From: a virus
Virus record (IMG/VR): IMGVR_UViG_3300048583_000179
Coordinates: 1-63,447 of that record
Length of the DNA stretch: 63,447 nucleotides
Strand: one strand, 5' to 3'
In this document: piece by piece, positions 1-63,447 of the stretch
How the letters are laid out: each line of letters begins with the position of its first letter
Numbering within the stretch: position 1 is the stretch's first letter
Made by a program: the position numbers and the translations under genes
The notes under the pieces: generated by a model
The model's input: the letters and a program-made list of their open reading frames with translations, nothing else
What the model was told of the DNA's origin: nothing
Databases searched by the model: none

Positions 1-127
1 TGAAGGTGGGATCAGCGGCGTCAACGAGCATGCGGTCGTTGGCATCGTCCACGGCCACCGTCTTGGAACCGAGCGTCTGGGCCGAGTAGCCACCGACAGC
101 GAGCTCATTGGTAAGCTCGCTGTAGAA
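1..127. repeat. Direct terminal repeat, left copy
   Basis: These 127 bases are identical to the last 127 of the window. The gene at both ends reads in frame through the join, so the molecule is circular or circularly permuted as assembled. The length equals a common assembly k-mer, so this may be an assembler overlap rather than a physical terminal repeat. Confidence 0.97.
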
Positions 128-247
128 GTCGTGGTCCTTGTTGGCCACGTACCCGGCCTGAAGAAGCGACATCTTGATCGTACCGGAGAGGAAGTCACCG
201 GCACCAGTCAGATCGACCTGCCCGCGTTGATAGCAGAATTGTGCCAT
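1..247 (-). CDS. Small virion-type protein, N-terminal part (gene spans the join)
   Basis: On the circle this gene starts at ATG 247, runs down to base 128 and continues from 63447 to a stop at 63151, giving 138 aa. It resembles a widespread phage protein family of unknown exact role, usually found among tail or head genes. The family pattern is visible: an N-terminal segment on making a short series of products, a central SKTV..DDANDRMLVDAAD stretch, then a W-RDT segment and a C-terminal NGGNVTINVD-type strand. It lies downstream of the gene at 251-616 and upstream of the fibre-type genes at 56-63 kb, in the same leftward unit. The family match is by recollection. Confidence 0.8.
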   Translation of the reverse strand, partial: MAQFCYQRGQVDLTGAGDFLSGTIKMSLLQAGYVANKDHDFYSELTNELAVGGYSAQTLGSKTVAVDDANDRMLVDAADPTF

Positions 248-250
248 GGG

Positions 251-616
251 TTACTTCTCCATCAGCTCGCCGAGGGTGGTCCCGTTTGGACGGCCCATGA
301 TTCGGCCCGGGAGGTAGAGAAACTCGTGGGTCTTTCCAGCGAACTTCTTAGTCAGCTCCTGAGACCGTGCCGCCACCCACTCCACCTTGTAGCCCGCCGC
401 GACCTTGGCAAAGCCTTCGCCCTGAAGCAGCGCAGCGTACAGCTCCCCACCGCTTGCCTTGAGGACGTCGTTACCGCTGAAGTCGATGAACTTGTGCCGT
501 GCGGTGGGATCTACTGCCGGGTCGCGCTTGGCCTGACCCTTGTTTCCTGCTTCGACGTTGTAGACGAGGTATTCATCCCCGTCGCATCGAAGGATATCAC
601 CAACCTTGATTTCCAT
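251..616 (-). CDS. Hypothetical protein, 121 aa
   Basis: Unrecognised soluble protein of mixed alpha/beta character with no membrane segment. It is the first gene after promoter 656-684 and ends three bases before the start of the join-spanning virion protein, so it belongs to the leftward fibre/virion unit. A structural or assembly role is only inferred from that position. Confidence 0.75.
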   Translation of the reverse strand: MEIKVGDILRCDGDEYLVYNVEAGNKGQAKRDPAVDPTARHKFIDFSGNDVLKASGGELYAALLQGEGFAKVAAGYKVEWVAARSQELTKKFAGKTHEFLYLPGRIMGRPNGTTLGELMEK

Positions 617-655
617 GCTCGCCTCTGGCGTCGGGGGTGGCTGAAAACAAAGATC

Positions 656-684
656 AGTATATAACCGCCGCGCCCAAAACGCAA
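656..684 (-). promoter_or_regulatory. Leftward promoter TTGCGT-17-TATACT
   Basis: On the minus strand the -35 hexamer is at 679-684 and the -10 at 656-661, with exactly 17 bp between. It fits the phage-wide TTGCG-N17-TAnnnT class. It should drive 251-616 and, across the join, the virion/fibre genes ending at 56,303. Confidence 0.75.
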
Positions 685-688
685 GAGA

Positions 689-1138
689 CTACGACTTCAT
701 TTTATTCTTAAGTTCCACAGGCCACTTCACACTTCGTTGCGGCTCTTCGGTCCAACCGAACTGCCCGTAATGCTCAGGGTCTTTGTAGAGGAGTACGGCT
801 CTGTGGCTGGAGTGGATATAGTCATCCCCCAGCCATTTTGGCAGTTCATGTGTACAAAATGGCAGGATTCCTTCCTCAAGGCGGCTTACGAACCATTCAG
901 CTAGACTGTCCCTGTAGCCTCGCCATGCCCATTCGTAGCACATAGCGAGCGCGTACTTGGCGAGGGCAGCTTCATGGCCCTTCCACATGCGAACTGCCGG
1001 ATGATGCTTCCACCCGGTTGACTCCCAGTTCAATGTCATGAGGATTTGCTTGCACTCAACCCGTTGCTTGCCGAGTCGTAGCCTGTCCAGAACCTTGGCA
1101 CTTTCTGTGAAGTCGGGGTAAGGAAGAAACGTCTGCAT
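689..1138 (-). CDS. Pyrimidine-dimer DNA glycosylase-like protein
   Basis: 149 aa. The N-terminus (MQTFLPYPDF, then LDRLRLGKQRVECKQIL) and the HPAVRMWKGHEAALAKYALAMC segment match proteins annotated as pyrimidine dimer DNA glycosylase/endonuclease V (Pyr_excise family). T4 DenV, the known member, removes cyclobutane dimers at the base and cuts the strand. This protein shares the common phage/actinobacterial variant rather than T4 DenV itself, so activity is inferred. The start is preceded by GGAG. In a genome with altered thymines it may instead act on modified or damaged pyrimidines. Confidence 0.75.
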   Translation of the reverse strand: MQTFLPYPDFTESAKVLDRLRLGKQRVECKQILMTLNWESTGWKHHPAVRMWKGHEAALAKYALAMCYEWAWRGYRDSLAEWFVSRLEEGILPFCTHELPKWLGDDYIHSSHRAVLLYKDPEHYGQFGWTEEPQRSVKWPVELKNKMKS

Positions 1139-1140
1139 GC

Positions 1141-1332
1141 CTACTCCTTAAGATAATGATGCCGTAGTACCGCTGTTAGTAAGGTAGCTTCATAGAGGCA
1201 TGCTGGACAGTGTCTTGGATCCTGACTTTCAATACACATGAACAGTTTTCCGTGGAGCTGAATGCTGATAATGTCAATCAGGCTCAGCTCGTTTGAACCG
1301 CCATCCGGCCCTTTGGAGCTCGTGTCGTTCAT
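1141..1332 (-). CDS. Hypothetical protein, 63 aa
   Basis: The ATG at 1332 is chosen because GGAG lies about 10 bases upstream; a longer frame would begin at 1374. The C-terminal half has FMCIES...HCPAC, a possible small metal knuckle. It overlaps the end of the preceding gene by 59 bp, as is common in this compact genome. Confidence 0.55.
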   Translation of the reverse strand: MNDTSSKGPDGGSNELSLIDIISIQLHGKLFMCIESQDPRHCPACLYEATLLTAVLRHHYLKE

Positions 1333-1813
1333 CAACTGCTTTCTCCAGTGCGATGCGGCGACCCGCCGGTACAAGGCGAGGGTAGGTGAATTCTACGTGG
1401 GCAAGGCGCAGTTCAAAAAGAAACTTCAGCACCCGCTTGGCACTCTCTTTTCCTATCTCAAAGCACTCCCTGTTCATTGGGTCTATTGCGTGGCAGTTCA
1501 CACCGTGGATGCACCGTGGGTTTGAATAGGCTAGGACCTTAACTGCTTTAGCCAGTTCATATACACGGCGGCGGCTTTCACCGGCCCAATACGTATCTCC
1601 ATCATAACGCCATTGGAGAGGATCGGGAGCTTCTCCTCGGTGTTCGCCGCCATTTCCATTGCTTTCAATACCGCGAGGGGCGGGAGCGGGAACTCCAGCG
1701 AGTTGCTCAAAGATTCTCTCCAGTTCTGGATCAAGGCGCGGCTTGCCGTCCTGCTTGCGCCGGAAGCGTTCAAGTTCAGCTCGATAAACATCTTCCGGAC
1801 TTTTCTTGCTCAC
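1274..1813 (-). CDS. Hypothetical protein, 179 aa
   Basis: GTG start at 1813 with AGGA five bases upstream, just after the stop of the lipoprotein gene. The N-terminus is charged and low-complexity (SKKSPEDVYRAELERF). The C-terminal half is probably globular and contains CIHGVNC and NRECFEIG, two cysteine/histidine-bearing segments. No family recognised. Confidence 0.7.
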   Translation of the reverse strand: MSKKSPEDVYRAELERFRRKQDGKPRLDPELERIFEQLAGVPAPAPRGIESNGNGGEHRGEAPDPLQWRYDGDTYWAGESRRRVYELAKAVKVLAYSNPRCIHGVNCHAIDPMNRECFEIGKESAKRVLKFLFELRLAHVEFTYPRLVPAGRRIALEKAVDERHELQRAGWRFKRAEPD

Positions 1814-1818
1814 GGTTC

Positions 1819-2184
1819 CTAAAGCGCGTCGGCGATTTCTTGTTGCTTGCGGGAAACGGCGCGTTGCTCTACGCTAAAGTTCGTGATGTAGAGCAAGCTG
1901 CAATAGCTGCTCATGGAGTCAGTGAACATGGCCACCCGACCATCCCCAAAGACCGCATAGGCGCAGAACTGAAGCGGCTTGCCCGCTTCAGTCGTTGCTT
2001 TGCTTTCGTACGGCAGCACGGCAAGGCTATCAATCGTCAACGCCTTGCCGCCGCCCCGCGTCAGCTCAAACTCAGGCTCTGTGATCGTATAATCGCTGCA
2101 CCCCACCACCACGAAACTGACTATCAAACTCACGAGGACGACAAGCAAGGTGGTCAGCAGGATTTTACGATCCTCATTTACCAT
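1819..2184 (-). CDS. Probable phage lipoprotein, 121 aa
   Basis: After a short charged N-terminus there is a long hydrophobic stretch (about residues 8-28) ending in FVVVGC, which fits a lipobox with Cys29 as the lipidation site. The rest is a small soluble domain. It would be anchored in an envelope membrane facing the periplasm. The gene overlaps the end of the PA14-protein gene by 7 bp, so the two secreted proteins are translated together. Superinfection exclusion is one possible role, but nothing in the sequence proves it. Confidence 0.75.
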   Translation of the reverse strand: MVNEDRKILLTTLLVVLVSLIVSFVVVGCSDYTITEPEFELTRGGGKALTIDSLAVLPYESKATTEAGKPLQFCAYAVFGDGRVAMFTDSMSSYCSLLYITNFSVEQRAVSRKQQEIADAL

Positions 2185-3365
2185 CTCTTCCCCCGGATTG
2201 CGCGATAGAAGGTTTCGTCACACCGTGGATAGTTTCCAACACCGTACATTCCCCACGAATGGGCACTGTCCAGTACCGCGACGCAGATCGTGGCACCTGC
2301 TGTGTCGATCGCTTCCATGCAGCTTCGCAGGTCAATGATTTGCGCGACGCCGCTTCCATAGGCAGCCTGACGACAGAGCGTATCTGCACGAGCGCTGATG
2401 CGATTGGGCAGCCATCCCCCTACGATAATGATAGTGCCTCGCCGAGCGATTGCGGAGTCTTTGACTGCCATGAAGATACCGTCCTTCCACGGCTGCCAGT
2501 GCTTATACGAAGCCACCGTTCCAAGGCAATCACCTGTCGGGGCCGTCGGGGTAGTCGCCGCTGGAACGAATGCCCACGACAACTGGAACGTTCCACCGCC
2601 ATCGTTGTTGAACCAGTCAACATGAATGGTGTGGGTGGCGTTCGTCAGCACGATCTGCTTGGTGAACGTTGTCGGAGCCAACGGTCGGTAATACTCTTCA
2701 AGCACTACCCCATCGACTAGCACGCGGAACCCATCGTCGCTGCGAATAGTGAACGTGTAGGTTCCCGCTGCCCAGACACCTGTTCCGTCCCACTGCGAGG
2801 ACTCTTCCTTTGGACTGCTGTAGCTGATGGCTCCGATGCTCGCGGTTGTGCTGTCTGGAGTTCTCGCCCACATGGAATCGCTTGCGGTACCCTTTGTGGG
2901 ATAGATAGAATACCACTTGCGCGTCCACGAGATGGCCGTTGCTGGAACCGTGGGCGTTGACCCGCCCGCGCCAAGCCTCACAGGGACACCGCCCTTGTAG
3001 GGCACCACACAGGCCGACCGGACTTCAGTGTTGCCGTAGTGAGGCGTCCAGTACATCACCTTGCTCCGGGTAGACCCGGCTGCCCTGACCCGCTTGGCCC
3101 CCTGCGCTGACTCCGGGCTACCGTTCTTGTCCACGTTGCGCCCGGTGGCGACCCAGTTCTGGGTGATTACGAAGCTGTCTGCAGTGAAGCCAGACACCGA
3201 CCACTTTAGGGTCTGCTTCACACTATCTCCGGCCGGGGTAAAGGTATTCACCCAGGACGAAGTCATGGACTGTGCCTCAGCGGGACAGCTTGAGAACACT
3301 AGAGCGAGAAACGCTCCGAACAGCAGGGTCAGGAAGATCGTGACGTTTCTAATGTTCTTCTCCAT
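2178..3365 (-). CDS. Secreted PA14-like domain protein, 395 aa
   Basis: A signal peptide is clear: positive N-terminus (MEKNIRN), hydrophobic core about residues 9-25 and a likely cleavage after AEA near residue 31. A PA14-like beta-barrel lies roughly at residues 140-265, with the hallmark series YTFTIRSDDGFRVLVDG, followed by FTKQIVLTNATHTIHVDWFN. PA14 domains usually bind glycans. The C-terminal third is unassigned and cysteine-bearing. An exported glycan-binding protein outside a virion operon is unusual for a phage. Good start: AGAGGA before ATG. Confidence 0.75.
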   Translation of the reverse strand: MEKNIRNVTIFLTLLFGAFLALVFSSCPAEAQSMTSSWVNTFTPAGDSVKQTLKWSVSGFTADSFVITQNWVATGRNVDKNGSPESAQGAKRVRAAGSTRSKVMYWTPHYGNTEVRSACVVPYKGGVPVRLGAGGSTPTVPATAISWTRKWYSIYPTKGTASDSMWARTPDSTTASIGAISYSSPKEESSQWDGTGVWAAGTYTFTIRSDDGFRVLVDGVVLEEYYRPLAPTTFTKQIVLTNATHTIHVDWFNNDGGGTFQLSWAFVPAATTPTAPTGDCLGTVASYKHWQPWKDGIFMAVKDSAIARRGTIIIVGGWLPNRISARADTLCRQAAYGSGVAQIIDLRSCMEAIDTAGATICVAVLDSAHSWGMYGVGNYPRCDETFYRAIRGKRW

Positions 3366-3382
3366 GTCATCCTCTAAAAGGT

Positions 3383-3414
3383 TCGGGTGCCGTGCAAGTT
3401 AGCACAGCACCCGA
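3383..3414 (-). terminator. Stem-loop terminator between 3429 and 3365
   Basis: An 8-bp stem (TCGGGTGC/GCACCCGA) with a second GTGC/GCAC stem inside. On the minus strand it is followed by ACCTTTT, so it should stop leftward transcription from the HNH gene before the secreted-protein genes. Confidence 0.65.
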
Positions 3415-3428
3415 AAGTTTGACTAGAC

Positions 3429-3809
3429 CTAGAACGGGGTAGGTTCGGACAGCCGCTTTTCGCCCCGTAGAATGGAGCGGGCTAGCTCGATGTTCGGCTT
3501 GCGATACCGCTGTCTGTCTATGCGCTCAACTGCACCGGGCCATTGAGCCGCGAATACGTACCATTTCGTATCTCCTCGGGCAAAATTACATCCGGCACAA
3601 GCGCACACCAGATTCTTTGACTTGTGGGTTCCGCCATGTTCCCTCGGGCGCAGATGGTCTAGGGTGATGTCCTTTGGATCAGCGTCCCGTAAGTCAGCGC
3701 TGCAATACTGACAGGTGAATCCGTCACGAATGTACAGGGCAAGACGGCGCGACCTGACGATCCACTTGCTTGTGCGGCCACTTCGCCTCTTCCATTGCTC
3801 CCTATTCAT
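3429..3809 (-). CDS. HNH endonuclease, 126 aa
   Basis: The HNH fold is explicit: CQYC, then ITLDHLRPREHGG, then KNLVCACAGCNFARGD, giving two CxxC zinc half-sites around the DH...N...H core. HNH nucleases cut DNA; in phages they act in packaging, homing or recombination. The start at 3809 overlaps the stop of the upstream gene by 8 bp; an upstream extension in this frame would lie wholly inside that gene. It is far from the terminase, so a free-standing or homing role is as likely as packaging. Confidence 0.85.
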   Translation of the reverse strand: MNREQWKRRSGRTSKWIVRSRRLALYIRDGFTCQYCSADLRDADPKDITLDHLRPREHGGTHKSKNLVCACAGCNFARGDTKWYVFAAQWPGAVERIDRQRYRKPNIELARSILRGEKRLSEPTPF

Positions 3810-4290
3810 TGGCGGCGTCGCGCAGTCTTTCGGCGAATGTGGGGTTGCTTTGGAACAGTCTATTGAGGACGTCGTGATTAGCGGCGAGTATGCTTCGCCG
3901 AACAGCCCCATATCGAACAAGTACGACCGCACCGTTTCTAAGTAGAGCGTTGATGATGGGTGCGATGGCGGGGGTTTTGATGGCGTCTGGTCGGTTGACA
4001 TCAACTTCGCAGGTAATGATCTTGGGTGCGCCATCGATTTGCCCTTCCCTTTCCCAAAAGATAACCCGACTTCTGTCCGGCCGAGCGTCTTCGTTCCCTA
4101 CTCCGTAGACCCACGCACAATGAAACGTGCGGCAGCTTTCGGGTCGCTCTTCGTAGATCGTGCAACCGACGCCCACGTTGCAGTGATCACACTTTGTTCC
4201 AGCAGGCTTATTCAACTCGTTCACACCCACCACCGTGCAGCAATAGGTGCATCCTCCGCAGTCACGAACTGGCAGCGGTGTGTCGCTCAC
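3802..4290 (-). CDS. CxxCxxCC metal-cluster protein (YkgJ-type)
   Basis: 162 aa. The N-terminus carries CGGCTYCC, followed by CDHC, GCTIYEERPESCRTFHCAW, the eight-cysteine pattern of the YkgJ/UPF0153 family, thought to bind zinc or an iron-sulphur cluster. The family has no settled function. GTG start at 4290 with GGAG upstream; it overlaps the preceding gene by 29 bp. Cotranscribed with an arginase-fold-like protein and an HNH nuclease. Confidence 0.8.
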   Translation of the reverse strand: MSDTPLPVRDCGGCTYCCTVVGVNELNKPAGTKCDHCNVGVGCTIYEERPESCRTFHCAWVYGVGNEDARPDRSRVIFWEREGQIDGAPKIITCEVDVNRPDAIKTPAIAPIINALLRNGAVVLVRYGAVRRSILAANHDVLNRLFQSNPTFAERLRDAANE

Positions 4291-5110
4291 GATTGTGCTC
4301 CTTCATGGCCTTCAAGTTAGCCTTGAACTCGGTATCCTGCTCCAAGCGCTCGGTCATCATGACCTGTGCCTCTTCGCGGGTGGGAAACTCGCGCAGGTAA
4401 ATCGGCTCCATTTCAAAGGTTCTATCCGGGCCGTAGAAGTACATCCAGTCGTTGACCATCTTGACAAAATTGTCGTCGTGGTGCGGCGGCGTCCAGCACC
4501 CGCTTCGGCAAATGAATACGTGGCGAATGCGGTGCTGTTCGTCAAGCCCCGGCCAGTCGACCATCCTGTGGATTTCTACTGCTTTGCAGTTCGGCTCCGC
4601 GTCGTCGCCGGGGTCTTTCCACTTGGGGTACAACTGAACGATCTTGGTGCCGGGGCACTCTTGTTCGTACAGGCGCAACCAGTTTCCACAGTGAAGCTGT
4701 GTACGACTGCCGAAGCAGTCGTGATGCGCGTCAATGTTGAGTAGGACGTCAGGTGGGCTGCGATAGGCTTGGCTGCGCTTGAAGAACTGGCGGGTTTTGC
4801 TGAGGAAGAAGCTGTAGGCCCATTCATGGCTGTCAGCGTATCCTAGCTGACCCGTTCTATGGTTGTCAAGGTAGAGTCCTTTGCCTTGCAGTGCAGTGAA
4901 CAAGCTTTTGAAATCCGGCGAGAAGTCGGCGTAGATGGCGGGGTCTGTTTCGGTGTAAAGATCCAGGTTGGCGTACCGAATGCCCCAGATCATCATTAGA
5001 AACAGGGCTTTGTTCTCTTCATTGTGACCCCAGTCCCACAACGGATCTTCCCGTGTGAAGAAGTCCATGTCTATGCTGAGGTCTACAGTCTTGGGCTTGG
5101 TTGTCTTCAC
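4262..5110 (-). CDS. Arginase/deacetylase-fold-like protein (UPF0489-type)
   Basis: 282 aa. The segments DLSIDMDFF, LLNIDAHHDCFG, LHCGNWLR and FICRSGCWTPPHHD look like the metal-binding Asp/His clusters of the UPF0489 branch of the arginase/ureohydrolase fold, which binds two divalent metals. The substrate is unknown. GTG start coupled to the upstream stop (GTGA). Its presence in a phage is unusual. A role in making or removing an amine donor for base modification is speculation only. Confidence 0.5.
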   Translation of the reverse strand: MKTTKPKTVDLSIDMDFFTREDPLWDWGHNEENKALFLMMIWGIRYANLDLYTETDPAIYADFSPDFKSLFTALQGKGLYLDNHRTGQLGYADSHEWAYSFFLSKTRQFFKRSQAYRSPPDVLLNIDAHHDCFGSRTQLHCGNWLRLYEQECPGTKIVQLYPKWKDPGDDAEPNCKAVEIHRMVDWPGLDEQHRIRHVFICRSGCWTPPHHDDNFVKMVNDWMYFYGPDRTFEMEPIYLREFPTREEAQVMMTERLEQDTEFKANLKAMKEHNRERHTAASS

Positions 5111-5238
5111 TTGGGCTTCCCAACCTTCGGGCTATCTGGGTTCTTGGCTGCGAAGCGCTGAATGCGGGCCTTGCGATGCTTGCTTCCACCGTTCTGCTGC
5201 GTAGCCTTTCGCTGCGCAGCCCTCGCCTTCTTACCCAT
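5107..5238 (-). CDS. Small basic protein, 43 aa
   Basis: A 43-residue, Lys/Arg-rich protein (MGKKARAAQRKATQQ...) without hydrophobic segments, possibly nucleic-acid binding. The start at 5238 overlaps the stop of the upstream gene and the stop overlaps the next GTG, so it is translationally coupled on both sides. Confidence 0.55.
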   Translation of the reverse strand: MGKKARAAQRKATQQNGGSKHRKARIQRFAAKNPDSPKVGKPK

Positions 5239-5629
5239 GCTTGATGCCCTCGTACTTGAAGCCGTGGTTGCATCCCTTGAGCCAAGGATGGCAGACGTGA
5301 GTGGTGCCATCGTTGATGTCCACCTTCTGCCAGTCGGTCAGCGGCACCACCGCATCTTCACCACATTGCGTGCAGGTGAACCGCTCGCCCCGGTACAGCT
5401 CCTCCACCTGCTCCACGTACGACTCAAACGCTTCCCGTGCCTTCTTGGCGGGGAAGCGTGCGTCCAGCCCCAACTCCTTCTTGACGAGCATCAGGGCGGA
5501 CACGCCCCGGCTCATCTTGATGCCCTTCGCCTCCAGCCGCATGGCCCCCCGAAGGGCGAGCAAGCGGTAGAGGTTGATGCTGACGGCCCCACGGATTGTG
5601 ACGCTTACGGGCGTTGATTCGATTGTCAT
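5231..5629 (-). CDS. Zinc-ribbon-like hypothetical protein, 132 aa
   Basis: The C-terminal part has FTCTQCGED and THVCHPWLKGC, a likely four-cysteine zinc ribbon. The N-terminal part is helical and charged. The start is preceded by AACAG...GGGGGGTACA, the phage's common start-proximal box. Confidence 0.65.
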   Translation of the reverse strand: MTIESTPVSVTIRGAVSINLYRLLALRGAMRLEAKGIKMSRGVSALMLVKKELGLDARFPAKKAREAFESYVEQVEELYRGERFTCTQCGEDAVVPLTDWQKVDINDGTTHVCHPWLKGCNHGFKYEGIKHG

Positions 5630-5653
5630 TGTACCCCCCGGTCTGTTAGTTGA

Positions 5654-5893
5654 CTACCAAACTTCCTGCGGAAACTCACGGCGCAGCTTTCGCATCAGGC
5701 GTGTCACGGCGGGCTGCACCTCCTCGGCGTCATCCAGGTTCATGTCGCGACCAAGGTGCTCGCGAAACCATGCGCGCATTTCACTGCGACCCACGCGCCC
5801 GGCAGCCAGTACCTCATCCACGTTGCGGGCGGGTTGGCGCTCGCGCCACCGCCGCTCCAGCTCTGCTACGTAAGCATCGTGCCATGAAGCCAT
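5654..5893 (-). CDS. Hypothetical helical protein, 79 aa
   Basis: Strongly charged, helical, no family recognised. It is the first gene behind leader module A (promoter 5935-5963, hairpin 5912-5929), with TAACAGGGGGACC upstream of ATG 5893. Confidence 0.65.
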   Translation of the reverse strand: MASWHDAYVAELERRWRERQPARNVDEVLAAGRVGRSEMRAWFREHLGRDMNLDDAEEVQPAVTRLMRKLRREFPQEVW

Positions 5894-5911
5894 CGATGGT
5901 CCCCCTGTTAG

Positions 5912-5963
5912 AGTGGCCCCGTTGCCACTACCCCAAGCTACCTCAACCGCACCGTCTGCGCAA
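5912..5963 (-). promoter_or_regulatory. Leader module A: TTGCGC-17-TAGCTT plus 5' hairpin
   Basis: On the minus strand the -35 is at 5958-5963 and the -10 at 5935-5940. Five bases later a 6-bp stem AGTGGC/GCCACT (5929-5924 with 5917-5912) with loop AACGGG begins, so the transcript should start with the hairpin. CTAACAGGGGG follows directly. Confidence 0.75.
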
Positions 5964-6029
5964 GCCTGTACGCCTCGCCAACTTACGCCGACAGCGGGGT
6001 CGGGGTGCAGGTCGGGCTAGCGGGGGGCA

Positions 6030-6296
6030 CTACGGCAGAGGGTCATCAGGGACGCTCCGCTGACCGACCTGCATCGGAATACCTGCGTCGGCCGTTAGCT
6101 TCCGTGCCCATGCGAAGCACATGCTCGCATGCGTTTGAAGACGCTGCGCCATATCTTTTCGGCGTTGACTGCGGCTTTCTACTTCAAGCTCCCAGCCGAG
6201 CTGACGAAGCGCGACAAACCGTTGGGTATACTTTCCTTCTATCTCCGCAAGGCGGTTGCCGTAGGTGCTAAGAATAAACTCCTCTATTTCAGTCAT
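6030..6296 (-). CDS. Hypothetical protein, 88 aa
   Basis: The ATG at 6296 overlaps the upstream stop (GGGTATGACTGA); another ATG lies 33 bp further up. A helical N-terminus (EIEEFILSTYGNRLAEIE) suggests a short coiled segment. Function unknown. Confidence 0.6.
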   Translation of the reverse strand: MTEIEEFILSTYGNRLAEIEGKYTQRFVALRQLGWELEVESRSQRRKDMAQRLQTHASMCFAWARKLTADAGIPMQVGQRSVPDDPLP

Positions 6297-6573
6297 ACCC
6301 TGTTCCACGAATTGGGGGGCAGGTGACACGAGGTAGATCCCTGGCGTTGAGCTTGGCGACGATTGCCGCTCGTTCCCCTGGAGTGGGAGGCTTCACCACT
6401 GCTGGATTTCTCGCAGCGTGCAGCCTGTTGATTTCGTGCTGCACCGTCCACCAGAAGTCGCCGTGATGTTTGACGCGAGAATGTGCGACCTTGATAGCTG
6501 CTTCAAAACCGTGTTTCTGGTAGAGGTCCCACGCAGTTCGCTGGAGGCAAACCCTGCCCGCCTGTAGCCCCAT
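6289..6573 (-). CDS. Hypothetical protein, 94 aa
   Basis: Starts at ATG 6573 behind AACAGGGGGCGGT. Basic, rich in His and aromatic residues, no family recognised. Coupled to the downstream 88-aa gene by an 8-bp overlap. Confidence 0.6.
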   Translation of the reverse strand: MGLQAGRVCLQRTAWDLYQKHGFEAAIKVAHSRVKHHGDFWWTVQHEINRLHAARNPAVVKPPTPGERAAIVAKLNARDLPRVTCPPIRGTGYD

Positions 6574-6692
6574 ACCGCCCCCTGTTGAGGTCGCAGTGAT
6601 GGCCCTGTGACCGTCGGTGGGTACAAGAGCGGCCCGGTAGCCCGTACAACCGGGGTGAGCTACCGAGCCGTTAACGAAGTAGGGGGGTACTC

Positions 6693-6824
6693 CTACCTCG
6701 TCAATCCTTGTACGATAGAGCTGAGCACCACGTACCCTGCAAAGGCCACGACGATGACCATGCCGGTGAGAATGAATAGAAAAGCGTACTGCCCTGTGAG
6801 CTCCTGCTGTTGCGTCTGATCCAT
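6693..6824 (-). CDS. Single-pass membrane peptide, 43 aa
   Basis: Begins MDQTQQQELTGQ, then one hydrophobic helix (about residues 14-37: FLFILTGMVIVVAFAGYVVLSS) and a short basic tail. The start has AGAAGGGGGTC upstream and its own promoter at 6863-6891. A small inner-membrane phage peptide of unknown role. Confidence 0.65.
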   Translation of the reverse strand: MDQTQQQELTGQYAFLFILTGMVIVVAFAGYVVLSSIVQGLTR

Positions 6825-6862
6825 CGTACTGACCCCCTTCTAAGTGGCCCCCCGACTACTGT

Positions 6863-6891
6863 AAGGTACTGCCGTGAAGGTATTCACGAAA
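6863..6891 (-). promoter_or_regulatory. Promoter TTTCGT-17-TACCTT
   Basis: -35 at 6886-6891 and -10 at 6863-6868 on the minus strand, 17-bp spacer, between the tRNA and the 43-aa membrane gene. A weaker 5-bp stem AGTGG/CTACT follows. Confidence 0.55.
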
Positions 6892-6898
6892 GCTTTGA

Positions 6899-6969
6899 CT
6901 GCCCCCCTTGGATTCGAACCAAGATTAACGGATCCAAAGTCCGCTGTCCTGCCATTGGACGAGGGGGCA
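6899..6969 (-). tRNA. tRNA-Gln (anticodon TTG)
   Basis: A 71-nt cloverleaf on the minus strand: acceptor TGCCCCC/GGGGGCA, D-stem GTCC/GGAC, anticodon stem GCGGA/TCCGT with loop CTTTGGA (anticodon TTG), T-stem CTTGG/CCAAG with loop TTCGAAT, discriminator G. The 3' CCA is not encoded, so a CCA-adding enzyme is needed. It reads CAA codons and is the only tRNA seen in the genome. Confidence 0.93.
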
Positions 6970-6977
6970 CCCTGCTG

Positions 6978-7199
6978 TCAAGTCAACTCCTTGAGCTGCT
7001 CTTCCAGCTCGGTACGAAGGGCGACCAGCCGATGCAGTTCAGCCTCTGCCTGACCCACCCTCGCCGTCATGAGGTTGACTTGTGCCTCAAGTAGCCGACG
7101 CTTGAGGTCCTTCTCCTTTGCCTCCACCTTGAGGCGGGCTGCCAGTCGTCGACCGGCTCGGTTGAGCTTCACCTCGCTACCCTGCTTGAAGAATGTCAT
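6978..7199 (-). CDS. Short coiled-coil protein, 73 aa
   Basis: Basic N-terminus then a long heptad-like helix rich in Leu, Ala, Glu and Arg (EKDLKRRLLEAQVNLMTARV...). Starts at ATG 7199 behind CTAACAGGGAGGTGTACC. Unknown role; probably oligomeric. Confidence 0.65.
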   Translation of the reverse strand: MTFFKQGSEVKLNRAGRRLAARLKVEAKEKDLKRRLLEAQVNLMTARVGQAEAELHRLVALRTELEEQLKELT

Positions 7200-7243
7200 G
7201 GTACACCTCCCTGTTAGATGACTGTCCTTTGTGGTAGCCTGTA

Positions 7244-7272
7244 AAGCTACCTCAACTGACTGTCAGGCGACA
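7244..7272 (-). promoter_or_regulatory. Promoter TGTCGC-17-TAGCTT
   Basis: -35 at 7267-7272, -10 at 7244-7249 on the minus strand, 17-bp spacer, upstream of the 73-aa coiled-coil gene and the tRNA. TTGAGG precedes the -10 as in modules A and B. Confidence 0.6.
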
Positions 7273-7439
7273 GGGGGCTGCTTTTCGCACCAGTCACCGC
7301 GGGCTTCGTATCGATCTCGTCGGTTGTGGCCAATGCTCGCACCCGCCGCTTCGCGCCAGTGCTGCGCAGCCTTCTTCCAGTCGTTGAGCTTTTCAGCCGC
7401 AACGGCAAGATCTTCGTAGTACCCCGGAGGATGCCTCAC
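7263..7439 (-). CDS. Small TPR/ANR-like protein, 58 aa
   Basis: GTG start at 7439 overlapping the upstream TGA (GTGA). The sequence (YYEDLAVAAEKLNDWKKAAQ, HWREAAGA, then GHNRRDRYEARGDWCEK) has the short helix-hairpin layout of ANR-type regulators and TPR-like peptides. Weak resemblance; could be a regulator. Confidence 0.55.
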   Translation of the reverse strand: MRHPPGYYEDLAVAAEKLNDWKKAAQHWREAAGASIGHNRRDRYEARGDWCEKQPPVA

Positions 7440-7777
7440 GGCAGCTTGTAGCAGCGAACGTGAATGTAGCCGTAGCTGAGCATGGCGTCGATCTGGTAGA
7501 TCCCGTCGCCAAAGGCCCAGAGGTTGCCGTTCTGCAGCTCCCATTCGGCGACTGCCTTGCGCAGCCGGGGAACACCCACCTTGTTGATCCAGGTAAGCAG
7601 CTCGTCGGCATCGGCGGCATTCTTTTCGTCGTAGCCCCACCACGTCTGGCGATTGAATACGATGTCGAGCACGGGCGGAGATACCCGAGTTTCGTGAATG
7701 GCCCGGCAGCTCCATCCCTTGGTGATTTCCTTGGGAAGCTGCATGCCGTAGGCGAATTCAGGAGTGGACGTACCCAT
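7436..7777 (-). CDS. Hypothetical protein, 113 aa
   Basis: Mixed alpha/beta protein with many aromatic residues (WWGYDEKN, WELQNGNLWAFGDG). No family recognised. Its start overlaps the end of the upstream gene and its stop couples to the 58-aa gene. Confidence 0.65.
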   Translation of the reverse strand: MGTSTPEFAYGMQLPKEITKGWSCRAIHETRVSPPVLDIVFNRQTWWGYDEKNAADADELLTWINKVGVPRLRKAVAEWELQNGNLWAFGDGIYQIDAMLSYGYIHVRCYKLP

Positions 7778-7958
7778 TTTCTTCTACCCCCAAGAGGATG
7801 TTAGGCAGGTGAATGAACACGCACTTCATGAGGTGGGAGTACGACAGCTTGATGGTAGGGCCGTATCGCTGGCACTGCTCAATCAACGCGGAGTGCTGCT
7901 CGGGCGTCACTGGAATAGCTTCCCCGCTGCGGAAGTCGCGCCACACGATATCGGTCAT
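7758..7958 (-). CDS. Hypothetical protein, 66 aa
   Basis: The start ATG overlaps the previous stop (ATGA). The N-terminus TDIVWRDFRSGEAIPVTPEQ and following residues suggest a small alpha/beta domain. Unknown. Confidence 0.6.
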   Translation of the reverse strand: MTDIVWRDFRSGEAIPVTPEQHSALIEQCQRYGPTIKLSYSHLMKCVFIHLPNILLGVEENGYVHS

Positions 7959-8113
7959 CTGGGCACCTTCACCGTTACCCGCTCCCGCGCGAGCTCGGGG
8001 TACTTGTCAAACATCTGCGCCTTGGCGTCGTCGCTGTCGCGGGCCACAAACTCCTGTGACTTAAGCAGGAGCCCGTCGCGATCGCGCACGACGATGATAT
8101 ACCGCTTGCTCAC
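7955..8113 (-). CDS. Hypothetical protein, 52 aa
   Basis: GTG start at 8113 with AAGGAGG upstream, overlapping the preceding TGA. The sequence SKRYIIVVRDRDGLLLKS followed by a charged helix suggests a beta-hairpin/helix minidomain. Confidence 0.6.
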   Translation of the reverse strand: MSKRYIIVVRDRDGLLLKSQEFVARDSDDAKAQMFDKYPELARERVTVKVPR

Positions 8114-8280
8114 TTCACCTCCTTGACGAAGCACAGGTATTCGCTTGGTGATCGCAGGTAGGACCAGAAGCTCTTGCCGAACTCGTATAGCGCGACGCGG
8201 TAGGTGGGCGCGTAGATCTGCGCCCGTGCCACCACTCTGTTCATGCGCTTGTTGCGGACCGAGATCTCGTAGGTTTTCAT
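8110..8280 (-). CDS. Hypothetical protein, 56 aa
   Basis: ATG 8280 lies one base after the upstream stop; a longer frame would run into that gene. Basic N-terminal strand KTYEISVRNKRMN, then an aromatic segment (YEFGKSFWSYL). Unknown function. Confidence 0.6.
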   Translation of the reverse strand: MKTYEISVRNKRMNRVVARAQIYAPTYRVALYEFGKSFWSYLRSPSEYLCFVKEVK

Positions 8281-8281
8281 G

Positions 8282-8644
8282 TCAGTCCATCCGGCTGCGG
8301 GCGTGGGCGACGATTCCGTACTTGTTGAGGATACGGGCGAAGGCGTGCGCATACGCTTCCTTCTTTTCCATGCTCTGGTTAAACTCGCCCACCCACACGC
8401 AGAGGCCCGTGGGGTAGTCGGGTCGGGCGCGGCCCGTCTTCTTAGCCCACCTGCCGAACGGAGTGTTGCCCGCGAAGTTCACCCACGCGAACCCGCACAC
8501 ACCGTCGCTGTACGGACCGTAGAGTGTGCCGTTGCTGTCCAGCACTGTCATCGGCCGGGGCGCGTGCGCGCTTCCGGCGGCGAGGCCTTCCAGGTGCGCC
8601 TCGTTGAAAATGGTGGCAAAGCTTGCTGAGGCTACGACGGACAT
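8282..8644 (-). CDS. Hypothetical protein, 120 aa
   Basis: First gene after module B; ATG 8644 is preceded by CTAATAGGAGGATCC. Globular, with GFAWVNFAGNTPFGRWAKKTG in the centre. No family recognised. Confidence 0.65.
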   Translation of the reverse strand: MSVVASASFATIFNEAHLEGLAAGSAHAPRPMTVLDSNGTLYGPYSDGVCGFAWVNFAGNTPFGRWAKKTGRARPDYPTGLCVWVGEFNQSMEKKEAYAHAFARILNKYGIVAHARSRMD

Positions 8645-8662
8645 GGATCCTCCTATTAGATG

Positions 8663-8714
8663 GTGGCCCCCGTTGGCCACATGGTAAGCTAGCTCAATTT
8701 GAATCCCCGCGCAA
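8663..8714 (-). promoter_or_regulatory. Leader module B: TTGCGC-17-TAGCTT plus 5' hairpin
   Basis: -35 at 8709-8714, -10 at 8686-8691 (minus strand). After five bases a stem GTGGCC/GGCCAC (8680-8675 with 8668-8663) with loop AACGGG begins, then CTAATAGGAGG before the start codon. Confidence 0.75.
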
Positions 8715-8918
8715 GCGCAGGTTATTCGGTTTGACGTGGGCCAAGTTCTCCGCCCCCTCCATCTTCACTGCGATGCGACTCGTCGTGTAGCCCATCACCA
8801 CTCCGGGTCGGTCGGGCCGCTTTCTTCCAGCCTTGCTCTGGCTGAAAATGACTTTAGCCCCGATGCGGAAGTGTCGCTTATCCAGCTCCGTGAGCCGCTG
8901 AATCTTATGCGTGGGCAC
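8694..8918 (-). CDS. Small beta-rich protein, 74 aa
   Basis: GTG at 8918 is preferred because AGGAGG lies four bases upstream; an in-frame ATG lies at 8936. The core (RIGAKVIFSQSKAGRKRPDR, PGVVMGYTTSRIAVKM) reads like a KOW/SH3-type small barrel. The -35 of module B lies inside its C-terminal codons. Confidence 0.6.
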   Translation of the reverse strand: MPTHKIQRLTELDKRHFRIGAKVIFSQSKAGRKRPDRPGVVMGYTTSRIAVKMEGAENLAHVKPNNLRLRGDSN

Positions 8919-9099
8919 CTGTCCTCCTGTATTCAATTTCGTTTTGGATGATCATGAGCTGCTTGTCCAGCCCGTCGCAGATCGGGCAGACTACCCTGTC
9001 GCCCCTCTTGGCGGCACAGTTGTTGATAGTGTTCTCGTACCTCCGCTTCTGCGTGCTGAGGAAGAGCCACGTCCTCTTAGATAGGTTCCAGTGAAGCAT
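8905..9099 (-). CDS. Small zinc-finger-like protein, 64 aa
   Basis: Contains RVVCPICDGLDKQ, one CxxC pair, after a basic N-terminus. ATG 9099 with GGAGTAGACA upstream. Unknown role. Confidence 0.6.
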   Translation of the reverse strand: MLHWNLSKRTWLFLSTQKRRYENTINNCAAKRGDRVVCPICDGLDKQLMIIQNEIEYRRTGAHA

Positions 9100-9102
9100 T
9101 GT

Positions 9103-9333
9103 CTACTCCAGAAGCCATGTCAGCTTGCGAAGGCTGACGGGGTAGTTGGCGAAGACTGCGTTGCAGAAGAGGGCAGCGTCGGTGATGCGCCACGCTTCGA
9201 ACTCTACCACAACAAGGATCTTGTCAAACGGCTTGGCCACCGTTACCTTCTTGGCGAAGTGCCTCGCCGCTGCTGCCTTGATCGGGGCGTCGTTAACATC
9301 GTCGCCCTGAAGGATCACGTCTACCATAATCAT
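9103..9333 (-). CDS. Hypothetical protein, 76 aa
   Basis: The start overlaps the stop of the 42-aa membrane peptide (ATGA). Alternating strand/helix pattern (KVTVAKPFDKILVVVEFEAW). No family recognised. Confidence 0.6.
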   Translation of the reverse strand: MIMVDVILQGDDVNDAPIKAAAARHFAKKVTVAKPFDKILVVVEFEAWRITDAALFCNAVFANYPVSLRKLTWLLE

Positions 9334-9458
9334 AGCCAGTCGATGCCCCCCTCAACTAAAGATTTGATAAACCGATCGAAGCTCTTCCTATGGATCCACG
9401 GCCAGAGAAGGCCGAGTGGCCCTGCGATGAGCAGGGCCACATACTGCCACTTCTTCAC
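9330..9458 (-). CDS. Membrane peptide, 42 aa
   Basis: GTG start coupled to the upstream TGA (GTGA). One hydrophobic segment near the N-terminus (WQYVALLIAGPLGLLWPW) followed by a short charged tail (HRKSFDRFIKS). A small integral membrane protein of unknown function. Confidence 0.55.
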   Translation of the reverse strand: MKKWQYVALLIAGPLGLLWPWIHRKSFDRFIKSLVEGGIDWL

Positions 9459-9793
9459 CCGGCCATCTCTTGCTTGGCCTTCACCCGCATTTCGTTGAGG
9501 ATGGGCTTGAGCTGCTTGGCGATCCAGCGGCTTTCCAGCTCATCGCTGCTGCCCACGTTGGTCTTCAGCCCAATGCGCCGGGCCACGTCGCCCACGGTGA
9601 TGCCGACGTCGTACCCGTTGAGCTTGTTCCAGAGTGCGTAGCGCACGAACCAGTCCACGTAGTTCTTTTCCGTGATGGTACCGATGCCAGTGGCCATGCA
9701 GCCGAAGATGATGTCCCGCGTCTTGACCCACTCGTCCCCGTCCTTGATCGCATCAACTTCAGCGACCGCTGTTAGATCCCAATTGAGCGCCAT
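9455..9793 (-). CDS. Hypothetical protein, 112 aa
   Basis: ATG 9793 is chosen because CAGGGGGTACATCC precedes it. Mostly helical, with repeated amphipathic segments (DIIFGCMATGIGTITEKNY). Overlaps the preceding gene by 35 bp. Unknown function. Confidence 0.65.
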   Translation of the reverse strand: MALNWDLTAVAEVDAIKDGDEWVKTRDIIFGCMATGIGTITEKNYVDWFVRYALWNKLNGYDVGITVGDVARRIGLKTNVGSSDELESRWIAKQLKPILNEMRVKAKQEMAG

Positions 9794-9983
9794 GGATGTA
9801 CCCCCTGATGAATGCGGCAGCTTCCTTCGGCCCACGGGCTGTGTGCAGAACGAAACCTGCCTGTGTGGAAATGATGAACAACGTGCAGCCGTACTCGGGC
9901 TTCCTCGGCCTGACCCACAGGGAGGCGGTCTTTGCGAGCCCCGCCACTTCGGGCCATGGGTTGTGCCTGATCTTAGTTCCCAA
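9759..9983 (-). CDS. Hypothetical protein, 74 aa, TTG start
   Basis: The rare TTG start at 9983 sits exactly where the ATG lies in sibling genes, right behind CTAACAGGGGGTACC and leader module C. The protein is small and basic with an YGCTLFIISTQAGFVLHTAR strand pair. Using TTG may lower its expression. Confidence 0.6.
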   Translation of the reverse strand: MGTKIRHNPWPEVAGLAKTASLWVRPRKPEYGCTLFIISTQAGFVLHTARGPKEAAAFIRGYIHGAQLGSNSGR

Positions 9984-10013
9984 GGTACCCCCTGTTAGTG
10001 AGGACGGCTGCGA

Positions 10014-10064
10014 GTGCCCCCCGTGGGCACATGGTAAGGTAGCTCATCAACCTTCAACCTGCAA
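10014..10064 (-). promoter_or_regulatory. Leader module C: TTGCAG-17-TACCTT plus 5' hairpin
   Basis: -35 at 10059-10064, -10 at 10036-10041 (minus strand). Five bases later a stem GTGCCC/GGGCAC (10030-10025 with 10019-10014) with loop ACGGG begins. CTAACAGGGGGTACC follows near 9984-9998, with a longer spacer than in modules A and B. Confidence 0.75.
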
Positions 10065-10380
10065 GTAGCGTGATAACTGCGTCGAGCTTGTCGAACGTCA
10101 GCTTGATCTCACCCCGTGATGACCAGTGGCGCGTGAGGTCGTAGTGGATCAGGGGCAGGTACGTTCCCCGATCGGTGAGGAAACATGCGGTGAGGCTGAG
10201 GTAGGGGGCATAGTGTTCGGACAGGCGAGGCGACGTCCACCCGTTGGCGTAAATCCCCTCCTTGACGTCGACAACGATGCCGTCCGCGTTGAACACCCAG
10301 ATGACATCGTCCGTCGGCTTGAAGGTGTTGCCGTGCTCGGCGAGCCAGCGAAGCCCGGCGTCAGTGGTGATTGGTTTCAT
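10054..10380 (-). CDS. Hypothetical protein, 108 aa
   Basis: ATG 10380 overlaps the upstream stop (ATGA). Single globular domain with ITTDAGLRWLAEHGNTF at the N-terminus. The -35 of module C lies in its last codons. Unknown function. Confidence 0.6.
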   Translation of the reverse strand: MKPITTDAGLRWLAEHGNTFKPTDDVIWVFNADGIVVDVKEGIYANGWTSPRLSEHYAPYLSLTACFLTDRGTYLPLIHYDLTRHWSSRGEIKLTFDKLDAVITLLAG

Positions 10381-10691
10381 GTCAGGGCCGACAGGGCTGT
10401 GAACCAGCCACAGGTGCAGATTCCACGGGTGGGGATATCGCATGTAGCCGTGTGACCTCCGTAGGTGGCGATGATGGTTTCCATCTTCTTCAGCCTGCCC
10501 TGGAGCTCAAGCGCCGAGTTATACAGGGCAGGGGGCAGGTCGGGGGGCAGTGGTTTGACGTCGCCACGCGTCCGTGCGGACGGGCCAAAACAGGTGTGAT
10601 GGGCCGTGTACAGGCAGCCGCACCCGTCGCACTGACGGGCCTTGAGGTGGCTGTCGCCTTCCAGCCTGAGTAGGAATGCTTTATCGGCCAT
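10377..10691 (-). CDS. Zinc-ribbon-like protein, 104 aa
   Basis: Two cysteine groups: RQCDGCGCLYTAHHTC near residue 20 and ATCDIPTRGICTCGW near the C-terminus, separated by a helical stretch. Probable structural zinc sites. It overlaps the preceding gene by 11 bp. Confidence 0.6.
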   Translation of the reverse strand: MADKAFLLRLEGDSHLKARQCDGCGCLYTAHHTCFGPSARTRGDVKPLPPDLPPALYNSALELQGRLKKMETIIATYGGHTATCDIPTRGICTCGWFTALSALT

Positions 10692-10974
10692 CTTCGGTTG
10701 TCCTCCGGTCAAGGTTGATCAGCATGGGTGGGCCGGACAGTAGTTCGCGCACGAGCCCAAACAGGTTCGTGTCGACACTCGTTATGAGGTGGATGGTGAA
10801 GTGGTATTTCGCTGGTCCATCGGCATCGGACCAGTGCGGCGGGTAGGTCGTCACCAGTTGCGTAAAGGTGACGTAGGCGTCGGTCATCCGCACGATCTTG
10901 CGCAGGACCACATCGTGTACATCCTCGCACGTCGCGCGGTTCGGGTAGCTGTTTCCCTGGATAGTGATGTTCAT
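10681..10974 (-). CDS. Hypothetical protein, 97 aa
   Basis: Alpha/beta protein starting MNITIQGNSYPNRATCEDVHD. Start overlaps the upstream stop (ATGA). Unknown. Confidence 0.6.
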   Translation of the reverse strand: MNITIQGNSYPNRATCEDVHDVVLRKIVRMTDAYVTFTQLVTTYPPHWSDADGPAKYHFTIHLITSVDTNLFGLVRELLSGPPMLINLDRRTTEDGR

Positions 10975-11213
10975 TCGTCGTCCTCCCTTTCGAAGAAGTT
11001 GATTTCCTTAGCCCCCCAGAGGATGGCCACTGCGCCCACGCAGCGAGCCGCCATGTCCTCGGCGAACGTGATACCAATGATCCGCTCGGTAGGGTGTTTC
11101 ATGGTGTGATCGTAAGCGTTCGTTCCACCCTGCCGTTCGGCCGCTTCGAGCACTGCGTCTATGCCCTTCCTCGGCGCCTTCCCGTCGAACACCATGCGTA
11201 GCCGGGTCTTCAT
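10971..11213 (-). CDS. Hypothetical protein, 80 aa
   Basis: ATG 11213 shares one base with the upstream TAA and has GAGG upstream. The C-terminus is acidic (FFEREDDE). Unknown. Confidence 0.6.
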   Translation of the reverse strand: MKTRLRMVFDGKAPRKGIDAVLEAAERQGGTNAYDHTMKHPTERIIGITFAEDMAARCVGAVAILWGAKEINFFEREDDE

Positions 11214-11371
11214 TAAAACCTCACTGTTAGAAGTAGGAAGGGGTTGCTGCGCGAGAGCTCCTTGCAGACGGCCCACCGGGCGTTGGACTTCTTCATGTGA
11301 TGGCCCATGTTTTCGAGCAGCGTCTGGTTGAAGCCTTCCATCGCCTCGGGCTTCTTTACGATGTTGATCAC
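11213..11371 (-). CDS. Hypothetical protein, 52 aa
   Basis: GTG start at 11371 coupled to the preceding TGA with GGAGGAGC upstream. Helical, basic (INIVKKPEAMEGFNQTLLEN). Unknown. Confidence 0.5.
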   Translation of the reverse strand: MINIVKKPEAMEGFNQTLLENMGHHMKKSNARWAVCKELSRSNPFLLLTVRF

Positions 11372-11502
11372 AGCTCCTCCAGTACGGCCGACTTGACGGT
11401 CGTCACCTTCAGGAAGAACTGCTGCGCCTTGCGGGCGCGTTCAGCGGTGGGGTAAGTCAGCGGGTACGATGCGCCAGTGTAAAACGTGAGGATTAGCTTC
11501 AT
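11368..11502 (-). CDS. Hypothetical protein, 44 aa
   Basis: First gene behind leader module D, ATG 11502 with CTAATAGGGGGTGCC upstream. A beta strand (MKLILTFYTG) followed by a helix (ERARKAQQFFLKV). Leads a chain of overlapping small genes. Confidence 0.55.
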   Translation of the reverse strand: MKLILTFYTGASYPLTYPTAERARKAQQFFLKVTTVKSAVLEEL

Positions 11503-11533
11503 TTGGCACCCCCTATTAGGACACTACCGTTTG

Positions 11534-11585
11534 ATGGCCCCCGTTGGCCATGGTGTAAGGTAGCTCATCGACTAAGTCTGCGCAA
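11534..11585 (-). promoter_or_regulatory. Leader module D: TTGCGC-17-TACCTT plus 5' hairpin
   Basis: -35 at 11580-11585 and -10 at 11557-11562 (minus strand). After five bases comes a stem ATGGCC/GGCCAT (11551-11546 with 11539-11534), loop AACGGG. The -35 lies in one arm of the 18-bp inverted repeat at 11580-11626. Confidence 0.75.
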
Positions 11586-11626
11586 GGGGTACGGAAAAGG
11601 TACTTCTCTTTCCGTACCCCTTGCGC
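11580..11626. terminator. 18-bp perfect inverted repeat
   Basis: Arms 11580-11597 and 11609-11626 are perfectly complementary with an 11-nt loop. No T-run follows on either strand, so it may be a structured boundary or operator rather than a simple terminator. It contains the -35 of module D. Confidence 0.6.
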
Positions 11627-11728
11627 TCATTAACGCCCTTTCTCGTACCGGGGGTGACTAAGATGTTGGCTCTTCTTAAAGACTTGCTTACGGCTCTTTA
11701 TCAAGTATCGGGTTTTCAGTGTCATCTA

Positions 11729-11807
11729 CCTATTGGCTATTGCCCCTATATAGGGTTACTATAACCGATCAAAATGTTTTCTAAAAAATTCGGAATGTGC
11801 CAATAGG
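11729..11807. repeat. Palindromic control element, copy 1
   Basis: Contains CCCTATATAGGG (11744-11755, perfect palindrome), GGTTA-CTA-TAACC (11754-11766), then an A/T-rich tract, all bracketed by inverted CCTATTGGC (11729-11737) and GCCAATAGG (11799-11807). A 30-base core (11745-11774) is identical to 38675-38704. A possible rightward promoter TTGGCT-18-TACTAT (11733-11762) overlaps the dyad. Candidate origin or operator. Confidence 0.7.
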
Positions 11808-11943
11808 GGTAATAGGGTAGAGGGGTAACTGGGAGTACTGTAAAGGGTTACGATGCGTATTGGAGATAGGTACAGTGATAATGCTCTACCGATAATGGGG
11901 TAATAACACTGAAGGACCGCGAGCGGGATCAGGGTTCGTAGTG

Positions 11944-11972
11944 TTGTTATATCAGTGTCTAGAACGTATATT
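11944..11972 (+). promoter_or_regulatory. Rightward promoter TTGTTA-17-TATATT
   Basis: -35 at 11944-11949, -10 at 11967-11972, ideal 17-bp spacer. It leaves a leader of about 73 nt before ATG 12052, which has GAGGTAACA upstream. Confidence 0.75.
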
Positions 11973-12051
11973 AGGTCGCAGTTATCGGGACGGCCCGGGC
12001 ATCGCCGCGAGGTGAAGACGACCTTGACCTTGCACACACGTAGAGGTAACA

Positions 12052-12468
12052 ATGCGTGAGCATGCCATTTTGGCACGGTATGCCAAGCAGGCAGCCGACC
12101 TGCCAATCCTGTTGCACCGGATAGAGAACCGAGTTCACAAGGGAACACCCGACTACCTCTGGACTTCTCAGGGGTTCACAGCGTTCCTTGAAATGAAGAG
12201 CTACGATACGGGTCACTGGGTGTCACCCGAGCAGGCGATCTTCATGAGAAAGTGGACTGAAGCAGGAGGGCATGCCGGAGTATTGGCAAGCGGGAGAAGT
12301 CTGGAGTGGGACTACTACCCTGCCTTGGCCGACCACAGTTGGGTAAAGAAGATCCAAGATCGCAAAATCGCTCCAGCCTTCAGCTTTCCGGTCTTCAACT
12401 ACTCGGCTCTTCTCCAGATTATCGCTCTTCACCGTGAGCTCGTTCCTACAATCTCTGGGTCTCCCTAA
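12052..12468 (+). CDS. VRR-NUC-like PD-(D/E)XK nuclease, 138 aa
   Basis: The core reads ENRVHKGTPDYLW...FLEMKS, matching the GxPD...ExK active-site layout of VRR-NUC/Holliday-resolvase-like nucleases, with an upstream helix (ILARYAKQAADLPILLHRI) and a following Q..F-W helix. Such phage proteins cut branched DNA or act with a SNF2 helicase during replication and packaging. It stands alone on the plus strand behind a strong promoter and copy 1 of the repeated element; the SNF2 helicase sits behind copy 2. Confidence 0.75.
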   Translation: MREHAILARYAKQAADLPILLHRIENRVHKGTPDYLWTSQGFTAFLEMKSYDTGHWVSPEQAIFMRKWTEAGGHAGVLASGRSLEWDYYPALADHSWVKKIQDRKIAPAFSFPVFNYSALLQIIALHRELVPTISGSP

Positions 12469-12584
12469 TCAGGTCTCCCCAATCAACTCCGAGAAGACGA
12501 CTCCAAGACGCGTAACCGCGTTCCAAATCTGGATTTCTCGTAGTACAGGTTGGGGAAGAATTGAACTCGCCTAGGGGAATGAAA

Positions 12585-12604
12585 CAGGGGGCCGAAGCCC
12601 CCTG
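12585..12604. terminator. Bidirectional terminator hairpin
   Basis: CAGGGGGC-CGAA-GCCCCCTG, 8-bp stem with a CGAA tetraloop, between the convergent genes at 12052-12468 and 12625-13023. The rest of 12469-12624 shows no gene. Confidence 0.65.
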
Positions 12605-12624
12605 CGTCATCCACCCCTTTGTCC

Positions 12625-13023
12625 TCAGGCCGGAGTGGCAGCCTCCACCGCCTTGGCCTTCGCGGCAGCCGCCGCCTCGCGCCGCTCCGCGAGGATGGCC
12701 GCGCAGCCGGGGCACCACGCCTCAGCCGCCTCGTGGCCCGGGATCGCCCCGCCCGGCGCGTAGGCCGCGTCCTTGGCCTCCTTCCGGCTGTTGAAGTGGG
12801 CGACAGTGCCGTGCGCCTCGCAGATGTTGACGAACGTGGTGCCCGGCGCGATGGGGCGGTAGCTGTTGATGCGAACGCCCGTGCTGCGGTTGACGCGCGA
12901 CCGGAACCTGTTGTGCGAGCCGCACGCCTCGGGGTCGGTGAGGACCCGCTCGGCGGGCGCGACGGTGGTCACCGGGGTCTCGGTGGTGGTTTCCGTCGCG
13001 GTGGTCTTCTGCTTCTTCGACAT
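12625..13023 (-). CDS. Zinc-binding-like protein with disordered N-terminus, 132 aa (paralogue of 16294 gene)
   Basis: The first 30 residues are Thr/Glu-rich and probably disordered. The core (STGVRINSYRPIAPG, TFVNICEAHG, RKEAKDAAYAPGG, AEAWCPGCAAIL) matches the 155-aa protein encoded at 16294-16761 in order and spacing, including C-x2-HG and WC-x-GCA. These Cys/His residues suggest a zinc site. Function unknown. Confidence 0.75.
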   Translation of the reverse strand: MSKKQKTTATETTTETPVTTVAPAERVLTDPEACGSHNRFRSRVNRSTGVRINSYRPIAPGTTFVNICEAHGTVAHFNSRKEAKDAAYAPGGAIPGHEAAEAWCPGCAAILAERREAAAAAKAKAVEAATPA

Positions 13024-13078
13024 AGTGTACCCCCCCTGTTAGTGTGAGCCGCCCAGCGTCGTGCTGTAGCGTACACCA

Positions 13079-13107
13079 ATAATACTTCAACGCCACGTCG
13101 GACGCAA
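13079..13107 (-). promoter_or_regulatory. Promoter TTGCGT-17-TATTAT
   Basis: -35 at 13102-13107, -10 at 13079-13084 (minus strand), then a weak CAGC/GCTG stem and CTAACAGGGGGGGTACACT before ATG 13023. Confidence 0.65.
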
Positions 13108-13386
13108 TACCCGTTGAGGTCTTGTTACAGTTTGCCCCGGACTAAGTCTGCCCTCCACTTCTAGCAATCTCCGCGGGTGCGTGTTCTTATAATCGCTGCG
13201 GGCTCGCGCTCATATTGTCGCCTCTTCCTCGTGCTCTAGACTTCTCCTTCTAGATTTCTCACCCGGTGGCTCCGGCCAGCCCGAGTGCGGGGAGAACGAG
13301 ATAACGACAAGGCCCGACCGAGACCGAGAAAGGGCTAACAGGCTACGCCGAAGTGAGAAAGTGCTACGCTGATGAATACTGGGGGC
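13108..13386. other. Noncoding divergent spacer
   Basis: About 280 bp between the leftward promoter at 13079-13107 and the rightward promoter at 13387. Contains GACTTCTC (13241-13248), also found upstream of the promoters at 14277 and 14725. No gene is supported. Confidence 0.5.
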
Positions 13387-13438
13387 TGGCGTGACGAATG
13401 GGTGGGGGCTATATTGGGGGGTGCGCACCAACGCGCAC
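13387..13438 (+). promoter_or_regulatory. Leader module K: TGGCGT-17-TATATT plus 5' hairpin
   Basis: -35 at 13387-13392, -10 at 13410-13415. Five bases later comes a stem GTGCGC/GCGCAC (13421-13426 with 13433-13438), loop ACCAAC, then CTAACAGGGGGTAGGT and ATG 13459. CTGGCGTGACGA and GCTATATTG are shared, at identical spacing, with the promoter of the 43032 gene. Confidence 0.75.
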
Positions 13439-13458
13439 CACACTAACAGGGGGTAGGT

Positions 13459-13824
13459 ATGTACGTGCCAACCTTGCAAAACAACGCCGTGCCGTGGCAG
13501 GTGCAGGTAGTGGCCATGGTGCCCAACAGCACCCCCGTTGCCCTACTGGGCAACTTGCAGCATGCCATGTATGCTGCCGCTGCCCCGTGGCACGGTAGCA
13601 TGGTGGCCAGTGTGGGCAACGCCACGGGGGAAAATGGGTGGTTGGAAGTTGCGTTTACCGCCCACATGCACCCCGCCTACATGCTGGTGGACAATGCGCA
13701 AGCGGTTACCCCCCGGCTAGTGCAACAGGGCGGGGAAATACTGGCGCAGTGGGTGGGGCACCTACATGCCATGCTGCCGGGGGCCGTGCTGTACCAAGCC
13801 AAGTTGGAAAACCCCAACTACTAG
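13459..13824 (+). CDS. Hypothetical protein, 121 aa
   Basis: Starts MYVPTLQNNAVPWQVQVVAM. Ala/Met/His-rich with unusual G-rich codon choice compared with the virion genes. No family recognised. First of a two-gene unit, followed by a hairpin. Confidence 0.65.
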   Translation: MYVPTLQNNAVPWQVQVVAMVPNSTPVALLGNLQHAMYAAAAPWHGSMVASVGNATGENGWLEVAFTAHMHPAYMLVDNAQAVTPRLVQQGGEILAQWVGHLHAMLPGAVLYQAKLENPNY

Positions 13825-13832
13825 GGGTAACC

Positions 13833-13854
13833 GGGTGGGGGGTAACCCCCACCC
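13833..13854 (+). terminator. Attenuator-like hairpin
   Basis: GGGTGGGGG-GTAA-CCCCCACCC, 9-bp stem, between 13824 and ATG 13872. The next gene has no promoter of its own, so partial read-through is likely. Confidence 0.55.
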
Positions 13855-13871
13855 ACCATACAGGGGGTACA

Positions 13872-14171
13872 ATGGAAGAAGCAACAGGGTGGTTGGTCTC
13901 AGTTACCATGCCGTACAGCCTAACTGAAGACAGGCACGTACAGGCTCTTCAAACCCTCACCAATTTCACTTCGCACATGCCAGACTTCTCCGAGGGAGAC
14001 GGGGGCACAAGCAGCGAAGAAGGGCGGGGCATGGTGTACGTGGAAGAAGTGTACAGCACCAGTCTCGGCCACGCCATGCAGTACCTCCAGCTCGCCCTGT
14101 CTCTGGGGGCGTACTGCGGGGATGTGGTGCCAGCCCGTATCGACGAAGAAGGGATACCCGTGGAGATGTAG
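13872..14171 (+). CDS. Hypothetical protein, 99 aa
   Basis: ATG 13872 follows ACAGGGGGTACA. Acidic, with a VSVTMPYSLTEDRHVQALQT start suggesting a ferredoxin-like strand/helix. No family recognised. Confidence 0.6.
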   Translation: MEEATGWLVSVTMPYSLTEDRHVQALQTLTNFTSHMPDFSEGDGGTSSEEGRGMVYVEEVYSTSLGHAMQYLQLALSLGAYCGDVVPARIDEEGIPVEM

Positions 14172-14173
14172 CG

Positions 14174-14203
14174 GGGGCGGGGCGAGAGCTCTCGCCCCGC
14201 CCC
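14174..14203 (+). terminator. 30-bp perfect palindrome
   Basis: Two 15-base complementary arms with no spacer, centred on GAGAGCTCTC, directly after the stop at 14171. A strong terminator hairpin. Confidence 0.7.
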
Positions 14204-14276
14204 TTAGTAGGTGGGTACGAGAAAGGGCGATTGTTCTCTGGAGATGACCACTCCCCATCAAGACTTCTCAAGCCAC

Positions 14277-14305
14277 TTGCGTGGCGACTCAACGGGTGCT
14301 AGCTT
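14277..14305 (+). promoter_or_regulatory. Promoter TTGCGT-17-TAGCTT
   Basis: -35 at 14277-14282, -10 at 14300-14305. Preceded by GACTTCTC at 14262-14269, an element also upstream of the 14725 promoter. Confidence 0.7.
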
Positions 14306-14349
14306 ACAGTGTAGGGTAGTACAGCGATTCCAACCTAATAGGGGGTACC

Positions 14350-20917: not shown

Positions 20918-22737
20918 CTGCACCGTTTTTCAATTACAAGCAGCCGGGCGAAGTCAGCATCGCCATGGCGCAAACGCTGATCGGCGAGCATCTCTGGGAC
21001 GGGGCCAAGGTCAACGCGAAGTTCATGGAAGGCGACCATTGGCAAGAAGGGGTAGGCTGGATTGGCCCCATGCCAAACGCGACAGAGGAAGGGTACGCGG
21101 CCACCAAGGCGTTGATTGAAAAAGGGTTCATTAGCAAGAATGCCATCAAGGAAGTAGTTGATCGACACGTCAACGGCCTTCTAGGGTTGCCCCCCGAGTG
21201 GGGGTTTACTCCCATCAAGGCGTTGAAGGAAAACGAAGAGATCAGCCCCGCAGACCAAGCCCTCATTGACGAGGCCGAAGCGGCAGTCACTCAGTGGTGG
21301 GACAAGCGAGACGCCCACAATCTAATCAAGGACGTTGCGACCAAAGCCCTTTGGGCAGGTCGTGGACTGAGCCGCGTCTATGTTCCGAGTGGCCTGTTGG
21401 TTGACGTTGTGGTGGCTGCGCCGGACGGGCAAGCGACTACGATTCGGGGTGTGGCCGTCCCAAATGGGGATGTGAATAAGGCACTGGAGCTCATTTGGAT
21501 TGAGTCGCCTAAGCCCGATGTGAGCACCGTGTACGAGGTCTTCGAAACAAAAGAAGAAATCGGCATGGTGATTACCGCCCCAAGCGCGACCAGCACGGTC
21601 AACACGACGCTGTCCACGCAACAGCTAGAGCTCACCTACCTTGAAAAGCAAGCCATCGCTGACAAGGTTATGACGGTGCTCGCGCTGAAGCGGCTGGAGC
21701 AACAGGCCGAGAGCATCGTAAAGATGGACTTGGGCGGGCGCATCACGATGTTTGAAATGAAGCGCGAGCCGCTCATTACCGAGCAGGTTCAGTCCATGCA
21801 GCGGGCCATCAACCTCGCCATCAGCGTGGTGCCCCGCACGATCGTCACTGGAGGCTTCTTGGAGCGCATCATTCTCAACGGGCAAATGCCCGGCGAGTGG
21901 GTTGAGGATGCCAAGACCAAGGAGAAGCGGTTTGTGCCCGGAAAGCTCAGCATGGGCGCGGGCACGACGAATTTTATTTCGGGCGTTGAGCACGAGGACC
22001 AGAGCACTGGCACCACGAAGCTTGCCGACCCCGAAGTGGTTATTCGTGAGCCGACCGACCCGTCGTTCGCCGTCAAGGGTGAGCGGGCACTGTACCGCGA
22101 TCTGCTTGAGGAAGTGGACCAAGTTCACATCCTGATGAGTGCGGATGCGGTGGCAAGCGGTGTAGCCCGCGAACAAGCTCGCGTTGACTTTATGCTGAGC
22201 CTGAACAAGACTCGGCCGCAAGTTGAGGTCATGGGCCGCTGGATGCTTGAAACCGTGTTGGCCATGGCCGAGGTCTTCGCTGGCACGCCGGGCAAATACA
22301 CGAGCAAGCTCAAGGCATACTTCCGCTGCAAGCCGGACTTCGGGCCGATTAGTAGCGACGAGCGCAACCAGACGGTGCAGGAAGTTGAAAAAGGAATGAA
22401 GAGCCGTGAGCGCGGTATGAACGAGCTCGGGGTTGACGACGTTGACGCTGAGCTTGCAAAGATCAACAGCCAACCGGATGCCCAAGTTGACTTGGTCAAG
22501 CGACAGGGAGAAGCACTCAAGGCGCTCGTTGACGCTACCGTGCCCTTGGAAATCGCAATGGAGCTCGTTGGGTTTGATCCGGAAGTGGTTCAGAAGGCTG
22601 CCGCTAAGGCAGAAGAAGCCAAGCAAAAGGAGCTAGATGCTCAGGTTGAGATGGCCGAAGCGCAAGGGGCCATTGATACTGATAAGGCAGTGGCAACGGC
22701 CAAGGCGAAGCCCGCCGTTCCGCCTCCTGCTATGTAG
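20914..22737 (+). CDS. Portal protein, 607 aa
   Basis: The position after TerL and the size fit. The N-terminus (HLWDGAKVNAKFMEGDHW, then NAIKEVVDRHVNGLLGLPPE) is typical of phage portal/SPP1-gp6-like proteins, with a long central region and a charged C-terminal helix rich in Ala, Glu and Lys. It forms the dodecameric ring at one capsid vertex through which DNA passes. Start overlaps the previous stop (ATGA). Confidence 0.85.
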   Translation: MTAPFFNYKQPGEVSIAMAQTLIGEHLWDGAKVNAKFMEGDHWQEGVGWIGPMPNATEEGYAATKALIEKGFISKNAIKEVVDRHVNGLLGLPPEWGFTPIKALKENEEISPADQALIDEAEAAVTQWWDKRDAHNLIKDVATKALWAGRGLSRVYVPSGLLVDVVVAAPDGQATTIRGVAVPNGDVNKALELIWIESPKPDVSTVYEVFETKEEIGMVITAPSATSTVNTTLSTQQLELTYLEKQAIADKVMTVLALKRLEQQAESIVKMDLGGRITMFEMKREPLITEQVQSMQRAINLAISVVPRTIVTGGFLERIILNGQMPGEWVEDAKTKEKRFVPGKLSMGAGTTNFISGVEHEDQSTGTTKLADPEVVIREPTDPSFAVKGERALYRDLLEEVDQVHILMSADAVASGVAREQARVDFMLSLNKTRPQVEVMGRWMLETVLAMAEVFAGTPGKYTSKLKAYFRCKPDFGPISSDERNQTVQEVEKGMKSRERGMNELGVDDVDAELAKINSQPDAQVDLVKRQGEALKALVDATVPLEIAMELVGFDPEVVQKAAAKAEEAKQKELDAQVEMAEAQGAIDTDKAVATAKAKPAVPPPAM

Positions 22738-22740
22738 GTC

Positions 22741-22769
22741 TTGCGCATTATCCGCAGTCCTGTTATAGT
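22741..22769 (+). promoter_or_regulatory. Promoter TTGCGC-17-TATAGT
   Basis: -35 at 22741-22746, -10 at 22764-22769, 17-bp spacer, in the 58-bp gap between portal and scaffold. It would boost capsid-gene transcription. Confidence 0.75.
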
Positions 22770-22795
22770 TTCGTCTACTTCTTGGGAGAACGTGT

Positions 22796-23560
22796 ATGCG
22801 ACTCTGGGTCAGCCGGTTTCTTGACAAGGACGCTACGGGTGGCGGCGGCAACGCCCCGTCGCTCAGCGATGAGGATCTTCAAAAGAAGATAGAAGCGATC
22901 ATCAATCGTCAAGGTGGTGGCGATCCAATGGCGGCTATCGGCATCCTGCTGAAGGACAATGCCGATGTGCGTGCCAAGAACCGTAAGCTGGCTGAAGAGC
23001 TGACTCAGGCCAAGCCCTTCATTGTCAACGCTGAGGACAGTAAGATTCTTACCGAGTTCAAGAAGCTTGGCAAGACGCTTGAGGAACTTCAGCGGGAGTC
23101 CACCGAGCTCACCACCTTGCGCGAAACTCAACAGCGTAGTACGTTTAAGGAGCTGGTGAGTACCGCTGCCAAGGCGCACGGCTGGAACTCTGAAGTGCTG
23201 GAAGACCAGATCACACTCCGTGGCATGCACGTGGAAATGAAGGATGTACATGTCAAGAACGGTGACAAGACTGAAGTGCGCCGTGTGCCCTATGTACGGC
23301 CGAAGAGCGATGCCTCTGCTCCGCTGCAAAGCGCAGAAGAGTGGGTGGCTACGCTTCCAAAGCCGTACCTTGACGCCCTCAAGGTAGGGACGCAGGACAC
23401 CGGTGAATCCGCGCAAGGCACGACCGTAGTAACGCAGTTCCCGTCCCAATCTTCGGCGGATCGGCAAGGCCAACCCCGACTGGTGGACAATCTACTCAAG
23501 ACGCAGTATGTCCCGCCCAAGGTGGGCATTACTGCGCCGACTGCCACTCAAGGAGCCTGA
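22796..23560 (+). CDS. Putative scaffold protein, 254 aa
   Basis: Charged, helical, with a predicted coiled-coil centre (KNRKLAEELTQAKPF, EFKKLGKTLEELQRES) and a flexible polar C-terminus. It lies between portal and capsid, the usual scaffold position. No protease signature is visible. GGGAGAACGTGT before ATG. Confidence 0.65.
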   Translation: MRLWVSRFLDKDATGGGGNAPSLSDEDLQKKIEAIINRQGGGDPMAAIGILLKDNADVRAKNRKLAEELTQAKPFIVNAEDSKILTEFKKLGKTLEELQRESTELTTLRETQQRSTFKELVSTAAKAHGWNSEVLEDQITLRGMHVEMKDVHVKNGDKTEVRRVPYVRPKSDASAPLQSAEEWVATLPKPYLDALKVGTQDTGESAQGTTVVTQFPSQSSADRQGQPRLVDNLLKTQYVPPKVGITAPTATQGA

Positions 23561-23563
23561 TCC

Positions 23564-24187
23564 ATGGCACGTGACATGCAGATCCGCGGCCCGTACCTCA
23601 CTGCTCCGCAGTGGGCGGGTAGCGACCTTGGAGATCACGATCTCCTGCCGGGCGGAGCGAAGGTTCTCGCTTCCGCGTTCAACGCGCCCGATGCCGTCGT
23701 CGTGACGGTGGGTGCTGCGGGTGCCCTCGCCGCTGCGACTTCCGTTCCGGTGGACGCGCTGTCCGGCGCGATTCCGTCGGGCACGGTGCTGCACTTCGGC
23801 ACCAACAAGTTCGCCGTTCTCACGGCTGCTGCCGCTGCGGGTGCAACCTCCCTCGCGGTGACCGCCATTCCCACCGCACTGGTGGACAACGACACCGCGA
23901 CGTATGCGGGCGTTCAGCGCAAGAGCCTTCCCTCGGGCACCATCGTGGGCCGCACCATCGCCGAGCGCGATGCGGGCACTGCGTTTGGCCCGGCGGCGTC
24001 CACTGACGACGAGGTCTATATCGTCGCCTTCGAGGTGCCGGACATCACTCAGGTGAACGACGTGGACCTCGTGCTGCACAAGCGCGTCGTCTTCGAGAAC
24101 TTCCTGCCCGGCTGGACTGGGCTCGCCTCGCTGCTCAAGGACAAGGTCCGGGAGCTCTACCACTGCACTGTCGGCTTCGACTACTAA
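23564..24187 (+). CDS. Putative head decoration protein, 207 aa
   Basis: Follows the scaffold and precedes the major capsid gene. The Ala/Thr/Val-rich central domain (SVPVDALSGAIPSGTVLHFG, TAAAAAGATSLAVTAIPTA) matches the small beta domain common in head stabilising and fused head proteins. It would bind the outside of the capsid. Role inferred from place and composition. Confidence 0.6.
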   Translation: MARDMQIRGPYLTAPQWAGSDLGDHDLLPGGAKVLASAFNAPDAVVVTVGAAGALAAATSVPVDALSGAIPSGTVLHFGTNKFAVLTAAAAAGATSLAVTAIPTALVDNDTATYAGVQRKSLPSGTIVGRTIAERDAGTAFGPAASTDDEVYIVAFEVPDITQVNDVDLVLHKRVVFENFLPGWTGLASLLKDKVRELYHCTVGFDY

Positions 24188-24210
24188 GTCGGCCGGGGAG
24201 ACACTGAGCA

Positions 24211-25305
24211 ATGGATCTCGGAACTCTGGTCACTCGGCTGCGGGATGAAGGTCAACTCCGCGACCTGACCAACGATCGCCGGGTGCAGTTCGGCACCCAG
24301 ACCCGTCGCTACCTCGGAGCTACCCTGCTCCCGGAGCGCATGGTCGAAGAGAACATGTACGAGGAGACGCAGGTGCGGTACCGCACCCTCGTCGCCAACA
24401 GCGGCTCGCGGTACAGCCCTGTGCAGAAGAAGCGTGGTTCGCTCATCGGTAACTTCGATGTCAAGCTGGCCGATAGCGATATCGGTGACGAGCTGACGTC
24501 GCGGGATCACGATGCGCTGATCAAGCTGCTTCAGTCAAACCGTAGCATGGACGCGATGGCTTCTATGCTCAACTGGGTGGACGCGGCGCTCAACCGCCCG
24601 CTGCTCGAGTGGAACGAGAAGGCTCGCTGGGACGCCATCGTCAACGCTGCCGTGGAACTTCGCGGCAACAACAAGTACGAGGAGACCGTCAACTACAGCA
24701 ACCCGGCAGGTCACCGGGCCAATGCTGCGGGCACGTGGAGCACCGACGCCTACGACCCGTTTGACGACATCTTCGCGATGGCGACGCTGATGCAGGACAA
24801 GGGCTACACCCTTGGCCGTATCATCACGAGCCGCACCGTGCTGAACATCATGGCGGGCAACGACAAGGTTCGTACCCGCACGGGCGTCGTCAAGGTCAAC
24901 GCTGCGTCTGGCAACTTCGTTGTCAGCGGCAGCCGGGCCTCGTGGATGCAGATCAACGGTGCGCTCGCCGAAAACGGACTGCCGCCGATCGAGATCTACG
25001 ACGAGCTGTACCGTACGAACACGGGCACCGGGCGCTTCCTGCCGAACAACGTGATGGTGCTGATCGCGGCCACGGGCCGTGACGAGCTCATCGACCTCGG
25101 CGACGCCTCGCAGAACATCCTGCTCCCCAACGTGCTCGGCTACACCGCGATCGGTCGCGCGGCGGGCCAGTCGTCGGCGGGCCGGGTGATCCGCACCGAG
25201 CGGTACGAGAGCAAGCCGCCCCGTATCGAGGGCGAGGGTTGGCAGACCAGCCTCCCGGTCATTCTTGACCCCGAGGCGATCTGCGTCATCAAGGCGATCG
25301 CGTAA
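24211..25305 (+). CDS. Major capsid protein (family E-like), 364 aa
   Basis: RYLGATLLPERMVEENMYEE, GDELTSRDHDALIKLLQSN, IITSRTVLNIMAGND and the C-terminal TSLPVILDPEAICVIKAIA segment fit the lambda gpE-type major capsid family with the HK97 fold. GGGGAGACACTGAGCA precedes ATG 24211. It forms the icosahedral shell. Confidence 0.9.
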   Translation: MDLGTLVTRLRDEGQLRDLTNDRRVQFGTQTRRYLGATLLPERMVEENMYEETQVRYRTLVANSGSRYSPVQKKRGSLIGNFDVKLADSDIGDELTSRDHDALIKLLQSNRSMDAMASMLNWVDAALNRPLLEWNEKARWDAIVNAAVELRGNNKYEETVNYSNPAGHRANAAGTWSTDAYDPFDDIFAMATLMQDKGYTLGRIITSRTVLNIMAGNDKVRTRTGVVKVNAASGNFVVSGSRASWMQINGALAENGLPPIEIYDELYRTNTGTGRFLPNNVMVLIAATGRDELIDLGDASQNILLPNVLGYTAIGRAAGQSSAGRVIRTERYESKPPRIEGEGWQTSLPVILDPEAICVIKAIA

Positions 25306-25381
25306 CACAACGGAGCGGCTGTTGGGCGAGGTAACACATCACCTCGCCCAACGGGCCTCCACACTCTTTTCGGAGCTACCC

Positions 25382-25612
25382 ATGGCCAAAAAGGTCACCC
25401 TCACCGAAACGCACATTTTCGCAGGCATCGTCTACCTGCCCGGTGAGTATGTAGTGCCTGACGACTTTCGCATTGCGAAGGGTGCGGGCAAGGTGGTAAA
25501 CGACAAGGTTGACAACAAGCTCATTGCCGCGCCCTCTCAAGAGGTCTTTAAGCCGAAGCTGGACGAGACCGAAGAGGCTGAGGAAACCGAGGACGACGAA
25601 GAAGAGGAGTAG
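25382..25612 (+). CDS. Small acidic head protein, 76 aa
   Basis: ATG 25382 with GGAGCTACCC upstream. A beta-type N-terminal domain (KKVTLTETHIFAGIVYLPGE) and a tail of Glu/Asp (EETEDDEEEE). The position between capsid and connector fits a head-completion or decoration role. Not assigned to a family. Confidence 0.6.
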   Translation: MAKKVTLTETHIFAGIVYLPGEYVVPDDFRIAKGAGKVVNDKVDNKLIAAPSQEVFKPKLDETEEAEETEDDEEEE

Positions 25613-25615
25613 CGC

Positions 25616-26023
25616 ATGGCTAGCGATTGGACCGCTGAGGACTTCCTAGCCCCAAAGGGGAACATTGTGCCCGCAATGTTCCCCTCAGATTCGTCTATCG
25701 TAATGGAAGAGCGGGTGGATGAGTACATCTCCGCCGCAGAAGTAGAAGCGTCTGCCCTGACCGGGGCTGACCTCAACCGTGCCGTGTATCACTACGTCTA
25801 CTGGAAGGCGTATAGTGCCGCCTTCGTTCGCATGTCGGCCACCCCGACCACGAACATTCTAGCTGACCAAGGCACGATCGGCTTTACGCAGGGTCAAATC
25901 AATTCCTTTAGGGACTTGGCCAAGGAACACGAGCAGCTCTTCAACAACGCAGTGGCAGAAGTCAATAGCTCTATCGCCGTTGCGCCCGTGACGCGGTCTA
26001 TCTCCAACACGTTCACGTACTGA
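25616..26023 (+). CDS. Head-tail connector, adaptor-like, 135 aa
   Basis: Helical protein of the size and place of gp6/gp15-type adaptors (MASDWTAEDFLAPKG, VYHYVYWKAYSAAFVRM). It would bind the portal and hold DNA after packaging. Family not certain. Confidence 0.6.
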   Translation: MASDWTAEDFLAPKGNIVPAMFPSDSSIVMEERVDEYISAAEVEASALTGADLNRAVYHYVYWKAYSAAFVRMSATPTTNILADQGTIGFTQGQINSFRDLAKEHEQLFNNAVAEVNSSIAVAPVTRSISNTFTY

Positions 26024-26427
26024 TGCTGCCCGTTCATTACCCCGACATCCTTGCCACCCTCAAGTCTCTGAACGCTTACAACTTGCCTCACGACTGCGCA
26101 ATTCAGTCACCCGTCCGTGTGGAAAACTCCGGCGGGAACTACACCGAGTCATGGACTACCCAGTCCACAAAGAAGTGTCGCCTTGCTCCAAGTGATGTTG
26201 GCGCGAGCCCAAATGAAGCGGGCCAAGGTGCCAAGGTTGTCAGTCAAGTGCGGTGGTTTGTCTTCTTTGAAGAGTCGGTGCCTGTTACCGTCAATCAACG
26301 CTTGGTGGTCACTGGGCTGGACGGCACGGGTACGTGGACAAAGACGCTTGACATCCTGGCCGTCATGGAACCCCGAACGAACCGGGCCATGACCAAAGTG
26401 CTCTGCCTGGAAACCGTCAGTGGCTAA
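26023..26427 (+). CDS. Head closure/stopper-like protein, 134 aa
   Basis: Beta-rich (VRWFVFFEESVPVTVNQRLV, KTLDILAVMEPRTNRAM), in the position of head-tail stopper proteins between adaptor and gp10-like protein. Start overlaps the previous stop (TGATG). Confidence 0.6.
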   Translation: MLPVHYPDILATLKSLNAYNLPHDCAIQSPVRVENSGGNYTESWTTQSTKKCRLAPSDVGASPNEAGQGAKVVSQVRWFVFFEESVPVTVNQRLVVTGLDGTGTWTKTLDILAVMEPRTNRAMTKVLCLETVSG

Positions 26428-26860
26428 CGTTCGCAATGTCCGTGGCGTCAAGACGACGGTGGGCAACATTGACGCCATCGTTGCGAACTTTTACGCTACG
26501 GACAAGAAGGTGCAAGCAGCGGTTCGCCGCGTGGTCAAGCGCAATGGTAAGGATGTTCAGCGCTTGACGAAGAGCTTGGCCCCGGTAGACACGGGTAAGA
26601 TGAAGCGCAACGTTCGCCTTGAGTTTAGCGAAAGCGGGCTGCGCTTCGAAGTGGGCTGGTGGAACGAAGACTTTATTGAGGACGAGCACTTCTACCCATT
26701 CTACCAAGAGTTCGGTTCAGCGCGTAATGCTGCGCAGCCGAGCCTTGGCCCGGCCTACGACATGAACCGACCCATTTATCAGGCGGAGCTTCGGGCAGAG
26801 ATCAAGAAGGCTGTGGCGTCCGTGCGCAAGAAGGTTAACGACCCCAAGCGGAAACAATAA
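26420..26860 (+). CDS. HK97 gp10-like tail protein, 146 aa
   Basis: SLAPVDTGKMKRNVRLEF and HFYPFYQEFGSARNAAQPSL are the signature segments of the HK97 gp10-like family, which helps join head and tail. The C-terminus is Lys-rich. Overlaps the preceding gene by 8 bp. Confidence 0.85.
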   Translation: MANVRNVRGVKTTVGNIDAIVANFYATDKKVQAAVRRVVKRNGKDVQRLTKSLAPVDTGKMKRNVRLEFSESGLRFEVGWWNEDFIEDEHFYPFYQEFGSARNAAQPSLGPAYDMNRPIYQAELRAEIKKAVASVRKKVNDPKRKQ

Positions 26861-26861
26861 C

Positions 26862-27290
26862 ATGGCACGGTCGGCTGTAAACGCGCTAGAGAGCGCCGTG
26901 GTCTCCGCTCTAAAGCTTAATGCCACCTTGGTCGGGCTAGTAGGTGCATCGGGTTTTTATAACGGGAGCGCGCCGACTACGGCTGCCTACCCCCACATCG
27001 TTTTGGGCGATGCGAGCGAAGTAGACCTCAAGTGGTTTCAAACCAAGATTGGAAAGCGGGTTGTGCTCACGGGGCACATCTGGACGCTGACTTACGGGGG
27101 CGTCGTTGGCAAGTCGCAAGCGATGTCTATCTACGAGCAGTTGGAAACGACCTTAAACGGTACGACTCTTGTGGTTACGAGCCAAACCATGTTGCGCGGA
27201 TCGTGTAATCTTGTTAGTGTAGTGCCTGACCCCAATGGTAAGCTGATGCACGGCGTGTTCCGGTACGAAGCAGAGGTTCTAAATGCTTGA
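26862..27290 (+). CDS. Tail terminator-like protein, 142 aa
   Basis: SALKLNATLVGLVGASGFYNG, HIVLGDASEVDL and GHIWTLTYGG...SIYEQLETTL fit the DUF3168/gp17-like tail completion family that caps the tail tube. It precedes the tube gene as expected. Confidence 0.75.
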   Translation: MARSAVNALESAVVSALKLNATLVGLVGASGFYNGSAPTTAAYPHIVLGDASEVDLKWFQTKIGKRVVLTGHIWTLTYGGVVGKSQAMSIYEQLETTLNGTTLVVTSQTMLRGSCNLVSVVPDPNGKLMHGVFRYEAEVLNA

Positions 27291-27456
27291 GGTACTGGAA
27301 GCACAGCTTATCGCGTTGAAGCAGCAAGTTGACTCAGCCCTGCAAATCCTGCAATTGCTCAAGGAGCAAGCCCCGGCTGAGCCAGCACCGCCCGAAGAGG
27401 TTGCGGAGCAGCTACGTCAACGCATACGAACGTTTGGGGACACCGTAACCCCCTAA
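27283..27456 (+). CDS. Hypothetical coiled protein, 57 aa
   Basis: Starts within the end of the previous gene (8-bp overlap). A helix MLEVLEAQLIALKQQVDSAL followed by a Pro/Glu-rich tail. Small tail accessory or regulator; unknown. Confidence 0.5.
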   Translation: MLEVLEAQLIALKQQVDSALQILQLLKEQAPAEPAPPEEVAEQLRQRIRTFGDTVTP

Positions 27457-27498
27457 GCCAAGGGCTTGGACTTCTAACAACAAGCAGCAGGAGCAGCC

Positions 27499-27912
27499 AT
27501 GCCCCCGATTCAAGGCGACGCATTTCGGATGAAGGCCAACACGACGGGCGTTACGTTCGTTGTTGTGGCTAGCTTCAACCAGTTCGGCAAGGACGTCGAT
27601 CGTCCGAGCACGGACTACCCGGTGTTCGATCAGGCGACCCCGTACAGCATCGCGGGTGCGCGTGGTCAGACGATCAGCTTCGGCGGTCTGTACGATCCGA
27701 CCGATGCCGGTCAGGAAGCCCTTCTCGACGCTGAGGCGGCGAACACCCCGATCAAGATTCAGGTGCTGTTCGACGGCACCAACGGGTTTGAGCAGACCAT
27801 CAGCATCACCAAGGTCGGCTTCAGCACCACCCCGGAAGGGTACCAGGAAATCACCTTCGAGGCCAAGGGCACCACGGATCCGGTCATCACCGGCACCGGC
27901 CCAATTCTCTAG
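27499..27912 (+). CDS. Major tail tube protein, 137 aa
   Basis: Beta-rich with the tube-like series GVTFVVVASFNQFGKDVDRP, ATPYSIAGARGQTISFGGLY and GYQEITFEAKGTTDPVITG. It is preceded by AGCAGGAGCAGCC and followed by a strong hairpin. It is the most likely tube gene: right after the tail terminator and before the chaperones and tape measure. Confidence 0.8.
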   Translation: MPPIQGDAFRMKANTTGVTFVVVASFNQFGKDVDRPSTDYPVFDQATPYSIAGARGQTISFGGLYDPTDAGQEALLDAEAANTPIKIQVLFDGTNGFEQTISITKVGFSTTPEGYQEITFEAKGTTDPVITGTGPIL

Positions 27913-27921
27913 GGTGGGCAT

Positions 27922-27947
27922 TGGCCGGGGCACTTCCGCCCCGGCCA
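27922..27947 (+). terminator. Terminator after the tail tube gene
   Basis: TGGCCGGGGC-ACTTCC-GCCCCGGCCA, 10-bp stem. Probably gives more tube mRNA than tape-measure mRNA. Confidence 0.65.
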
Positions 27948-27975
27948 TCTCCCCATGTAGCTTGAGGCGAATACC

Positions 27976-28398
27976 ATGTCAGAAGTTGAGCTGAAGGTAG
28001 AAAACGGTGGGCTTCTGGACAAGGAGTCCATTCTCAAGAACACCCGGCTTCGCGTGGAGAAGGTGGATGTGCCGGAGTGGGGCGGCTCGGTGCTCGTCAA
28101 GGAAATGACGGCTTCAGAGCGCGACCGCTTTGAGGCCAGCCTCCTGAAGAACACTTGGGACGGCAAGGGCAAGGAAATGTCCACTGAGGATATTCGTGCC
28201 AAACTGTGCGCCCTCGTGATTGTCAACGCCAAGCACGAACCGATCTTCCGTGAGGCAGACATTCCGGCACTGGGCTCCATGAGCGCGGGTGCGCTTGACC
28301 GGGTGTATGCCGTGGCCATGCGCCTCAGCGGGCTGAGCAAGGGTGACGTGGAGGAGCTGGCAAAAAACTCTCAGAGCGACCGTGGCGACGGGCAATAA
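27976..28398 (+). CDS. Tail assembly chaperone, unshifted form, 140 aa
   Basis: Lies between tube and tape measure, the G/T chaperone place. VPEWGGSVLVKEMTASERDRF and the helical C-terminus match short tail chaperones. It contains the slippery heptamer near its end. It would bind the tape measure and prevent misfolding. Confidence 0.8.
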   Translation: MSEVELKVENGGLLDKESILKNTRLRVEKVDVPEWGGSVLVKEMTASERDRFEASLLKNTWDGKGKEMSTEDIRAKLCALVIVNAKHEPIFREADIPALGSMSAGALDRVYAVAMRLSGLSKGDVEELAKNSQSDRGDGQ

Positions 28399-28580
28399 TC
28401 CAGCTCGCGGTCGAAAAGTTCCATGTTCCACCAAGGGTCATGCTGGAGGAGTGGGACCTCACTACCACCGAAGTGCTAGAAATCTTGGCGGAGTACAACC
28501 TTCAGGCGAAAGAGCAGTACGAGCGTCAAAAGCGCACTGACGATCTAAACAAAGGCATCGGTCGCCGACGAAGGAAGTAA
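27976..28580 (+). CDS. Tail assembly chaperone, -1 frameshift fusion, 201 aa
   Basis: Zero-frame codons 1-131 end at AAC 28366-28368 inside A-AAA-AAC (28362-28368). Slipping back one base gives a second frame (CTC TCA GAG ... ) open to TAA at 28578-28580, adding 70 residues with an acidic and then basic C-terminus ending GIGRRRRK. This is the G-GT pattern known from lambda and many siphoviruses. Confidence 0.8.
28362..28368 (+). promoter_or_regulatory. -1 ribosomal frameshift site AAAAAAC
   Basis: The heptamer is in the right phase (GCA AAA AAC) for X XXY YYZ slippage. The shifted frame has no start of its own at the 5' end and stops one base before the tape measure ATG. Confidence 0.8.
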
Positions 28581-31500
28581 ATGGCCACGATCGCACAGCT
28601 AATTGTTGAAGTCGGTGCAGACACGGCAAGCCTCCGCCAAGGGCTTGATAGAAGCGTCGGCTACCTGAAAGAGTTCGCTCGTAAGAGCGGCAGGGTGGCC
28701 GTCGCTTCAGAGATTTTTGGTGGCTTCAGCCGCAAAGACCCCTTCGGCCCTGAACGTAAAGGCGCGGCAGTTGCCCTAGAGGAGCTTCGTAAAGACTTCG
28801 CGAAAACGCAAACGCGCATTCGCGAGGACTTCGCTAGAAACCTGATCAACAAAGAGCAATTTCTAGCCAAGGGTAAGGAAGCGGCCCAGAAGTTTAATCA
28901 GGGCATCCTTACCGAACTGGACACGCTCAAGGGAAAGAGTGGCCCTGCCTTTGACCGCCTTCGGGCGGGGTGGGTAAGCCAGTTCAAGGACATCGGCGAT
29001 CGTGCCGGTGCTGCCATGAAGGCTAACCTGCTGAAGCAAGCCACGTCGCAGGTAGAGCTCGGCCAGAATCTGACGCGCAATGTGAGCTTGCCCATTGCTG
29101 CCGCACTCACTGGCGCTGGAATCGTGGCAAGCGACTTTGAGTTTAAAATGCTCAAGGTCGGTGCGACTCTTGACGCCACGCAAAAAGATTTTGAAAAGCT
29201 AGAGGACGCTGCCCGAGACCAGACCAACGTCATTGAGTTTGGTAACAATGCTGTTCAGTCCGCCGAAGCCCTACAGATCTTGGCACAGGCGGGCTATGAC
29301 GTTGAACAGGCCATCGGCATTCTTCCAACAGCCCTGAAGCTGGCCACCGTTGAACAGGTGGACCTCACTACCGCCACAAACATCGCCACGGGTGCCATCG
29401 CGGCGTTTAAGTTTGAGGCACAGGACGCGGGCTTCGTAGCCGACGTTCTGGCAAAGGCGAGCATTGACAGCAAGGCCACACTGACCGACCTTGGTACGTC
29501 CATGACGTATGTCGGCGGCGTTGCAAACAACCTCGGCCTTAACTTTATTGAAACAACGGCAGCCCTAGAAGCACTGGCTGAACAAAACTTCCGGGGTACC
29601 CTTGCAGGTACCGCGCTTCGCGGCATTCTAACGAAGCTTGCCTCGCCAACAAAGAAGCAAGCTTCGGTACTGAAAGAGCTAGGCATTCAAACCAAGGATG
29701 CCGAAGGCCGACTGCTCTCGTTCAGTAAGATCGTTAAGCAGTTTGAGGATGCAAGCGTCAAGTTCGGTAAATACCGCACCGCTGCGAAAGAGCTCGAGCT
29801 GTTCGCGCAGCGAGCAGGTCCAGGTTTCGCCGCCATCATTGCCGTCGGCAGCGAGAACCTTAAGAAGTGGGAAAACGATCTGGCGAGTAGCGCCGGAACC
29901 CTAGAAAGCATCAACAAGAAGCAGATTTCAGGGGCCACAGGCGCGTTCCTGAAGCTGAAGGCGTCCATCATTGAGCTTGCCATTTCCATTGGCGAGTCTG
30001 GGCTGCTGGACGCTATTCGTGCTGTGGCAAACGCCTTTTCTACCTTCGTAAAGTTTGTATCAAAGCTTCCGGAGCCGCTCAAGCAGATCCTACTTGCCCT
30101 GACCGTTATCGCAGCCGCCGCTGGACCTGTCATCACAGCATTTGGTCTACTCGGCCTTGCTTCATTGACGCTTGGGGCGGGCATGGTTGCACTGGGCATC
30201 AGCCTAGGAACCGTGGCTAGCTTCTTCTTGGGTGGGGCGGCGCTGTTCGCTGGAATTGTCGCGCTGATTGCCCTGTTCAAGGACCAAAAGAAGGAAACCG
30301 AAAGCCTTGACGAAGCTACCAAGCGTTACCAGAACACCCTGAAGGGGTTGGATGGGGAGCAGCTTCGGTACGAGGCCACGCTTCAGCAGACCTACCTCAA
30401 CAACGTAACTCGTGACCGTGAGCGGCTTACCGCTAGCCTAAAGAGCCTTGAAACTGAGCGAGATCGCCTCAAGGTAATTGAACGAGCCAACCGCACGCTT
30501 GCCATTGGCAGTGAGAAAGACCTCGTTGGCCAGAAGGCTGCTGCCGACCTTCGCAAGAACGCTGAGGCCATTAAGGCGACCAAGGCGGCGATTGATGCGG
30601 CGTCCAAGGCTCAGGACACGTTCCGTGCCCGAACCTTTGCGGCTACTACTCAATGGGCACAGTATAACAGAATTCGGGCTTTGTTCAACCCGAATCTGCC
30701 TGATGGAAATGAACCTGATCTTGCCCCGTCCAATAAGAAGCTGGACAGGCTGAAGCAAGAGCAGACAGCCCTAGAGGCAATTCTCGCGTTTACGAAGGAA
30801 GCAATTGAGAAGTTCAACACCCTGCAAAGCACCGGGGTGATCGATATCGGCCTACGGCTTCAGGGCCAAGTTGCCATTGAAGAGCAGCTTAAGACACTTA
30901 AGGGGCTGCTTGAGGGTCAGCTTACGCTTGCCCTTACTCTTGAGCTGACCGGAACCGGGCCAGGCAGTGCCTTGGGCACGGCGAATGAAATCCAACGGGT
31001 TATCGCCGAGGTTCAAAAGGCTCTTGACGAAGCCGCTAAGAAAAAGATCAACCTGAACTTTGACAAGAGCTTTGCCGTCATTGATGTGCCGACGGTTAAT
31101 CTTCAGGTTGAGCAAATTCGAAAGATTGGTGACGAGTACAAGGCGGTCTACGACAAGCTCAAGTTCGCCACGGCAGCGGGCGACAAGGTAGGCATTGAGC
31201 TTGCCAATGCTCAGCTAAAGGCGGTTGAGGAGCAGGTCAAAGCCCTCGTCGGCGTAATCAATGCGCGGCTGCTGCTAAATAAGACGCTTACCGAGGCTGA
31301 GAAGCTTGCGCTTCAGCGCGAAATCATTCAGGTGCTGGAGGACGCGGGCATCAAGACCGACGAGGTTAAGGAAAAGGCAGCGGGATGGCTTGGCGTGCTC
31401 GCCAGTGTGCGTGTTGCCCTGCGCGGCATTCGCAATGCCGGGCGCGGGCTGGAAGTCATCAGTGAAACGGTAGATAACGCGATCAGCTCAATTGAAACGA

Positions 31501-32903
31501 TGCTGCTTGCTGTGAAGCAGCTCAACAAGGCGTTTGACACCGCGAACAACGGGCTGGGTAAGATTGACTACGCTGCCGCTGCCAGTAGCCTTATCGGTGC
31601 GATTGGTGCGGCGGTAGGCTTCTTCTCCAGTATTCTAAACGGCGGCGAGTCTGAAACCGACAAGCTCATTCGCGAGAACAACGAGCGGCTTGCCGAACTG
31701 CGCGATGGTCTTGACAGGTTCCAAGTCAACCTCGGTAGCACCGCTGACGCTGTCAAGGCAATTGCTAACCTTGAGCAGAACGGCTTTGATACCGCCATCG
31801 GTAACAGGCTGTTCAAACTTGACGTAGAAAAGAACAGGGCATCGCTAGACGCAGTGCTTGCGCCCTTCGATCTAACGATTTCCAAGCTGAACAAGATTGC
31901 CGAAGAGTACGGCATTACCCTGATTAAGGATGGCAAGATTCAGGGTAAAGCGTTTGAGCAGCTTAAGGAAGCGGCGGAGCTCGCAGCCCTTGAGCTGTCC
32001 AAGTTCAGCAGTGATCTACAGGGCATTGTCACCCTGCAGGAAGTCCGTAACAAGCTTCAGGGCATTCCGGACACCGCTGAGCAGCAGGTAAAGGATCAGC
32101 TTGCTATTCTTGCGCAGGTTGCCCCTGACCTGTACGCTGCCCTGAACATTCCGGCGTTTGAAACCATTACGCCGGAAGCTGCCGCCGCCATCAAGGCGTC
32201 CCTGCTCAACCTTGTCAACCTAATTGACGCCGGGCTCATTGACTACTCGGACTTTGGCGACTTCGCCAGTGCCGATGAGTTCCTACAGTACGTCGGCAAG
32301 ATGGCCGACAGCCTCGGTACCCTGACTGATGCGACTGACGCAGCGGTGGCTAGCCTGTTGAACGTGCCGACCGGGTACAAGATTGAGCGGGCGCGCTTCG
32401 CTGCGCAAATTGCCAAGGATATCGAAACCATTGGCGACGGCATTATCGTGCGCCCGCCCGTGACTACGGTTGATGACACGGCGGGTGGCCGGGGTGTCTT
32501 TGACGGCTTGGACAAGCTGGAAGACATCTTTCGCAAGATCTACGAGCAGAATGTGGCGGGTGCCCCGGCTCAACAGGCGGCACTACTGGACACCATCGCC
32601 ACGAGCACCCCGACCGACCTGCTTGACCAACTGACGCGGGTGCAGTCGGCCTTCACACTGGGTCTGCAGGATAGTACGTCGGCCATTGTGTCGGCCCTGC
32701 AAGGGCTGATTAGCGGTGGAACCGATAGCAGCGGCTTGACCGGAGCTGGGGGTGGCGGTAACCTAGTTCTCAATGTTACCGTAAATGGCGACAGCGCCAA
32801 TGCCAAGCAGACAGGCACTCAAATCGCTGACGTCGTGCTCAGCACCCTGCGTAGAAAGAGCGTCACCCGCTTTGGTACCTCCAGCAAGTGGGGAACCCTG
32901 TAA
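28581..32903 (+). CDS. Tape measure protein, 1440 aa
   Basis: The longest virion gene, right after the chaperones. An N-terminal coiled region, a phage-tape-measure core (TKKQASVLKELGIQTKDAEG; LASPT...FSKIVKQFED), a hydrophobic stretch around residues 500-560 and long Ala/Leu/Glu helices. It sets tail length, roughly 200 nm at 1.5 angstrom per residue, and is ejected with DNA. ATG 28581 directly follows the frameshift stop. Confidence 0.95.
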   Translation: MATIAQLIVEVGADTASLRQGLDRSVGYLKEFARKSGRVAVASEIFGGFSRKDPFGPERKGAAVALEELRKDFAKTQTRIREDFARNLINKEQFLAKGKEAAQKFNQGILTELDTLKGKSGPAFDRLRAGWVSQFKDIGDRAGAAMKANLLKQATSQVELGQNLTRNVSLPIAAALTGAGIVASDFEFKMLKVGATLDATQKDFEKLEDAARDQTNVIEFGNNAVQSAEALQILAQAGYDVEQAIGILPTALKLATVEQVDLTTATNIATGAIAAFKFEAQDAGFVADVLAKASIDSKATLTDLGTSMTYVGGVANNLGLNFIETTAALEALAEQNFRGTLAGTALRGILTKLASPTKKQASVLKELGIQTKDAEGRLLSFSKIVKQFEDASVKFGKYRTAAKELELFAQRAGPGFAAIIAVGSENLKKWENDLASSAGTLESINKKQISGATGAFLKLKASIIELAISIGESGLLDAIRAVANAFSTFVKFVSKLPEPLKQILLALTVIAAAAGPVITAFGLLGLASLTLGAGMVALGISLGTVASFFLGGAALFAGIVALIALFKDQKKETESLDEATKRYQNTLKGLDGEQLRYEATLQQTYLNNVTRDRERLTASLKSLETERDRLKVIERANRTLAIGSEKDLVGQKAAADLRKNAEAIKATKAAIDAASKAQDTFRARTFAATTQWAQYNRIRALFNPNLPDGNEPDLAPSNKKLDRLKQEQTALEAILAFTKEAIEKFNTLQSTGVIDIGLRLQGQVAIEEQLKTLKGLLEGQLTLALTLELTGTGPGSALGTANEIQRVIAEVQKALDEAAKKKINLNFDKSFAVIDVPTVNLQVEQIRKIGDEYKAVYDKLKFATAAGDKVGIELANAQLKAVEEQVKALVGVINARLLLNKTLTEAEKLALQREIIQVLEDAGIKTDEVKEKAAGWLGVLASVRVALRGIRNAGRGLEVISETVDNAISSIETMLLAVKQLNKAFDTANNGLGKIDYAAAASSLIGAIGAAVGFFSSILNGGESETDKLIRENNERLAELRDGLDRFQVNLGSTADAVKAIANLEQNGFDTAIGNRLFKLDVEKNRASLDAVLAPFDLTISKLNKIAEEYGITLIKDGKIQGKAFEQLKEAAELAALELSKFSSDLQGIVTLQEVRNKLQGIPDTAEQQVKDQLAILAQVAPDLYAALNIPAFETITPEAAAAIKASLLNLVNLIDAGLIDYSDFGDFASADEFLQYVGKMADSLGTLTDATDAAVASLLNVPTGYKIERARFAAQIAKDIETIGDGIIVRPPVTTVDDTAGGRGVFDGLDKLEDIFRKIYEQNVAGAPAQQAALLDTIATSTPTDLLDQLTRVQSAFTLGLQDSTSAIVSALQGLISGGTDSSGLTGAGGGGNLVLNVTVNGDSANAKQTGTQIADVVLSTLRRKSVTRFGTSSKWGTL

Positions 32904-33248
32904 ATGGCTTTTCTCGTCGTAGGTGCCGTAACGGTTCCTGTTCAGCAAGAGGGCGCTACTCAGCGCCCCGATGCGGTGGTAGGTTCGGTACGACGCACCT
33001 TTGGCAACCGCCTCGTGTCAAGTCTGCGAACCCCCAAGCGCGAGTGGGAGTTTGACACGAGGCCGCTGACAGCCGCTGAAGAAACTACGCTCAAGGCAGC
33101 CATCGGCCTCGGTACAACGGTAACCGTTACGGGCGACGGTGTGGGCGGAGGCAGCGTCAGCGCCAAGGTCTTCATTGATGCCGTTGAATACGTGCCTAAG
33201 GGCACCGGGTTTGAGCGGGTGCTGACGCTTGTCGTGCAGGAAGTCTAA
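32904..33248 (+). CDS. Tail protein, distal-tail-like, 114 aa
   Basis: Small beta protein (VRRTFGNRLVSSLRTPKREW, EFDTRPLTAAEETTLKAAIG) located right after the tape measure. It starts one base after the tape-measure stop. Probably joins tube and tip; family not certain. Confidence 0.65.
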   Translation: MAFLVVGAVTVPVQQEGATQRPDAVVGSVRRTFGNRLVSSLRTPKREWEFDTRPLTAAEETTLKAAIGLGTTVTVTGDGVGGGSVSAKVFIDAVEYVPKGTGFERVLTLVVQEV

Positions 33249-34639
33249 TGCCGATGTACCACGGGTTCACCGACAACGATAAAGCCCTCATTCTAACAGG
33301 GAACTTTGACACTCACCTGTGGCTTAGAATCCACAGGTTCAACGGGGCAACGTGGTCGTTCATTGACGTTGAAAGCTCGGCCATCGGGTACGACCCTACG
33401 ATTTCTGCGCAACTCAGTTACGACATTGACTCTCCAGCCGGTTCGGCAACGATCATTCTCCAGTTGTTTGAGAACGGGGAGTCAATCAGCCCGCTGAACT
33501 TTGATTCACCTGTAAACACCGGGTCCGATGAGCTCTTTCGCCCCGGCAAGCGAATTGAGCTTTACGCCTGTGTGGTACCAAAGGGCAATGCGATTCCAGC
33601 AAAGACGCTCAGCCCCGTAGGCTACCCCACGATTCCGGACTATACGTGGCACCGCATGTTCGGCGGGCGCATTGACAATGTGTCAATGAGCGGTGACGAC
33701 CTTACCTTGTCGTGCCGAAGCTACGAATGGTTGCTGCTGGACAGGTTCATTGAGGACGTCACCAAGTACGGGGGTGGCGACCCTGTTGAAACGGTGATGC
33801 AAAACATCGTTACCCAGTGGCTCACTGCTGACCCGATGCCCGGTGGCACCCCCGCATTCTACAGCACTGTCGTCACCCCGACAAGCCCGCTGTGGAACAT
33901 CAACGACTACGCGCAGCAAGCACAGCCGATTATGGAAGCCTTGCGCGTACTCGCGCAGCAGATCGGTTGGGATATTCGCTACTTTGAAACGGACGGCTTG
34001 GCAGACCCAGAGCTTACGTTCTACGACCCTGACCGGGTGTCCTACACTCCCGGAGCGCTCTACGGGTACGACATTGCCATGGACTTCTACTACGAGTTCG
34101 CACCCATTGAAATCAATGGTGACGACATTCGTAACGTAATTGAAGGCCGTCTCGCTTCTGACAAGACAATCTACACGGTGAGCGATGCGGCAAGCATCGC
34201 CAAGTACGGTCGGCGGTTCATGCGGATTGTTGAAGACGCCAACAGCAACATCGACACCGCCGGTGAAATGAACGACATGTTGGACATTATCTTGTCCGAC
34301 CTTCGTGAGCCCAGAGCTACGGCTACGGTTCGCTGCCCGTTTTACCCGGTTCGGCTCAACAGCATTCTACGTGTGAATGGCGACGGGCTGGGGTACGCCG
34401 AGCTCTCTATTCAGGGCTTTGAATTCAGCATCACAGGCTATCAGCACAACTTTTCAAACGGTGAGTGCGAAACCACGATCCAGCTGCGTGCGGACGCCCC
34501 GGTGTCCGGTAGTCGCTGGTGGACGCAGCAAGAAGGCGAAGCAACCCAGTTCGTTGAAACAGTCGCGCCAACCATCGGTATCACGGCCCCGGAAGGTACC
34601 CTCTGGATCCAGTGCTCTGACTTGAGCTTCCCGCCATGA
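33248..34639 (+). CDS. Tail hub/baseplate-like protein, 463 aa
   Basis: Position after tape measure and distal tail protein, and segments such as WHRMFGGRIDNVSMSGDDL, followed by a DPRVETVM-like DPVETVMQNIV region, fit tail-associated hub proteins (gp44/gp27-type). It would form the central hub at the tail tip. Confidence 0.7.
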   Translation: MPMYHGFTDNDKALILTGNFDTHLWLRIHRFNGATWSFIDVESSAIGYDPTISAQLSYDIDSPAGSATIILQLFENGESISPLNFDSPVNTGSDELFRPGKRIELYACVVPKGNAIPAKTLSPVGYPTIPDYTWHRMFGGRIDNVSMSGDDLTLSCRSYEWLLLDRFIEDVTKYGGGDPVETVMQNIVTQWLTADPMPGGTPAFYSTVVTPTSPLWNINDYAQQAQPIMEALRVLAQQIGWDIRYFETDGLADPELTFYDPDRVSYTPGALYGYDIAMDFYYEFAPIEINGDDIRNVIEGRLASDKTIYTVSDAASIAKYGRRFMRIVEDANSNIDTAGEMNDMLDIILSDLREPRATATVRCPFYPVRLNSILRVNGDGLGYAELSIQGFEFSITGYQHNFSNGECETTIQLRADAPVSGSRWWTQQEGEATQFVETVAPTIGITAPEGTLWIQCSDLSFPP

Positions 34640-36414
34640 GTGGTGTTCTTTTCTTTGACGGTCTAACGGGCACCGTGGGCACTCGTCAAGGAGTGCCCGA
34701 GCTTTTGGAGAACTTCTCTGGTGTTTACCAGAACATCGTGTGGGGTGTTGACAACGATGGTCTTGGAGAAGGACTGGACCACATCACGTGGTATGCCCCG
34801 GACTACAACGGGGCGGGGTACATCAATCAAAACGCGGTCGCGTGGGCACCAACGGAGGTTGTGAGTCACAGGTGGTTTAGCTACAGCATGGATCTTGTAG
34901 ACCAGAGTGCCCCGGTTACGATCCGGATGCACTTCAGGTGCCACAGCCAAGGCGCGGGCAGCTTCAGCAACGGGCTTGTCGGTATTCGCGTAGGCACCAC
35001 ACTTGATGGAACTGACAACAGCCTTGGCGAAGCATTTCTAACCGCCTCTGAAGTTGAAAACGGGGTTGGCAGAACCCTGACGGTTTCGTTTACCGCCCCG
35101 GCTGATGCCGAAGCGTATGTTAGCGAAGCCTACATCATGATCGGTATCTTTGAGGTCACGGCAGGTCTAGCGCCGTTTACGATTGAAGTAGATAACGCGA
35201 TGTATGAGGCCGGACCGGGCCTTGCCGCGAACCCCTACGGCACAGGAGCCCCCGGTCCCCTTCCAACCTTTACCGACCGTCCCTACAATTACGGTAGAGT
35301 TGAATACGGTGCGTTTGGCCCCGGTGGATCCCAAGCGATTAAGATGTGGGGCTACACGCCGAATGCTGAGCACCGGCTCGACCCCGGCATTGACGCGGGC
35401 GCTGTCGGCGTTCGCTTCATTCTAGACGCGCTGCCCAATAGCGGTGATGAACGCTGTATCCTTTGGTGCGGTGATGGCCTTCAGTACACCGAGCTTCGCA
35501 TTACAAGTGCCGGTGACTACAAGCTCTACAAGTCGGGCGCGTACACAGCGCTCTTTAGCAACTACGTCGCAGGGACGACCCGCTACGTAGAGCTTTGGAG
35601 CCGCGAGTTTCTGGGCAACAGCGAATGTCTTCTTTACATTGAAGGTAGCTACGCTGGAACGCTATCACGACCCGGAACAACTGGGTCGTTCCGGGGCGGC
35701 GGCTTTGGCGACCGGTATGTGAATGATATCTACGACAACGTCGGGTGTACGTTCCAAGACTTCTATGTCAAAGACATGGTCAGTGACACGACCCTGTTGG
35801 GGCCGAATGTCAAGATGGCTCACTTTGACTTCTGTGCGGGTGCCCCCGGTGTTGATGGCTATGCGCTACCCACCTTCACTTTGACAGGTGGCAGCATTCT
35901 CGCGGTTGCTCCAGACATTACCCATTCAATGAACGGCGTAGAGGTTAGCCACGAATGGGATTCAGCTGAGACAGGTGCGTTGATTAACCTGTCCATGAAG
36001 TACTCGGGCACGCAGTCCACTGTCAAAACAAACCACTCATCCAGCGCCCCTCGGTGCTCGTACGAATACGACCCGACCATCTTTGACTGGAAGAGTAACT
36101 TTTATCCACACGAGGTTGCGCCGGGCAGCGTCGCGTGGACTGACGCTGTTCTTTCTGCCAGTACCGTTATCGTCACCGCAGGTGGAACAGGTACCCTAGT
36201 TCTACACAAGACGGGTATCCGAGTTCTATACACTGGAACGTTGACTGCCGACTACTCAAGCTGTGGCGGAGCGGTTGGGTGCGGTGATCTTCTTGTGAGG
36301 CGTAACGGCGACTGGCGGTTGCCGTCCAATGTCTACGTTAAGAAGAACCTGGACTGGCGTAACGCTGAGCACCTTTTTGTACGGGATAAGGGACAATGGT
36401 GGCAGATTTTCTAG
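34636..36414 (+). CDS. Tail tip/receptor-binding-like protein, 592 aa
   Basis: Beta-rich, with two LamG/jelly-roll-like parts (SMDLVDQSAPVTIRMHFRCH; FILDALPNSGDERCILWCG). The C-terminus has repeated basic-aromatic strands (LLVRRNGDWRLPSNVYVKKN, then DWRNAEHLFVRDKGQWWQ). Overlaps the hub gene by 4 bp. A carbohydrate-binding role is inferred. Confidence 0.65.
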   Translation: MSGVLFFDGLTGTVGTRQGVPELLENFSGVYQNIVWGVDNDGLGEGLDHITWYAPDYNGAGYINQNAVAWAPTEVVSHRWFSYSMDLVDQSAPVTIRMHFRCHSQGAGSFSNGLVGIRVGTTLDGTDNSLGEAFLTASEVENGVGRTLTVSFTAPADAEAYVSEAYIMIGIFEVTAGLAPFTIEVDNAMYEAGPGLAANPYGTGAPGPLPTFTDRPYNYGRVEYGAFGPGGSQAIKMWGYTPNAEHRLDPGIDAGAVGVRFILDALPNSGDERCILWCGDGLQYTELRITSAGDYKLYKSGAYTALFSNYVAGTTRYVELWSREFLGNSECLLYIEGSYAGTLSRPGTTGSFRGGGFGDRYVNDIYDNVGCTFQDFYVKDMVSDTTLLGPNVKMAHFDFCAGAPGVDGYALPTFTLTGGSILAVAPDITHSMNGVEVSHEWDSAETGALINLSMKYSGTQSTVKTNHSSSAPRCSYEYDPTIFDWKSNFYPHEVAPGSVAWTDAVLSASTVIVTAGGTGTLVLHKTGIRVLYTGTLTADYSSCGGAVGCGDLLVRRNGDWRLPSNVYVKKNLDWRNAEHLFVRDKGQWWQIF

Positions 36415-36416
36415 TC

Positions 36417-36445
36417 TTGCCCTGTGTCGCCCTTTCGTGTACATT
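36417..36445 (+). promoter_or_regulatory. Promoter TTGCCC-17-TACATT before lysis genes
   Basis: -35 at 36417-36422, -10 at 36440-36445. Transcription would start near 36452, which supports the GTG at 36469 as the start of the first lysis gene. Confidence 0.6.
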
Positions 36446-36468
36446 ACGGGTACTTGCCGGGAGTCTTC

Positions 36469-36951
36469 GTGTTTGATATCATCAGCGGTATCTCACACTG
36501 GTTTCAAAAGGCTTACGGCATGGCGATCGCAACCATTGTCGGTGGAGAAGTAGCGGTGTTGACCGGAATTATTTCACTTCGGCAACTACCAGATGCGGCC
36601 CACCGCATTGCCTCTATTGACGTGCTTGTTGGCCTCTTGCTCAGCACAGTGATTATCGGTGTTGGCGCATGGGGCATCAACCAGTTCACTAAGTTCAAAG
36701 ACGAAGCCACCCATCAAGCCGCCACGGATCGTGAGGCCGCGACTAAGGCTCTTACGGAAGCCAAGGCACAGTTCATGGAAGCGGTTCATGAGCTGAAGAG
36801 CAAGGTGGAGCGGGTGGATGCCGCCCTGACTGGCTTTGACGGTGACGGTGGTGTTCTTGGAGAAGTTCGGAAGCTCGGGACTCAGATAGAGATGCAGAAC
36901 AAAGAGCGGGCACAGCTTCTGGATTACATTCTTCGAGAGCGAGGCCACTGA
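36469..36951 (+). CDS. Holin-like membrane protein with coiled tail, 160 aa
   Basis: GTG 36469 has CGGGAG five bases upstream. Two hydrophobic helices (AIATIVGGEVAVLTGIISL; VLVGLLLSTVIIGVGAWGI) followed by a long charged coiled coil (DREAATKALTEAKAQFMEAV). Located directly before another holin-like gene and the endolysin. Holin or a regulator of lysis timing. Confidence 0.65.
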   Translation: MFDIISGISHWFQKAYGMAIATIVGGEVAVLTGIISLRQLPDAAHRIASIDVLVGLLLSTVIIGVGAWGINQFTKFKDEATHQAATDREAATKALTEAKAQFMEAVHELKSKVERVDAALTGFDGDGGVLGEVRKLGTQIEMQNKERAQLLDYILRERGH

Positions 36952-37193
36952 TGGCAAACGAATGGCACGAAAAGATGGGCGGGCGCAAGTTCCTCATTGC
37001 GATTCTTGGCATGGGCATGGGGTTCGCCCTTGCTCTTCTGGCGAAGCTGAGCGCTGAGTTTAGCAATGTGATCATGGTGAGCACCGCAAGCTTCATGGCG
37101 GGCAACACCATCACTACTCGTGAGGCCATTCGCCACCCGGCCACCCCGCCCGCCCCCACTGAGCCGCCCGTGGATCCAACCCATGAAGGCTAG
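36951..37193 (+). CDS. Holin-like protein, 80 aa
   Basis: Short, with two hydrophobic stretches (FLIAILGMGMGFALALLAKL and NVIMVSTASFMAGN) and a Pro/Thr-rich C-terminus. Position before the endolysin supports a holin or antiholin. Start overlaps the previous stop. Confidence 0.7.
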   Translation: MANEWHEKMGGRKFLIAILGMGMGFALALLAKLSAEFSNVIMVSTASFMAGNTITTREAIRHPATPPAPTEPPVDPTHEG

Positions 37194-37746
37194 TTACCTT
37201 TTCGGAGACCTTGCGCTCATTACCCCGTGCCCGTGGCTTGAGGGCACGGGCATCAGCACTAGGGTAGAAATGATCGTACGGGCAGCCCACGCCTGTATCG
37301 GCGTTCGTGAGAACCCACTGGGTAGCAACCGTGGCCCACAGGTTGATCGATGGCTGCGCGAGTCTGGTCTTGACGCCAGTGTCATCACCGCTGGAAACGG
37401 CTACTGGTGTGCGGCATGGGCCGGGGCGATGTGGAAGTTTGCCGGTATTCAAATGCCGGTGGGCTACTACGACTGTGATGTGCTGTGGCGATGGGCGCGT
37501 GAGACCAAGCGATTTGTAAAGAAACCCGGCCTCGGCTATATGGTTCTGTACGGAAATGCAAAGAAGCCGGACGCGAACCATGTGGGCATTGTTGTTGAAA
37601 ATGTGCAAAACCCTGTCATCACCGTGGAAGCCAATACCACGATTGAAGGCAGTGCGTTTGAACGCAACGGTACCGCTGTCGCTGTCAAGCTAATTCAACC
37701 CTCTGACCCGGTACTGGGGTACATCAGTGTTGAATCTGTGGCGTAA
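37183..37746 (+). CDS. Endolysin, CHAP/NlpC-P60-like, 187 aa
   Basis: YWCAAWAGAMWKFAG holds the catalytic Cys, and GYMVLYGNAKKPDANHVGIV the catalytic His, in the CHAP/NlpC-P60 layout. It would cut peptide bonds in peptidoglycan. No signal peptide, so it depends on holins. ATG 37183 is preferred over an upstream start inside the holin gene. Confidence 0.8.
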   Translation: MKASYLFGDLALITPCPWLEGTGISTRVEMIVRAAHACIGVRENPLGSNRGPQVDRWLRESGLDASVITAGNGYWCAAWAGAMWKFAGIQMPVGYYDCDVLWRWARETKRFVKKPGLGYMVLYGNAKKPDANHVGIVVENVQNPVITVEANTTIEGSAFERNGTAVAVKLIQPSDPVLGYISVESVA

Positions 37747-38371
37747 GTATCGCATGTGGGTGCTGCTCGGCTTTCTAATCATTGTGCTGCTCGTGCTTGT
37801 TGAATGGGGAGTGTACCTGTTCGGCGAGTACAAGAACGTCAAGAAAATCCGGCAACAGTTTGAGGAACAGAACGAAAAGCTTGAGCAGCAGACAGATGAG
37901 ATCAACCAATTGCTCAAGCACAATCAACGCGTCACAATTTACCTTGACAGCCTGAAGGGTGCGGTGCGCGTGCGCGACACTGCAATCGCGGGCCTGAAGG
38001 CTGATAAACGAGCCCTTCAAAAGCGTCTTGCCGACGCGCCCTCCGCTTTCGACAGCGTTCCCATTCTTGTGTCCATTGTTTCAAACCTTGAGAACACGGT
38101 TGTGAAACAGGACTCAACGATTCGTGACGAGCGTGCCCGCGCCGACTCGGCTGAGAGTTCCAGATACCAAGCCCTTGCCCGGCTGACTGAAGTTCGGGAC
38201 ACGCTCAACAGTGTTCGCAAAGCGAACGACGCCCTCCAGAAGCTCTGTACAAAGAAGCAACCCTTTATTCGTATTGACGGAGGGGTGGGGTTGGCCACGC
38301 TGCCCTTCAACAACTGGGAAACTGGACCCGCCATTACGCTCACAGCGCGGGTCTTTAGCTTGCGGCTGTGA
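37727..38371 (+). CDS. Rz-like inner-membrane spanin, 214 aa
   Basis: One N-terminal transmembrane helix (VLLGFLIIVLLVLVEWGVYL), then a long charged coiled coil (EEQNEKLEQQTDEINQLLKH and more) and a short C-terminal domain. Overlaps the endolysin by 20 bp. This layout matches i-spanins of phages of Gram-negative hosts. No separate o-spanin lipoprotein is seen next to it. Confidence 0.65.
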   Translation: MLNLWRKYRMWVLLGFLIIVLLVLVEWGVYLFGEYKNVKKIRQQFEEQNEKLEQQTDEINQLLKHNQRVTIYLDSLKGAVRVRDTAIAGLKADKRALQKRLADAPSAFDSVPILVSIVSNLENTVVKQDSTIRDERARADSAESSRYQALARLTEVRDTLNSVRKANDALQKLCTKKQPFIRIDGGVGLATLPFNNWETGPAITLTARVFSLRL

Positions 38372-38388
38372 ACTAGATGTGGTATATT
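38360..38388 (+). promoter_or_regulatory. Promoter TTGCGG-17-TATATT
   Basis: -35 at 38360-38365 and -10 at 38383-38388 with a 17-bp spacer. The -10 lies over the first codons of the 62-aa frame at 38377, so that start or this promoter may not be used. Confidence 0.55.
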
Positions 38389-38565
38389 GCACAGTGGGCC
38401 GGGCAGCGTCCCTGTCGCCCCGAAGACATCTTTTGGTTTGATATCAAGCGGTACTGGGTTCATGCCGTGGGGCACTACTTCATTCCATGTGTAATAGCCG
38501 GGACAACCTTCTTCGCGTTGCACTGTACGCGCCAGTGGTGGCGCAACAGGCCCGGCCAGACGTAA
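38377..38565 (+). CDS. Small membrane protein, 62 aa
   Basis: One hydrophobic segment (HYFIPCVIAGTTFFALHC) in an otherwise Trp/Arg-rich peptide. No clear ribosome site; the start overlaps a promoter. Could be a lysis accessory. Low confidence. Confidence 0.4.
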   Translation: MWYIAQWAGQRPCRPEDIFWFDIKRYWVHAVGHYFIPCVIAGTTFFALHCTRQWWRNRPGQT

Positions 38566-38579
38566 ATCCAGCGTCGCTA

Positions 38580-38614
38580 CCGACCCTCAGGGACACAAAC
38601 CCCATGGGGGTCGG
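38580..38614 (+). terminator. Terminator after the lysis genes
   Basis: CCGACCC (38580-38586) pairs with GGGTCGG (38608-38614) and is followed by GTTGTTTGG. Confidence 0.55.
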
Positions 38615-38662
38615 GTTGTTTGGTGGGGGGCAAACGGCACGCGCCAGAGGGGCATTCGGCGT

Positions 38663-38739
38663 ATTGGCCTATTGCCTATATAGGGTTACTATAACCGATC
38701 AAAAAGTTTTTTCCAAAAATGGTTCGGTAATAGGCCAAT
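38663..38739. repeat. Palindromic control element, copy 2
   Basis: The 30-base core 38675-38704 is identical to 11745-11774. It is bracketed by an inverted pair at 38663-38676 and 38726-38739 (13 of 14 bases complementary). A possible promoter TTGGCC-17-TACTAT (38664-38692) overlaps the GGTTA-CTA-TAACC dyad and points to the helicase gene. Confidence 0.7.
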
Positions 38740-38817
38740 AGGGTAACTCCTAAGCTTAAGGGCTGCCAACACATACGAGCAGTTATTACCCCGAAAGGGT
38801 AGCTAATAGTTCCAATA

Positions 38818-40524
38818 ATGCACATACTACCAGAAGGCTCTAATCAGGCGCGTATAAAAACCTCCCTCGGGGGTGGTGTACTGGACACCCTACGTTCAGT
38901 ACCGGGGGGCGTTACGTGGGCTGATCGGGATGCCATTGTAGACCTCATCCCAGACAACGTTGAGTACCTGCAAACCAAGTTCCCTGATGCTGAATGGGAT
39001 CCAAGCTTTGCGGAGATCTTTGCTGTCTGGGCACGCGACGCTGAAGAGGCTAAGGACGCTGAAGCCAAGCGCGTCGCCGCACTAGACCTTGATGGGGATG
39101 ACTTTGAATACGGCACGGCACCGGACACCCATCAGCGTATTGGGTTTCTACTAGGTCGCGACCTGCCCGGCTTCATGTACTTCATGGAACCCGGCACGGG
39201 CAAGAGCAAGATCCTCGTAGACACTGCTGCCCATTTGTACAAGACGGGCAAGATCAAGGGCATACTCATTGCGGCTGAGAACGGCTTGCACCTTGAGTGG
39301 CCCGCCGAGTTCGCCAAGCATGCGCCGAAGTGGCTTCGCTACCGGGCGGAGATTTACCGGAGCGGCATGGGCAAGAAGCGCAAGGAGGCGATGGCCGACC
39401 TTGTAAAGACGGACTGCCTTCGCCTTGTAATGCTCAACCTTGAAGCACTCAGCCACAAGAGCGGCAGGGACTTTGCGGAGTGGTTCCTTAAGAGCCAACC
39501 CACCCTGTTCTGCGTTGACGAAAGCCAGCTTATCGGCGTGCCCAGTTCTACACGCACCCGTAATGCTGTGACGTTGGCAAAGCTCGCACCCTACCGCCGC
39601 ATCCTCAGCGGCACCCCCGTAGCCGAAGGCATTGAACGCTTGTATAGTCAGTGCCGCTTTACCGACGACAACATTCTACGCCTGACCCGTTACAGCACGT
39701 TCAAGCACTACTTCACCAAGCAGGTTGGGCGGTGGAATAAGATTGTTGGCTACAAGAACGTGGACGAGCTCATGCGTCGCATTGGCCCGTACAGCTACTT
39801 CAAGGAAAAGAAGGACTGTATGGATCTACCGGAACGGACCTTCGAGCGTCTGACGGTGGAAATGTCGGACGAGCAAGCCCGCATGTACGGGGAGCTCAAG
39901 TCCCAGTACACGGTAGAAGTTCTCGAGGGTAAATGGGTGGAAGCTGAGCTTGCAGTAGCTAGGCTCGTCAAGCTTCAGCAGATTGCCAGTGGGTTCGTGC
40001 GGGTTGAGGGCGAAAACGTTATCTTCAGCAACACCCCCCGGCTCAAAGTCATGGTCAGCATGGCCGAACAGGCCCGCCGGAAGATAGTCATCTGGTGTGC
40101 CTTCAAAGCCAACGTGGAAATGATCCATGAAGCCCTCGACGAAGGGGGTATTGGCTCAGCCCTGTATTACGGCGAACAAGACGCCATTGAAAATAGCGAA
40201 GCCCTACGCGAGTGGCGAAAGCCAACTGGCCCGAAGGCATTGGTGCTTACGCTGAAGAAGGGCATTCGCGGCCTTACTATGAACGAGGCCGATACCATGT
40301 TCTACTACAGCCACACATGGAGCAACGAAGCCCGCACCCAGTCGCTAGAGCGAAACTACAGGCGCGGGCAAGACTTGCCCACCACAGTCTTTGACTTCGT
40401 GGCACCCGGAACCGTAGATGTCAAAATTCTACGGGCGCTGGAAAAGAAGCAGTCAATCAAAGAGCTTCTAAAGTCACCCCAGACGGTGAAGGAATGGCTC
40501 GATATCCCTCTGGAAGTTCGCTAA
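38818..40524 (+). CDS. SNF2/DEAD-type helicase, 568 aa
   Basis: Walker A MEPGTGKSK near residue 123, motif II FCVDESQ, motif III ILSGTPV, and the C-terminal motifs VLTLKKGIRGLTMNEADT and QSLERNYRRGQ define an SF2 SNF2-like helicase. In phages such proteins often pair with a VRR-NUC nuclease and act in replication or repair. Here the two genes sit behind the two copies of the same control element. The ribosome site is weak. Confidence 0.88.
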   Translation: MHILPEGSNQARIKTSLGGGVLDTLRSVPGGVTWADRDAIVDLIPDNVEYLQTKFPDAEWDPSFAEIFAVWARDAEEAKDAEAKRVAALDLDGDDFEYGTAPDTHQRIGFLLGRDLPGFMYFMEPGTGKSKILVDTAAHLYKTGKIKGILIAAENGLHLEWPAEFAKHAPKWLRYRAEIYRSGMGKKRKEAMADLVKTDCLRLVMLNLEALSHKSGRDFAEWFLKSQPTLFCVDESQLIGVPSSTRTRNAVTLAKLAPYRRILSGTPVAEGIERLYSQCRFTDDNILRLTRYSTFKHYFTKQVGRWNKIVGYKNVDELMRRIGPYSYFKEKKDCMDLPERTFERLTVEMSDEQARMYGELKSQYTVEVLEGKWVEAELAVARLVKLQQIASGFVRVEGENVIFSNTPRLKVMVSMAEQARRKIVIWCAFKANVEMIHEALDEGGIGSALYYGEQDAIENSEALREWRKPTGPKALVLTLKKGIRGLTMNEADTMFYYSHTWSNEARTQSLERNYRRGQDLPTTVFDFVAPGTVDVKILRALEKKQSIKELLKSPQTVKEWLDIPLEVR

Positions 40525-40729
40525 GGTTGCAGATAAAGAAGTCATCCTTAGTGTACACCCCAAGCTTCTCAGCTTCTTGAAATTTCCAGCTCAGCGGGTT
40601 GTCGACTTTGACGGTGCCACCTACATGTTTCATTAGGCGACCGCTCGGGTCGTAGTACCGCTTGCCCTTCATACGAATAGTGCCGTCCGGCCACACCTGT
40701 CTCTTGCCCTGAAATCTAACGCTTCCCAT
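40457..40729 (-). CDS. Hypothetical protein, 90 aa
   Basis: Convergent with the helicase and overlapping its end by 68 bp. Starts MGSVRFQGKRQVWPDGTIRM, basic, with a WPDGTIRM-GKRYYDPSG pair of strands like a small beta repeat. Start shares a base with the preceding stop (TAATG). Confidence 0.6.
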   Translation of the reverse strand: MGSVRFQGKRQVWPDGTIRMKGKRYYDPSGRLMKHVGGTVKVDNPLSWKFQEAEKLGVYTKDDFFICNLSELPEGYRAIPSPSGVTLEAL

Positions 40730-40941
40730 TATTTCTCCTCGCCGCGCAGGGCGGCACGGGCTACTTCATGCGGGTCTGTGCCCGCGTAAGGTTCGCCGCA
40801 GTCGCATACGATGACTTCGCAATCGTCGCAAACCGTTTGCAACGCCTTGCGCAGTCGCTCGACCTCGGCGCGGAGGGCGGCAACTTCGTCTAGTAACGAA
40901 TCCTGCCCGGCGTTGAAACCTTCATCGTATTCGCTGGTCAT
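40729..40941 (-). CDS. Coiled-coil and Cys-pair protein, 70 aa
   Basis: A heptad region (DEVAALRAEVERLRKALQ) followed by CDDCEVIVCDCGEP, a possible small metal site. Coupled to both neighbours by start/stop overlap. Confidence 0.6.
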   Translation of the reverse strand: MTSEYDEGFNAGQDSLLDEVAALRAEVERLRKALQTVCDDCEVIVCDCGEPYAGTDPHEVARAALRGEEK

Positions 40942-41063
40942 TTTTCTTTTCCAAACGCTCGCGTCATAAGGTTATTCCAACGATGCTTGCGGTCATGAGC
41001 ATTCATTGCTACGCCAATTCCTAGCAGCACAAGAAGTACGATAAGTCTCCAGTGCTTAATCAC
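40938..41063 (-). CDS. Membrane peptide, 41 aa
   Basis: GTG start overlapping the DNA polymerase stop. N-terminal hydrophobic helix (WRLIVLLVLLGIGVAM) and a basic tail. One of several tiny membrane proteins tied to larger genes by overlap. Confidence 0.55.
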   Translation of the reverse strand: MIKHWRLIVLLVLLGIGVAMNAHDRKHRWNNLMTRAFGKEK

Positions 41064-42928
41064 ACGCACTCACCCCAACTGTTGCCGATGGCGAGGTCAA
41101 CCAGCATTGGAACACGAAGCTGTACCACGTCCCGCATGATTTGAACTGCTCGCTGGACACTACCGTCTTGCGGGTCGTTCAGGCCCAGTTCGTCGTGTAC
41201 AGGCACGAGCGGTGGCACCTTAAATTCTTTCCAGTACTCAATCATGGCGAGCTTGGTTTGGTCGGCGGCACTGCCTTGGATTAGGGCGTTGAGTGCCTTG
41301 TAGGTAAAGCCATACCCCTCAGTTTCGGGCACGCCTTCCTGGTAGAAGCGACACTTGCGCCCGCCCAGTGTGAGAATATAGCCACGCTTCTTTGCTCGCC
41401 GCTTGCACTCGTCTGACAAGTCCTTAACGAAGGCCATCTTGTCAAAGTACGTGTCAATCAACGCTTGGCCTTCCGGCCCGGCCACTTCAAGCGGCCGACC
41501 CCGAACAGTCTTCCACTCGGTGGGCAGCCCAAGCTGATGACAGGTACTCGCACCCCCGCGCCCGTACATCAGGGCAAGGTTCATAATCTTTGCGGGCTTG
41601 CGCCCGATGCCCATGATCTGTGCCGTCAGGGTGTGCATGTCCGTAGTTACATCTTCGTTGTATGCCTTGACAAAGGCTTCAACGCTACGGAACCCGGCGA
41701 CTGATGCGTAGTGAACAGCCAATCGCGGTTCCTGTTGGCTGTAGTCGCAGCTCGCCCACTTACAGCCCTCTTCCGGTAGAAATATTTCCCGGATTAGCTT
41801 GCCGCTGAACGGGTCTTTTTCTAGGTTGGGCGGGTTCATTACATTGGGGTTCCGGGCCGACATGCGCCCGCTGACGGCCCCACCGTCTTCGCCACGCGCC
41901 AATGGAATAATTTCTGGGTGGATACGCCCGCTGACTTGCTTCTGGATAAAGAAGCCTTCAACGAAAGTGCTCACCGTCTTCATCGGCTTGCGGGCAGCAA
42001 CGATCAGCTTGGCCACCGGATCTTCATGGGCTAAGAGCCAGTCCTGCGTAAAGCTAGGCTTCTTTGTCTTTGGTGTTAGCGGGTAGGTCACACCGTGCTT
42101 GTCAAACAGCTTGGCAATATCTTCGCCACTGTTGACGTTAACGTGGAACCCGGCAGCCCGGTTAATCTCAGTCTGGGCCTCTTCGGCCATGCGGTGCAGC
42201 GTCTTGCGAGCAGGTTCCAGCTTGTCGGCATCAATGCGTATGCCGCGACGGCGCATGTCCAGTAGCACGTCCTGAAGCTCAATCTCCATGTTGTACACGC
42301 GCCACAGATCTTCAGCCGTCAAGTGCTCTTCCAGCACAAGCCACAGCGCACGGGTACGGGCGGCATCGTCTTCACCGTACTCGCCCACCTGTTCGGGGCG
42401 CAGCCGCCAGATCAAGCCCTTGTCAGGCTTCTTGTCCTTGCGCCCAAGCTTTTGACTGAGCTCAAGCAGTGCCCGGTTCATACCCTCTTGTGACTTACCC
42501 TTGCCCGTATAGTGGATGGCGAGGTTGTCAAGGCTGTAGCTGTCCCGGTACTCGTTCAGCAGGGGGGCAGCCGTCTGGGTGTCATGAACACGATGGAAGT
42601 GGATGCCTTCGGTGCTAAACCATCCACGGTCGTACATTGCGTTGTGAAAGACCCACTGTACATCGTCACCATGGGCATAGTGCCGAATCCACCTGAAGAC
42701 AAGGTCGGGATCAAAGTTGCCGCCCGGTTCGTGGCGAACCGGCCAATAGCCCTTGCCGCCTTCCCATGCGACACCTACGCCCACGATGTACCCGCGCTCG
42801 TCCATGGGCAAGCTACTGAAGCACCATCCCGGCCCGCGACCCGGCTCAATGTGGGGGTCACGGGTTTCGGTGTCAATGGCTACGAGGCCACTAAGGCGCG
42901 GAAACTCTGCGGGGGGTGTCCAGCTCAT
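41060..42928 (-). CDS. DNA polymerase I (family A), 622 aa
   Basis: The 3'-5' exonuclease motifs are present: VAIDTET (Asp19/Glu21), FHNAMYD (about 94-100) and EYGEDDAAR. Polymerase motif A is CDYSQQEPR (Asp395), motif B RKPAKIMNLALMYG (Arg443, Lys447, Tyr455) and motif C PVHDELG. The residue matching E. coli Phe762 is Leu451. No 5'-3' nuclease domain. It is the replicative polymerase and must accept the modified triphosphate. Confidence 0.95.
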   Translation of the reverse strand: MSWTPPAEFPRLSGLVAIDTETRDPHIEPGRGPGWCFSSLPMDERGYIVGVGVAWEGGKGYWPVRHEPGGNFDPDLVFRWIRHYAHGDDVQWVFHNAMYDRGWFSTEGIHFHRVHDTQTAAPLLNEYRDSYSLDNLAIHYTGKGKSQEGMNRALLELSQKLGRKDKKPDKGLIWRLRPEQVGEYGEDDAARTRALWLVLEEHLTAEDLWRVYNMEIELQDVLLDMRRRGIRIDADKLEPARKTLHRMAEEAQTEINRAAGFHVNVNSGEDIAKLFDKHGVTYPLTPKTKKPSFTQDWLLAHEDPVAKLIVAARKPMKTVSTFVEGFFIQKQVSGRIHPEIIPLARGEDGGAVSGRMSARNPNVMNPPNLEKDPFSGKLIREIFLPEEGCKWASCDYSQQEPRLAVHYASVAGFRSVEAFVKAYNEDVTTDMHTLTAQIMGIGRKPAKIMNLALMYGRGGASTCHQLGLPTEWKTVRGRPLEVAGPEGQALIDTYFDKMAFVKDLSDECKRRAKKRGYILTLGGRKCRFYQEGVPETEGYGFTYKALNALIQGSAADQTKLAMIEYWKEFKVPPLVPVHDELGLNDPQDGSVQRAVQIMRDVVQLRVPMLVDLAIGNSWGECV

Positions 42929-43032
42929 GATAGCACAAGCAGCACGGCAAATGCGATGAGGCCAATGCCGATGGACAGCATCATAAGCCCGGTGACCGTG
43001 TAATACACGAAGCCAATGAGGCGGTAAATCAT
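42925..43032 (-). CDS. Membrane peptide, 35 aa
   Basis: MIYRLIGFVYYTVTGLMMLS then a hydrophobic run to the C-terminus; nearly all membrane segment. Start shares a base with the upstream stop and the stop overlaps the polymerase start. Confidence 0.5.
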   Translation of the reverse strand: MIYRLIGFVYYTVTGLMMLSIGIGLIAFAVLLVLS

Positions 43033-43274
43033 TACTCGTCCACTACGAACAGGGCGACGAGCACAGCGGCTTCAGCGTGCTTGCCGTCGGCGATGAGTGC
43101 GGTGTGGATGCGCTTCAGCTTTTTGTCCAAGTCAAACAGGTATTGCAGGGTTTCTACTTTGCTGACGTTCAACATAGCGGTGGTTTCATCCTGTTCCTGT
43201 TTGTCCTCGGCCTCCATTACGGTGGCGTCAAACAAGTCCTGCAGATCGTCCATTTGCGTGGAATTAAGAAACAT
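43032..43274 (-). CDS. Hypothetical helical protein, 80 aa
   Basis: Acidic, helical (DDLQDLFDATVMEAEDKQEQ). ATG 43274 behind CATAGGGGGTACCC and the promoter at 43313. First gene of the polymerase unit. Confidence 0.65.
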   Translation of the reverse strand: MFLNSTQMDDLQDLFDATVMEAEDKQEQDETTAMLNVSKVETLQYLFDLDKKLKRIHTALIADGKHAEAAVLVALFVVDE

Positions 43275-43312
43275 GGGTACCCCCTATGAAAGTGGCGTGT
43301 GGCCTACCCTGC

Positions 43313-43341
43313 AATATAGCAGGGTGAGGCTCGTCACGCCA
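43313..43341 (-). promoter_or_regulatory. Promoter TGGCGT-17-TATATT for the polymerase unit
   Basis: -35 at 43336-43341, -10 at 43313-43318 (minus strand). CTGGCGTGACGA-N10-GCTATATTG is shared exactly with the promoter at 13387-13415. Confidence 0.75.
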
Positions 43342-43537
43342 GTGTTAGGCGGTCGTAGAGGCTAGGGTAGCGATCTACGATTTCCATCAACCGTTGGTGC
43401 AAATTCCGGTTGATCCTACCTGTGATCTGCTGTCCACCCGGCGTGCTGCTCCACTCAAACAAGTCTTCTGCACTATGCGCGATGAGGCTACCGATTGCGA
43501 CGCTATTGGGTTTTATGAGCCCCAGTGGGGTCGTCAT
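43334..43537 (-). CDS. Hypothetical protein, 67 aa
   Basis: ATG 43537 with GGGAGATCC upstream, overlapping the previous gene by 35 bp. The -35 of the polymerase promoter lies in its last codons. Function unknown. Confidence 0.6.
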   Translation of the reverse strand: MTTPLGLIKPNSVAIGSLIAHSAEDLFEWSSTPGGQQITGRINRNLHQRLMEIVDRYPSLYDRLTLA

Positions 43538-43901
43538 GCGGATCTCCCTCGTAGAGTGGGCTGACTTCTTCAAGAGGGAACGGATCTTGGATCGCGAGGA
43601 TGCCTTGCGCATATGCTTCTGCCTCAATCAAGATAAGGTAGCGTCGCAGGTCGCGAATGCTTTCAATGGCTGACTCCCCACCTTCGTCAACCCGTGCAAT
43701 AGCCTTGAACACGTCGTACCCGCATGCCTTGGCCTGTTCCTCAAGCCTGTCGGCCTTACGAATACTGACCATGAAGGCACCCGGCCCACCCCGCTTTTTC
43801 CAACTTGCACCATAGGCGATATCTTTGGCAAGGACGGCTTCCGCATCAGCCTCTGCCACCATGCGGATGAAGTCGCGGTAGCTTGTGTCGTTGTTGTCCA
43901 C
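43503..43901 (-). CDS. Helical protein next to the dUMP hydroxymethylase, 132 aa
   Basis: LAKDIAYGASWKKRGGPGAF followed by a helix and SIRDLRRYLILIEAEAY resembles small all-helical phage proteins linked to nucleotide modification (MazG-like or Nmad1/DUF1599-like). Its start overlaps the stop of the thymidylate-synthase-fold gene, so the two are translated together. It might remove a competing nucleotide or bind modified bases. Family placement is tentative. Confidence 0.5.
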   Translation of the reverse strand: MDNNDTSYRDFIRMVAEADAEAVLAKDIAYGASWKKRGGPGAFMVSIRKADRLEEQAKACGYDVFKAIARVDEGGESAIESIRDLRRYLILIEAEAYAQGILAIQDPFPLEEVSPLYEGDPHDDPTGAHKTQ

Positions 43902-44905
43902 TAGACCTCCTTCCAGGTACGCCGCTCAAGCCATTCCACGCACGCCTTGCGCCAGTCCTCGGCGCGGCACTCCTCAGCGGCAATGATGGCAAGTCCCTTG
44001 TTGCCTTGCTTGTAGAACTCCCAACTGTCAAACAGCGGGGTCACCACATACTGAAAGTACGGGGTTTGATAGTCCTCAGTGGGGTTGATGCCCTGTGCCT
44101 CGTTGGTAAATTCGCGCAGGTCGCGATCCCACTGGGCCTGAGTAACGTCGCCTGTGAATAGGGGGTAGGGGCGCACCAAGCCATTCTCATACGGGTCAAC
44201 ACGGAAAGACCCATGCTGAACAACGTTGTCCAGCTCATGCTTTTCCCAGACGTCCGTGTAGGCGTGGAAGTTGCCGCTCACCTGCTCGTACCACCCCACC
44301 TCGGCCTGAACGCACCCCGCCACATACTCTTGGATAACGCTGAAGTGAACTGCATTGGCCCCGAACGTGCCCCAAATCATATCGTTGCTGCGGTTGAACA
44401 CCAACATGTTCAGGCGGTTGGCGGGGTCAACCTCTAGCTTGATGCCCACATTGCAGGGGATGTCATTGCTGTTGGCCCCTACATCCTTTGGAAAGTAGAT
44501 GGGCACGTACACCCGCCGACTGTACCTGTCCTTCTGTAGCATGGTGACGGCTTCAGCCAACATGTCGCCGCCAGTGTCACGACGCATGCGGAACCCGTAG
44601 GCACCGTAGAAGTACTCACCGTCGTCACTGTACTTGGCGATCTGGCTATTGAACTGGGCAAGCCAACGAACGTCCTTGCGCCCGGCCAAGATCCACAGGC
44701 TTTCAAACAGGTGGAAGTACGGGTTGGCATCACGGTCCTCACCGAACAGCACCCGCTCCATGGGCCGACGGTAGGTTGTCACCACGGGCTCGTTCGCCAC
44801 ATAGGCCGACCCGTTACGGGTCTTTTGAATGTAGCCGTAGTAGTGAAGCAACCGTGCTCCGAGCACGTATGCCTCGTTTACATTCCGTGCATTAATGGTG
44901 TGCAT
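43901..44905 (-). CDS. dUMP hydroxymethylase candidate (thymidylate synthase fold), 334 aa
   Basis: NPYFHLFESLWILAGRKDVR, IPCNVGIKLEV (Cys151 as nucleophile), NRSNDMIWGTFGANAVHFS (Arg172 and Asp175 for dUMP) are thymidylate synthase motifs. The FGANAVH variant differs from FNIA of classical ThyA and is common in phages with altered thymine. With the kinase and pyrophosphorylase nearby, conversion of dUMP to 5-hydroxymethyl-dUMP is more likely than dTMP synthesis, but both are possible. ATG 44905 after AAGGAGACTGA. Confidence 0.75.
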   Translation of the reverse strand: MHTINARNVNEAYVLGARLLHYYGYIQKTRNGSAYVANEPVVTTYRRPMERVLFGEDRDANPYFHLFESLWILAGRKDVRWLAQFNSQIAKYSDDGEYFYGAYGFRMRRDTGGDMLAEAVTMLQKDRYSRRVYVPIYFPKDVGANSNDIPCNVGIKLEVDPANRLNMLVFNRSNDMIWGTFGANAVHFSVIQEYVAGCVQAEVGWYEQVSGNFHAYTDVWEKHELDNVVQHGSFRVDPYENGLVRPYPLFTGDVTQAQWDRDLREFTNEAQGINPTEDYQTPYFQYVVTPLFDSWEFYKQGNKGLAIIAAEECRAEDWRKACVEWLERRTWKEV

Positions 44906-44931
44906 TCAGTCTCCTTAGGTAAAGAGGGCCA

Positions 44932-45000
44932 CTAGGTAACCGCCCCTAGTATAAGCAGTAGAACACCCCAAAGACAAGCCCCAAGAAATGCCCAAAGCAT
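44932..45000 (-). CDS. Possible membrane peptide, 22 aa
   Basis: MLWAFLGACLWGVLLLILGA and two more residues: almost entirely one transmembrane helix. CGAGGTGCGCA precedes ATG 45000. Between the pyrophosphorylase and hydroxymethylase genes. Too short to be sure. Confidence 0.3.
   Translation of the reverse strand: MLWAFLGACLWGVLLLILGAVT
44948..44977 (-). promoter_or_regulatory. Possible promoter TTGTCT-18-TATACT
   Basis: -35 at 44972-44977, -10 at 44948-44953 (minus strand). It would give extra transcription of the hydroxymethylase gene. Confidence 0.45.
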
Positions 45001-45025
45001 TGCGCACCTCGGGGTTACGTTGCAA

Positions 45026-45970
45026 CTAGGACGCGGCTTTCCGCCAGTCATACGTCACCTTGGGTCGCCCCTCGCCGGTTTTGGCTCGCAGGTACTTGTC
45101 AGTTTCGCACAAGCTGTGTTCAATGTCCCGCATTTCTAGAGAACCCGGAATGTGATTACCCAACGGGCTACCGACATCATTGGCCACGGCAAGCAGCCCC
45201 CGCATAAGGGCTAGGGCCGTTTGCTGTCGCAGAGGGGCATCAGCGATGCGCCCTGCCAGTCTATTTAGCCCCCGCAGTGCCCCCGGCCCGGCATTAGCCC
45301 ATGTCATGATGTCTGGAGCATTGCGAAGGTACCGTGTCCACCGAAGGTCGGTGACCACTTCGTAGGCAATGAACGGCCCGAAGCCATTGTAGTTGCGAAA
45401 CCACTTCCAGACCTGCTCCAATGAATATTGGGTGCCGCCATTCACAGCAGGGTCAAACAGTTCATCAAAGTCACGGCTTTCGCCCGCACGAGTGGCGTCC
45501 CAGATTGGCTTCAGCACATGGGTAAAGACGAAGTCTTCCTTTGGCATGCTCTTACCCCCGTTCGTAATGAGGTAGGCATTACCAAAGGTCTTCAGCCCGT
45601 TGGCCTGACGGCCCGTATAGATTGACTTCCATTGGTCGTAGTCAAACTCATCTGGCAGGGCGGTTTCGCGTAGTAGCTGACGCAGCGTACCGGGCCAATT
45701 CGTATTCCGCGCCATGGCGAGTAGAAACCACAGGTTGTGGTGCTTCGCGTAGGGCTTACGAATATTTTCTTCAATCCAGATGGTGACGGTGTCCAGCTCG
45801 CGAAACACGTTGCAGAATCTATAATCGCGGAGAATAGGGTCATCCGTCCACGGACCCGAATTCCCACTCTTCCTCCGTAGGTAGATCTTGTGCCGCTCGT
45901 TGATCCAGTAGAAGAAGGGCTCGGCGTCCAGCTCCCATTCTTCATCGTCTACTGGGATGGTTACTTTCAT
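45026..45970 (-). CDS. Alpha-glutamyl/putrescinyl-thymine pyrophosphorylase, 314 aa
   Basis: AEPFFYWINERHKIYLRRKS, PWTDDPILRDYRFCNVFREL and DTVTIWIEENI match the aGPT-Pplase family by recollection; members replace the pyrophosphate of 5-pyrophosphoryloxymethyl-uracil in DNA with an amino acid or polyamine. Residues 19-67 carry the signature; the rest is helical, ending EGRPKVTYDWRKAAS. The substrate (glycine, glutamate, ornithine or other) cannot be read from the sequence. Start overlaps the previous stop (ATGA). Confidence 0.85.
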   Translation of the reverse strand: MKVTIPVDDEEWELDAEPFFYWINERHKIYLRRKSGNSGPWTDDPILRDYRFCNVFRELDTVTIWIEENIRKPYAKHHNLWFLLAMARNTNWPGTLRQLLRETALPDEFDYDQWKSIYTGRQANGLKTFGNAYLITNGGKSMPKEDFVFTHVLKPIWDATRAGESRDFDELFDPAVNGGTQYSLEQVWKWFRNYNGFGPFIAYEVVTDLRWTRYLRNAPDIMTWANAGPGALRGLNRLAGRIADAPLRQQTALALMRGLLAVANDVGSPLGNHIPGSLEMRDIEHSLCETDKYLRAKTGEGRPKVTYDWRKAAS

Positions 45971-46242
45971 ATACGAGGCTTTCTTTTAGGGGGCGTTCCA
46001 AGCTGTGTCAGCACTTCGGTCAGTACGGTCAACGCGTCTTTGTGCCGTACTCCATCAGCTACGAGGGCTTCAGTTTCCAGCCACTTTTGTTGAAACATGG
46101 CTGTCGGTATCTTAAAGAGTAGAGGCCGTACCGCATCCAAGCGAGCTTGATTGCACCGTAGACAGTTGTCCACGAGGCAATAGTCATCGCACAAGGCGTT
46201 ACGAAACGCCTCAAGGATTTGGGCCTCCAGGTCCTCTTTCAC
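45967..46242 (-). CDS. Hypothetical protein between kinase and pyrophosphorylase, 91 aa
   Basis: Helical with a Cys group (CDDYCLVDNCLRCNQ) that could bind a metal. GTG start coupled to the kinase stop (GTGA) and stop coupled to the pyrophosphorylase start, so it is made with the modification enzymes. No family recognised; a partner or donor-loading role is possible. Confidence 0.6.
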   Translation of the reverse strand: MKEDLEAQILEAFRNALCDDYCLVDNCLRCNQARLDAVRPLLFKIPTAMFQQKWLETEALVADGVRHKDALTVLTEVLTQLGTPPKRKPRI

Positions 46243-46829
46243 AAACCGAGAAGCTCAATGGTGTGTTCCACTGCCATCTCGTGATTGATCCACACCCACG
46301 GCACCCCGTCGGCCTTGGCTTTCTGTTCGCACCGCAGGACGTCATTGTACATCTTTTCCGTGTTGTGCGTGTTGAACTGGCGGGACTTGCCCTTGTTCTC
46401 ACGGCGGTCGCCTACCCGCTGAATAGCCTTGTCAAGCGGCGTGTCCAGTGCCGCGAGTACCATGCGGCCCGGATACTCGTTCAGGGCCATATCAGCGTAC
46501 CGCTGATAAATGTGGCTAATGAGCAAGCCTTCGAACAGTACCTTGTGCCCCATGGCCCGCAGAGTGCGAACCCTGTCCTGAATGATGTCTTGTGCCCGGC
46601 CCTTCTCAGTAATGCCGTCACAGCCCCCGCAGTCGTTTTGGTAGTCGCCGACGATGGCGAGCTTGGGGGTGGCGGTCATGTACCAGTCGTACTTGATCTT
46701 CTTTTTACCTGCGCTGTTGCCGATGGCCGGAAACTCGGGCTTCATGTCAAACGCTTTGATAAGCTCCGTCATCAGCGTTGACTTGCCGCTGCCACTTGTA
46801 CCACGGATGTTGATGATGTCGTACGGCAC
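46239..46829 (-). CDS. 5-hydroxymethyluracil DNA kinase, 196 aa
   Basis: Walker A IRGTSGSGKST (Gly10-Thr18) in a P-loop kinase of the size of 5-hmU DNA kinases; GDYQNDCGGCDGI and LFEGLLISHIYQRYADMAL follow. The family phosphorylates 5-hydroxymethyl-uracil already in DNA to give a pyrophosphate ester. GTG start after GAGGAGGGGGTC. First gene of the modification unit. Confidence 0.8.
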   Translation of the reverse strand: MPYDIINIRGTSGSGKSTLMTELIKAFDMKPEFPAIGNSAGKKKIKYDWYMTATPKLAIVGDYQNDCGGCDGITEKGRAQDIIQDRVRTLRAMGHKVLFEGLLISHIYQRYADMALNEYPGRMVLAALDTPLDKAIQRVGDRRENKGKSRQFNTHNTEKMYNDVLRCEQKAKADGVPWVWINHEMAVEHTIELLGL

Positions 46830-46854
46830 GACCCCCTCCTCGTTGAATGAAGTA

Positions 46855-46882
46855 CAGGGTGCCCCACTAGTAGAGCACCCTG
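46855..46882 (-). terminator. Hairpin before the kinase gene
   Basis: CAGGGTGC pairs with GCACCCTG over a 12-nt loop, between the 262-aa gene and the kinase gene. No separate promoter is visible for the kinase, so partial read-through is likely. Confidence 0.55.
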
Positions 46883-46915
46883 CACCCGCTTCGCTCCGCC
46901 CTGATGAGGCGTGGC

Positions 46916-47704
46916 TTACTCGGCCGTGGCTTCGCCGGAGTCATCAGCACCGACAGCCGCCTTGGCCTTCTTAGCCTTCTTTGGCTTGGCAGCCTTCGGT
47001 TCCGCGCCCTCCTCGGCCTCAGCAGCCTTCGCCTTCGGCGGCTTCGGCGGCTCGGGGATCACGTGCTCCAGCGGGGCACGGAGGCCCGTGGGCAGCACGA
47101 GCTGATAGTACACCCGGCCATCCACGATGCTGGACTTGATGCCGTAGCCGTGCACCTTGTAGACGCGGCCCGACAGAGCGCGGCCCTTGCGCTCCAGCGC
47201 CGACTTCAGGTCATCCGCGAAGACACCCGCGTACAGCAGGTCGATCATGTGAGCGATCTTGCTGCCCTGCCGCGCCGCCTTGATCTGGTCCAGCGCCTTC
47301 GGCTCGATCTGCGTCAGGTGCGGGCCACGGGGCGTCGCCTCCGCGCCCTCCGCCTTCGGCTTACGGTTGCGCTTCTTCTTGCCGCCCTCTTCCACGGCCT
47401 CGGTCGCCTCGTTGCTCTCGCTTGCACTCATGTTGTACACCGCTCCGTATCCCGCCATAATGGCGTTTTCGTGTGAAGTGAACCGCTTGATCTTGATCGT
47501 GTGCGTGTGGTTGAACGCACCCAGCAGAATTGACATGGGCACTTCTTCCAAGTGCTCACGGTTACGCTGCCAGAGAATCCACCGACCCTCCTTGGGATTA
47601 TGGGTTGTGACGCGAGCGTCTGGCGGCACTCGCGTCACCCGGAACTTGCCTTCCGGGATGCGCTCAATGAGCAATGACGTGTGAGTTGCTGGATACTGAA
47701 CCAT
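46916..47704 (-). CDS. Hypothetical protein with Lys/Ala/Pro-rich linkers, 262 aa
   Basis: An N-terminal beta domain (GKFRVTRVPPDARVTTHNPK, then WILWQRNREHLEEV), a disordered basic linker (KKKRNRKPKAEG), a helical domain and a Lys/Ala-rich tail. Probably binds nucleic acid or oligomerises. First gene of the modification unit; unknown function. Confidence 0.65.
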   Translation of the reverse strand: MVQYPATHTSLLIERIPEGKFRVTRVPPDARVTTHNPKEGRWILWQRNREHLEEVPMSILLGAFNHTHTIKIKRFTSHENAIMAGYGAVYNMSASESNEATEAVEEGGKKKRNRKPKAEGAEATPRGPHLTQIEPKALDQIKAARQGSKIAHMIDLLYAGVFADDLKSALERKGRALSGRVYKVHGYGIKSSIVDGRVYYQLVLPTGLRAPLEHVIPEPPKPPKAKAAEAEEGAEPKAAKPKKAKKAKAAVGADDSGEATAE

Positions 47705-47776
47705 CGTTACGTGTACCCCTCTGTTAGAAAGCCCTTGGCTTCTAGCTACTGAAACGTCGGCACCACCTACCCCACT

Positions 47777-47805
47777 AATATAGCTCCGGGTGACAATACA
47801 GGCAA
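47777..47805 (-). promoter_or_regulatory. Promoter TTGCCT-17-TATATT
   Basis: -35 at 47800-47805, -10 at 47777-47782 (minus strand). The -35 lies inside the 12-bp hairpin 47797-47828. The leader (47743-47773) resembles that of the helicase gene at 54702. Confidence 0.7.
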
Positions 47806-47828
47806 GGGGGAGTTTTCCCTTGCCTGTA
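47797..47828 (-). terminator. Terminator of the 47832 gene
   Basis: TACAGGCAAGGG pairs with CCCTTGCCTGTA over an 8-nt loop; one arm carries the -35 of the next promoter. Confidence 0.65.
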
Positions 47829-47831
47829 CAG

Positions 47832-48275
47832 TTAGGCCGGACTAATGAAGCAAGTCAGGGTGATTTGCTTGGCTGAGCCAGTGTAGCTTTCCAGCACGCC
47901 CATGATCAAATCGCCTTCGGCAACTGCCGTGGTGATATCGGTCATTACCGATGAATCGTAGGCCACATCGGCGGTGAGGTTGGGCTTGGTTGAGCCAACC
48001 CCAAAGATGCTGACGCCATTCTTTAGAATGTCAAACTGGGCGTCACAGGCTACGTCAGCATCAACCATAAAGCGGGAGAAGCTGCCCGCCCCATTGGCAC
48101 GAACGCGACTTGCTTGACCGGGAACGAGCACCCCGGCATAGTAGGCATCACCCCATTCAAAGACAGCGGCGAACTTGCGCGTGCCTACCCCGGTCGCGCC
48201 TTGCGGGCCAACGGCAGCGACGGTGATAGCAACCGCTGCCGGAACCTGAGTTACAATCGTAATGGGATCGCTCAT
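47832..48275 (-). CDS. Virion-type protein, 147 aa
   Basis: An N-terminal collagen-like turn (VAAVGPQGATGVG) and beta-rich body (FAAVFEWGDAYYAGVLVPGQ). Such small proteins with GxxG segments are usually tail or neck fibres. It stands in the replication region. Start overlaps the previous stop. Confidence 0.6.
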   Translation of the reverse strand: MSDPITIVTQVPAAVAITVAAVGPQGATGVGTRKFAAVFEWGDAYYAGVLVPGQASRVRANGAGSFSRFMVDADVACDAQFDILKNGVSIFGVGSTKPNLTADVAYDSSVMTDITTAVAEGDLIMGVLESYTGSAKQITLTCFISPA

Positions 48276-48628
48276 GGCCGGGTCACGTCCTTGGTGAGCT
48301 TGATCTTGCCCGCCATGAGAGTGCGCTTTTCTGAGCCGTTGAGGTACTGGACGTCCCAGTACATAGGCTTCTTTGGAAGACCCTGCGTTTGCGTGGCGGT
48401 CAGGCCCAGAGTGAACTTGCCCGCCGGACCATCGGTGATAGTGGTAGTGAAGGTTTCCAGCGCCGGGTCATCCGCATCCTGCTTCAAGCGAACCTGAGCA
48501 GTGATGTTGTAGCCTGTGATGTTGACCGGGGTTGCCGCAGGTTGTTCCCAAATGAATTCCTGCAGGAACGTATCGCCCCTATAGATGGCCAAGTCAACTG
48601 AGGCGGGCAACAGCTCAATCAGCGTCAT
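48272..48628 (-). CDS. BppU N-terminal-like virion protein, 118 aa
   Basis: SVDLAIYRGDTFLQEFIWEQ, PVNITGYNITAQVRLKQDAD and GPAGKFTLGLTATQTQGL are typical of a small immunoglobulin-like domain of baseplate upper and related virion proteins. Coupled to the collagen-like protein. Likely a capsid or tail surface pair. Confidence 0.65.
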   Translation of the reverse strand: MTLIELLPASVDLAIYRGDTFLQEFIWEQPAATPVNITGYNITAQVRLKQDADDPALETFTTTITDGPAGKFTLGLTATQTQGLPKKPMYWDVQYLNGSEKRTLMAGKIKLTKDVTRP

Positions 48629-48779
48629 TGGGCTCTTTCTCCTTTGTGATGTAGCTGTCGTCGTCCAGTATGTCAGCCAACATACAGCCTGTGCTGCAAT
48701 GCTGAAAGCCTAGATAGGCTTCGATGACCTTGCCACAGGTGAGACAAATGTAGTCACCATCCTCATCGCGTTGCAACAT
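48615..48779 (-). CDS. Small zinc-finger-like protein, 54 aa
   Basis: DYICLTCGKVIEAYLGFQHC, then STGC: a Cys2-Cys/His type site. ATG 48779 has GGGGGTCAG just after the helicase stop. Unknown role. Confidence 0.6.
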   Translation of the reverse strand: MLQRDEDGDYICLTCGKVIEAYLGFQHCSTGCMLADILDDDSYITKEKEPNDAD

Positions 48780-48789
48780 CTGACCCCCA

Positions 48790-50271
48790 TTAGTTGAAGC
48801 TCCAGAAGTAGCGGGTTTGGGGATCCACGATAAAGAGCTCTTCGCGGGCACGGGTTGCTGCGACATACTGCACTCTTAGTTCAGCGTCGGGGTCGGTTAT
48901 GGCCCCTTGTGCCACCCGAGCCCCAATGTCGGTAATGATGGCCACCTTGTCGGCCTGAGCCCCCTTTACGCTGTGAGCCGTGCCAATGCGCACCCGGCCC
49001 GGTTCGCTTAGACTTTCGCCAGACTTACGCAGAAGCCGAATATATTCACGGTCGCTGCTGCTCATGGCGGTGAGCCCTTCCATCCAGTTGGGGCGGGCGT
49101 CGCCACTAAACAAGTTGGTCCAGACGACAACATCTGGCAAGGTGTCGGCATGAACAGGGTGGCGGGTTACGAAGCTGAGGATGTTGCGCGCCTCAACCTT
49201 AGACACTTGCTTGCCGTTTCGAAGGCGTTCATATGCGAGGGCTGCCTTGACCGCAGGGCTGCTCCAAGACCAACGTCCGTCGGACAGCGAATAAACAACC
49301 CCCTGTGATCTGGCCACTTCTCTAAGCGCGTCAAGCTGATAGTTATTTCGGGCGATAAGGAGCCATGTTGATCTTCCTCGTAGGTCAAGGTAATCAACAT
49401 TGGGAATATAAGATACGCTTCCTTCTTCAGCACGAGCGGCGTATTGTTTTGGTACTCGTGATTGAATTCCACTAGAGATTCGATCGGCAAGTTCCTTAAC
49501 ACGCGCTGGAAGACGGTGAGACACCGGGAGCACAGTCCGTGTTCCTTTGATCCGCCACAGCATTTCAGTATCCGCTCCACTCCATCCGTAAACCGCTTGA
49601 TCGTCGTCTCCTGCGAGGTGAACGTACTCGGCATCTTTACTTACTCCACGCAACAGGTTCCACTGGGCACTATTCGTATCCTGTGCCTCGTCAACAATGA
49701 GCACTTTAACCCCACTCAAGGTGCGCGTTCTAGCCTCGTCAATCATGTCGCAGAAGTCTACCAGCCCGTTGACTTCTTTGAACCGGGCGTACTTGATAGC
49801 CACATGGTTGAGTACTTCCCAAGATAGGTTATCAAGGTTGGCCCGCTGCCACTCTTCGCGCAGGGGCGTTGCCCGGTTCTTGGCATTGTTAATCAGCGTC
49901 AGGCACTTGTCGCCAACGGTGCCCTCCCACGGTTGGCCCTCTTGGTTTGGCCCCATCTTAAAGTCAAGGCCCGCCTGTTCACCAAAGATGGCAAGGTGCT
50001 TCTGGCCAAATACATCTTCTCGGCTTAGGCCAAGCAGGTGATAGGCAGTGGCGTGGATCGTACGGAAGTGAACAAAAGAATCAGCCGAGTAGCTTGGAAA
50101 CGCCTCGCGGGCGCGCGTCACCGCTTCTAGTACCGCCCGTCGGCTGAAGCTTACGAAGGCGATTTGCTCCGGGGCGTACCCTTTGGACAGGTAGCCCTCA
50201 AGTGTACGTAGCAGGTACTCGGTCTTACCTGTACCCGGTGGGCCGTAGATAATTTCAGTTTGCCGCATCAC
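48790..50271 (-). CDS. UvrD-like SF1 helicase, 493 aa
   Basis: Walker A IYGPPGTGKTEY, motif Ia VSFSRRAV, FRTIHATAYHLL, motif II VLIVDEAQDTN, motif III GDDDQAVYGWSGAD, motif V GTAHSVKGAQADKV and motif VI YVAATRAREEL are all present. A 3'-5' DNA helicase of the UvrD/Rep type. Coupled to the PD-(D/E)XK nuclease gene. The start may be GTG 50271 or ATG 50268. Confidence 0.92.
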   Translation of the reverse strand: MMRQTEIIYGPPGTGKTEYLLRTLEGYLSKGYAPEQIAFVSFSRRAVLEAVTRAREAFPSYSADSFVHFRTIHATAYHLLGLSREDVFGQKHLAIFGEQAGLDFKMGPNQEGQPWEGTVGDKCLTLINNAKNRATPLREEWQRANLDNLSWEVLNHVAIKYARFKEVNGLVDFCDMIDEARTRTLSGVKVLIVDEAQDTNSAQWNLLRGVSKDAEYVHLAGDDDQAVYGWSGADTEMLWRIKGTRTVLPVSHRLPARVKELADRISSGIQSRVPKQYAARAEEGSVSYIPNVDYLDLRGRSTWLLIARNNYQLDALREVARSQGVVYSLSDGRWSWSSPAVKAALAYERLRNGKQVSKVEARNILSFVTRHPVHADTLPDVVVWTNLFSGDARPNWMEGLTAMSSSDREYIRLLRKSGESLSEPGRVRIGTAHSVKGAQADKVAIITDIGARVAQGAITDPDAELRVQYVAATRAREELFIVDPQTRYFWSFN

Positions 50272-50726
50272 TTAAACCTCTTCTGCCGTGCGGCATTGAC
50301 AGCGGTCGTGTAGACCGGGTCGTTTTCTAGGTACCTACGCACCTGATCCATTTTGCCCGTGACGGGGTACTTGGTGAGCACGGCTCCATAATCGCCATAC
50401 CACCCTTTCCCAGTCATAACCGAATAGGCGGTGAAGTCTGGAAGCCCTATCAGGGCAACCACAGGCGCACCTGTCTTTTCCGACAGGCGTCGCGCTTTTT
50501 CGTATGCGTCACCGCCCATGTGTTCCGGGGTTGGCTTCACTTCCGCATAGCAGCGAAAGTCCTCAAGCCAGAAGTCAGGTATGTAAGTGAGGTCGCCTAG
50601 GTCAAAGGGTTCCGGCTCGTAGGTGTACCGCAGCTTCATAGCGGTAAAGAATATCGCCCATCGGGCCTCTAGCCGACTACGAAACTTGGTGCCCCGATAC
50701 ACAGTCGGGATAGCTTCCAGTGCCAT
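50268..50726 (-). CDS. PD-(D/E)XK nuclease-like, 152 aa
   Basis: YRGTKFRSRLEARWAIFF, then YEPEPFDLGDLTYIPDFWLE and CYAEVKP give the E...PD...ExK pattern typical of small phage nucleases. It overlaps the helicase and likely works with it on branched or damaged DNA. Confidence 0.75.
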   Translation of the reverse strand: MALEAIPTVYRGTKFRSRLEARWAIFFTAMKLRYTYEPEPFDLGDLTYIPDFWLEDFRCYAEVKPTPEHMGGDAYEKARRLSEKTGAPVVALIGLPDFTAYSVMTGKGWYGDYGAVLTKYPVTGKMDQVRRYLENDPVYTTAVNAARQKRFK

Positions 50727-50729
50727 TGC

Positions 50730-52286
50730 CTAGAACTCCTCGGTTGGCTTGGCTGCCGCCACCTTGGGCTTAGACTCAAGCACTACTGGGTCTTCTACTT
50801 TAACCCCCCAGACGTTGACACCCTTGCCCGCCACATTCCAAAACTTCTTTTCCGAGCCGCGCTGATGCAGCAACAGCGACACGGCTTGTTGATTCTTATA
50901 GCTGATGCGGTGGTTGTCAAGGAAGGTGTACAAGTCAGTGATACGAAACCAGACAACATTGCCGTCACGGTACGGCTTGCCGCCAACGAAAATCTCTTCA
51001 CGGCTTGCGGCGTACACCTTCTGTGTACAGAACTTAATGATCCATTCCCAAAGCTGCCCGGTGGGACTAGCCTCTTCCGGCATCTGCACGATGTCGGCGG
51101 TTGGCACGATACGGTTCAAGTACGACAACCACTTCTTGGGCGTCATAGCTGGAAACGGCACGATGCCAATCTGTGACATGCATTGCTTGTTGAACTCGTC
51201 CTTGCCGTAAAACTGCGCCGTGTTCATCTGCACCCGCTTGCCGTCAATTTCCATGGTCCAGATTGGCTCTTCACCGGGGCCATGGTCGTAGCGGGTCAAC
51301 GCCTGTATCTCGTACTCGCGATAGGCGTCCTCGTCGTTGCCAATGTCACCGATCCCAAACTGGCGAGCGAGACATGCGCTTCTTTGGCAGTACGAATTGA
51401 TGGGGGGCAGCTTGCAGCGATAGGTGTAACTCTTACGGCTGACCGACTTCTTCAAGTGCTCAATTTCTTCTGAGCCCAGCTTGGCCATCGCCGTATTGTA
51501 CTGATCGACTTGGTCTTTCCAGCTGTCCGGGTACCGCTTCTTCAGGTACACTACAACGTTGAACATGCCGTCATTGCGCGTGCCTTCAACGAAACCGCCT
51601 TGTGCTTCAAGCTGCTGAAGGCAGGGTGGCCCTTCGTAGAACAGGTCACTTGTCTGCACAATCCACGACTTCATTAGCTTGGCGGGCGGCACCCGTGCCG
51701 CTTGGGCGGCAGTAAGGAACTGCGCCAGCGACGCCGGGCGACCGTCTATTACGGCATAGCGCTCCGTAGCATACGCCTTATGGTACGGCAGGTTGATATA
51801 GTTTCCAATGTCGTCTTCGTTGAAGCGACTGGTCTGCTTTGGAAACTTTTCCGTCTTGCTGGACATGCCCAACATGGCCGACCACTCAGTCAGCCTGTCC
51901 TGCATTACACGGGCGGGAACAGGGTCGGTGCAAAAGCAGTAGAAGTGACCGCCGCCGCTCTTACTGCGACACAGCACAAGCGGCAGACCCTTTTCTTTAA
52001 TGGTCTGTTCTGCCTTCACGTGATCCATGCGTGGGTTATCGTAGTCAATTGCGCCGAACATGACCGTGTCATCTTCGCGCAACATGATAATCCCAATGGT
52101 CGGACCCGTGCCGTCAAGATGTGCTACAAAGTGATCGTGTTGTACTTGACCACGAACGACACGGTTTTTGGTTTCTACTTTCCCGGCTTTGGTGAGCTGC
52201 CCGGTCAGCTTTGTTTCGCCGTATGCCTTAGTGTATCCGTCGAACAGGGCCGCGAAGCGGCGAACATCCAGTTCGTCCAATTGCAT
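50730..52286 (-). CDS. AEP-type primase, 518 aa
   Basis: VMFGAIDYDNPR gives the DxD pair and VLCRSKSGGGHFYCF the sxH motif of archaeo-eukaryotic primases, near residues 75-115. A cysteine segment (YRCKLPPINSYCQRSACLA) follows. It would make primers for the family-A polymerase. No DnaG- or DnaB-type protein is found elsewhere. Confidence 0.8.
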   Translation of the reverse strand: MQLDELDVRRFAALFDGYTKAYGETKLTGQLTKAGKVETKNRVVRGQVQHDHFVAHLDGTGPTIGIIMLREDDTVMFGAIDYDNPRMDHVKAEQTIKEKGLPLVLCRSKSGGGHFYCFCTDPVPARVMQDRLTEWSAMLGMSSKTEKFPKQTSRFNEDDIGNYINLPYHKAYATERYAVIDGRPASLAQFLTAAQAARVPPAKLMKSWIVQTSDLFYEGPPCLQQLEAQGGFVEGTRNDGMFNVVVYLKKRYPDSWKDQVDQYNTAMAKLGSEEIEHLKKSVSRKSYTYRCKLPPINSYCQRSACLARQFGIGDIGNDEDAYREYEIQALTRYDHGPGEEPIWTMEIDGKRVQMNTAQFYGKDEFNKQCMSQIGIVPFPAMTPKKWLSYLNRIVPTADIVQMPEEASPTGQLWEWIIKFCTQKVYAASREEIFVGGKPYRDGNVVWFRITDLYTFLDNHRISYKNQQAVSLLLHQRGSEKKFWNVAGKGVNVWGVKVEDPVVLESKPKVAAAKPTEEF

Positions 52287-52320
52287 GGTGAAGCCGCATA
52301 GAATTTTATGGGGGTGCAGA

Positions 52321-52346
52321 CCCCCCGGCCCTTGCGAACCGGGGGG
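52321..52346 (-). terminator. Terminator after the 52371 gene
   Basis: CCCCCCGG pairs with CCGGGGGG over a 10-nt loop, between two leftward genes; it may lower primase mRNA relative to the ssDNA-binding protein. Confidence 0.6.
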
Positions 52347-52370
52347 CTGTACGAAGCTGAACTGAAGGTG

Positions 52371-53219
52371 TTAGAATGCCTTGTCGGACACAACTTCGGC
52401 CTTGGCCTCGGCCTCGAACTCTTCCAGCTTAACCTTGGCCCGGCCCGCCGTGACCAGATCCCGGAACTCGCGGGCGGCGAGGTAGGTGTTGCCTCCGTTG
52501 GGAAGCGTGACCAGATCCGGGCCGTACTCGATCTTGACACCCATCCAGCTGCCCTGATCGTTGCTCTCGGGCACCGTGGTGAAGCGGTACGCCTTGTAGA
52601 ACGGTGCCGGGCGGAAGGGCACCCCGGTCGTGGGGTGCCCGATTTGCAAGGTGCTGATCAGGCTGTTGAAACGGCGGGACTTCTTGAGCTGCGACCCGTA
52701 CAGGTTGACCACGACTTGGCTGAACCCACCATTGTCGTTGACAATGAAGCCGTAGTACATACCGGACTGCACGAGGTGATTGCCGTTGGGCAACACGAGC
52801 TTGCCCTTGTCGTCGCGGGTGGCCGACTTCATAACGCTGTCGTCCATGCCGTGGTCCTTCACCAGACCGCCGCCCGTATCGCGCGGACGCCACTCGGTGT
52901 AGGACGGGCGGAACGCGCACGGCACGAAGAGGAAGCCCGTCTCCCCCTTCCAGTGCTCCATGGTCACGTTGTTGAAGAAGTCACCCTCTTCCAGCCCCTG
53001 AATGTACTCCGCTGCCCGCTTGTCAATCTGCGGGGACATCTTCTGGGCCACCTTCACAAACGGGATGGCCACATCCTCGGCCCTAAACCCAAGATCCTGC
53101 TGCGCATCCTCCATCAGCAGCGAGGGGTCCAGCGCCGCCGCGAGGGCGGTTGTCTGCGAGGCTCCCGGTGCCGCCACAGCCGTTCCGGGTGTCTTGGCGG
53201 AATCAGCCTTGCTTGCCAT
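52371..53219 (-). CDS. Putative ssDNA-binding protein, 282 aa
   Basis: VAIPFVKVAQKMSPQIDKRA, EGDFFNNVTMEHWKG and LFVPCAFRPSYTEWRPRDTG match a phage protein family often found in replication units and annotated as single-strand DNA binding. Acidic, low-complexity ends. The position beside primase and helicases supports the role; binding is not proven. Confidence 0.6.
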   Translation of the reverse strand: MASKADSAKTPGTAVAAPGASQTTALAAALDPSLLMEDAQQDLGFRAEDVAIPFVKVAQKMSPQIDKRAAEYIQGLEEGDFFNNVTMEHWKGETGFLFVPCAFRPSYTEWRPRDTGGGLVKDHGMDDSVMKSATRDDKGKLVLPNGNHLVQSGMYYGFIVNDNGGFSQVVVNLYGSQLKKSRRFNSLISTLQIGHPTTGVPFRPAPFYKAYRFTTVPESNDQGSWMGVKIEYGPDLVTLPNGGNTYLAAREFRDLVTAGRAKVKLEEFEAEAKAEVVSDKAF

Positions 53220-53245
53220 GATTTGCTCCTTGAGCGTTTGGTTGG

Positions 53246-53809
53246 CTACTCTTCATCATCAGTGGTTGTTTGGCCCGCGACTACGGCCCGCTGCCCCACA
53301 AAGATGTGAAGCAGGTCGTGGGGCAGGTCAGCCCCGGTGGGAACGACCTTCTTAACCCATGCCTTCAGGGTAGAAGGATGAACACCTTCCTTGACGGTGG
53401 TGCGGCCTCCGCGATTTTCTGCGATGGCGGCGAGGCCCATGGCCTCCGACCGCATTTCACGGTCAAACGCTGCTTCCACCGTGTACTTGATGAGGTTACC
53501 GTGGCCGTTGTCCAACAGCCACTTCATTGCATCGGCATGGCCCGCCTTGGGAATGCGGGCGCTGACAATGTTTTCCAGGTTGACGGTGCTGCCGCCGATG
53601 GTTACCGTGTGAATGTTATCGGCAAGCATGGCCCCCGGCAGCGTCACTTCCTGTAGCTCGCGCAGCTTTGCCTTGGCTTCCTTCAGCTTGGCTTCCTGCT
53701 CGGCCACATACTGCACTCCCTTGATTACGCGCACCGCGAGATCCAGCGTCGCCTTACTGGCGTGGCCCTTGCTGTCTGCTGCGAAGTCAATCGTAGCACT
53801 GTTAGTCAT
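53246..53809 (-). CDS. Hypothetical replication-linked protein, 187 aa
   Basis: N-terminal coiled coil (KGVQYVAEQEAKLKEAKAKL) and a globular part with IPKAGHADAMKWLLDNGHGN. Companion of the ssDNA-binding-like gene in this unit. Start overlaps the upstream stop. Confidence 0.65.
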   Translation of the reverse strand: MTNSATIDFAADSKGHASKATLDLAVRVIKGVQYVAEQEAKLKEAKAKLRELQEVTLPGAMLADNIHTVTIGGSTVNLENIVSARIPKAGHADAMKWLLDNGHGNLIKYTVEAAFDREMRSEAMGLAAIAENRGGRTTVKEGVHPSTLKAWVKKVVPTGADLPHDLLHIFVGQRAVVAGQTTTDDEE

Positions 53810-54273
53810 GATGCCGCCTGTTGAATTCCTGAGTAAATGGTCATCCAGACTGGGTTGTACTTCGCCCCGATGTCGGTACGCTGCCCGTTCGGTAGCTTAG
53901 GTCGATCGTACTTCAGCCACCGCACCCGCTGTACGCCTCGGCGTTCCAGCACGATACCTGCCATGAGGGCGGCAAGGCTGTCACCACCTGCCCACACGAG
54001 GTAGTCCACCTCGGGGTCAAACGCTTCCAACCGATCAATGACAATCTGCAAACACTTGTCCGGTCGCTGGCTTGGCGTATCGCCTGAGCGGATAACGGTT
54101 ACTACTTCACCGTATTCATCCAGCTTGTCCAGCTTGGGCGTCCGACCATTACGATCCACGGTCGGTTGTGCAATGAGGTACACCTTCGGCTTGCGCATAA
54201 CTTGTGACCCTGTTCCGGTTACTGCCGCATACAAGGTAGCACTCACCCCCCTTTCGCGTAAGGTGTTAGACAT
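53806..54273 (-). CDS. Hypothetical Rossmann-like protein, 155 aa
   Basis: ATG 54273 with GAGGCCCGGTG upstream; a GTG one codon earlier is possible. VYLIAQPTVDRNGRTPKLDK, VTVIRSGDTPSQ and VDYLVWAGGDSLAALMAGIV suggest a nucleotide-handling alpha/beta fold. Unknown. Confidence 0.6.
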   Translation of the reverse strand: MSNTLRERGVSATLYAAVTGTGSQVMRKPKVYLIAQPTVDRNGRTPKLDKLDEYGEVVTVIRSGDTPSQRPDKCLQIVIDRLEAFDPEVDYLVWAGGDSLAALMAGIVLERRGVQRVRWLKYDRPKLPNGQRTDIGAKYNPVWMTIYSGIQQAAS

Positions 54274-54472
54274 CACCGGGCCTCTTCTTGGCCAGTAGGT
54301 TGTCCTTGTACCACTCCAGCTTCCTTGACAACGGGTTCCATACTTGAACAGCGTCGGCAGTAAACCCGTTGATGTCTACCTGAATCCAGCCGTCCAGCCA
54401 CAACCTGTCGCCTAGCTTCATGCCGTTGCGGGCTACGAGCTCCGTCCTACCGCACTTCGGGCAATTGTTCAT
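54266..54472 (-). CDS. Zinc-ribbon protein, 68 aa
   Basis: Starts MNNCPKCGRTELVARNGM, one CxxC knuckle, then a Trp-rich beta domain. Start overlaps the previous stop (ATGA). Confidence 0.6.
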   Translation of the reverse strand: MNNCPKCGRTELVARNGMKLGDRLWLDGWIQVDINGFTADAVQVWNPLSRKLEWYKDNLLAKKRPGDV

Positions 54473-54705
54473 GGCCGTAGCCCCTGAACGATAACCAGCT
54501 CGTCTAGCCTGAACTGGTTTTCGCCGTAGTTGTCCTGCTCTTCCTGCGTCAGTGCTTTTTCAATGGCTGCCACTGCTTCGTGGAGTGAGGCGTAGCCACT
54601 TGCGAATGGGTAGTTCGGGTGTCCGACATCCCAAGGATACTGACGCTTGGGCTCCACCAAACGACCACGAGGGGTGCGCCGATAGACTTCGTAAAGAACC
54701 CTCAT
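54469..54705 (-). CDS. Hypothetical protein, 78 aa
   Basis: ATG 54705 overlaps the stop of the helicase. Basic N-terminus (MRVLYEVYRRTPRGRLVEPK), then a helix. Unknown. Confidence 0.6.
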   Translation of the reverse strand: MRVLYEVYRRTPRGRLVEPKRQYPWDVGHPNYPFASGYASLHEAVAAIEKALTQEEQDNYGENQFRLDELVIVQGLRP

Positions 54706-56210
54706 AGCCCCACCACTTCCACGAGCTCGGACTTGGCGCGAGTTGCCGCCACGTACATGAGGTTGATTTCCTGGCCCATTTGCCAGTCCTGCCGGGCGTA
54801 CTTGGACGGCTGATACAGATTGCGTCCGAACCAATACACCCGCTCCCACTCGCGGCCCTTGGCCTTGTGGATAGTGCTAAGGGTGAGCCGCTTGGGCTGC
54901 CCGTAGGTGTCGTCAAACATGGTGTTGAGTCGCTCGCGCAGGTCGCCCACGGTTTCCACCGTGTCCATCATTACGAACAGGGTTTCCACCCGGTCGCTGA
55001 GCGCGTCGGCCCGCTGTTCCTGCCCCTTGGCGAGCAACCGCTGCCGCTCGCGGTCCAGGTACTCTTCCAGCTTGGCCCGCAGCACGGTGAGGTCTGTAGT
55101 CTTGTACTTGTTCACCAGTACGAGCAGCCCCTTGCCGATTTCCTTGCCCTCAACGTGGCACGGAATGCCCCGCCGAATGAAGTGGAATGCGAGGCTGACA
55201 AGCGGCTTCGTGTTGCGGCACAGCACGGCAGATTCTGGCCCCAAGCTATCGCGGTCCAGCTTGCGGAACTCGGGCTCCATCATTTCCCGAACTGCTCCTT
55301 CAGGCGCGGTAGGTGCCGCCTCAATGTGGTTGACCCACTGCTTCGCGTGCCGAACGACCGCCTTGGGGCAGCGATAGGTGATGGTCAGCGGCAGGTACGA
55401 GCAGTTAAACTCGCGGCCAATGATGTCAAGGCTGTCGTGGTTGGCCCCGGTAAAGCCGTAGATTGCTTGGTGCCTGTCGCCCACCGCAATCAAGCGCCCG
55501 CCCGCACGTAGCATCTTCTTGGCGAGGGCGCGGCGACTATTGTTGGTGTCCTGAGCCTCGTCAATCAAGACCCAGTCGTTTTCCCACATTTTGAGGTCGT
55601 GGATCAGCGGGCCGTAAATCATGTCGTCAAAGTCAATGAGCTTGCTGTTGGCGTCCACCCCGGCCCGCAGCAGCCGAATGCTCCAGTCAATGCCGTCGCT
55701 GATCATTTGGTCAACGTCCAGCGGCCCCGCACCCTCAGTGGCGAGGGTTTCGTCCAGCTCGAAGTGGTCTACGAAGTAGTTCCACTGGCTAAGGTCGTCA
55801 AACGGGGTAAGGAACCCCACCCCCGCCTGTTTGGCGAGGCTGACACCCTTGACAGCGAAGTTGCGCAGGGGCAGCGGCATGTTGATCTGCTCCGCCAACT
55901 GCATGGACTTCTTTTCGTCCAGCGGCACCTTGCCGAACGCCTTCAGCATCGCCTTGTAGCCGAAGCTGTGGAACGTGCCCGCGCTCACGTTGCGACCGAT
56001 GCCCATGGTAGCCATGCGGTCTTTGATTTCGTCGGCGATTTTCTTGTTGTACGCGCAGAACGCGACGCTGCCTTGCAGCAGCTCCAACATGTGAAGCAGG
56101 GTAGTCGTCTTGCCGCTACCCGCCACCGCTTCGACAATGCCTGAGCCTTTGCCATTCGTGGCAAAGTCAAAGACTGCCTGTTGCTGTGGACTGGGGACAA
56201 ACTGGGCCAT
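54702..56210 (-). CDS. UvrD-like SF1 helicase, 502 aa
   Basis: Motifs in order: QQQAVFDF (Q-motif), Walker A AVAGSGKTTTL, FCAYNKKIADEIKDRM, GTFHSFGYKAMLK, motif II WVLIDEAQDTN, GDRHQAIYGFTGAN, TITYRCPKAVVRHAKQW, STIHKAKGREWERVYW, MYVAATRAKSEL. A second UvrD/Rep-type helicase, only distantly alike to the one at 48790. AAGGAGGTTGC before ATG 56210. Confidence 0.92.
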   Translation of the reverse strand: MAQFVPSPQQQAVFDFATNGKGSGIVEAVAGSGKTTTLLHMLELLQGSVAFCAYNKKIADEIKDRMATMGIGRNVSAGTFHSFGYKAMLKAFGKVPLDEKKSMQLAEQINMPLPLRNFAVKGVSLAKQAGVGFLTPFDDLSQWNYFVDHFELDETLATEGAGPLDVDQMISDGIDWSIRLLRAGVDANSKLIDFDDMIYGPLIHDLKMWENDWVLIDEAQDTNNSRRALAKKMLRAGGRLIAVGDRHQAIYGFTGANHDSLDIIGREFNCSYLPLTITYRCPKAVVRHAKQWVNHIEAAPTAPEGAVREMMEPEFRKLDRDSLGPESAVLCRNTKPLVSLAFHFIRRGIPCHVEGKEIGKGLLVLVNKYKTTDLTVLRAKLEEYLDRERQRLLAKGQEQRADALSDRVETLFVMMDTVETVGDLRERLNTMFDDTYGQPKRLTLSTIHKAKGREWERVYWFGRNLYQPSKYARQDWQMGQEINLMYVAATRAKSELVEVVGL

Positions 56211-56265
56211 GCAACCTCCTTCGTGTTAATGCCTACCTACTGAAACGGCACTACCTACACGCTAC

Positions 56266-56294
56266 AATGTACTTCATTGCACCAGTCGGCGCAA
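56266..56294 (-). promoter_or_regulatory. Promoter TTGCGC-17-TACATT
   Basis: -35 at 56289-56294, -10 at 56266-56271 (minus strand). The -35 overlaps the terminator hairpin of the preceding fibre gene. It drives the helicase-to-primase unit. Confidence 0.7.
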
Positions 56295-56320
56295 GGTGGG
56301 CGTTAGTTCACCCACCTTGC
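56291..56320 (-). terminator. Terminator of the fibre gene
   Basis: GCAAGGTGGG pairs with CCCACCTTGC over a 10-nt loop that contains the stop codon (56303-56305). Confidence 0.65.
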
Positions 56321-59300
56321 CTTGACCCGACGCTTGCCAAGCAGGGGATCCGGCCCCGTGCTTGTGATACCCGCTGCGAAGGCATTGGCGTTTGTCACCG
56401 CGAGCAGGATGGTACGAATGCTAACCCCGGCAATACGAGTGACGGGAAGAGCTTCGGCGGTCGCAGTCGCAATACCTAGACTTCTCGCCGTGCCGCCCGG
56501 CGTGGACGTGACAGTGAACGCAACGACGTTGACCTGAGCAAGCCCAATCGGTCGCGACGTTGTGCCGAGAGTGCGAGTAACTGGGAACGCCTGTGCCGAA
56601 CCGACTGCAAGCGCGAGGCTGCGATTAACTGCGCCCGCCGTGCGCGTCACAGGCTGGGCTACCGCAGAAGTAGAGGCAAGGCCAAGCGTCTTTGTCACAG
56701 CACCCACCGTGCGCGTTACCGCTTGAGCGACAGCCGTTGCCACGGCAAGCGCGATCGTACGCGATTGACCGCCAAGCGTCACTCCAGTAGCAAACGCACT
56801 CGCCGTTGCGACGGCGAGGCTGATGCTGCGCGACACCGCACCAGAGGTACGGGTTACTGCGAATGGAACCGCACTGACAACCGCGAGACCAATCGTCTTT
56901 GCCGCTTCCCCAACGGTGCGCGTCACAGCGAACGCAGTGGCGGTTGCCGTTGCGATAGAAATAGAGCGGCTGATGCCGGTGGTCAGTGTCGCAGCGAACC
57001 CGGTCGCCGTTGCTTCGGCGAGGCCAACCGTGCGACTGACAACCGCAGTTACCGAGACGGCGAACCCTGTCGCCGTTGCTTCAGCAAGTCCAAGGGTGCG
57101 CGTCGTAGCTCCCACCGTGCGCGTCACAGCGAATGCGACAGCATTGGCAGCAGCGAGGCTGACTGCACGAGACGTGGCCCCCACGGTGCGAGTCACAGCA
57201 AACGCGCTCGCGGTAGCCGTCGCCAGCGACGTAGCCCGTGAAACGACCGCTGTACGAGCCACAGCCTGTGCGACGGCTGTGGCTGACGCCAATCCGATAG
57301 CCCGCTGCGTGGCACTCAGGCTGCGTGCCACCGCAAAAGCCGATGCCGTAGCCGACCCCAAACCGATAGCGCGGCTAGAGGTGCCGGGCGTTAGCGAGAG
57401 GGGCAACCCTTGGGCAGTAGCCGACGCCAACCCTAGCGCCCGGCTAACCGCCCCCACCGTGCGCGTCACAGCGAGCGCCTGTGCCGTCGCTGACGCCATC
57501 GAAGCTGCTACCGTTACTGTAGCGGTGCGGGCAACCGCTTGAGCAACTGCCGTGGCGACGGCGAGACCTGTTGCGAGGTTTGTCCCTCCAGCGGGTGCCG
57601 TAATTCCGGCAGCGAAGCCGACTGCCTGTGGCGTGCTGTCAACCACCACGTTGTCAACGTAAGCGTCGCCAACAGAAGTCGTATGGTAGACGCCGAACCC
57701 GGCGTATCCACTAGTCAACCTAGAAGCGTCCGTGTCGCTGAACGTTCCCCACGCCCCGCCATCAATACGATAGCGTAGAATAACTGAGGTTGGGGTATTC
57801 AGGGCCATGAACTCTACGTCTGAGTCAGCACCAGATGTGTAGCTGAGGACGTTGCTGTTCAGTACCGTAAACGACCCGGCGACGTTGCGAGCAAGTGCGA
57901 CCGCACTTCCAGTACCGTCTGAGTAGAGGTAGTAGGCAGTGTTCGTTCCGGGTGCGGCTCCAGCCCTGAGCGCCAGTGCCCAGTATTGACCAGTAGCCCC
58001 GCTGCGAACTCTTGCGCGAACCGCCTGTGGTCCAGTCGGTGCCCCCGGCCCTTCCCACCTGTAGTAGATATCCTGATTGGCGGTATCACCACGAACGCGA
58101 TTGTTCTCAATTACGAGGTTGCCACTTCCAACGAACCGAACCCAGTCAGCGTCGTACGCTTGCAGGTTTTGGTTAGAGGCTGAGAAGGTATCAACACCCG
58201 CAGCGACACTGACAACCGCCGTGCGGGTGACAGCTTGAGCGGCTGCCGTCGCCACAGCGAGGCCCGCAGTCCGGCTGACAACTGCCGTGCGAGTTGTCTT
58301 GAACGCTTGGGCAACGACGGCGTTCTCTGGAAACAATTCAAACTCATCAATCCAAACAGCGGTGCTCCCGGTGTCTTGGAACATGTGGAATGGAAATGCA
58401 AACCCGTCCGTAGGATCAAGGGGCGAGCCGCCCCACCCCGACACGTCCTGCGACCAGACAAGTGCGCCGTTGATCCAAAATCGTACGAGCAGGTCTTGGT
58501 ACGCAACTTCGACCGTGATCTCCTCACCCTCGGTGTAGGCATACGCGGTCGTATTTCCGTTTGAATCAAAGTACGTGCTGAACAGCGCCGAGCCAACCCT
58601 CAGGTAGCCCGTGTTCAGTGCGGTAACGCTGAAATCGAAGTAGTCGCCGTTCGTGTATTCAACTCGAAAGTAAGTGTCTGCAGATTCTCTACAGCTCATT
58701 TTCCAACGAGCGCGGAACTTCTTGCCACCCGTCAAGCTGTTCATCCGAGCACCGAAGTACGAGCCGCCGATGCTTCCAATCTCAAGCCGGTTGTTACGAA
58801 TGACCGCTGTTTGGTAGCCGTTCTGGTGCGCGACCCACGTTCCACCGATGTCCGCCGCCGTGCCGACCAAGTTCGTGCCGGTCGTGTCGGTGAACATGTC
58901 ACGAATGGCCGGACCACCGCCAGCGAGTCCAACAGTACGGCTGATCTCCGCCGTGCGGTTCACTGGAATAGCCACGGCACCGGACAGCTCGTTCGGGCCG
59001 TCAACGGGAGTCAGGCTACCCGTCAACGTTAGATTGGCTGTACCGCTTCTATCCAGTGTGTCGTTGTCACCGTGCCAGTTGAGGATCAGGTTGGTAGCGC
59101 TGATCGGGTCGCGCGACCACATTTGGCGCGTGGCCTCTTCCTCAGTAAGTAGGCGATCCCAGTAGTACACAGCGGCAATCGGCTCAACCCAGTTGGTTCC
59201 ACCGACCCGAAGTTCAGTTGGAGTCCAGCCGGTATCACCGCCGAAGCCACCCGTTGCCTTTTCAATTGCCGCAGCGTCAAGCTTTCTAATCCAAAGCTTG

Positions 59301-60622
59301 CACTCGGACGCAACCGTTGAGTAGAAAGCTAGAACGGCGTACCAGCCCTCAGAGTGGGCGATTTGGCACACGCTACCCCACGGGCTCAAGTTCAAGCGAA
59401 CATTGCCAAACGGGTCAATGCTCCACTCCCTGAAGTGGCCGCTTCCTCCATCATTCAAGCTTACGCCGACATCGTAGCCCGTAGCTGGAGGCGGCAGGTA
59501 CGCGATCGTAAAGCAGGTATGCCCGTTGATAGCGGGATAGTTAGTGCTGCGACTGAGGTAGTTGCCAGCACTCCATCCATCGCGGGCCATGAGATCTTGG
59601 CCCACAACCGATAGCCCCACCGCACGGCTGACAGCCCCCGACGTACGAGTGACAGGCTGAGCAACCGCCGTCGCACTGGCAAGGACAAGCGGGCGGTTCG
59701 AGGTTCCGGGAGTGATGCCCGCAGCCTGAGCAACCGCTGTCGCTGTGGCGAGTCCAATACCGGCATTCTGTGCCGCGCCCCCAACGGTGACGCCAAGGGC
59801 GAACGCTTCGACAAACGGGCGATCTACCTCTTCAAGACCGACTTCAGTATCGGTACCGACCGGGGTGTAGAGAACCGAAGCCCGCAGCGCAGTGACGCGA
59901 ACGTCATTGGCATAGGCCGGAGTTGACGTTGCCCACTTGTCCTTGATGAGGTACTTTAGCATCTGATGCTGTTCAACGTCAGACAGGATGCGGTCAAACG
60001 CTATGATTTCTGCGATCCAGCCGTCGAAGAATGCCGTACCACCGTAGCTTCGGCCGAGGTCAAAGTTCGTGGCCCACACCGGAACTTCTGTCGCGCCAAA
60101 GTAGCCGTAACTCTGGTAGATGCGCTGATGGTTGACGCCCGCCATGTGGTAGTCACGGGCACGGGCTTGCCAGTGAACATGCCATTGACTGAACGTGCTT
60201 CCACTATACCCGATGTTGTCCATGGCCGGGCGGTCGCTACGACCAAACGAATCGTAGATTGTACCGTCAGTCCATGGATAGTGCGAAACACTCGTGCTCG
60301 TGCCGACCGTCCATATACCGCTGTCCGACAGTCCGGCCGGAGTATTGTTGCGCTTCTTACAGAGCATCAGCAGCGTAACCGCCTTCAGGGCGCTGAAGGG
60401 GTTGGCGCAGCTCAGGTATTCGGAACTGGATGCGGTGAATTCTACGGTAGCGAGGCCGTTCTGTGTCGCACCGACTGACGGCTTACCGGATCCGGCTTGA
60501 ACGAAGTCGTTACCGTTACCGCTCTGGTCTGCCCATTCAGAGATGTCACCACCAGATTCAGTGATGCCAGCATCGCCCTTGAGCCAGAGTGTTAGGCCAT
60601 CAAGATCGGTAGGGACAGTCAT
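56303..60622 (-). CDS. Giant fibre/receptor-binding protein with LamG-like domains, 1439 aa
   Basis: At least four beta-sandwich (LamG-like) parts: residues 1-230 (LTLWLKGDAGITESGGDISE), about 350-540, about 590-790 and about 830-1000. They are separated by, and end in, roughly 20 degenerate repeats of about 20 residues of the form RTVGAVSRALGLASATA. The last third is nothing but repeats. A tail or head fibre that binds host surface sugars is likely. Confidence 0.8.
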   Translation of the reverse strand: MTVPTDLDGLTLWLKGDAGITESGGDISEWADQSGNGNDFVQAGSGKPSVGATQNGLATVEFTASSSEYLSCANPFSALKAVTLLMLCKKRNNTPAGLSDSGIWTVGTSTSVSHYPWTDGTIYDSFGRSDRPAMDNIGYSGSTFSQWHVHWQARARDYHMAGVNHQRIYQSYGYFGATEVPVWATNFDLGRSYGGTAFFDGWIAEIIAFDRILSDVEQHQMLKYLIKDKWATSTPAYANDVRVTALRASVLYTPVGTDTEVGLEEVDRPFVEAFALGVTVGGAAQNAGIGLATATAVAQAAGITPGTSNRPLVLASATAVAQPVTRTSGAVSRAVGLSVVGQDLMARDGWSAGNYLSRSTNYPAINGHTCFTIAYLPPPATGYDVGVSLNDGGSGHFREWSIDPFGNVRLNLSPWGSVCQIAHSEGWYAVLAFYSTVASECKLWIRKLDAAAIEKATGGFGGDTGWTPTELRVGGTNWVEPIAAVYYWDRLLTEEEATRQMWSRDPISATNLILNWHGDNDTLDRSGTANLTLTGSLTPVDGPNELSGAVAIPVNRTAEISRTVGLAGGGPAIRDMFTDTTGTNLVGTAADIGGTWVAHQNGYQTAVIRNNRLEIGSIGGSYFGARMNSLTGGKKFRARWKMSCRESADTYFRVEYTNGDYFDFSVTALNTGYLRVGSALFSTYFDSNGNTTAYAYTEGEEITVEVAYQDLLVRFWINGALVWSQDVSGWGGSPLDPTDGFAFPFHMFQDTGSTAVWIDEFELFPENAVVAQAFKTTRTAVVSRTAGLAVATAAAQAVTRTAVVSVAAGVDTFSASNQNLQAYDADWVRFVGSGNLVIENNRVRGDTANQDIYYRWEGPGAPTGPQAVRARVRSGATGQYWALALRAGAAPGTNTAYYLYSDGTGSAVALARNVAGSFTVLNSNVLSYTSGADSDVEFMALNTPTSVILRYRIDGGAWGTFSDTDASRLTSGYAGFGVYHTTSVGDAYVDNVVVDSTPQAVGFAAGITAPAGGTNLATGLAVATAVAQAVARTATVTVAASMASATAQALAVTRTVGAVSRALGLASATAQGLPLSLTPGTSSRAIGLGSATASAFAVARSLSATQRAIGLASATAVAQAVARTAVVSRATSLATATASAFAVTRTVGATSRAVSLAAANAVAFAVTRTVGATTRTLGLAEATATGFAVSVTAVVSRTVGLAEATATGFAATLTTGISRSISIATATATAFAVTRTVGEAAKTIGLAVVSAVPFAVTRTSGAVSRSISLAVATASAFATGVTLGGQSRTIALAVATAVAQAVTRTVGAVTKTLGLASTSAVAQPVTRTAGAVNRSLALAVGSAQAFPVTRTLGTTSRPIGLAQVNVVAFTVTSTPGGTARSLGIATATAEALPVTRIAGVSIRTILLAVTNANAFAAGITSTGPDPLLGKRRVKARWVN
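56345..57640 (-). repeat. Degenerate 20-residue repeat array
   Basis: The C-terminal part of the 1439-aa protein repeats the pattern (V/T)TRT-(V)GA(V/T)(S/T)R-(x)-(I/L)GLA-x-A(T/S)A-x-A. Single units also appear in the linkers between beta-sandwich domains and in the 429-aa neighbour. Confidence 0.85.
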
Positions 60623-60625
60623 CGA

Positions 60626-61915
60626 TTATCCGTTTGTGACACGGAAGCCAAACTCAGCGGTATTGAAATTGTCCTCGTTCCACTTGCCGCCCTGAGGGGT
60701 TGCGATGACGATGTTACTGCCCTCGCCTAGAAAGGCGTAGAACCCGTTGTTGCCGGATGTCGGGTGCTGTGGGAGGCTGTACCTGTCGCTGTACACCGTC
60801 GTGCCGCCAGACTTCACAGCCGTATACATGGCCCACGGGTAGCCCGATCCGAGGTTCGTGCGGCAGAAGGGCATCACCTGTACGGCGACAATGTTGTCGC
60901 CAGAGGACAGGTCGGCCCCTGTGTACAGGTCAGTCAACGGCTGATCAAGACCACCGCTTTGAATGCGCGTGGTGTCATCATCCATTGTGGTGGCTTCGTC
61001 AAGTCGCAGGTAGTTGTCCGTTTCGTCCTGCCACTCAATCAACGAACCGTCGCCCGTCGGCGTCACAAAGGCGAACGACCAGTTCTCCAGAAATCCTTTA
61101 CCGGAGTTCGCCCAGTAAAAGTCCCTCAGCTCAAGGTTAAGTGTCGTCGTGCCGACGTAGGTGCCGCCGCCAATCGCAAACCCATTGATACGGTTATCGT
61201 CGGTGTGGCGTGTGTTGACACCAGTCAATGTCAGGACGTTACTTCCATCAACCTGAACCTTGACGCTGCCGTTACTGGGGTGGATTACAGCCTCCACCTC
61301 AATGCGACGCTCCGTGGTAAGGGCGGAGATCGCACTGGCTGTCGTACCCAAAAGAGTTCCTCCGGACTGTGCCGGGCCACGGTAGACGCTAACTTTGTCA
61401 TCAGCATCGTACGTTAGCTCAACCTGATACTCCCCACCGTCCAGAAACGCACCGATGCTGCGCTTCACCCCGTCGGAGGGCATGTACGCCTTGAAGCCCA
61501 TGACGTACCCGTTGCGCGAGGGTACGAACAGCTTGCAGTGGTGCTCGCCGTTCTGCGTGTTCAGCTTCGCCACACTGTTCAAGATCATGGTCGTGGCGGA
61601 CGTCTTGTGACGGAAATACACACGAGGGTCACCCGTGCTGTCACGGATGGGAAAGCTGATCATGCCACGGAGCGGAAACTTCTTCTTACCAACGAGGCCG
61701 ATGGGCTTGTTTTGCGACGCGAGTGAGATACCCATGGCAAAAGCACTCGCCGTGGCAGCGGCAAGGGAAATGCCCGCGCTCGTTGCCCCAACTGTTCTAC
61801 TGAGTGCGAACGGGGTAGCGGTCGCCGTGGCAAGCGAAATGGCCACGTTCTGAGCCGGAGGCCCAGACTGTTGCTGCGCCCCACCGGGTAGAAGTGGACC
61901 GTAGGCCCAAGCCAT
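60626..61915 (-). CDS. Fibre protein with repeat and LamG-like domains, 429 aa
   Basis: Two or three of the same repeats at the N-terminus (SLATATATPFALSRTVGATS) and a beta-sandwich region (YQVELTYDADDKVSVYRGPA, RRIEVEAVIHPSNGSVKVQV). It lies 3 bp upstream of the 1439-aa gene. Shared repeats suggest the two proteins bind each other or a common partner. Confidence 0.75.
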   Translation of the reverse strand: MAWAYGPLLPGGAQQQSGPPAQNVAISLATATATPFALSRTVGATSAGISLAAATASAFAMGISLASQNKPIGLVGKKKFPLRGMISFPIRDSTGDPRVYFRHKTSATTMILNSVAKLNTQNGEHHCKLFVPSRNGYVMGFKAYMPSDGVKRSIGAFLDGGEYQVELTYDADDKVSVYRGPAQSGGTLLGTTASAISALTTERRIEVEAVIHPSNGSVKVQVDGSNVLTLTGVNTRHTDDNRINGFAIGGGTYVGTTTLNLELRDFYWANSGKGFLENWSFAFVTPTGDGSLIEWQDETDNYLRLDEATTMDDDTTRIQSGGLDQPLTDLYTGADLSSGDNIVAVQVMPFCRTNLGSGYPWAMYTAVKSGGTTVYSDRYSLPQHPTSGNNGFYAFLGEGSNIVIATPQGGKWNEDNFNTAEFGFRVTNG

Positions 61916-61918
61916 TGA

Positions 61919-62266
61919 CTAGGCGACCTGTCGAATAGACCAGCCGATCGTGCGGTCCGTGCCGCTGATCTTGTCCAGCGTCATGTCCCAACCGTGCATC
62001 AGGATAAAGGTCGGACTGACCCAGTGCGGCGTCCCCTGCGCCCCATCGAACGTCCAGCGTTCCACGACCCGCTGCGTTCCAGCGCTCTGTACTTTTTCGT
62101 ACAGCTTGAGCTCGTACTGATCGCCCGCCGCCATGGCGTTGAGGTCTAGAAACAACTGGTAGATACCATCTGCCGTGATGGGAGTGAGGGTTGTACTCGC
62201 GTTAGGCAGCGAGTATTCCGTGGTGCCGATGCTCGCCGAGCTTTCATATGCGGCAGTGATCGCCAT
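61919..62266 (-). CDS. Small virion-type protein, 115 aa
   Basis: GGAGGCTAGC precedes ATG 62266, which overlaps the previous stop region; an upstream extension in this frame is inside that gene. Beta-rich (DGIYQLFLDLNAMAAGDQYE, LKLYEKVQSAG). Resembles small phage proteins near fibres. Confidence 0.7.
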   Translation of the reverse strand: MAITAAYESSASIGTTEYSLPNASTTLTPITADGIYQLFLDLNAMAAGDQYELKLYEKVQSAGTQRVVERWTFDGAQGTPHWVSPTFILMHGWDMTLDKISGTDRTIGWSIRQVA

Positions 62267-62267
62267 G

Positions 62268-63110
62268 CTAGCCTCCGATGCCCACGGCGACGGCGTTGAA
62301 GCCCGTGGCTGCCGTGCCGGAACAGGTGCCCCGGACGTAGATGGTAGAACCCGCCGGAACAAAGCACGCGCCTTCGAATGGCAGAGGCGACGCAGTCGCC
62401 TCTGCGGTACCGGCGAGGCCAAGCCACAGGTTCTCAATGATCATGTGCTTGTTGCTGCCGTCACCGTAGGCGAGGTCAATGTGATATCCGAGTGACGTCG
62501 TAGTGCCGTTGTCGATCTGCACGCAGAGCTGCCACCACCACAGATCTTTCGCCGTGGTGCCCAGCGACACCCATGTGCCCTCGGCGTTGCTGTTGCCGGG
62601 GGTGAAGCTGACACCGTTGCTGTTGGTGATCGACCCAACGGTTTCGGCGTATTGCCCCGACCGCACCAGCTCGGGCTTGGACGGCTTGCCAAAGAAGGTT
62701 GCCACGACGCGGACGGTGCCCGCTGTGCCGTTGCTGCCCTGAATACGCGCAGCGACAGACGAGCCCGCCTTGATGGCAAGTGGAAAGTAGAAGTATCGGC
62801 CACCTGCGACTGCCGCTGCGCTCTGTCCACAGACGATGTTGGCAATGCGCTCCGTATAGCTCGTGCCGCCCGCTGGATCCACACCGATATCGAGCAGGTG
62901 GTTCTTCGCGTTGGCAGTCGTCGCACCACCACAGACCCAGAGCAGAATACCGTAAACGTCATTCGCGATGTTGGCGGACGAAGCGATGGCCGTCCACGAG
63001 CCCTCGGCGTTCGTCGCACCCGGTGTGACTGCCGTACCCGGTGAGGTGCCGGGGTTATTGTTGTTCGTGTACTTCCAACCAAATCGGTTGGGAATTGGCC
63101 CGGCGATCAT
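62268..63110 (-). CDS. Virion protein with duplicated jelly-roll-like domain, 280 aa
   Basis: The two halves align: TPGATNAEGSWTAIASSANI with TPGNSNAEGTWVSLGTTAKD, then AKNHLLDIGVD with SLGYHIDLAYG, PLAIKAGSSVAARIQGS with CFVPAGSTIYVRGTC. A tandem beta-sandwich, probably in the capsid, neck or fibre. AGGGGCATTC precedes ATG 63110. Confidence 0.75.
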   Translation of the reverse strand: MIAGPIPNRFGWKYTNNNNPGTSPGTAVTPGATNAEGSWTAIASSANIANDVYGILLWVCGGATTANAKNHLLDIGVDPAGGTSYTERIANIVCGQSAAAVAGGRYFYFPLAIKAGSSVAARIQGSNGTAGTVRVVATFFGKPSKPELVRSGQYAETVGSITNSNGVSFTPGNSNAEGTWVSLGTTAKDLWWWQLCVQIDNGTTTSLGYHIDLAYGDGSNKHMIIENLWLGLAGTAEATASPLPFEGACFVPAGSTIYVRGTCSGTAATGFNAVAVGIGG

Positions 63111-63124
63111 GAATGCCCCTAGAT

Positions 63125-63142
63125 GGGGGGCTTTCGCCCCCC
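63125..63142 (-). terminator. Hairpin between 63151 and 63110
   Basis: GGGGGGC-TTTC-GCCCCCC, 7-bp stem, downstream of the join-spanning gene. Confidence 0.6.
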
Positions 63143-63150
63143 GATTAGGT

Positions 63151-63447
63151 TTAGCAGTTCACGGCGTAGAGGCCGTTGGCATCGACGTTGATTGTGACGT
63201 TACCACCGTTGGTCGGCGTAGAGGTGACGTCGAACTGCGCGATCAGCGGGGAGGTAGTAGTGACTGTGGTGTCGCGCCAGACCACCGCCTGAGTGATCGT
63301 AGCACCAGACGCCAGCGAGCTGAAGGTGGGATCAGCGGCGTCAACGAGCATGCGGTCGTTGGCATCGTCCACGGCCACCGTCTTGGAACCGAGCGTCTGG
63401 GCCGAGTAGCCACCGACAGCGAGCTCATTGGTAAGCTCGCTGTAGAA
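63151..63447 (-). CDS. Small virion-type protein, C-terminal part (gene spans the join)
   Basis: The same gene as at 1-247, continuing from base 128 to 63447 on the circle and ending at TAA 63151. The full product is 138 aa. The C-terminal part (AVVWRDTTVTTTSPLIAQFD, VTINVDANGLYAVNC) fits the widespread phage family. Confidence 0.8.
   Translation of the reverse strand, partial: FYSELTNELAVGGYSAQTLGSKTVAVDDANDRMLVDAADPTFSSLASGATITQAVVWRDTTVTTTSPLIAQFDVTSTPTNGGNVTINVDANGLYAVNC
63321..63447. repeat. Direct terminal repeat, right copy
   Basis: Exact copy of bases 1-127. Joining base 63447 to base 128 gives a 63,320-bp circle and restores one intact 138-aa reading frame across the junction. Confidence 0.97.

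Follow-up and report, generated by a model that had tools for sequence, protein, structure and literature searches.

Pseudomonas aeruginosa and Bordetella are hosts on which YuA-like phages have been widely isolated. In the literature searched, no replication origin has been reported for these phages and no description was found of the two-copy array of YuA, MW2 and SN1 as a pair; the words promoter, noncoding and replication origin are all absent from the Mesyanzhinovviridae paper PMC11946847. A known two-origin system is that of phage SPP1, in which gp38 binds two similarly organized origins that combine repeats with an A/T-rich unwinding element (PMC6316719). One of them, oriR, has a proposed role in the switch from circular to concatemeric replication that feeds packaging. 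Here, we describe a pair of short noncoding elements in the virus record IMGVR_UViG_3300048583_000179, analyzed as a single stretch of 63,447 nucleotides (the window), and weigh the possibility that they are replication origins.

Architecture and genomic setting of the paired element

The two copies, each of about 80 bp, lie on one strand with a structural block of 26.9 kb bracketed between them (Table 1). Direct sequence comparison gave the same core letters in both, CCTATATAGGGTTACTATAACCGATCAAAA, and the identical 30-base core claimed by the first-pass annotation is present at both sites, as are TATATA, within the palindrome CCTATATAGG, and the GGTTA-CTA-TAACC dyad (11754-11766 in copy 1 and 38684-38696 in copy 2). 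The inverted repeats said to bracket the core were likewise confirmed, with the arms CCTATTGGC and GCCAATAGG 61 nt apart in copy 1 and the arms TATTGGCCTATT and AATAGGCCAATA 55 nt apart in copy 2. Each copy reads, from left to right, as two TATTGSC-type boxes, the palindromic core with its A/T tract, and a second pair of boxes in inverted orientation, whose order in copy 2 is the reverse of that in copy 1; this swap suggests that it is the boxes themselves that are kept. An IHF-like ATCAA-N4-TT motif, noted as a lead only, occurs in both copies and 18 times in the genome.

Table 1. Coordinates of the element copies and neighboring genes in the window
Feature	Position	Strand	Remarks
Element copy 1, terminase-side	11729..11817	+	Opens rightward gene block
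Copy 1 left iteron-like boxes	11731..11744	+	TATTGGC 11731-11737, TATTGCC 11738-11744
Copy 1 core, 30 nt, same letters in copy 2	11745..11774	+	Palindromes CCTATATAGG and GGTTACTATAACC, then GATCAAAA
Copy 1 right inverted boxes	11799..11814	-	GCCAATA 11799-11805, GGTAATA 11808-11814
Small nuclease-like protein, first gene past copy 1	12052..12468	+	phrog_2165, E 9e-9
Possible terminase small subunit	17388..18407	+	Weak phrog_9231
Terminase large subunit	18675..20234	+	With possible TerS, start of bracketed structural block
Element copy 2, helicase-side	38662..38743	+	Flanked by lysis genes and SNF2 gene
Copy 2 left boxes	38662..38676	+	TATTGGC 38662-38668, TATTGCC 38670-38676
Copy 2 core, 30 nt, same letters in copy 1	38675..38704	+	
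Copy 2 right inverted boxes	38726..38740	-	GGTAATA 38726-38732, GCCAATA 38734-38740
SNF2-type helicase, 568 aa, first gene past copy 2	38818..40524	+	SNF2-rel_dom 1.1e-10, Helicase_C 9.9e-9

Whole-genome self-comparison returned the pair as the best non-tandem repeat (11731-11808 versus 38662-38743; 84.5%, E 7e-15), joining two intergenic gaps as the pairs of YuA-like phages do. When up to 3 mismatches are allowed, the inner core of 18 bases occurs genome-wide only at these two sites, and so does the arm pattern TATTGGC-N50-75-GCCAATA, against 0.00 expected in each case (from shuffles for the core); the 13-base dyad GGTTACTATAACC taken alone is less remarkable. GC content is also lower at the copies than in any other 60-nt window of the genome, at 0.30 for copy 1 and 0.317 for copy 2, with the next window at 0.383.

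Copy 1 sits in a divergent noncoding gap (approximately 11502-12051), 235 nt upstream of the gene at 12052, and copy 2 in the gap 38566-38817, 75 nt upstream of the SNF2 gene. The first-pass annotation had set the first copy before a nuclease-like gene and the second before an SNF2 helicase, and remarked that the two enzymes are known to work together. The positions hold, but the nuclease-like product, which has weak Holliday-junction-resolvase and endonuclease matches and weak similarity to YuA gp24, gave no match in a Pfam search, and its gene is simply the first rightward one past copy 1. The enzyme partnership is unsupported, because what pairs with the helicase-proximal copy in relatives is a copy placed at the terminase small-subunit gene. 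Copy 1 of the window opens a terminase-containing gene block some 5.6 kb upstream of a possible, weakly identified TerS, and the window carries genes of the Pam3 gp32/gp33/gp34 type as well.

The fold of the elements raises the question of an RNA hairpin or transcription terminator, a reading we regard as highly improbable. Single strands do fold more stably than shuffled sequences (z -2 to -4.9), but the inverted boxes account for the long-range arms, terminator prediction gave none at the elements, an Rfam search returned no match, and at neither element is there the G+C-rich stem followed by a T-run of an intrinsic terminator.

Recurrence of the pair among YuA-like phages

Searches with the letters of the element found little beyond the window: the 30-mer core had no match in IMG/VR and a 22-mer of it none in GTDB genomes, and the single match to an 18-mer, which lies beside a HicA-like gene in an unrelated prophage, is about the chance expectation. 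No close relatives were found when sought using SNF2 or PolA alone, and inverted repeats alone, upstream of SNF2 at distant IMG/VR loci, proved uninformative.

A repeat that links the SNF2 gap to the terminase gap nevertheless ranks first, or close to first, among the distant repeats of ten genomes: YuA (57 bp, 84%), MW2 (140 bp, 82%), SN1 (57 bp, 86%), Ab18 (310 bp, 86%, inverted), AIIMS-Plu-RaNi (389 bp, 77%, inverted), RHph_TM26 (232 bp, 79%), Pam3 (225 bp, 92%) and three uncultured YuA-like contigs. The helicase-proximal copy precedes SNF2 in YuA, MW2, Pam3, Ab18 and RHph_TM26, the same neighbor as that of copy 2, and the second copy of the relatives precedes the terminase small-subunit gene. 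Variants occur in two more genomes: SH-Ab 15497, with an inverted pair at 71%, and a further contig broken at a repeat, in which the internal copy precedes SNF2. The MW2 array was found at 121 places across 64 records. The bracketed structural block measures 22-31 kb across the group, and the elements of relatives follow the same grammar of short inverted boxes flanking an A/T array. Both copies hold A/T content ranks 1 and 2 in YuA, MW2, SN1, Pam3, RHph_TM26, Ab18 and the three contigs, and ranks 1 and 3 in AIIMS-Plu-RaNi; those of SH-Ab 15497 are not among its most A/T-rich windows. No such pair was found in the SNF2-bearing DSL-LC04, 023Pt_psg01, Vibrio H1 and Mallos or in seven other SNF2-bearing contigs, some of these records being partial or possibly fragments.

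A search in related phages had been proposed with the original observation, and its result is divided: the letters are absent from the other sequences searched, but the group has conserved a paired, A/T-rich, inverted-box element that lies before the same SNF2 gene and before the terminase block. Copies are 71-92% identical within a genome, yet sequences are mostly unlike between lineages; between the element of the window and those of relatives, the best shuffle p was 0.02 of 56 comparisons, which is not significant after multiple testing. As a separate lead only, TAGGGTTACT in the window resembles TAGGTTACT in YuA.

This distribution also bears on whether a small, MITE-like mobile element was inserted twice, as a short, palindromic sequence in two copies might indicate. 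We consider that scarcely credible, since different sequence classes place paired elements at matching sites, a positional conservation that contradicts insertion; the flanks carry no evident target-site duplication, and the exact-core searches of IMG/VR and GTDB found no copies elsewhere. For the reasons given, we reject the mobile-element reading along with those of a terminator and an RNA element.

Candidate origins at the ends of the structural block

Direct observation covers the pairing and placement of the copies, their inverted boxes, their extreme richness in A/T, their recurrence in other lineages and the occasional inversion of one copy. On these grounds we propose with a probability of roughly 0.52 that this phage has a pair of replication origins in the two copies, which lie at opposite ends of the structural-gene block. 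A putative initiator encoded by the phage would bind to the inverted TATTGSC boxes on both flanks, the A/T-rich palindromic center would open as an unwinding element, a PolA/primase replisome would then load, and replication would start at the copies; the terminase-side copy may also serve a circular-to-concatemer replication switch that feeds packaging, as suggested for SPP1 oriR. Recognition of both copies by one protein would explain why they match within a genome and drift to mostly unlike sequences between lineages. A phyletic profile yielded no candidate initiator gene exclusive to pair-bearing phages. Counting against origins, in relatives with all genes in one direction GC skew does not turn at the copies as it would at an origin, and A/T richness is partly expected in any large intergenic gap of a GC-rich phage. 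In the window, GC and AT skew do not separate replication from transcription, and the suggested GC-skew check proved unreadable as replication, its turning points near 10 kb and 40 kb following gene direction.

The first-pass annotation had offered two origins or the operators of a shared regulator; both readings survive, and the comparative evidence favors origins without settling the choice. In the main rival reading, as paired early promoters or operators, the copies would control the helicase-led and terminase-led rightward blocks through one shared phage regulator. A role in transcription is possible because both YuA copies directly adjoin promoters annotated in its record (489-568 and 33014-33160; medium activity, 1000 MU); moreover, YuA gp25 has helix-turn-helix matches, and in the window each copy stands ahead of the gene that opens a rightward stretch and carries, within its core, a weak minus-strand sigma70-like site. 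We nonetheless judge this reading rather unlikely. One copy is inverted in Ab18, AIIMS-Plu-RaNi and SH-Ab 15497 though the downstream genes share direction, the YuA A/T array falls outside the promoter fragments, no good plus-strand promoter was found in the window core, the lysis genes would lie downstream of the minus-strand site in copy 2, and the promoter-like matches in the window are near chance level.

Still less probable is that the copies delimit the structural module and serve packaging, programmed fork arrest or module exchange instead of initiation. One copy does lie immediately before the terminase genes in relatives, the structural block is bracketed, and the second origin of SPP1 is also a proposed fork-stall site (PMC6316719), but headful packaging calls for a single pac site and not two, about 5.6 kb separates copy 1 of the window from the possible TerS gene, and a circular genome would be split by recombination between direct repeats 27 kb apart.

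Returning to the origin reading, we extend it only tentatively, at a little under even odds, to the YuA-like group as a whole (Mesyanzhinovviridae, Pam3-like and RHph_TM26-like phages and the window phage). In these phages, two co-evolving origins may bracket the structural block, their copies kept alike by gene conversion or a shared initiator, with sequence changed wholesale between lineages and inversion tolerated, and the terminase-side origin may couple replication mode to packaging. Discovery of such a co-evolving pair from sequence alone provides two precise testable sites per genome, and a simple recipe for origin candidates in other phages, namely the top distant repeat linking the two most A/T-rich windows.

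Comparison with known systems

The array of Yuavirus and Vojvodinavirus (YuA, MW2, SN1) resembles the window element in its two copies, one SNF2-side and one terminase-side, its inverted short boxes, its place in the most A/T-rich windows and its bracketing of the structural block. It differs in being larger and of other sequence, with ATCT or AAT microrepeats and annotated promoters alongside, and its terminase-side copy adjoins TerS, whereas copy 1 of the window lies well upstream of its possible counterpart. The element of Pam3 and RHph_TM26 occupies the same two positions in direct orientation, with an A/T tract between inverted boxes, but is about 230 bp long, carries a TTCGCTAGRC box that is missing in the window copies and has no significant sequence similarity to them. 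In SPP1, oriL lies inside the initiator gene 38, the host replisome is used, the repeats are direct and origin activity is proven, whereas the boxes of the window form inverted pairs and its origins are predicted from sequence. Like SPP1 oriL and oriR, the window has two distant, similarly organized loci that combine repeated boxes with an A/T-rich element, and may represent a second case of the two-origin layout, in an unrelated replisome (PolA and AEP primase).

A two-copy element in a circular phage genome

The A/T-rich element occurs in two copies in the same orientation, with no difference between them across a 30-nt core, as the first-pass annotation had observed; the pair is the strongest distant repeat of the window genome, and a chance origin is ruled out. 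Both copies have inverted arms built on a regular pattern of boxes: TATTGGC (alpha) and TATTGCC (beta) stand on the left, and on the right both recur inverted, with alpha preceding beta in copy 1 and following it in copy 2. The centre comprises two palindromes with a common boundary base, followed by the tract GATCAAAA.GTTTT, and the two lowest-GC 60-nt windows in the 63 kb are the two copies. Each copy also holds a weak sigma70-like site on the minus strand (11758-11785 and 38688-38716), with its -10 TATAGT within the identical core.

A 127-bp repeat common to both ends marks the window as the record of a circular phage; an assembly-end repeat of equal length is reported for the YuA-like phage Lydia (PMC11946847), and that of the window is probably a k-mer overlap of the kind reported there. 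A replication and base-modification gene set of the YuA/Pam3/DSL-LC04 type is present, the nearest named polymerases (DSL-LC04, 023Pt_psg01) being merely ~40% identical. Base modification of the phage DNA is probable, given its thymidine hypermodification genes (43901-46829), which encode a hydroxymethylase and two hmdU kinase-like proteins.

A 36-nt repeat, consisting of a TGGCC..GGCCA hairpin plus TGAGCTACCTTACCAT on the minus strand, is found three times (8661-8696, 10011-10046, 11532-11567), each time in a gap and either at the start of a minus-strand gene or shortly upstream of one, and is likely a repeated early leader or promoter. A perfect 18-bp inverted repeat (GCGCAAGGGGTACGGAAA / TTTCCGTACCCCTTGCGC, 11-nt loop) lies at 11580-11626 within the divergent gap, its right half matching 37186-37222 in part. 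The strong palindrome cluster upstream of the terminase genes (14174-14203 and 16064-16246, with GCCACATGTGGC repeats and 13- to 17-bp hairpins) is possibly a packaging or regulatory site.

Coordinates of the element, genome ends, annotated genes and shared box
Feature	Position	Remark
Copy 1	11729-11817	Same orientation as copy 2
Copy 2	38662-38743	Same orientation as copy 1
Identical 127-bp ends	1-127 and 63321-63447	Probably assembly k-mer overlap of circular or permuted genome
Pyrimidine dimer DNA glycosylase	689-1138	Pyr_excise, E 4.7e-24; minus strand
SNF2 helicase	38818	
PolA	41060	
Thymidylate synthase-type hydroxymethylase	43901	
hmdU DNA kinase-type protein	45026	
AEP primase	50730	
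Pam3 gp34 homologue	52371	
Pam3 gp33 homologue	53246	
Pam3 gp32 homologue	53806	
Elements with TTCGCTAGRC box	L097:11503-11734 and L097:37784-38015	Also L092, L094, L099

The arrangement of the pair in related phages

The letters of the window element had no match elsewhere in the databases searched, though near-identical records may lie outside that search; its arrangement, unlike its letters, recurs in other phages. In the YuA record, helicase gp02 and terminase gp50 are each preceded by a large gap, and these two gaps match over 57 bp at 84%. Corresponding gap-to-gap matches were found in MW2 (140 bp, 82%) and RHph_TM26 (232 bp, 79%) and, inverted, in Ab18 (310 bp, 86%) and AIIMS-Plu-RaNi (389 bp, 77%). 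Whole-genome self-comparison, which does not presuppose gaps, ranked the pair first in the window, these five phages, Pam3 and SH-Ab 15497, where it is inverted and placed ahead of TerS and two genes upstream of SNF2; in SN1 it ranked second, behind a middle-promoter-type repeat. The MW2 array was located by blastn at 121 places in 64 phage records.

Eleven uncultured IMG/VR phages were chosen for carrying a relative of the hmdU kinase, and three (G003, G004, G009) have the pair exactly before SNF2 and TerS. Another, G014 (L199, L200, L201), is broken inside the repeat, with an internal copy before SNF2 and the other end before TerS; its ends (1-112 and 57788-57914) match the internal element (30431-30708), so the second copy is probably where the assembly broke. 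The pair was not found in the remaining seven (G001, G002, G005-G008, G010), of which G001 may be a fragment, in DSL-LC04 and Vibrio H1, or within the 50 kb examined of each of 023Pt_psg01 and Mallos. These statistics cover eight named pair-bearing relatives, four named phages without the pair and the eleven contigs, some being 50-kb parts of 56-62-kb genomes. G001 (L185) is the nearest relative by SNF2 (38%), and in a gap near that gene CCTAATACCG boxes cluster in direct and inverted form (22433-22513), a candidate single-copy counterpart of the element; a second cluster was not found in this possibly fragmentary record.

In YuA, MW2, SN1, Pam3, RHph_TM26, Ab18, G003, G004, G009 and the window, no other 60-nt stretch of the genome, or of the part examined, is richer in A/T than the two copies; they rank 1 and 3 in AIIMS-Plu-RaNi and fall outside the top two in SH-Ab 15497. 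This independent sign is supportive of the pair rather than proof, since intergenic gaps of GC-rich phages tend to be A/T-rich. A TTCGCTAGRC box recurs in the terminase copy of MW2 and in the elements of Ab18, RHph_TM26 and Pam3, which are otherwise mostly unlike. Alignments of the window element with those of other lineages were not significant, and it is therefore grouped with them by position and composition rather than by letters.

The consistent partners of the pair are SNF2 and the terminase block, so the nuclease-helicase partnership proposed initially does not hold. The window differs from its relatives in that copy 1 lies ~5.6 kb before a possible TerS gene, with small genes between them including the nuclease-like one; its replication block past SNF2, moreover, is encoded on the opposite strand.

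Candidate functions: paired origins or paired promoters

Functional readings of the element all derive from sequence. Element positions agree between lineages, while sequences agree within a genome and mostly not between lineages, which suggests either that a co-evolving protein recognises the copies in trans or that gene conversion keeps them alike. Skew analysis did not help in deciding function, and phyletic profiling found no initiator gene. Both meanings offered by the first-pass annotation, two origins or operators of a shared regulator, survive this comparison. Paired early promoters or operators would fit the promoters annotated beside both copies in YuA, but in three phages one copy is inverted, which counts against a simple promoter, and we rank this reading second, as rather unlikely. 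Phage origins often contain a promoter, and both readings may therefore be true together. An A/T tract flanked by short boxes in inverted orientation follows the grammar of an iteron origin. Paired replication origins rank first, with a probability of roughly one half (0.52), given this grammar, the within-genome likeness at fixed positions, the inversion and the precedent of SPP1, in which two origins of similar build are bound by one protein, gp38, and oriR is a proposed fork-stall site triggering concatemer replication (PMC6316719).

Follow-up and report, generated by a model that had tools for sequence, protein, structure and literature searches.

Phage M6 carries 5-NedU in its DNA, and in PaMx11 an amino acid is presumably attached by gp46, a glycinyltransferase to judge from PDB entry 8z2m ('Glycinyltransferase') and the Pfam name. 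Both M6 and PaMx11 have been reported with modified thymine (PMC6449724, PMC9476957). Pelagiphage-type clusters combine a thymidylate synthase (TS) with aGPT-Pplase1 and a glycosyltransferase (PMC9599517).

The window, that is, the whole stretch of 63,447 nucleotides analyzed here (IMG/VR record IMGVR_UViG_3300048583_000179), is a complete circular phage genome with an exact 127-bp terminal repeat. The phage is a distant relative of the Mesyanzhinovviridae (phages M6, PaMx11, and Pam3). An earlier note had read five of its open reading frames as a thymine (5-hmdU) hypermodification gene set; all five are present at the coordinates given there, all on the minus strand, and profile and sequence searches supported the reading and confirmed the names of the three enzyme families. 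We consider it an even call whether the cassette is a reduced thymidine-hypermodification set. The features are as follows.

1 to 127, no strand: terminal direct repeat, copy 1, exact match to 63321-63447
41060 to 42928, minus strand: family A DNA polymerase (PolA), conserved cassette neighbor (PF00476, E 9e-50; 37% to M6 gp062)
43503 to 43901, minus strand: N132, 132 aa, an all-alpha, cassette-dedicated family with a possibly Nmad1-like fold; start overlaps the TS stop
43901 to 44905, minus strand: TS-fold enzyme of dUMP hydroxymethylase type, 334 aa (PF00303, phrog_5131)
44932 to 45000, minus strand: possible hydrophobic peptide MLWAFLGACLWGVLLLILGAVT, 22 aa, upstream of TS, read from the sequence
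45026 to 45970, minus strand: PF18723 'HMUDK_hel' / aGPT-Pplase clade 1 protein, 314 aa
45967 to 46242, minus strand: 91-aa Cys-rich ORFan, probably coding, overlapping both neighbors
46239 to 46829, minus strand: P-loop 5-hmdU DNA kinase, 196 aa, assigned by family matches
46916 to 47704, minus strand: cassette boundary gene, 262 aa, homolog of M6 gp049, an FP1 hypothetical protein, and Pam3_38
63321 to 63447, no strand: terminal direct repeat, copy 2, exact match to 1-127

The start/stop overlaps proposed for the 91-aa frame are real, GTGA with the kinase and ATGA with the 314-aa gene. The boundary gene matches its M6, FP1, and Pam3 homologs at E 1e-6, 5e-4, and 3e-8, respectively, and PaMx11 gp45 is linked into the family through the M6 and FP1 members. 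In these four phages it flanks the block of transferase and tailoring genes, whereas in the window it directly adjoins the kinase with none of those genes between.

The TS-fold enzyme and the kinase

The 334-aa protein does have the thymidylate synthase fold ascribed to it (PF00303, E 4e-17; phrog_5131, E 7e-96; 40.5% identity to M6 gp058), is 40-43% identical to the enzymes of M6, Pam3, and FP1, and retains every invariant column of the TS alignment. By sequence, it belongs to the TS family that would act as dUMP hydroxymethylase in systems of the M6/PaMx11 type. Its FGANAVH segment, singled out earlier as unusual, is ordinary, GANAVH being present in 83 of 157 relatives and invariant in M6, Pam3, FP1, and SN1. 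Its Pfam label, Thymidylat_synt, would suit an ordinary thymidylate synthase whose neighbors act in DNA repair. We find that scarcely credible, however, given that the enzyme clusters with the TS of M6 and PaMx11, phages with reported thymine modification (PMC6449724, PMC9476957), and that the nearest solved structure is CMP hydroxymethylase (5jnh/5b6d, 5e-15), far ahead of true TS (3e-5). The cassette as a whole suggests thymine, not CMP, as the target. As for the short hydrophobic frame upstream, in M6 a similarly tiny hydrophobic ORF, gp057, precedes TS.

The assignment of a P-loop 5-hmdU DNA kinase also held, with the motif GTSGSGKS, a PF13238 match at E 3e-7, and a phmmer match to PaMx11 gp49 at E 1.3e-24; the score against PF18748 HMUDK is 24 bits, slightly below the 27-bit cut-off. 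The P-loop is intact in 26 of 26 kinase sequences compared, and the window kinase keeps every invariant column of the alignment. The predicted kinase of an M6/PaMx11-type system is present.

PF18723 and the missing transferase

The trio had been taken as a set making amino-acid- or polyamine-modified thymine. That claim found no support, since it is clade 2 that would attach the amino acid in PaMx11 and M6, and the window is without it. Clade 2, PF18724, has the Pfam name 'Amino acid:DNA transferase' and is a separate family from PF18723. It has 0 matches in the complete window, where the profile search reached E 4.8 at best, yet it is found in 27 of 38 records (M6, FP1, PaMx11, Pam3, and 23 others) and in 20 of the 24 non-isolate kinase-bearing records of at least 40 kb. 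PF18724 is limited to kinase loci and never stands alongside a glycosyltransferase. Of five other kinase-bearing records without it, 0/5 have terminal repeats, so these may be fragments. Searches of the window for radical SAM, PALP, and M6-type PLP, radical SAM, Nmad5, and HD genes found none. The phage has neither the amino acid:DNA transferase nor any of the tailoring enzymes searched for (radical SAM, PLP, FAD, acetyltransferase) of the M6/PaMx11-type system.

Relative to M6, the transferase, HD nucleotidase, RNR, and dCMP deaminase have been lost, which is what one might expect of a decaying pathway that leaves DNA with only 5-hmdU or plain thymine. We give this a slim chance, however, as TS, kinase, and PF18723 are intact, with all family-invariant residues kept and good codon scores.

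The 314-aa protein had been called an aGPT-type pyrophosphorylase. Its family, PF18723 or 'aGPT-Pplase clade 1', stands (E 2e-48; 46% identity to M6 gp055), but the pyrophosphorylase role is less likely. It keeps every invariant column of the family alignment, and the predicted clade 1 component of the M6/PaMx11-type system is present. Its AF2 model (pLDDT 85.8) returned only weak matches to AlkA/OGG1 glycosylases, at E 0.1 and worse, and sequence and profile searches found no solved homolog. Among 155 loci with PF18723 and TS, 91 have the kinase, 48 a glycosyltransferase, and none both, and in the TS-selected set of 73 the counts are 21, 42, and 0 (Fisher 4e-11), an exclusivity that is partly clade-structured, with 3-4 independent contrasts that have good support, a number too small to reach significance. 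PF18723 also occurs in Hyphomicrobiaceae chromosomes with neither kinase nor glycosyltransferase. Because PF18723 is seen with one or the other but never with both, we think it likelier to be a partner in handling 5-hmdU DNA, common to both kinds of cassette, than to be a pyrophosphorylase. This exclusivity also speaks against the label 'aGPT pyrophosphorylase clade 1', which is in wide use but would mislead about this family.

In phages without PF18724, PF18723 might itself be the amino acid or polyamine transferase, and the DNA would then contain amino-acid-modified thymine, close to what the earlier note suggested. The two clades are distantly co-linear, with GFGPF/GFGPW and LCE/LCK aligned (hhalign E 7e-4), and in M6 and PaMx11 clade 1 is invariably found together with the kinase. 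However, the hhalign probability between PF18723 and PF18724 is only 27%, and where clade 2 has an invariant Lys following Cys (K248), clade 1 has a Glu that is just as invariant (E289). Both clades are present together in M6, FP1, PaMx11, and Pam3, so that clade 1 does not simply duplicate clade 2, and the 48 glycosyltransferase loci and the Hyphomicrobiaceae chromosomes hold clade 1 with no kinase. We regard a transferase role as unlikely. The window protein lies outside the assayed family of PaMx11 gp46, in PF18723 and not PF18724, with no solved homolog. The 314-aa protein was dropped as a candidate amino acid transferase because gp46 belongs to the other clade.

Two small linked genes

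The 91-aa protein had been put forward as a new partner. Position alone speaks for it, and homologs are absent from all sets searched: none in Pfam, PHROGs, phages (tblastn), or IMG/VR (pattern scan), and none among 178 loci by phmmer --max (best E 0.8). The codon score of the frame is -0.03, against -0.24 to -0.83 for the other frames of the stretch, and is the weakest codon signal among the genes scored. Elsewhere the slot between kinase and PF18723 holds GNAT acetyltransferases (L013, L035), a MazG-like gene (L072), or an HNH gene (L082), and may be a mere insertion site. The modification could also be completed by a non-homologous enzyme encoded at another place in the genome, perhaps this ORFan, or by one from the host. 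The ORFan overlaps the kinase gene on one side and the PF18723 gene on the other, a position where L013, L035, and L072 have an acetyltransferase or MazG-like gene. However, the protein is small, Cys-rich, and homolog-free with a weak codon signal, and HNH genes use the same slot; we consider completion by such an enzyme quite improbable.

The 132-aa gene, described earlier as a linked gene of unknown role, proved not to be an orphan, with many homologs within the same cassette. They occur in Pam3, in 35 of 81 TS-selected IMG/VR loci, and in 14 genome contigs, 13 of which also have TS and PF18723. The AF2 model of N132 (pLDDT 81.6) matched several Nmad1-named models in BFVD with probability 0.87-0.99 but E 0.09-0.7, at TM about 0.45-0.5. 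No member gave a sequence-profile match to the Nmad1 Pfam models, and among solved structures there was no convincing match in sequence or fold. N132 was also considered as a divergent DUF3310 (PF11753) and rejected (hhalign probability 1.4%). N132 and DUF3310 never co-occur, with 12 switches along the TS tree. This exchange points to a small helper function apparently needed by nearly every such cassette, for which we found no assignment. N132 is a better candidate for a new partner than the 91-aa protein, and its role beside TS is probably in nucleotide-pool handling.

Predicted modification and comparison with known systems

Going by family, the TS-fold enzyme would make 5-hydroxymethyl-dUMP, which the phage polymerase would insert into DNA, and the kinase would then phosphorylate part of the 5-hmdU. 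PF18723 may assist the kinase as a 5-hmdU-DNA recognition or base-flipping partner, because it is common to kinase and glycosyltransferase cassettes. N132 would occupy the helper slot beside TS that DUF3310 fills in most relatives. Since the transferase and known tailoring enzymes are absent, the expected end of the pathway is 5-phosphomethyl-dU, with some 5-hmdU left over, barring the action of an unrecognized enzyme. That the DNA contains 5-hmdU and 5-phosphomethyl-dU, and not M6-like amines, is a prediction we hold with about even confidence. The fuller proposal, in which the DNA ends at 5-phosphomethyl-deoxyuridine, PF18723 is a general 5-hmdU-DNA adaptor on which kinases and glycosyltransferases draw interchangeably, and the core has three parts (TS, PF18723, and N132 or DUF3310), is tentative and somewhat doubtful. 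We know of no precedent for phosphomethyl-dU as an end product. In characterized phages of this type, the steps of the 5-hmdU kinase and the amino acid transferase are coupled; with the kinase but no transferase, this phage takes them apart and would show if phosphorylated thymine can serve as an end product.

The M6/PaMx11 cassette matches the window in having, and in the order of, its TS-type hydroxymethylase, kinase, PF18723, and PolA genes, and in the upstream boundary gene, but also has PF18724, PLP, radical SAM, Nmad5, and HD nucleotidase genes; the window instead has N132 in place of DUF3310 and the extra 91-aa ORF. PaMx11 gp46 (PDB 8z2m, PF18724) is distantly similar to the window PF18723 protein but belongs to a separate Pfam family. 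Nmad1 proteins may resemble N132 in their all-alpha fold but not by any Pfam match at the sequence level. Pelagiphage-type clusters have the same TS and PF18723 families, and N132 in many loci, but lack the kinase and contain a glycosyltransferase of TAGT or GT-B type. Pam3, like the window, has kinase, PF18723, TS, and an N132 homolog (Pam3_54) beside PolA, whereas its PF18724, PLP, radical SAM, Nmad5, and HD genes set it apart.

A compact gene cluster in a complete genome

The cluster consists of five tightly packed, overlapping ORFs:

46239-46829, minus strand, predicted 5-hmdU DNA kinase
45967-46242, minus strand, 91-aa Cys-rich protein
45026-45970, minus strand, 314-aa PF18723 protein
43901-44905, minus strand, 334-aa thymidylate-synthase-fold enzyme (TS)
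43503-43901, minus strand, 132-aa protein (N132)

The positions in the earlier note are all confirmed, and its three enzyme families were borne out. The TS matches PF00303 (E 4e-17) and phrog_5131 (E 7e-96) and is 40.5% identical to M6 gp058, while the 314-aa protein matches PF18723 (E 2e-48) and is 46% identical to M6 gp055. The kinase, with an intact P-loop, scores 24 bits against the 5-hmdU kinase model PF18748, below its cut-off of 27, and matches PaMx11 gp49 (E 1e-24). The FGANAVH segment, previously considered unusual, is ordinary: GANAVH is invariant in M6, Pam3, FP1, and SN1 and present in 83 of 157 relatives. Tiny hydrophobic ORFs lie directly before TS (44932-45000) and before PolA (about 42925-43032); M6 gp057, also tiny and hydrophobic, precedes the TS of that phage.

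Because the same 127 bases stand at its start and end (exact direct repeat, 1-127 and 63321-63447), the window represents a circular genome assembled in full; the record itself is listed without end repeats. Genes not detected in it can thus be taken as truly missing. Its helicase, DNA polymerase, TS, kinase, and PF18723 protein, along with several replication-region genes, have counterparts in M6, FP1, and Pam3 at 27-46% identity, and the phage is a distant relative of Mesyanzhinovviridae. This phage with predicted modified thymines also encodes a pyrimidine dimer DNA glycosylase (689-1138; PF03013, E 5e-24), an archaeo-eukaryotic primase of AEP-TOTE type (50730-52286; PF22548, E 4e-14), a 1439-aa protein with no match in Pfam or PHROG (56303-60622), and a stand-alone 90-aa protein similar to the C-terminal domain of Mu transposase (40457-40729; PF09299, E 0.003; phrog_310, E 6e-4).

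Two aGPT-Pplase clades and the missing transferase

The name aGPT-Pplase covers two families; in the SN1 annotation, the homolog of M6 gp055 is clade 1 and that of M6 gp051 is clade 2. PaMx11 gp46, a solved glycinyltransferase (PDB 8z2m/8z2n), falls in clade 2 (E 2e-93 to M6 gp051). A related PDB entry, 25qc, bears the title amino acid:DNA transferase, and Pfam calls clade 2 (PF18724) 'Amino acid:DNA transferase'. The window's 314-aa protein is assigned by profile to clade 1, for which a search of solved structures returned no match. Any relationship between the clades is distant (hhalign E 7e-4, probability 27%), and in alignments one invariant Lys of clade 2 corresponds to an invariant Glu in clade 1. 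We consider it rather unlikely that clade 1 itself acts as the transferase.

PF18724 was not found in the complete window (best profile E 4.8), nor were a radical SAM protein, a PALP-type PLP enzyme, or an M6-type Nmad5 or HD nucleotidase. The genes for the transferase and the tailoring enzymes sit between a boundary gene (M6 gp049, FP1 hyp, PaMx11 gp45, Pam3_38) and the kinase in M6, FP1, PaMx11, and Pam3, whereas the boundary-gene homolog of the window (46916-47704) abuts the kinase directly. The window thus carries a kinase without the known transferase in a complete genome. PF18724 occurs in 20 of 24 other kinase-bearing non-isolate records of at least 40 kb; the other four have no terminal repeats, so they may be incomplete. 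The trio had been read as a set for amino-acid- or polyamine-modified thymine; its three families stand, but the transferase belongs to the other clade and is absent. An enzyme that escaped recognition could finish the modification, though this seems quite unlikely, and decay of the pathway would be more improbable still.

PF18723 beside a kinase or a glycosyltransferase

Relatives were gathered by three independent queries: TS (80 IMG/VR loci), kinase (80 loci), and N132 in contigs of bacterial and archaeal genomes (14 loci). Glycosyltransferase here means either TAGT (PF20691) or a group 1 enzyme of the GT-B type (PF00534). TS and PF18723 are found together in 155 loci, of which 91 carry the kinase, 48 a glycosyltransferase, none both, and 16 neither; the TS-selected set alone gives 21, 42, 0, and 10 (Fisher 4e-11). 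PF18724 was found with the kinase only. The kinase/glycosyltransferase state changes at least nine times on the TS tree, with just 3-4 well-supported contrasts. In L006 (1216-1986), L050 (8685-10001), and 46 more kinase-less loci, TAGT or GT-B lies beside TS and PF18723 in the kinase's place. In L080 (7865-9987), a radical SAM/SPASM protein and an unassigned gene of 374 aa separate PF18723 from TS, a possible further decorating route.

An enzyme acting on the kinase product would be out of place next to glycosyltransferases in phages that have no kinase. Read most simply, PF18723 would be a common partner that handles 5-hmdU in DNA on behalf of any decorating enzyme the phage encodes. The best fold matches of its predicted model (pLDDT 85.8), not significant, are AlkA- and OGG1-type DNA glycosylases, enzymes that flip bases. 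Co-occurrence of TS, aGPT-Pplase1, and glucosyltransferase in pelagiphages was noted previously (PMC9599517); the exclusion of the kinase from glycosyltransferase loci, and its consequence, were not found in the searchable literature.

Small proteins and the proposed pathway

N132 is strongly conserved (YGDSW-x-RGG-x-GAFM-x-LARK-x-DR-x-E ... DLRRYL-x-L-x-E). It has no Pfam model. Because 13 of the 14 genome loci found by N132 alone carry TS and PF18723, the remaining one being a contig end, it is a dedicated cassette member. Contigs from Hyphomicrobiaceae have PF18723, TS, and N132 but neither kinase nor glycosyltransferase, which suggests that these three form the cassette core; the bare unit is seen in L170, L171, L173, and L176 (Hyphomicrobiaceae and other alphaproteobacterial contigs).

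N132 never occurs with DUF3310 (PF11753; M6 gp061 is a member) in 81 TS-selected, 78 kinase-selected, or 14 genome loci, and one or the other is present in 80 of the 81. Whole-record searches detected PF11753 in 0 of 36 N132 records (positive control, 35 of 41 DUF3310 records) and N132 in 0 of 41 DUF3310 records. Switches on the TS tree number at least 12, five forced by well-supported branches, and by profile comparison the two families are not homologous. Two unrelated small proteins therefore appear to fill one slot. The N132 model (pLDDT 81.6) shows some resemblance to viral proteins that carry the name Nmad1, and DUF3310 has matches in parts of nucleotide-kinase families from phages; both may act on the nucleotide pool in connection with TS.

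The 91-aa ORF is probably coding, as it overlaps both neighbors and its codon score exceeds those of the other five frames, yet it is the lowest among genes scored. A search for homologs found none. The kinase-PF18723 junction holds a MazG-like gene in L072 and an HNH gene in L082, and looks like an insertion-prone slot; position, the one ground for proposing a new partner, is therefore weak evidence. GNAT acetyltransferases also lie there in L013 (929-1426) and L035 (8669-9139).

Taken together, the window most likely carries a reduced thymidine-hypermodification cassette. The TS would, by family, make 5-hmdUMP; the polymerase would incorporate 5-hmdU into DNA, and the kinase and PF18723, from family and co-occurrence, would phosphorylate part of it, with no transferase step afterwards. 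Virion DNA is predicted to contain T, 5-hmdU, and 5-phosphomethyl-dU. The trio itself is well known from M6-type phages; of more interest are the missing transferase and the two exclusion patterns, kinase/glycosyltransferase and N132/DUF3310.
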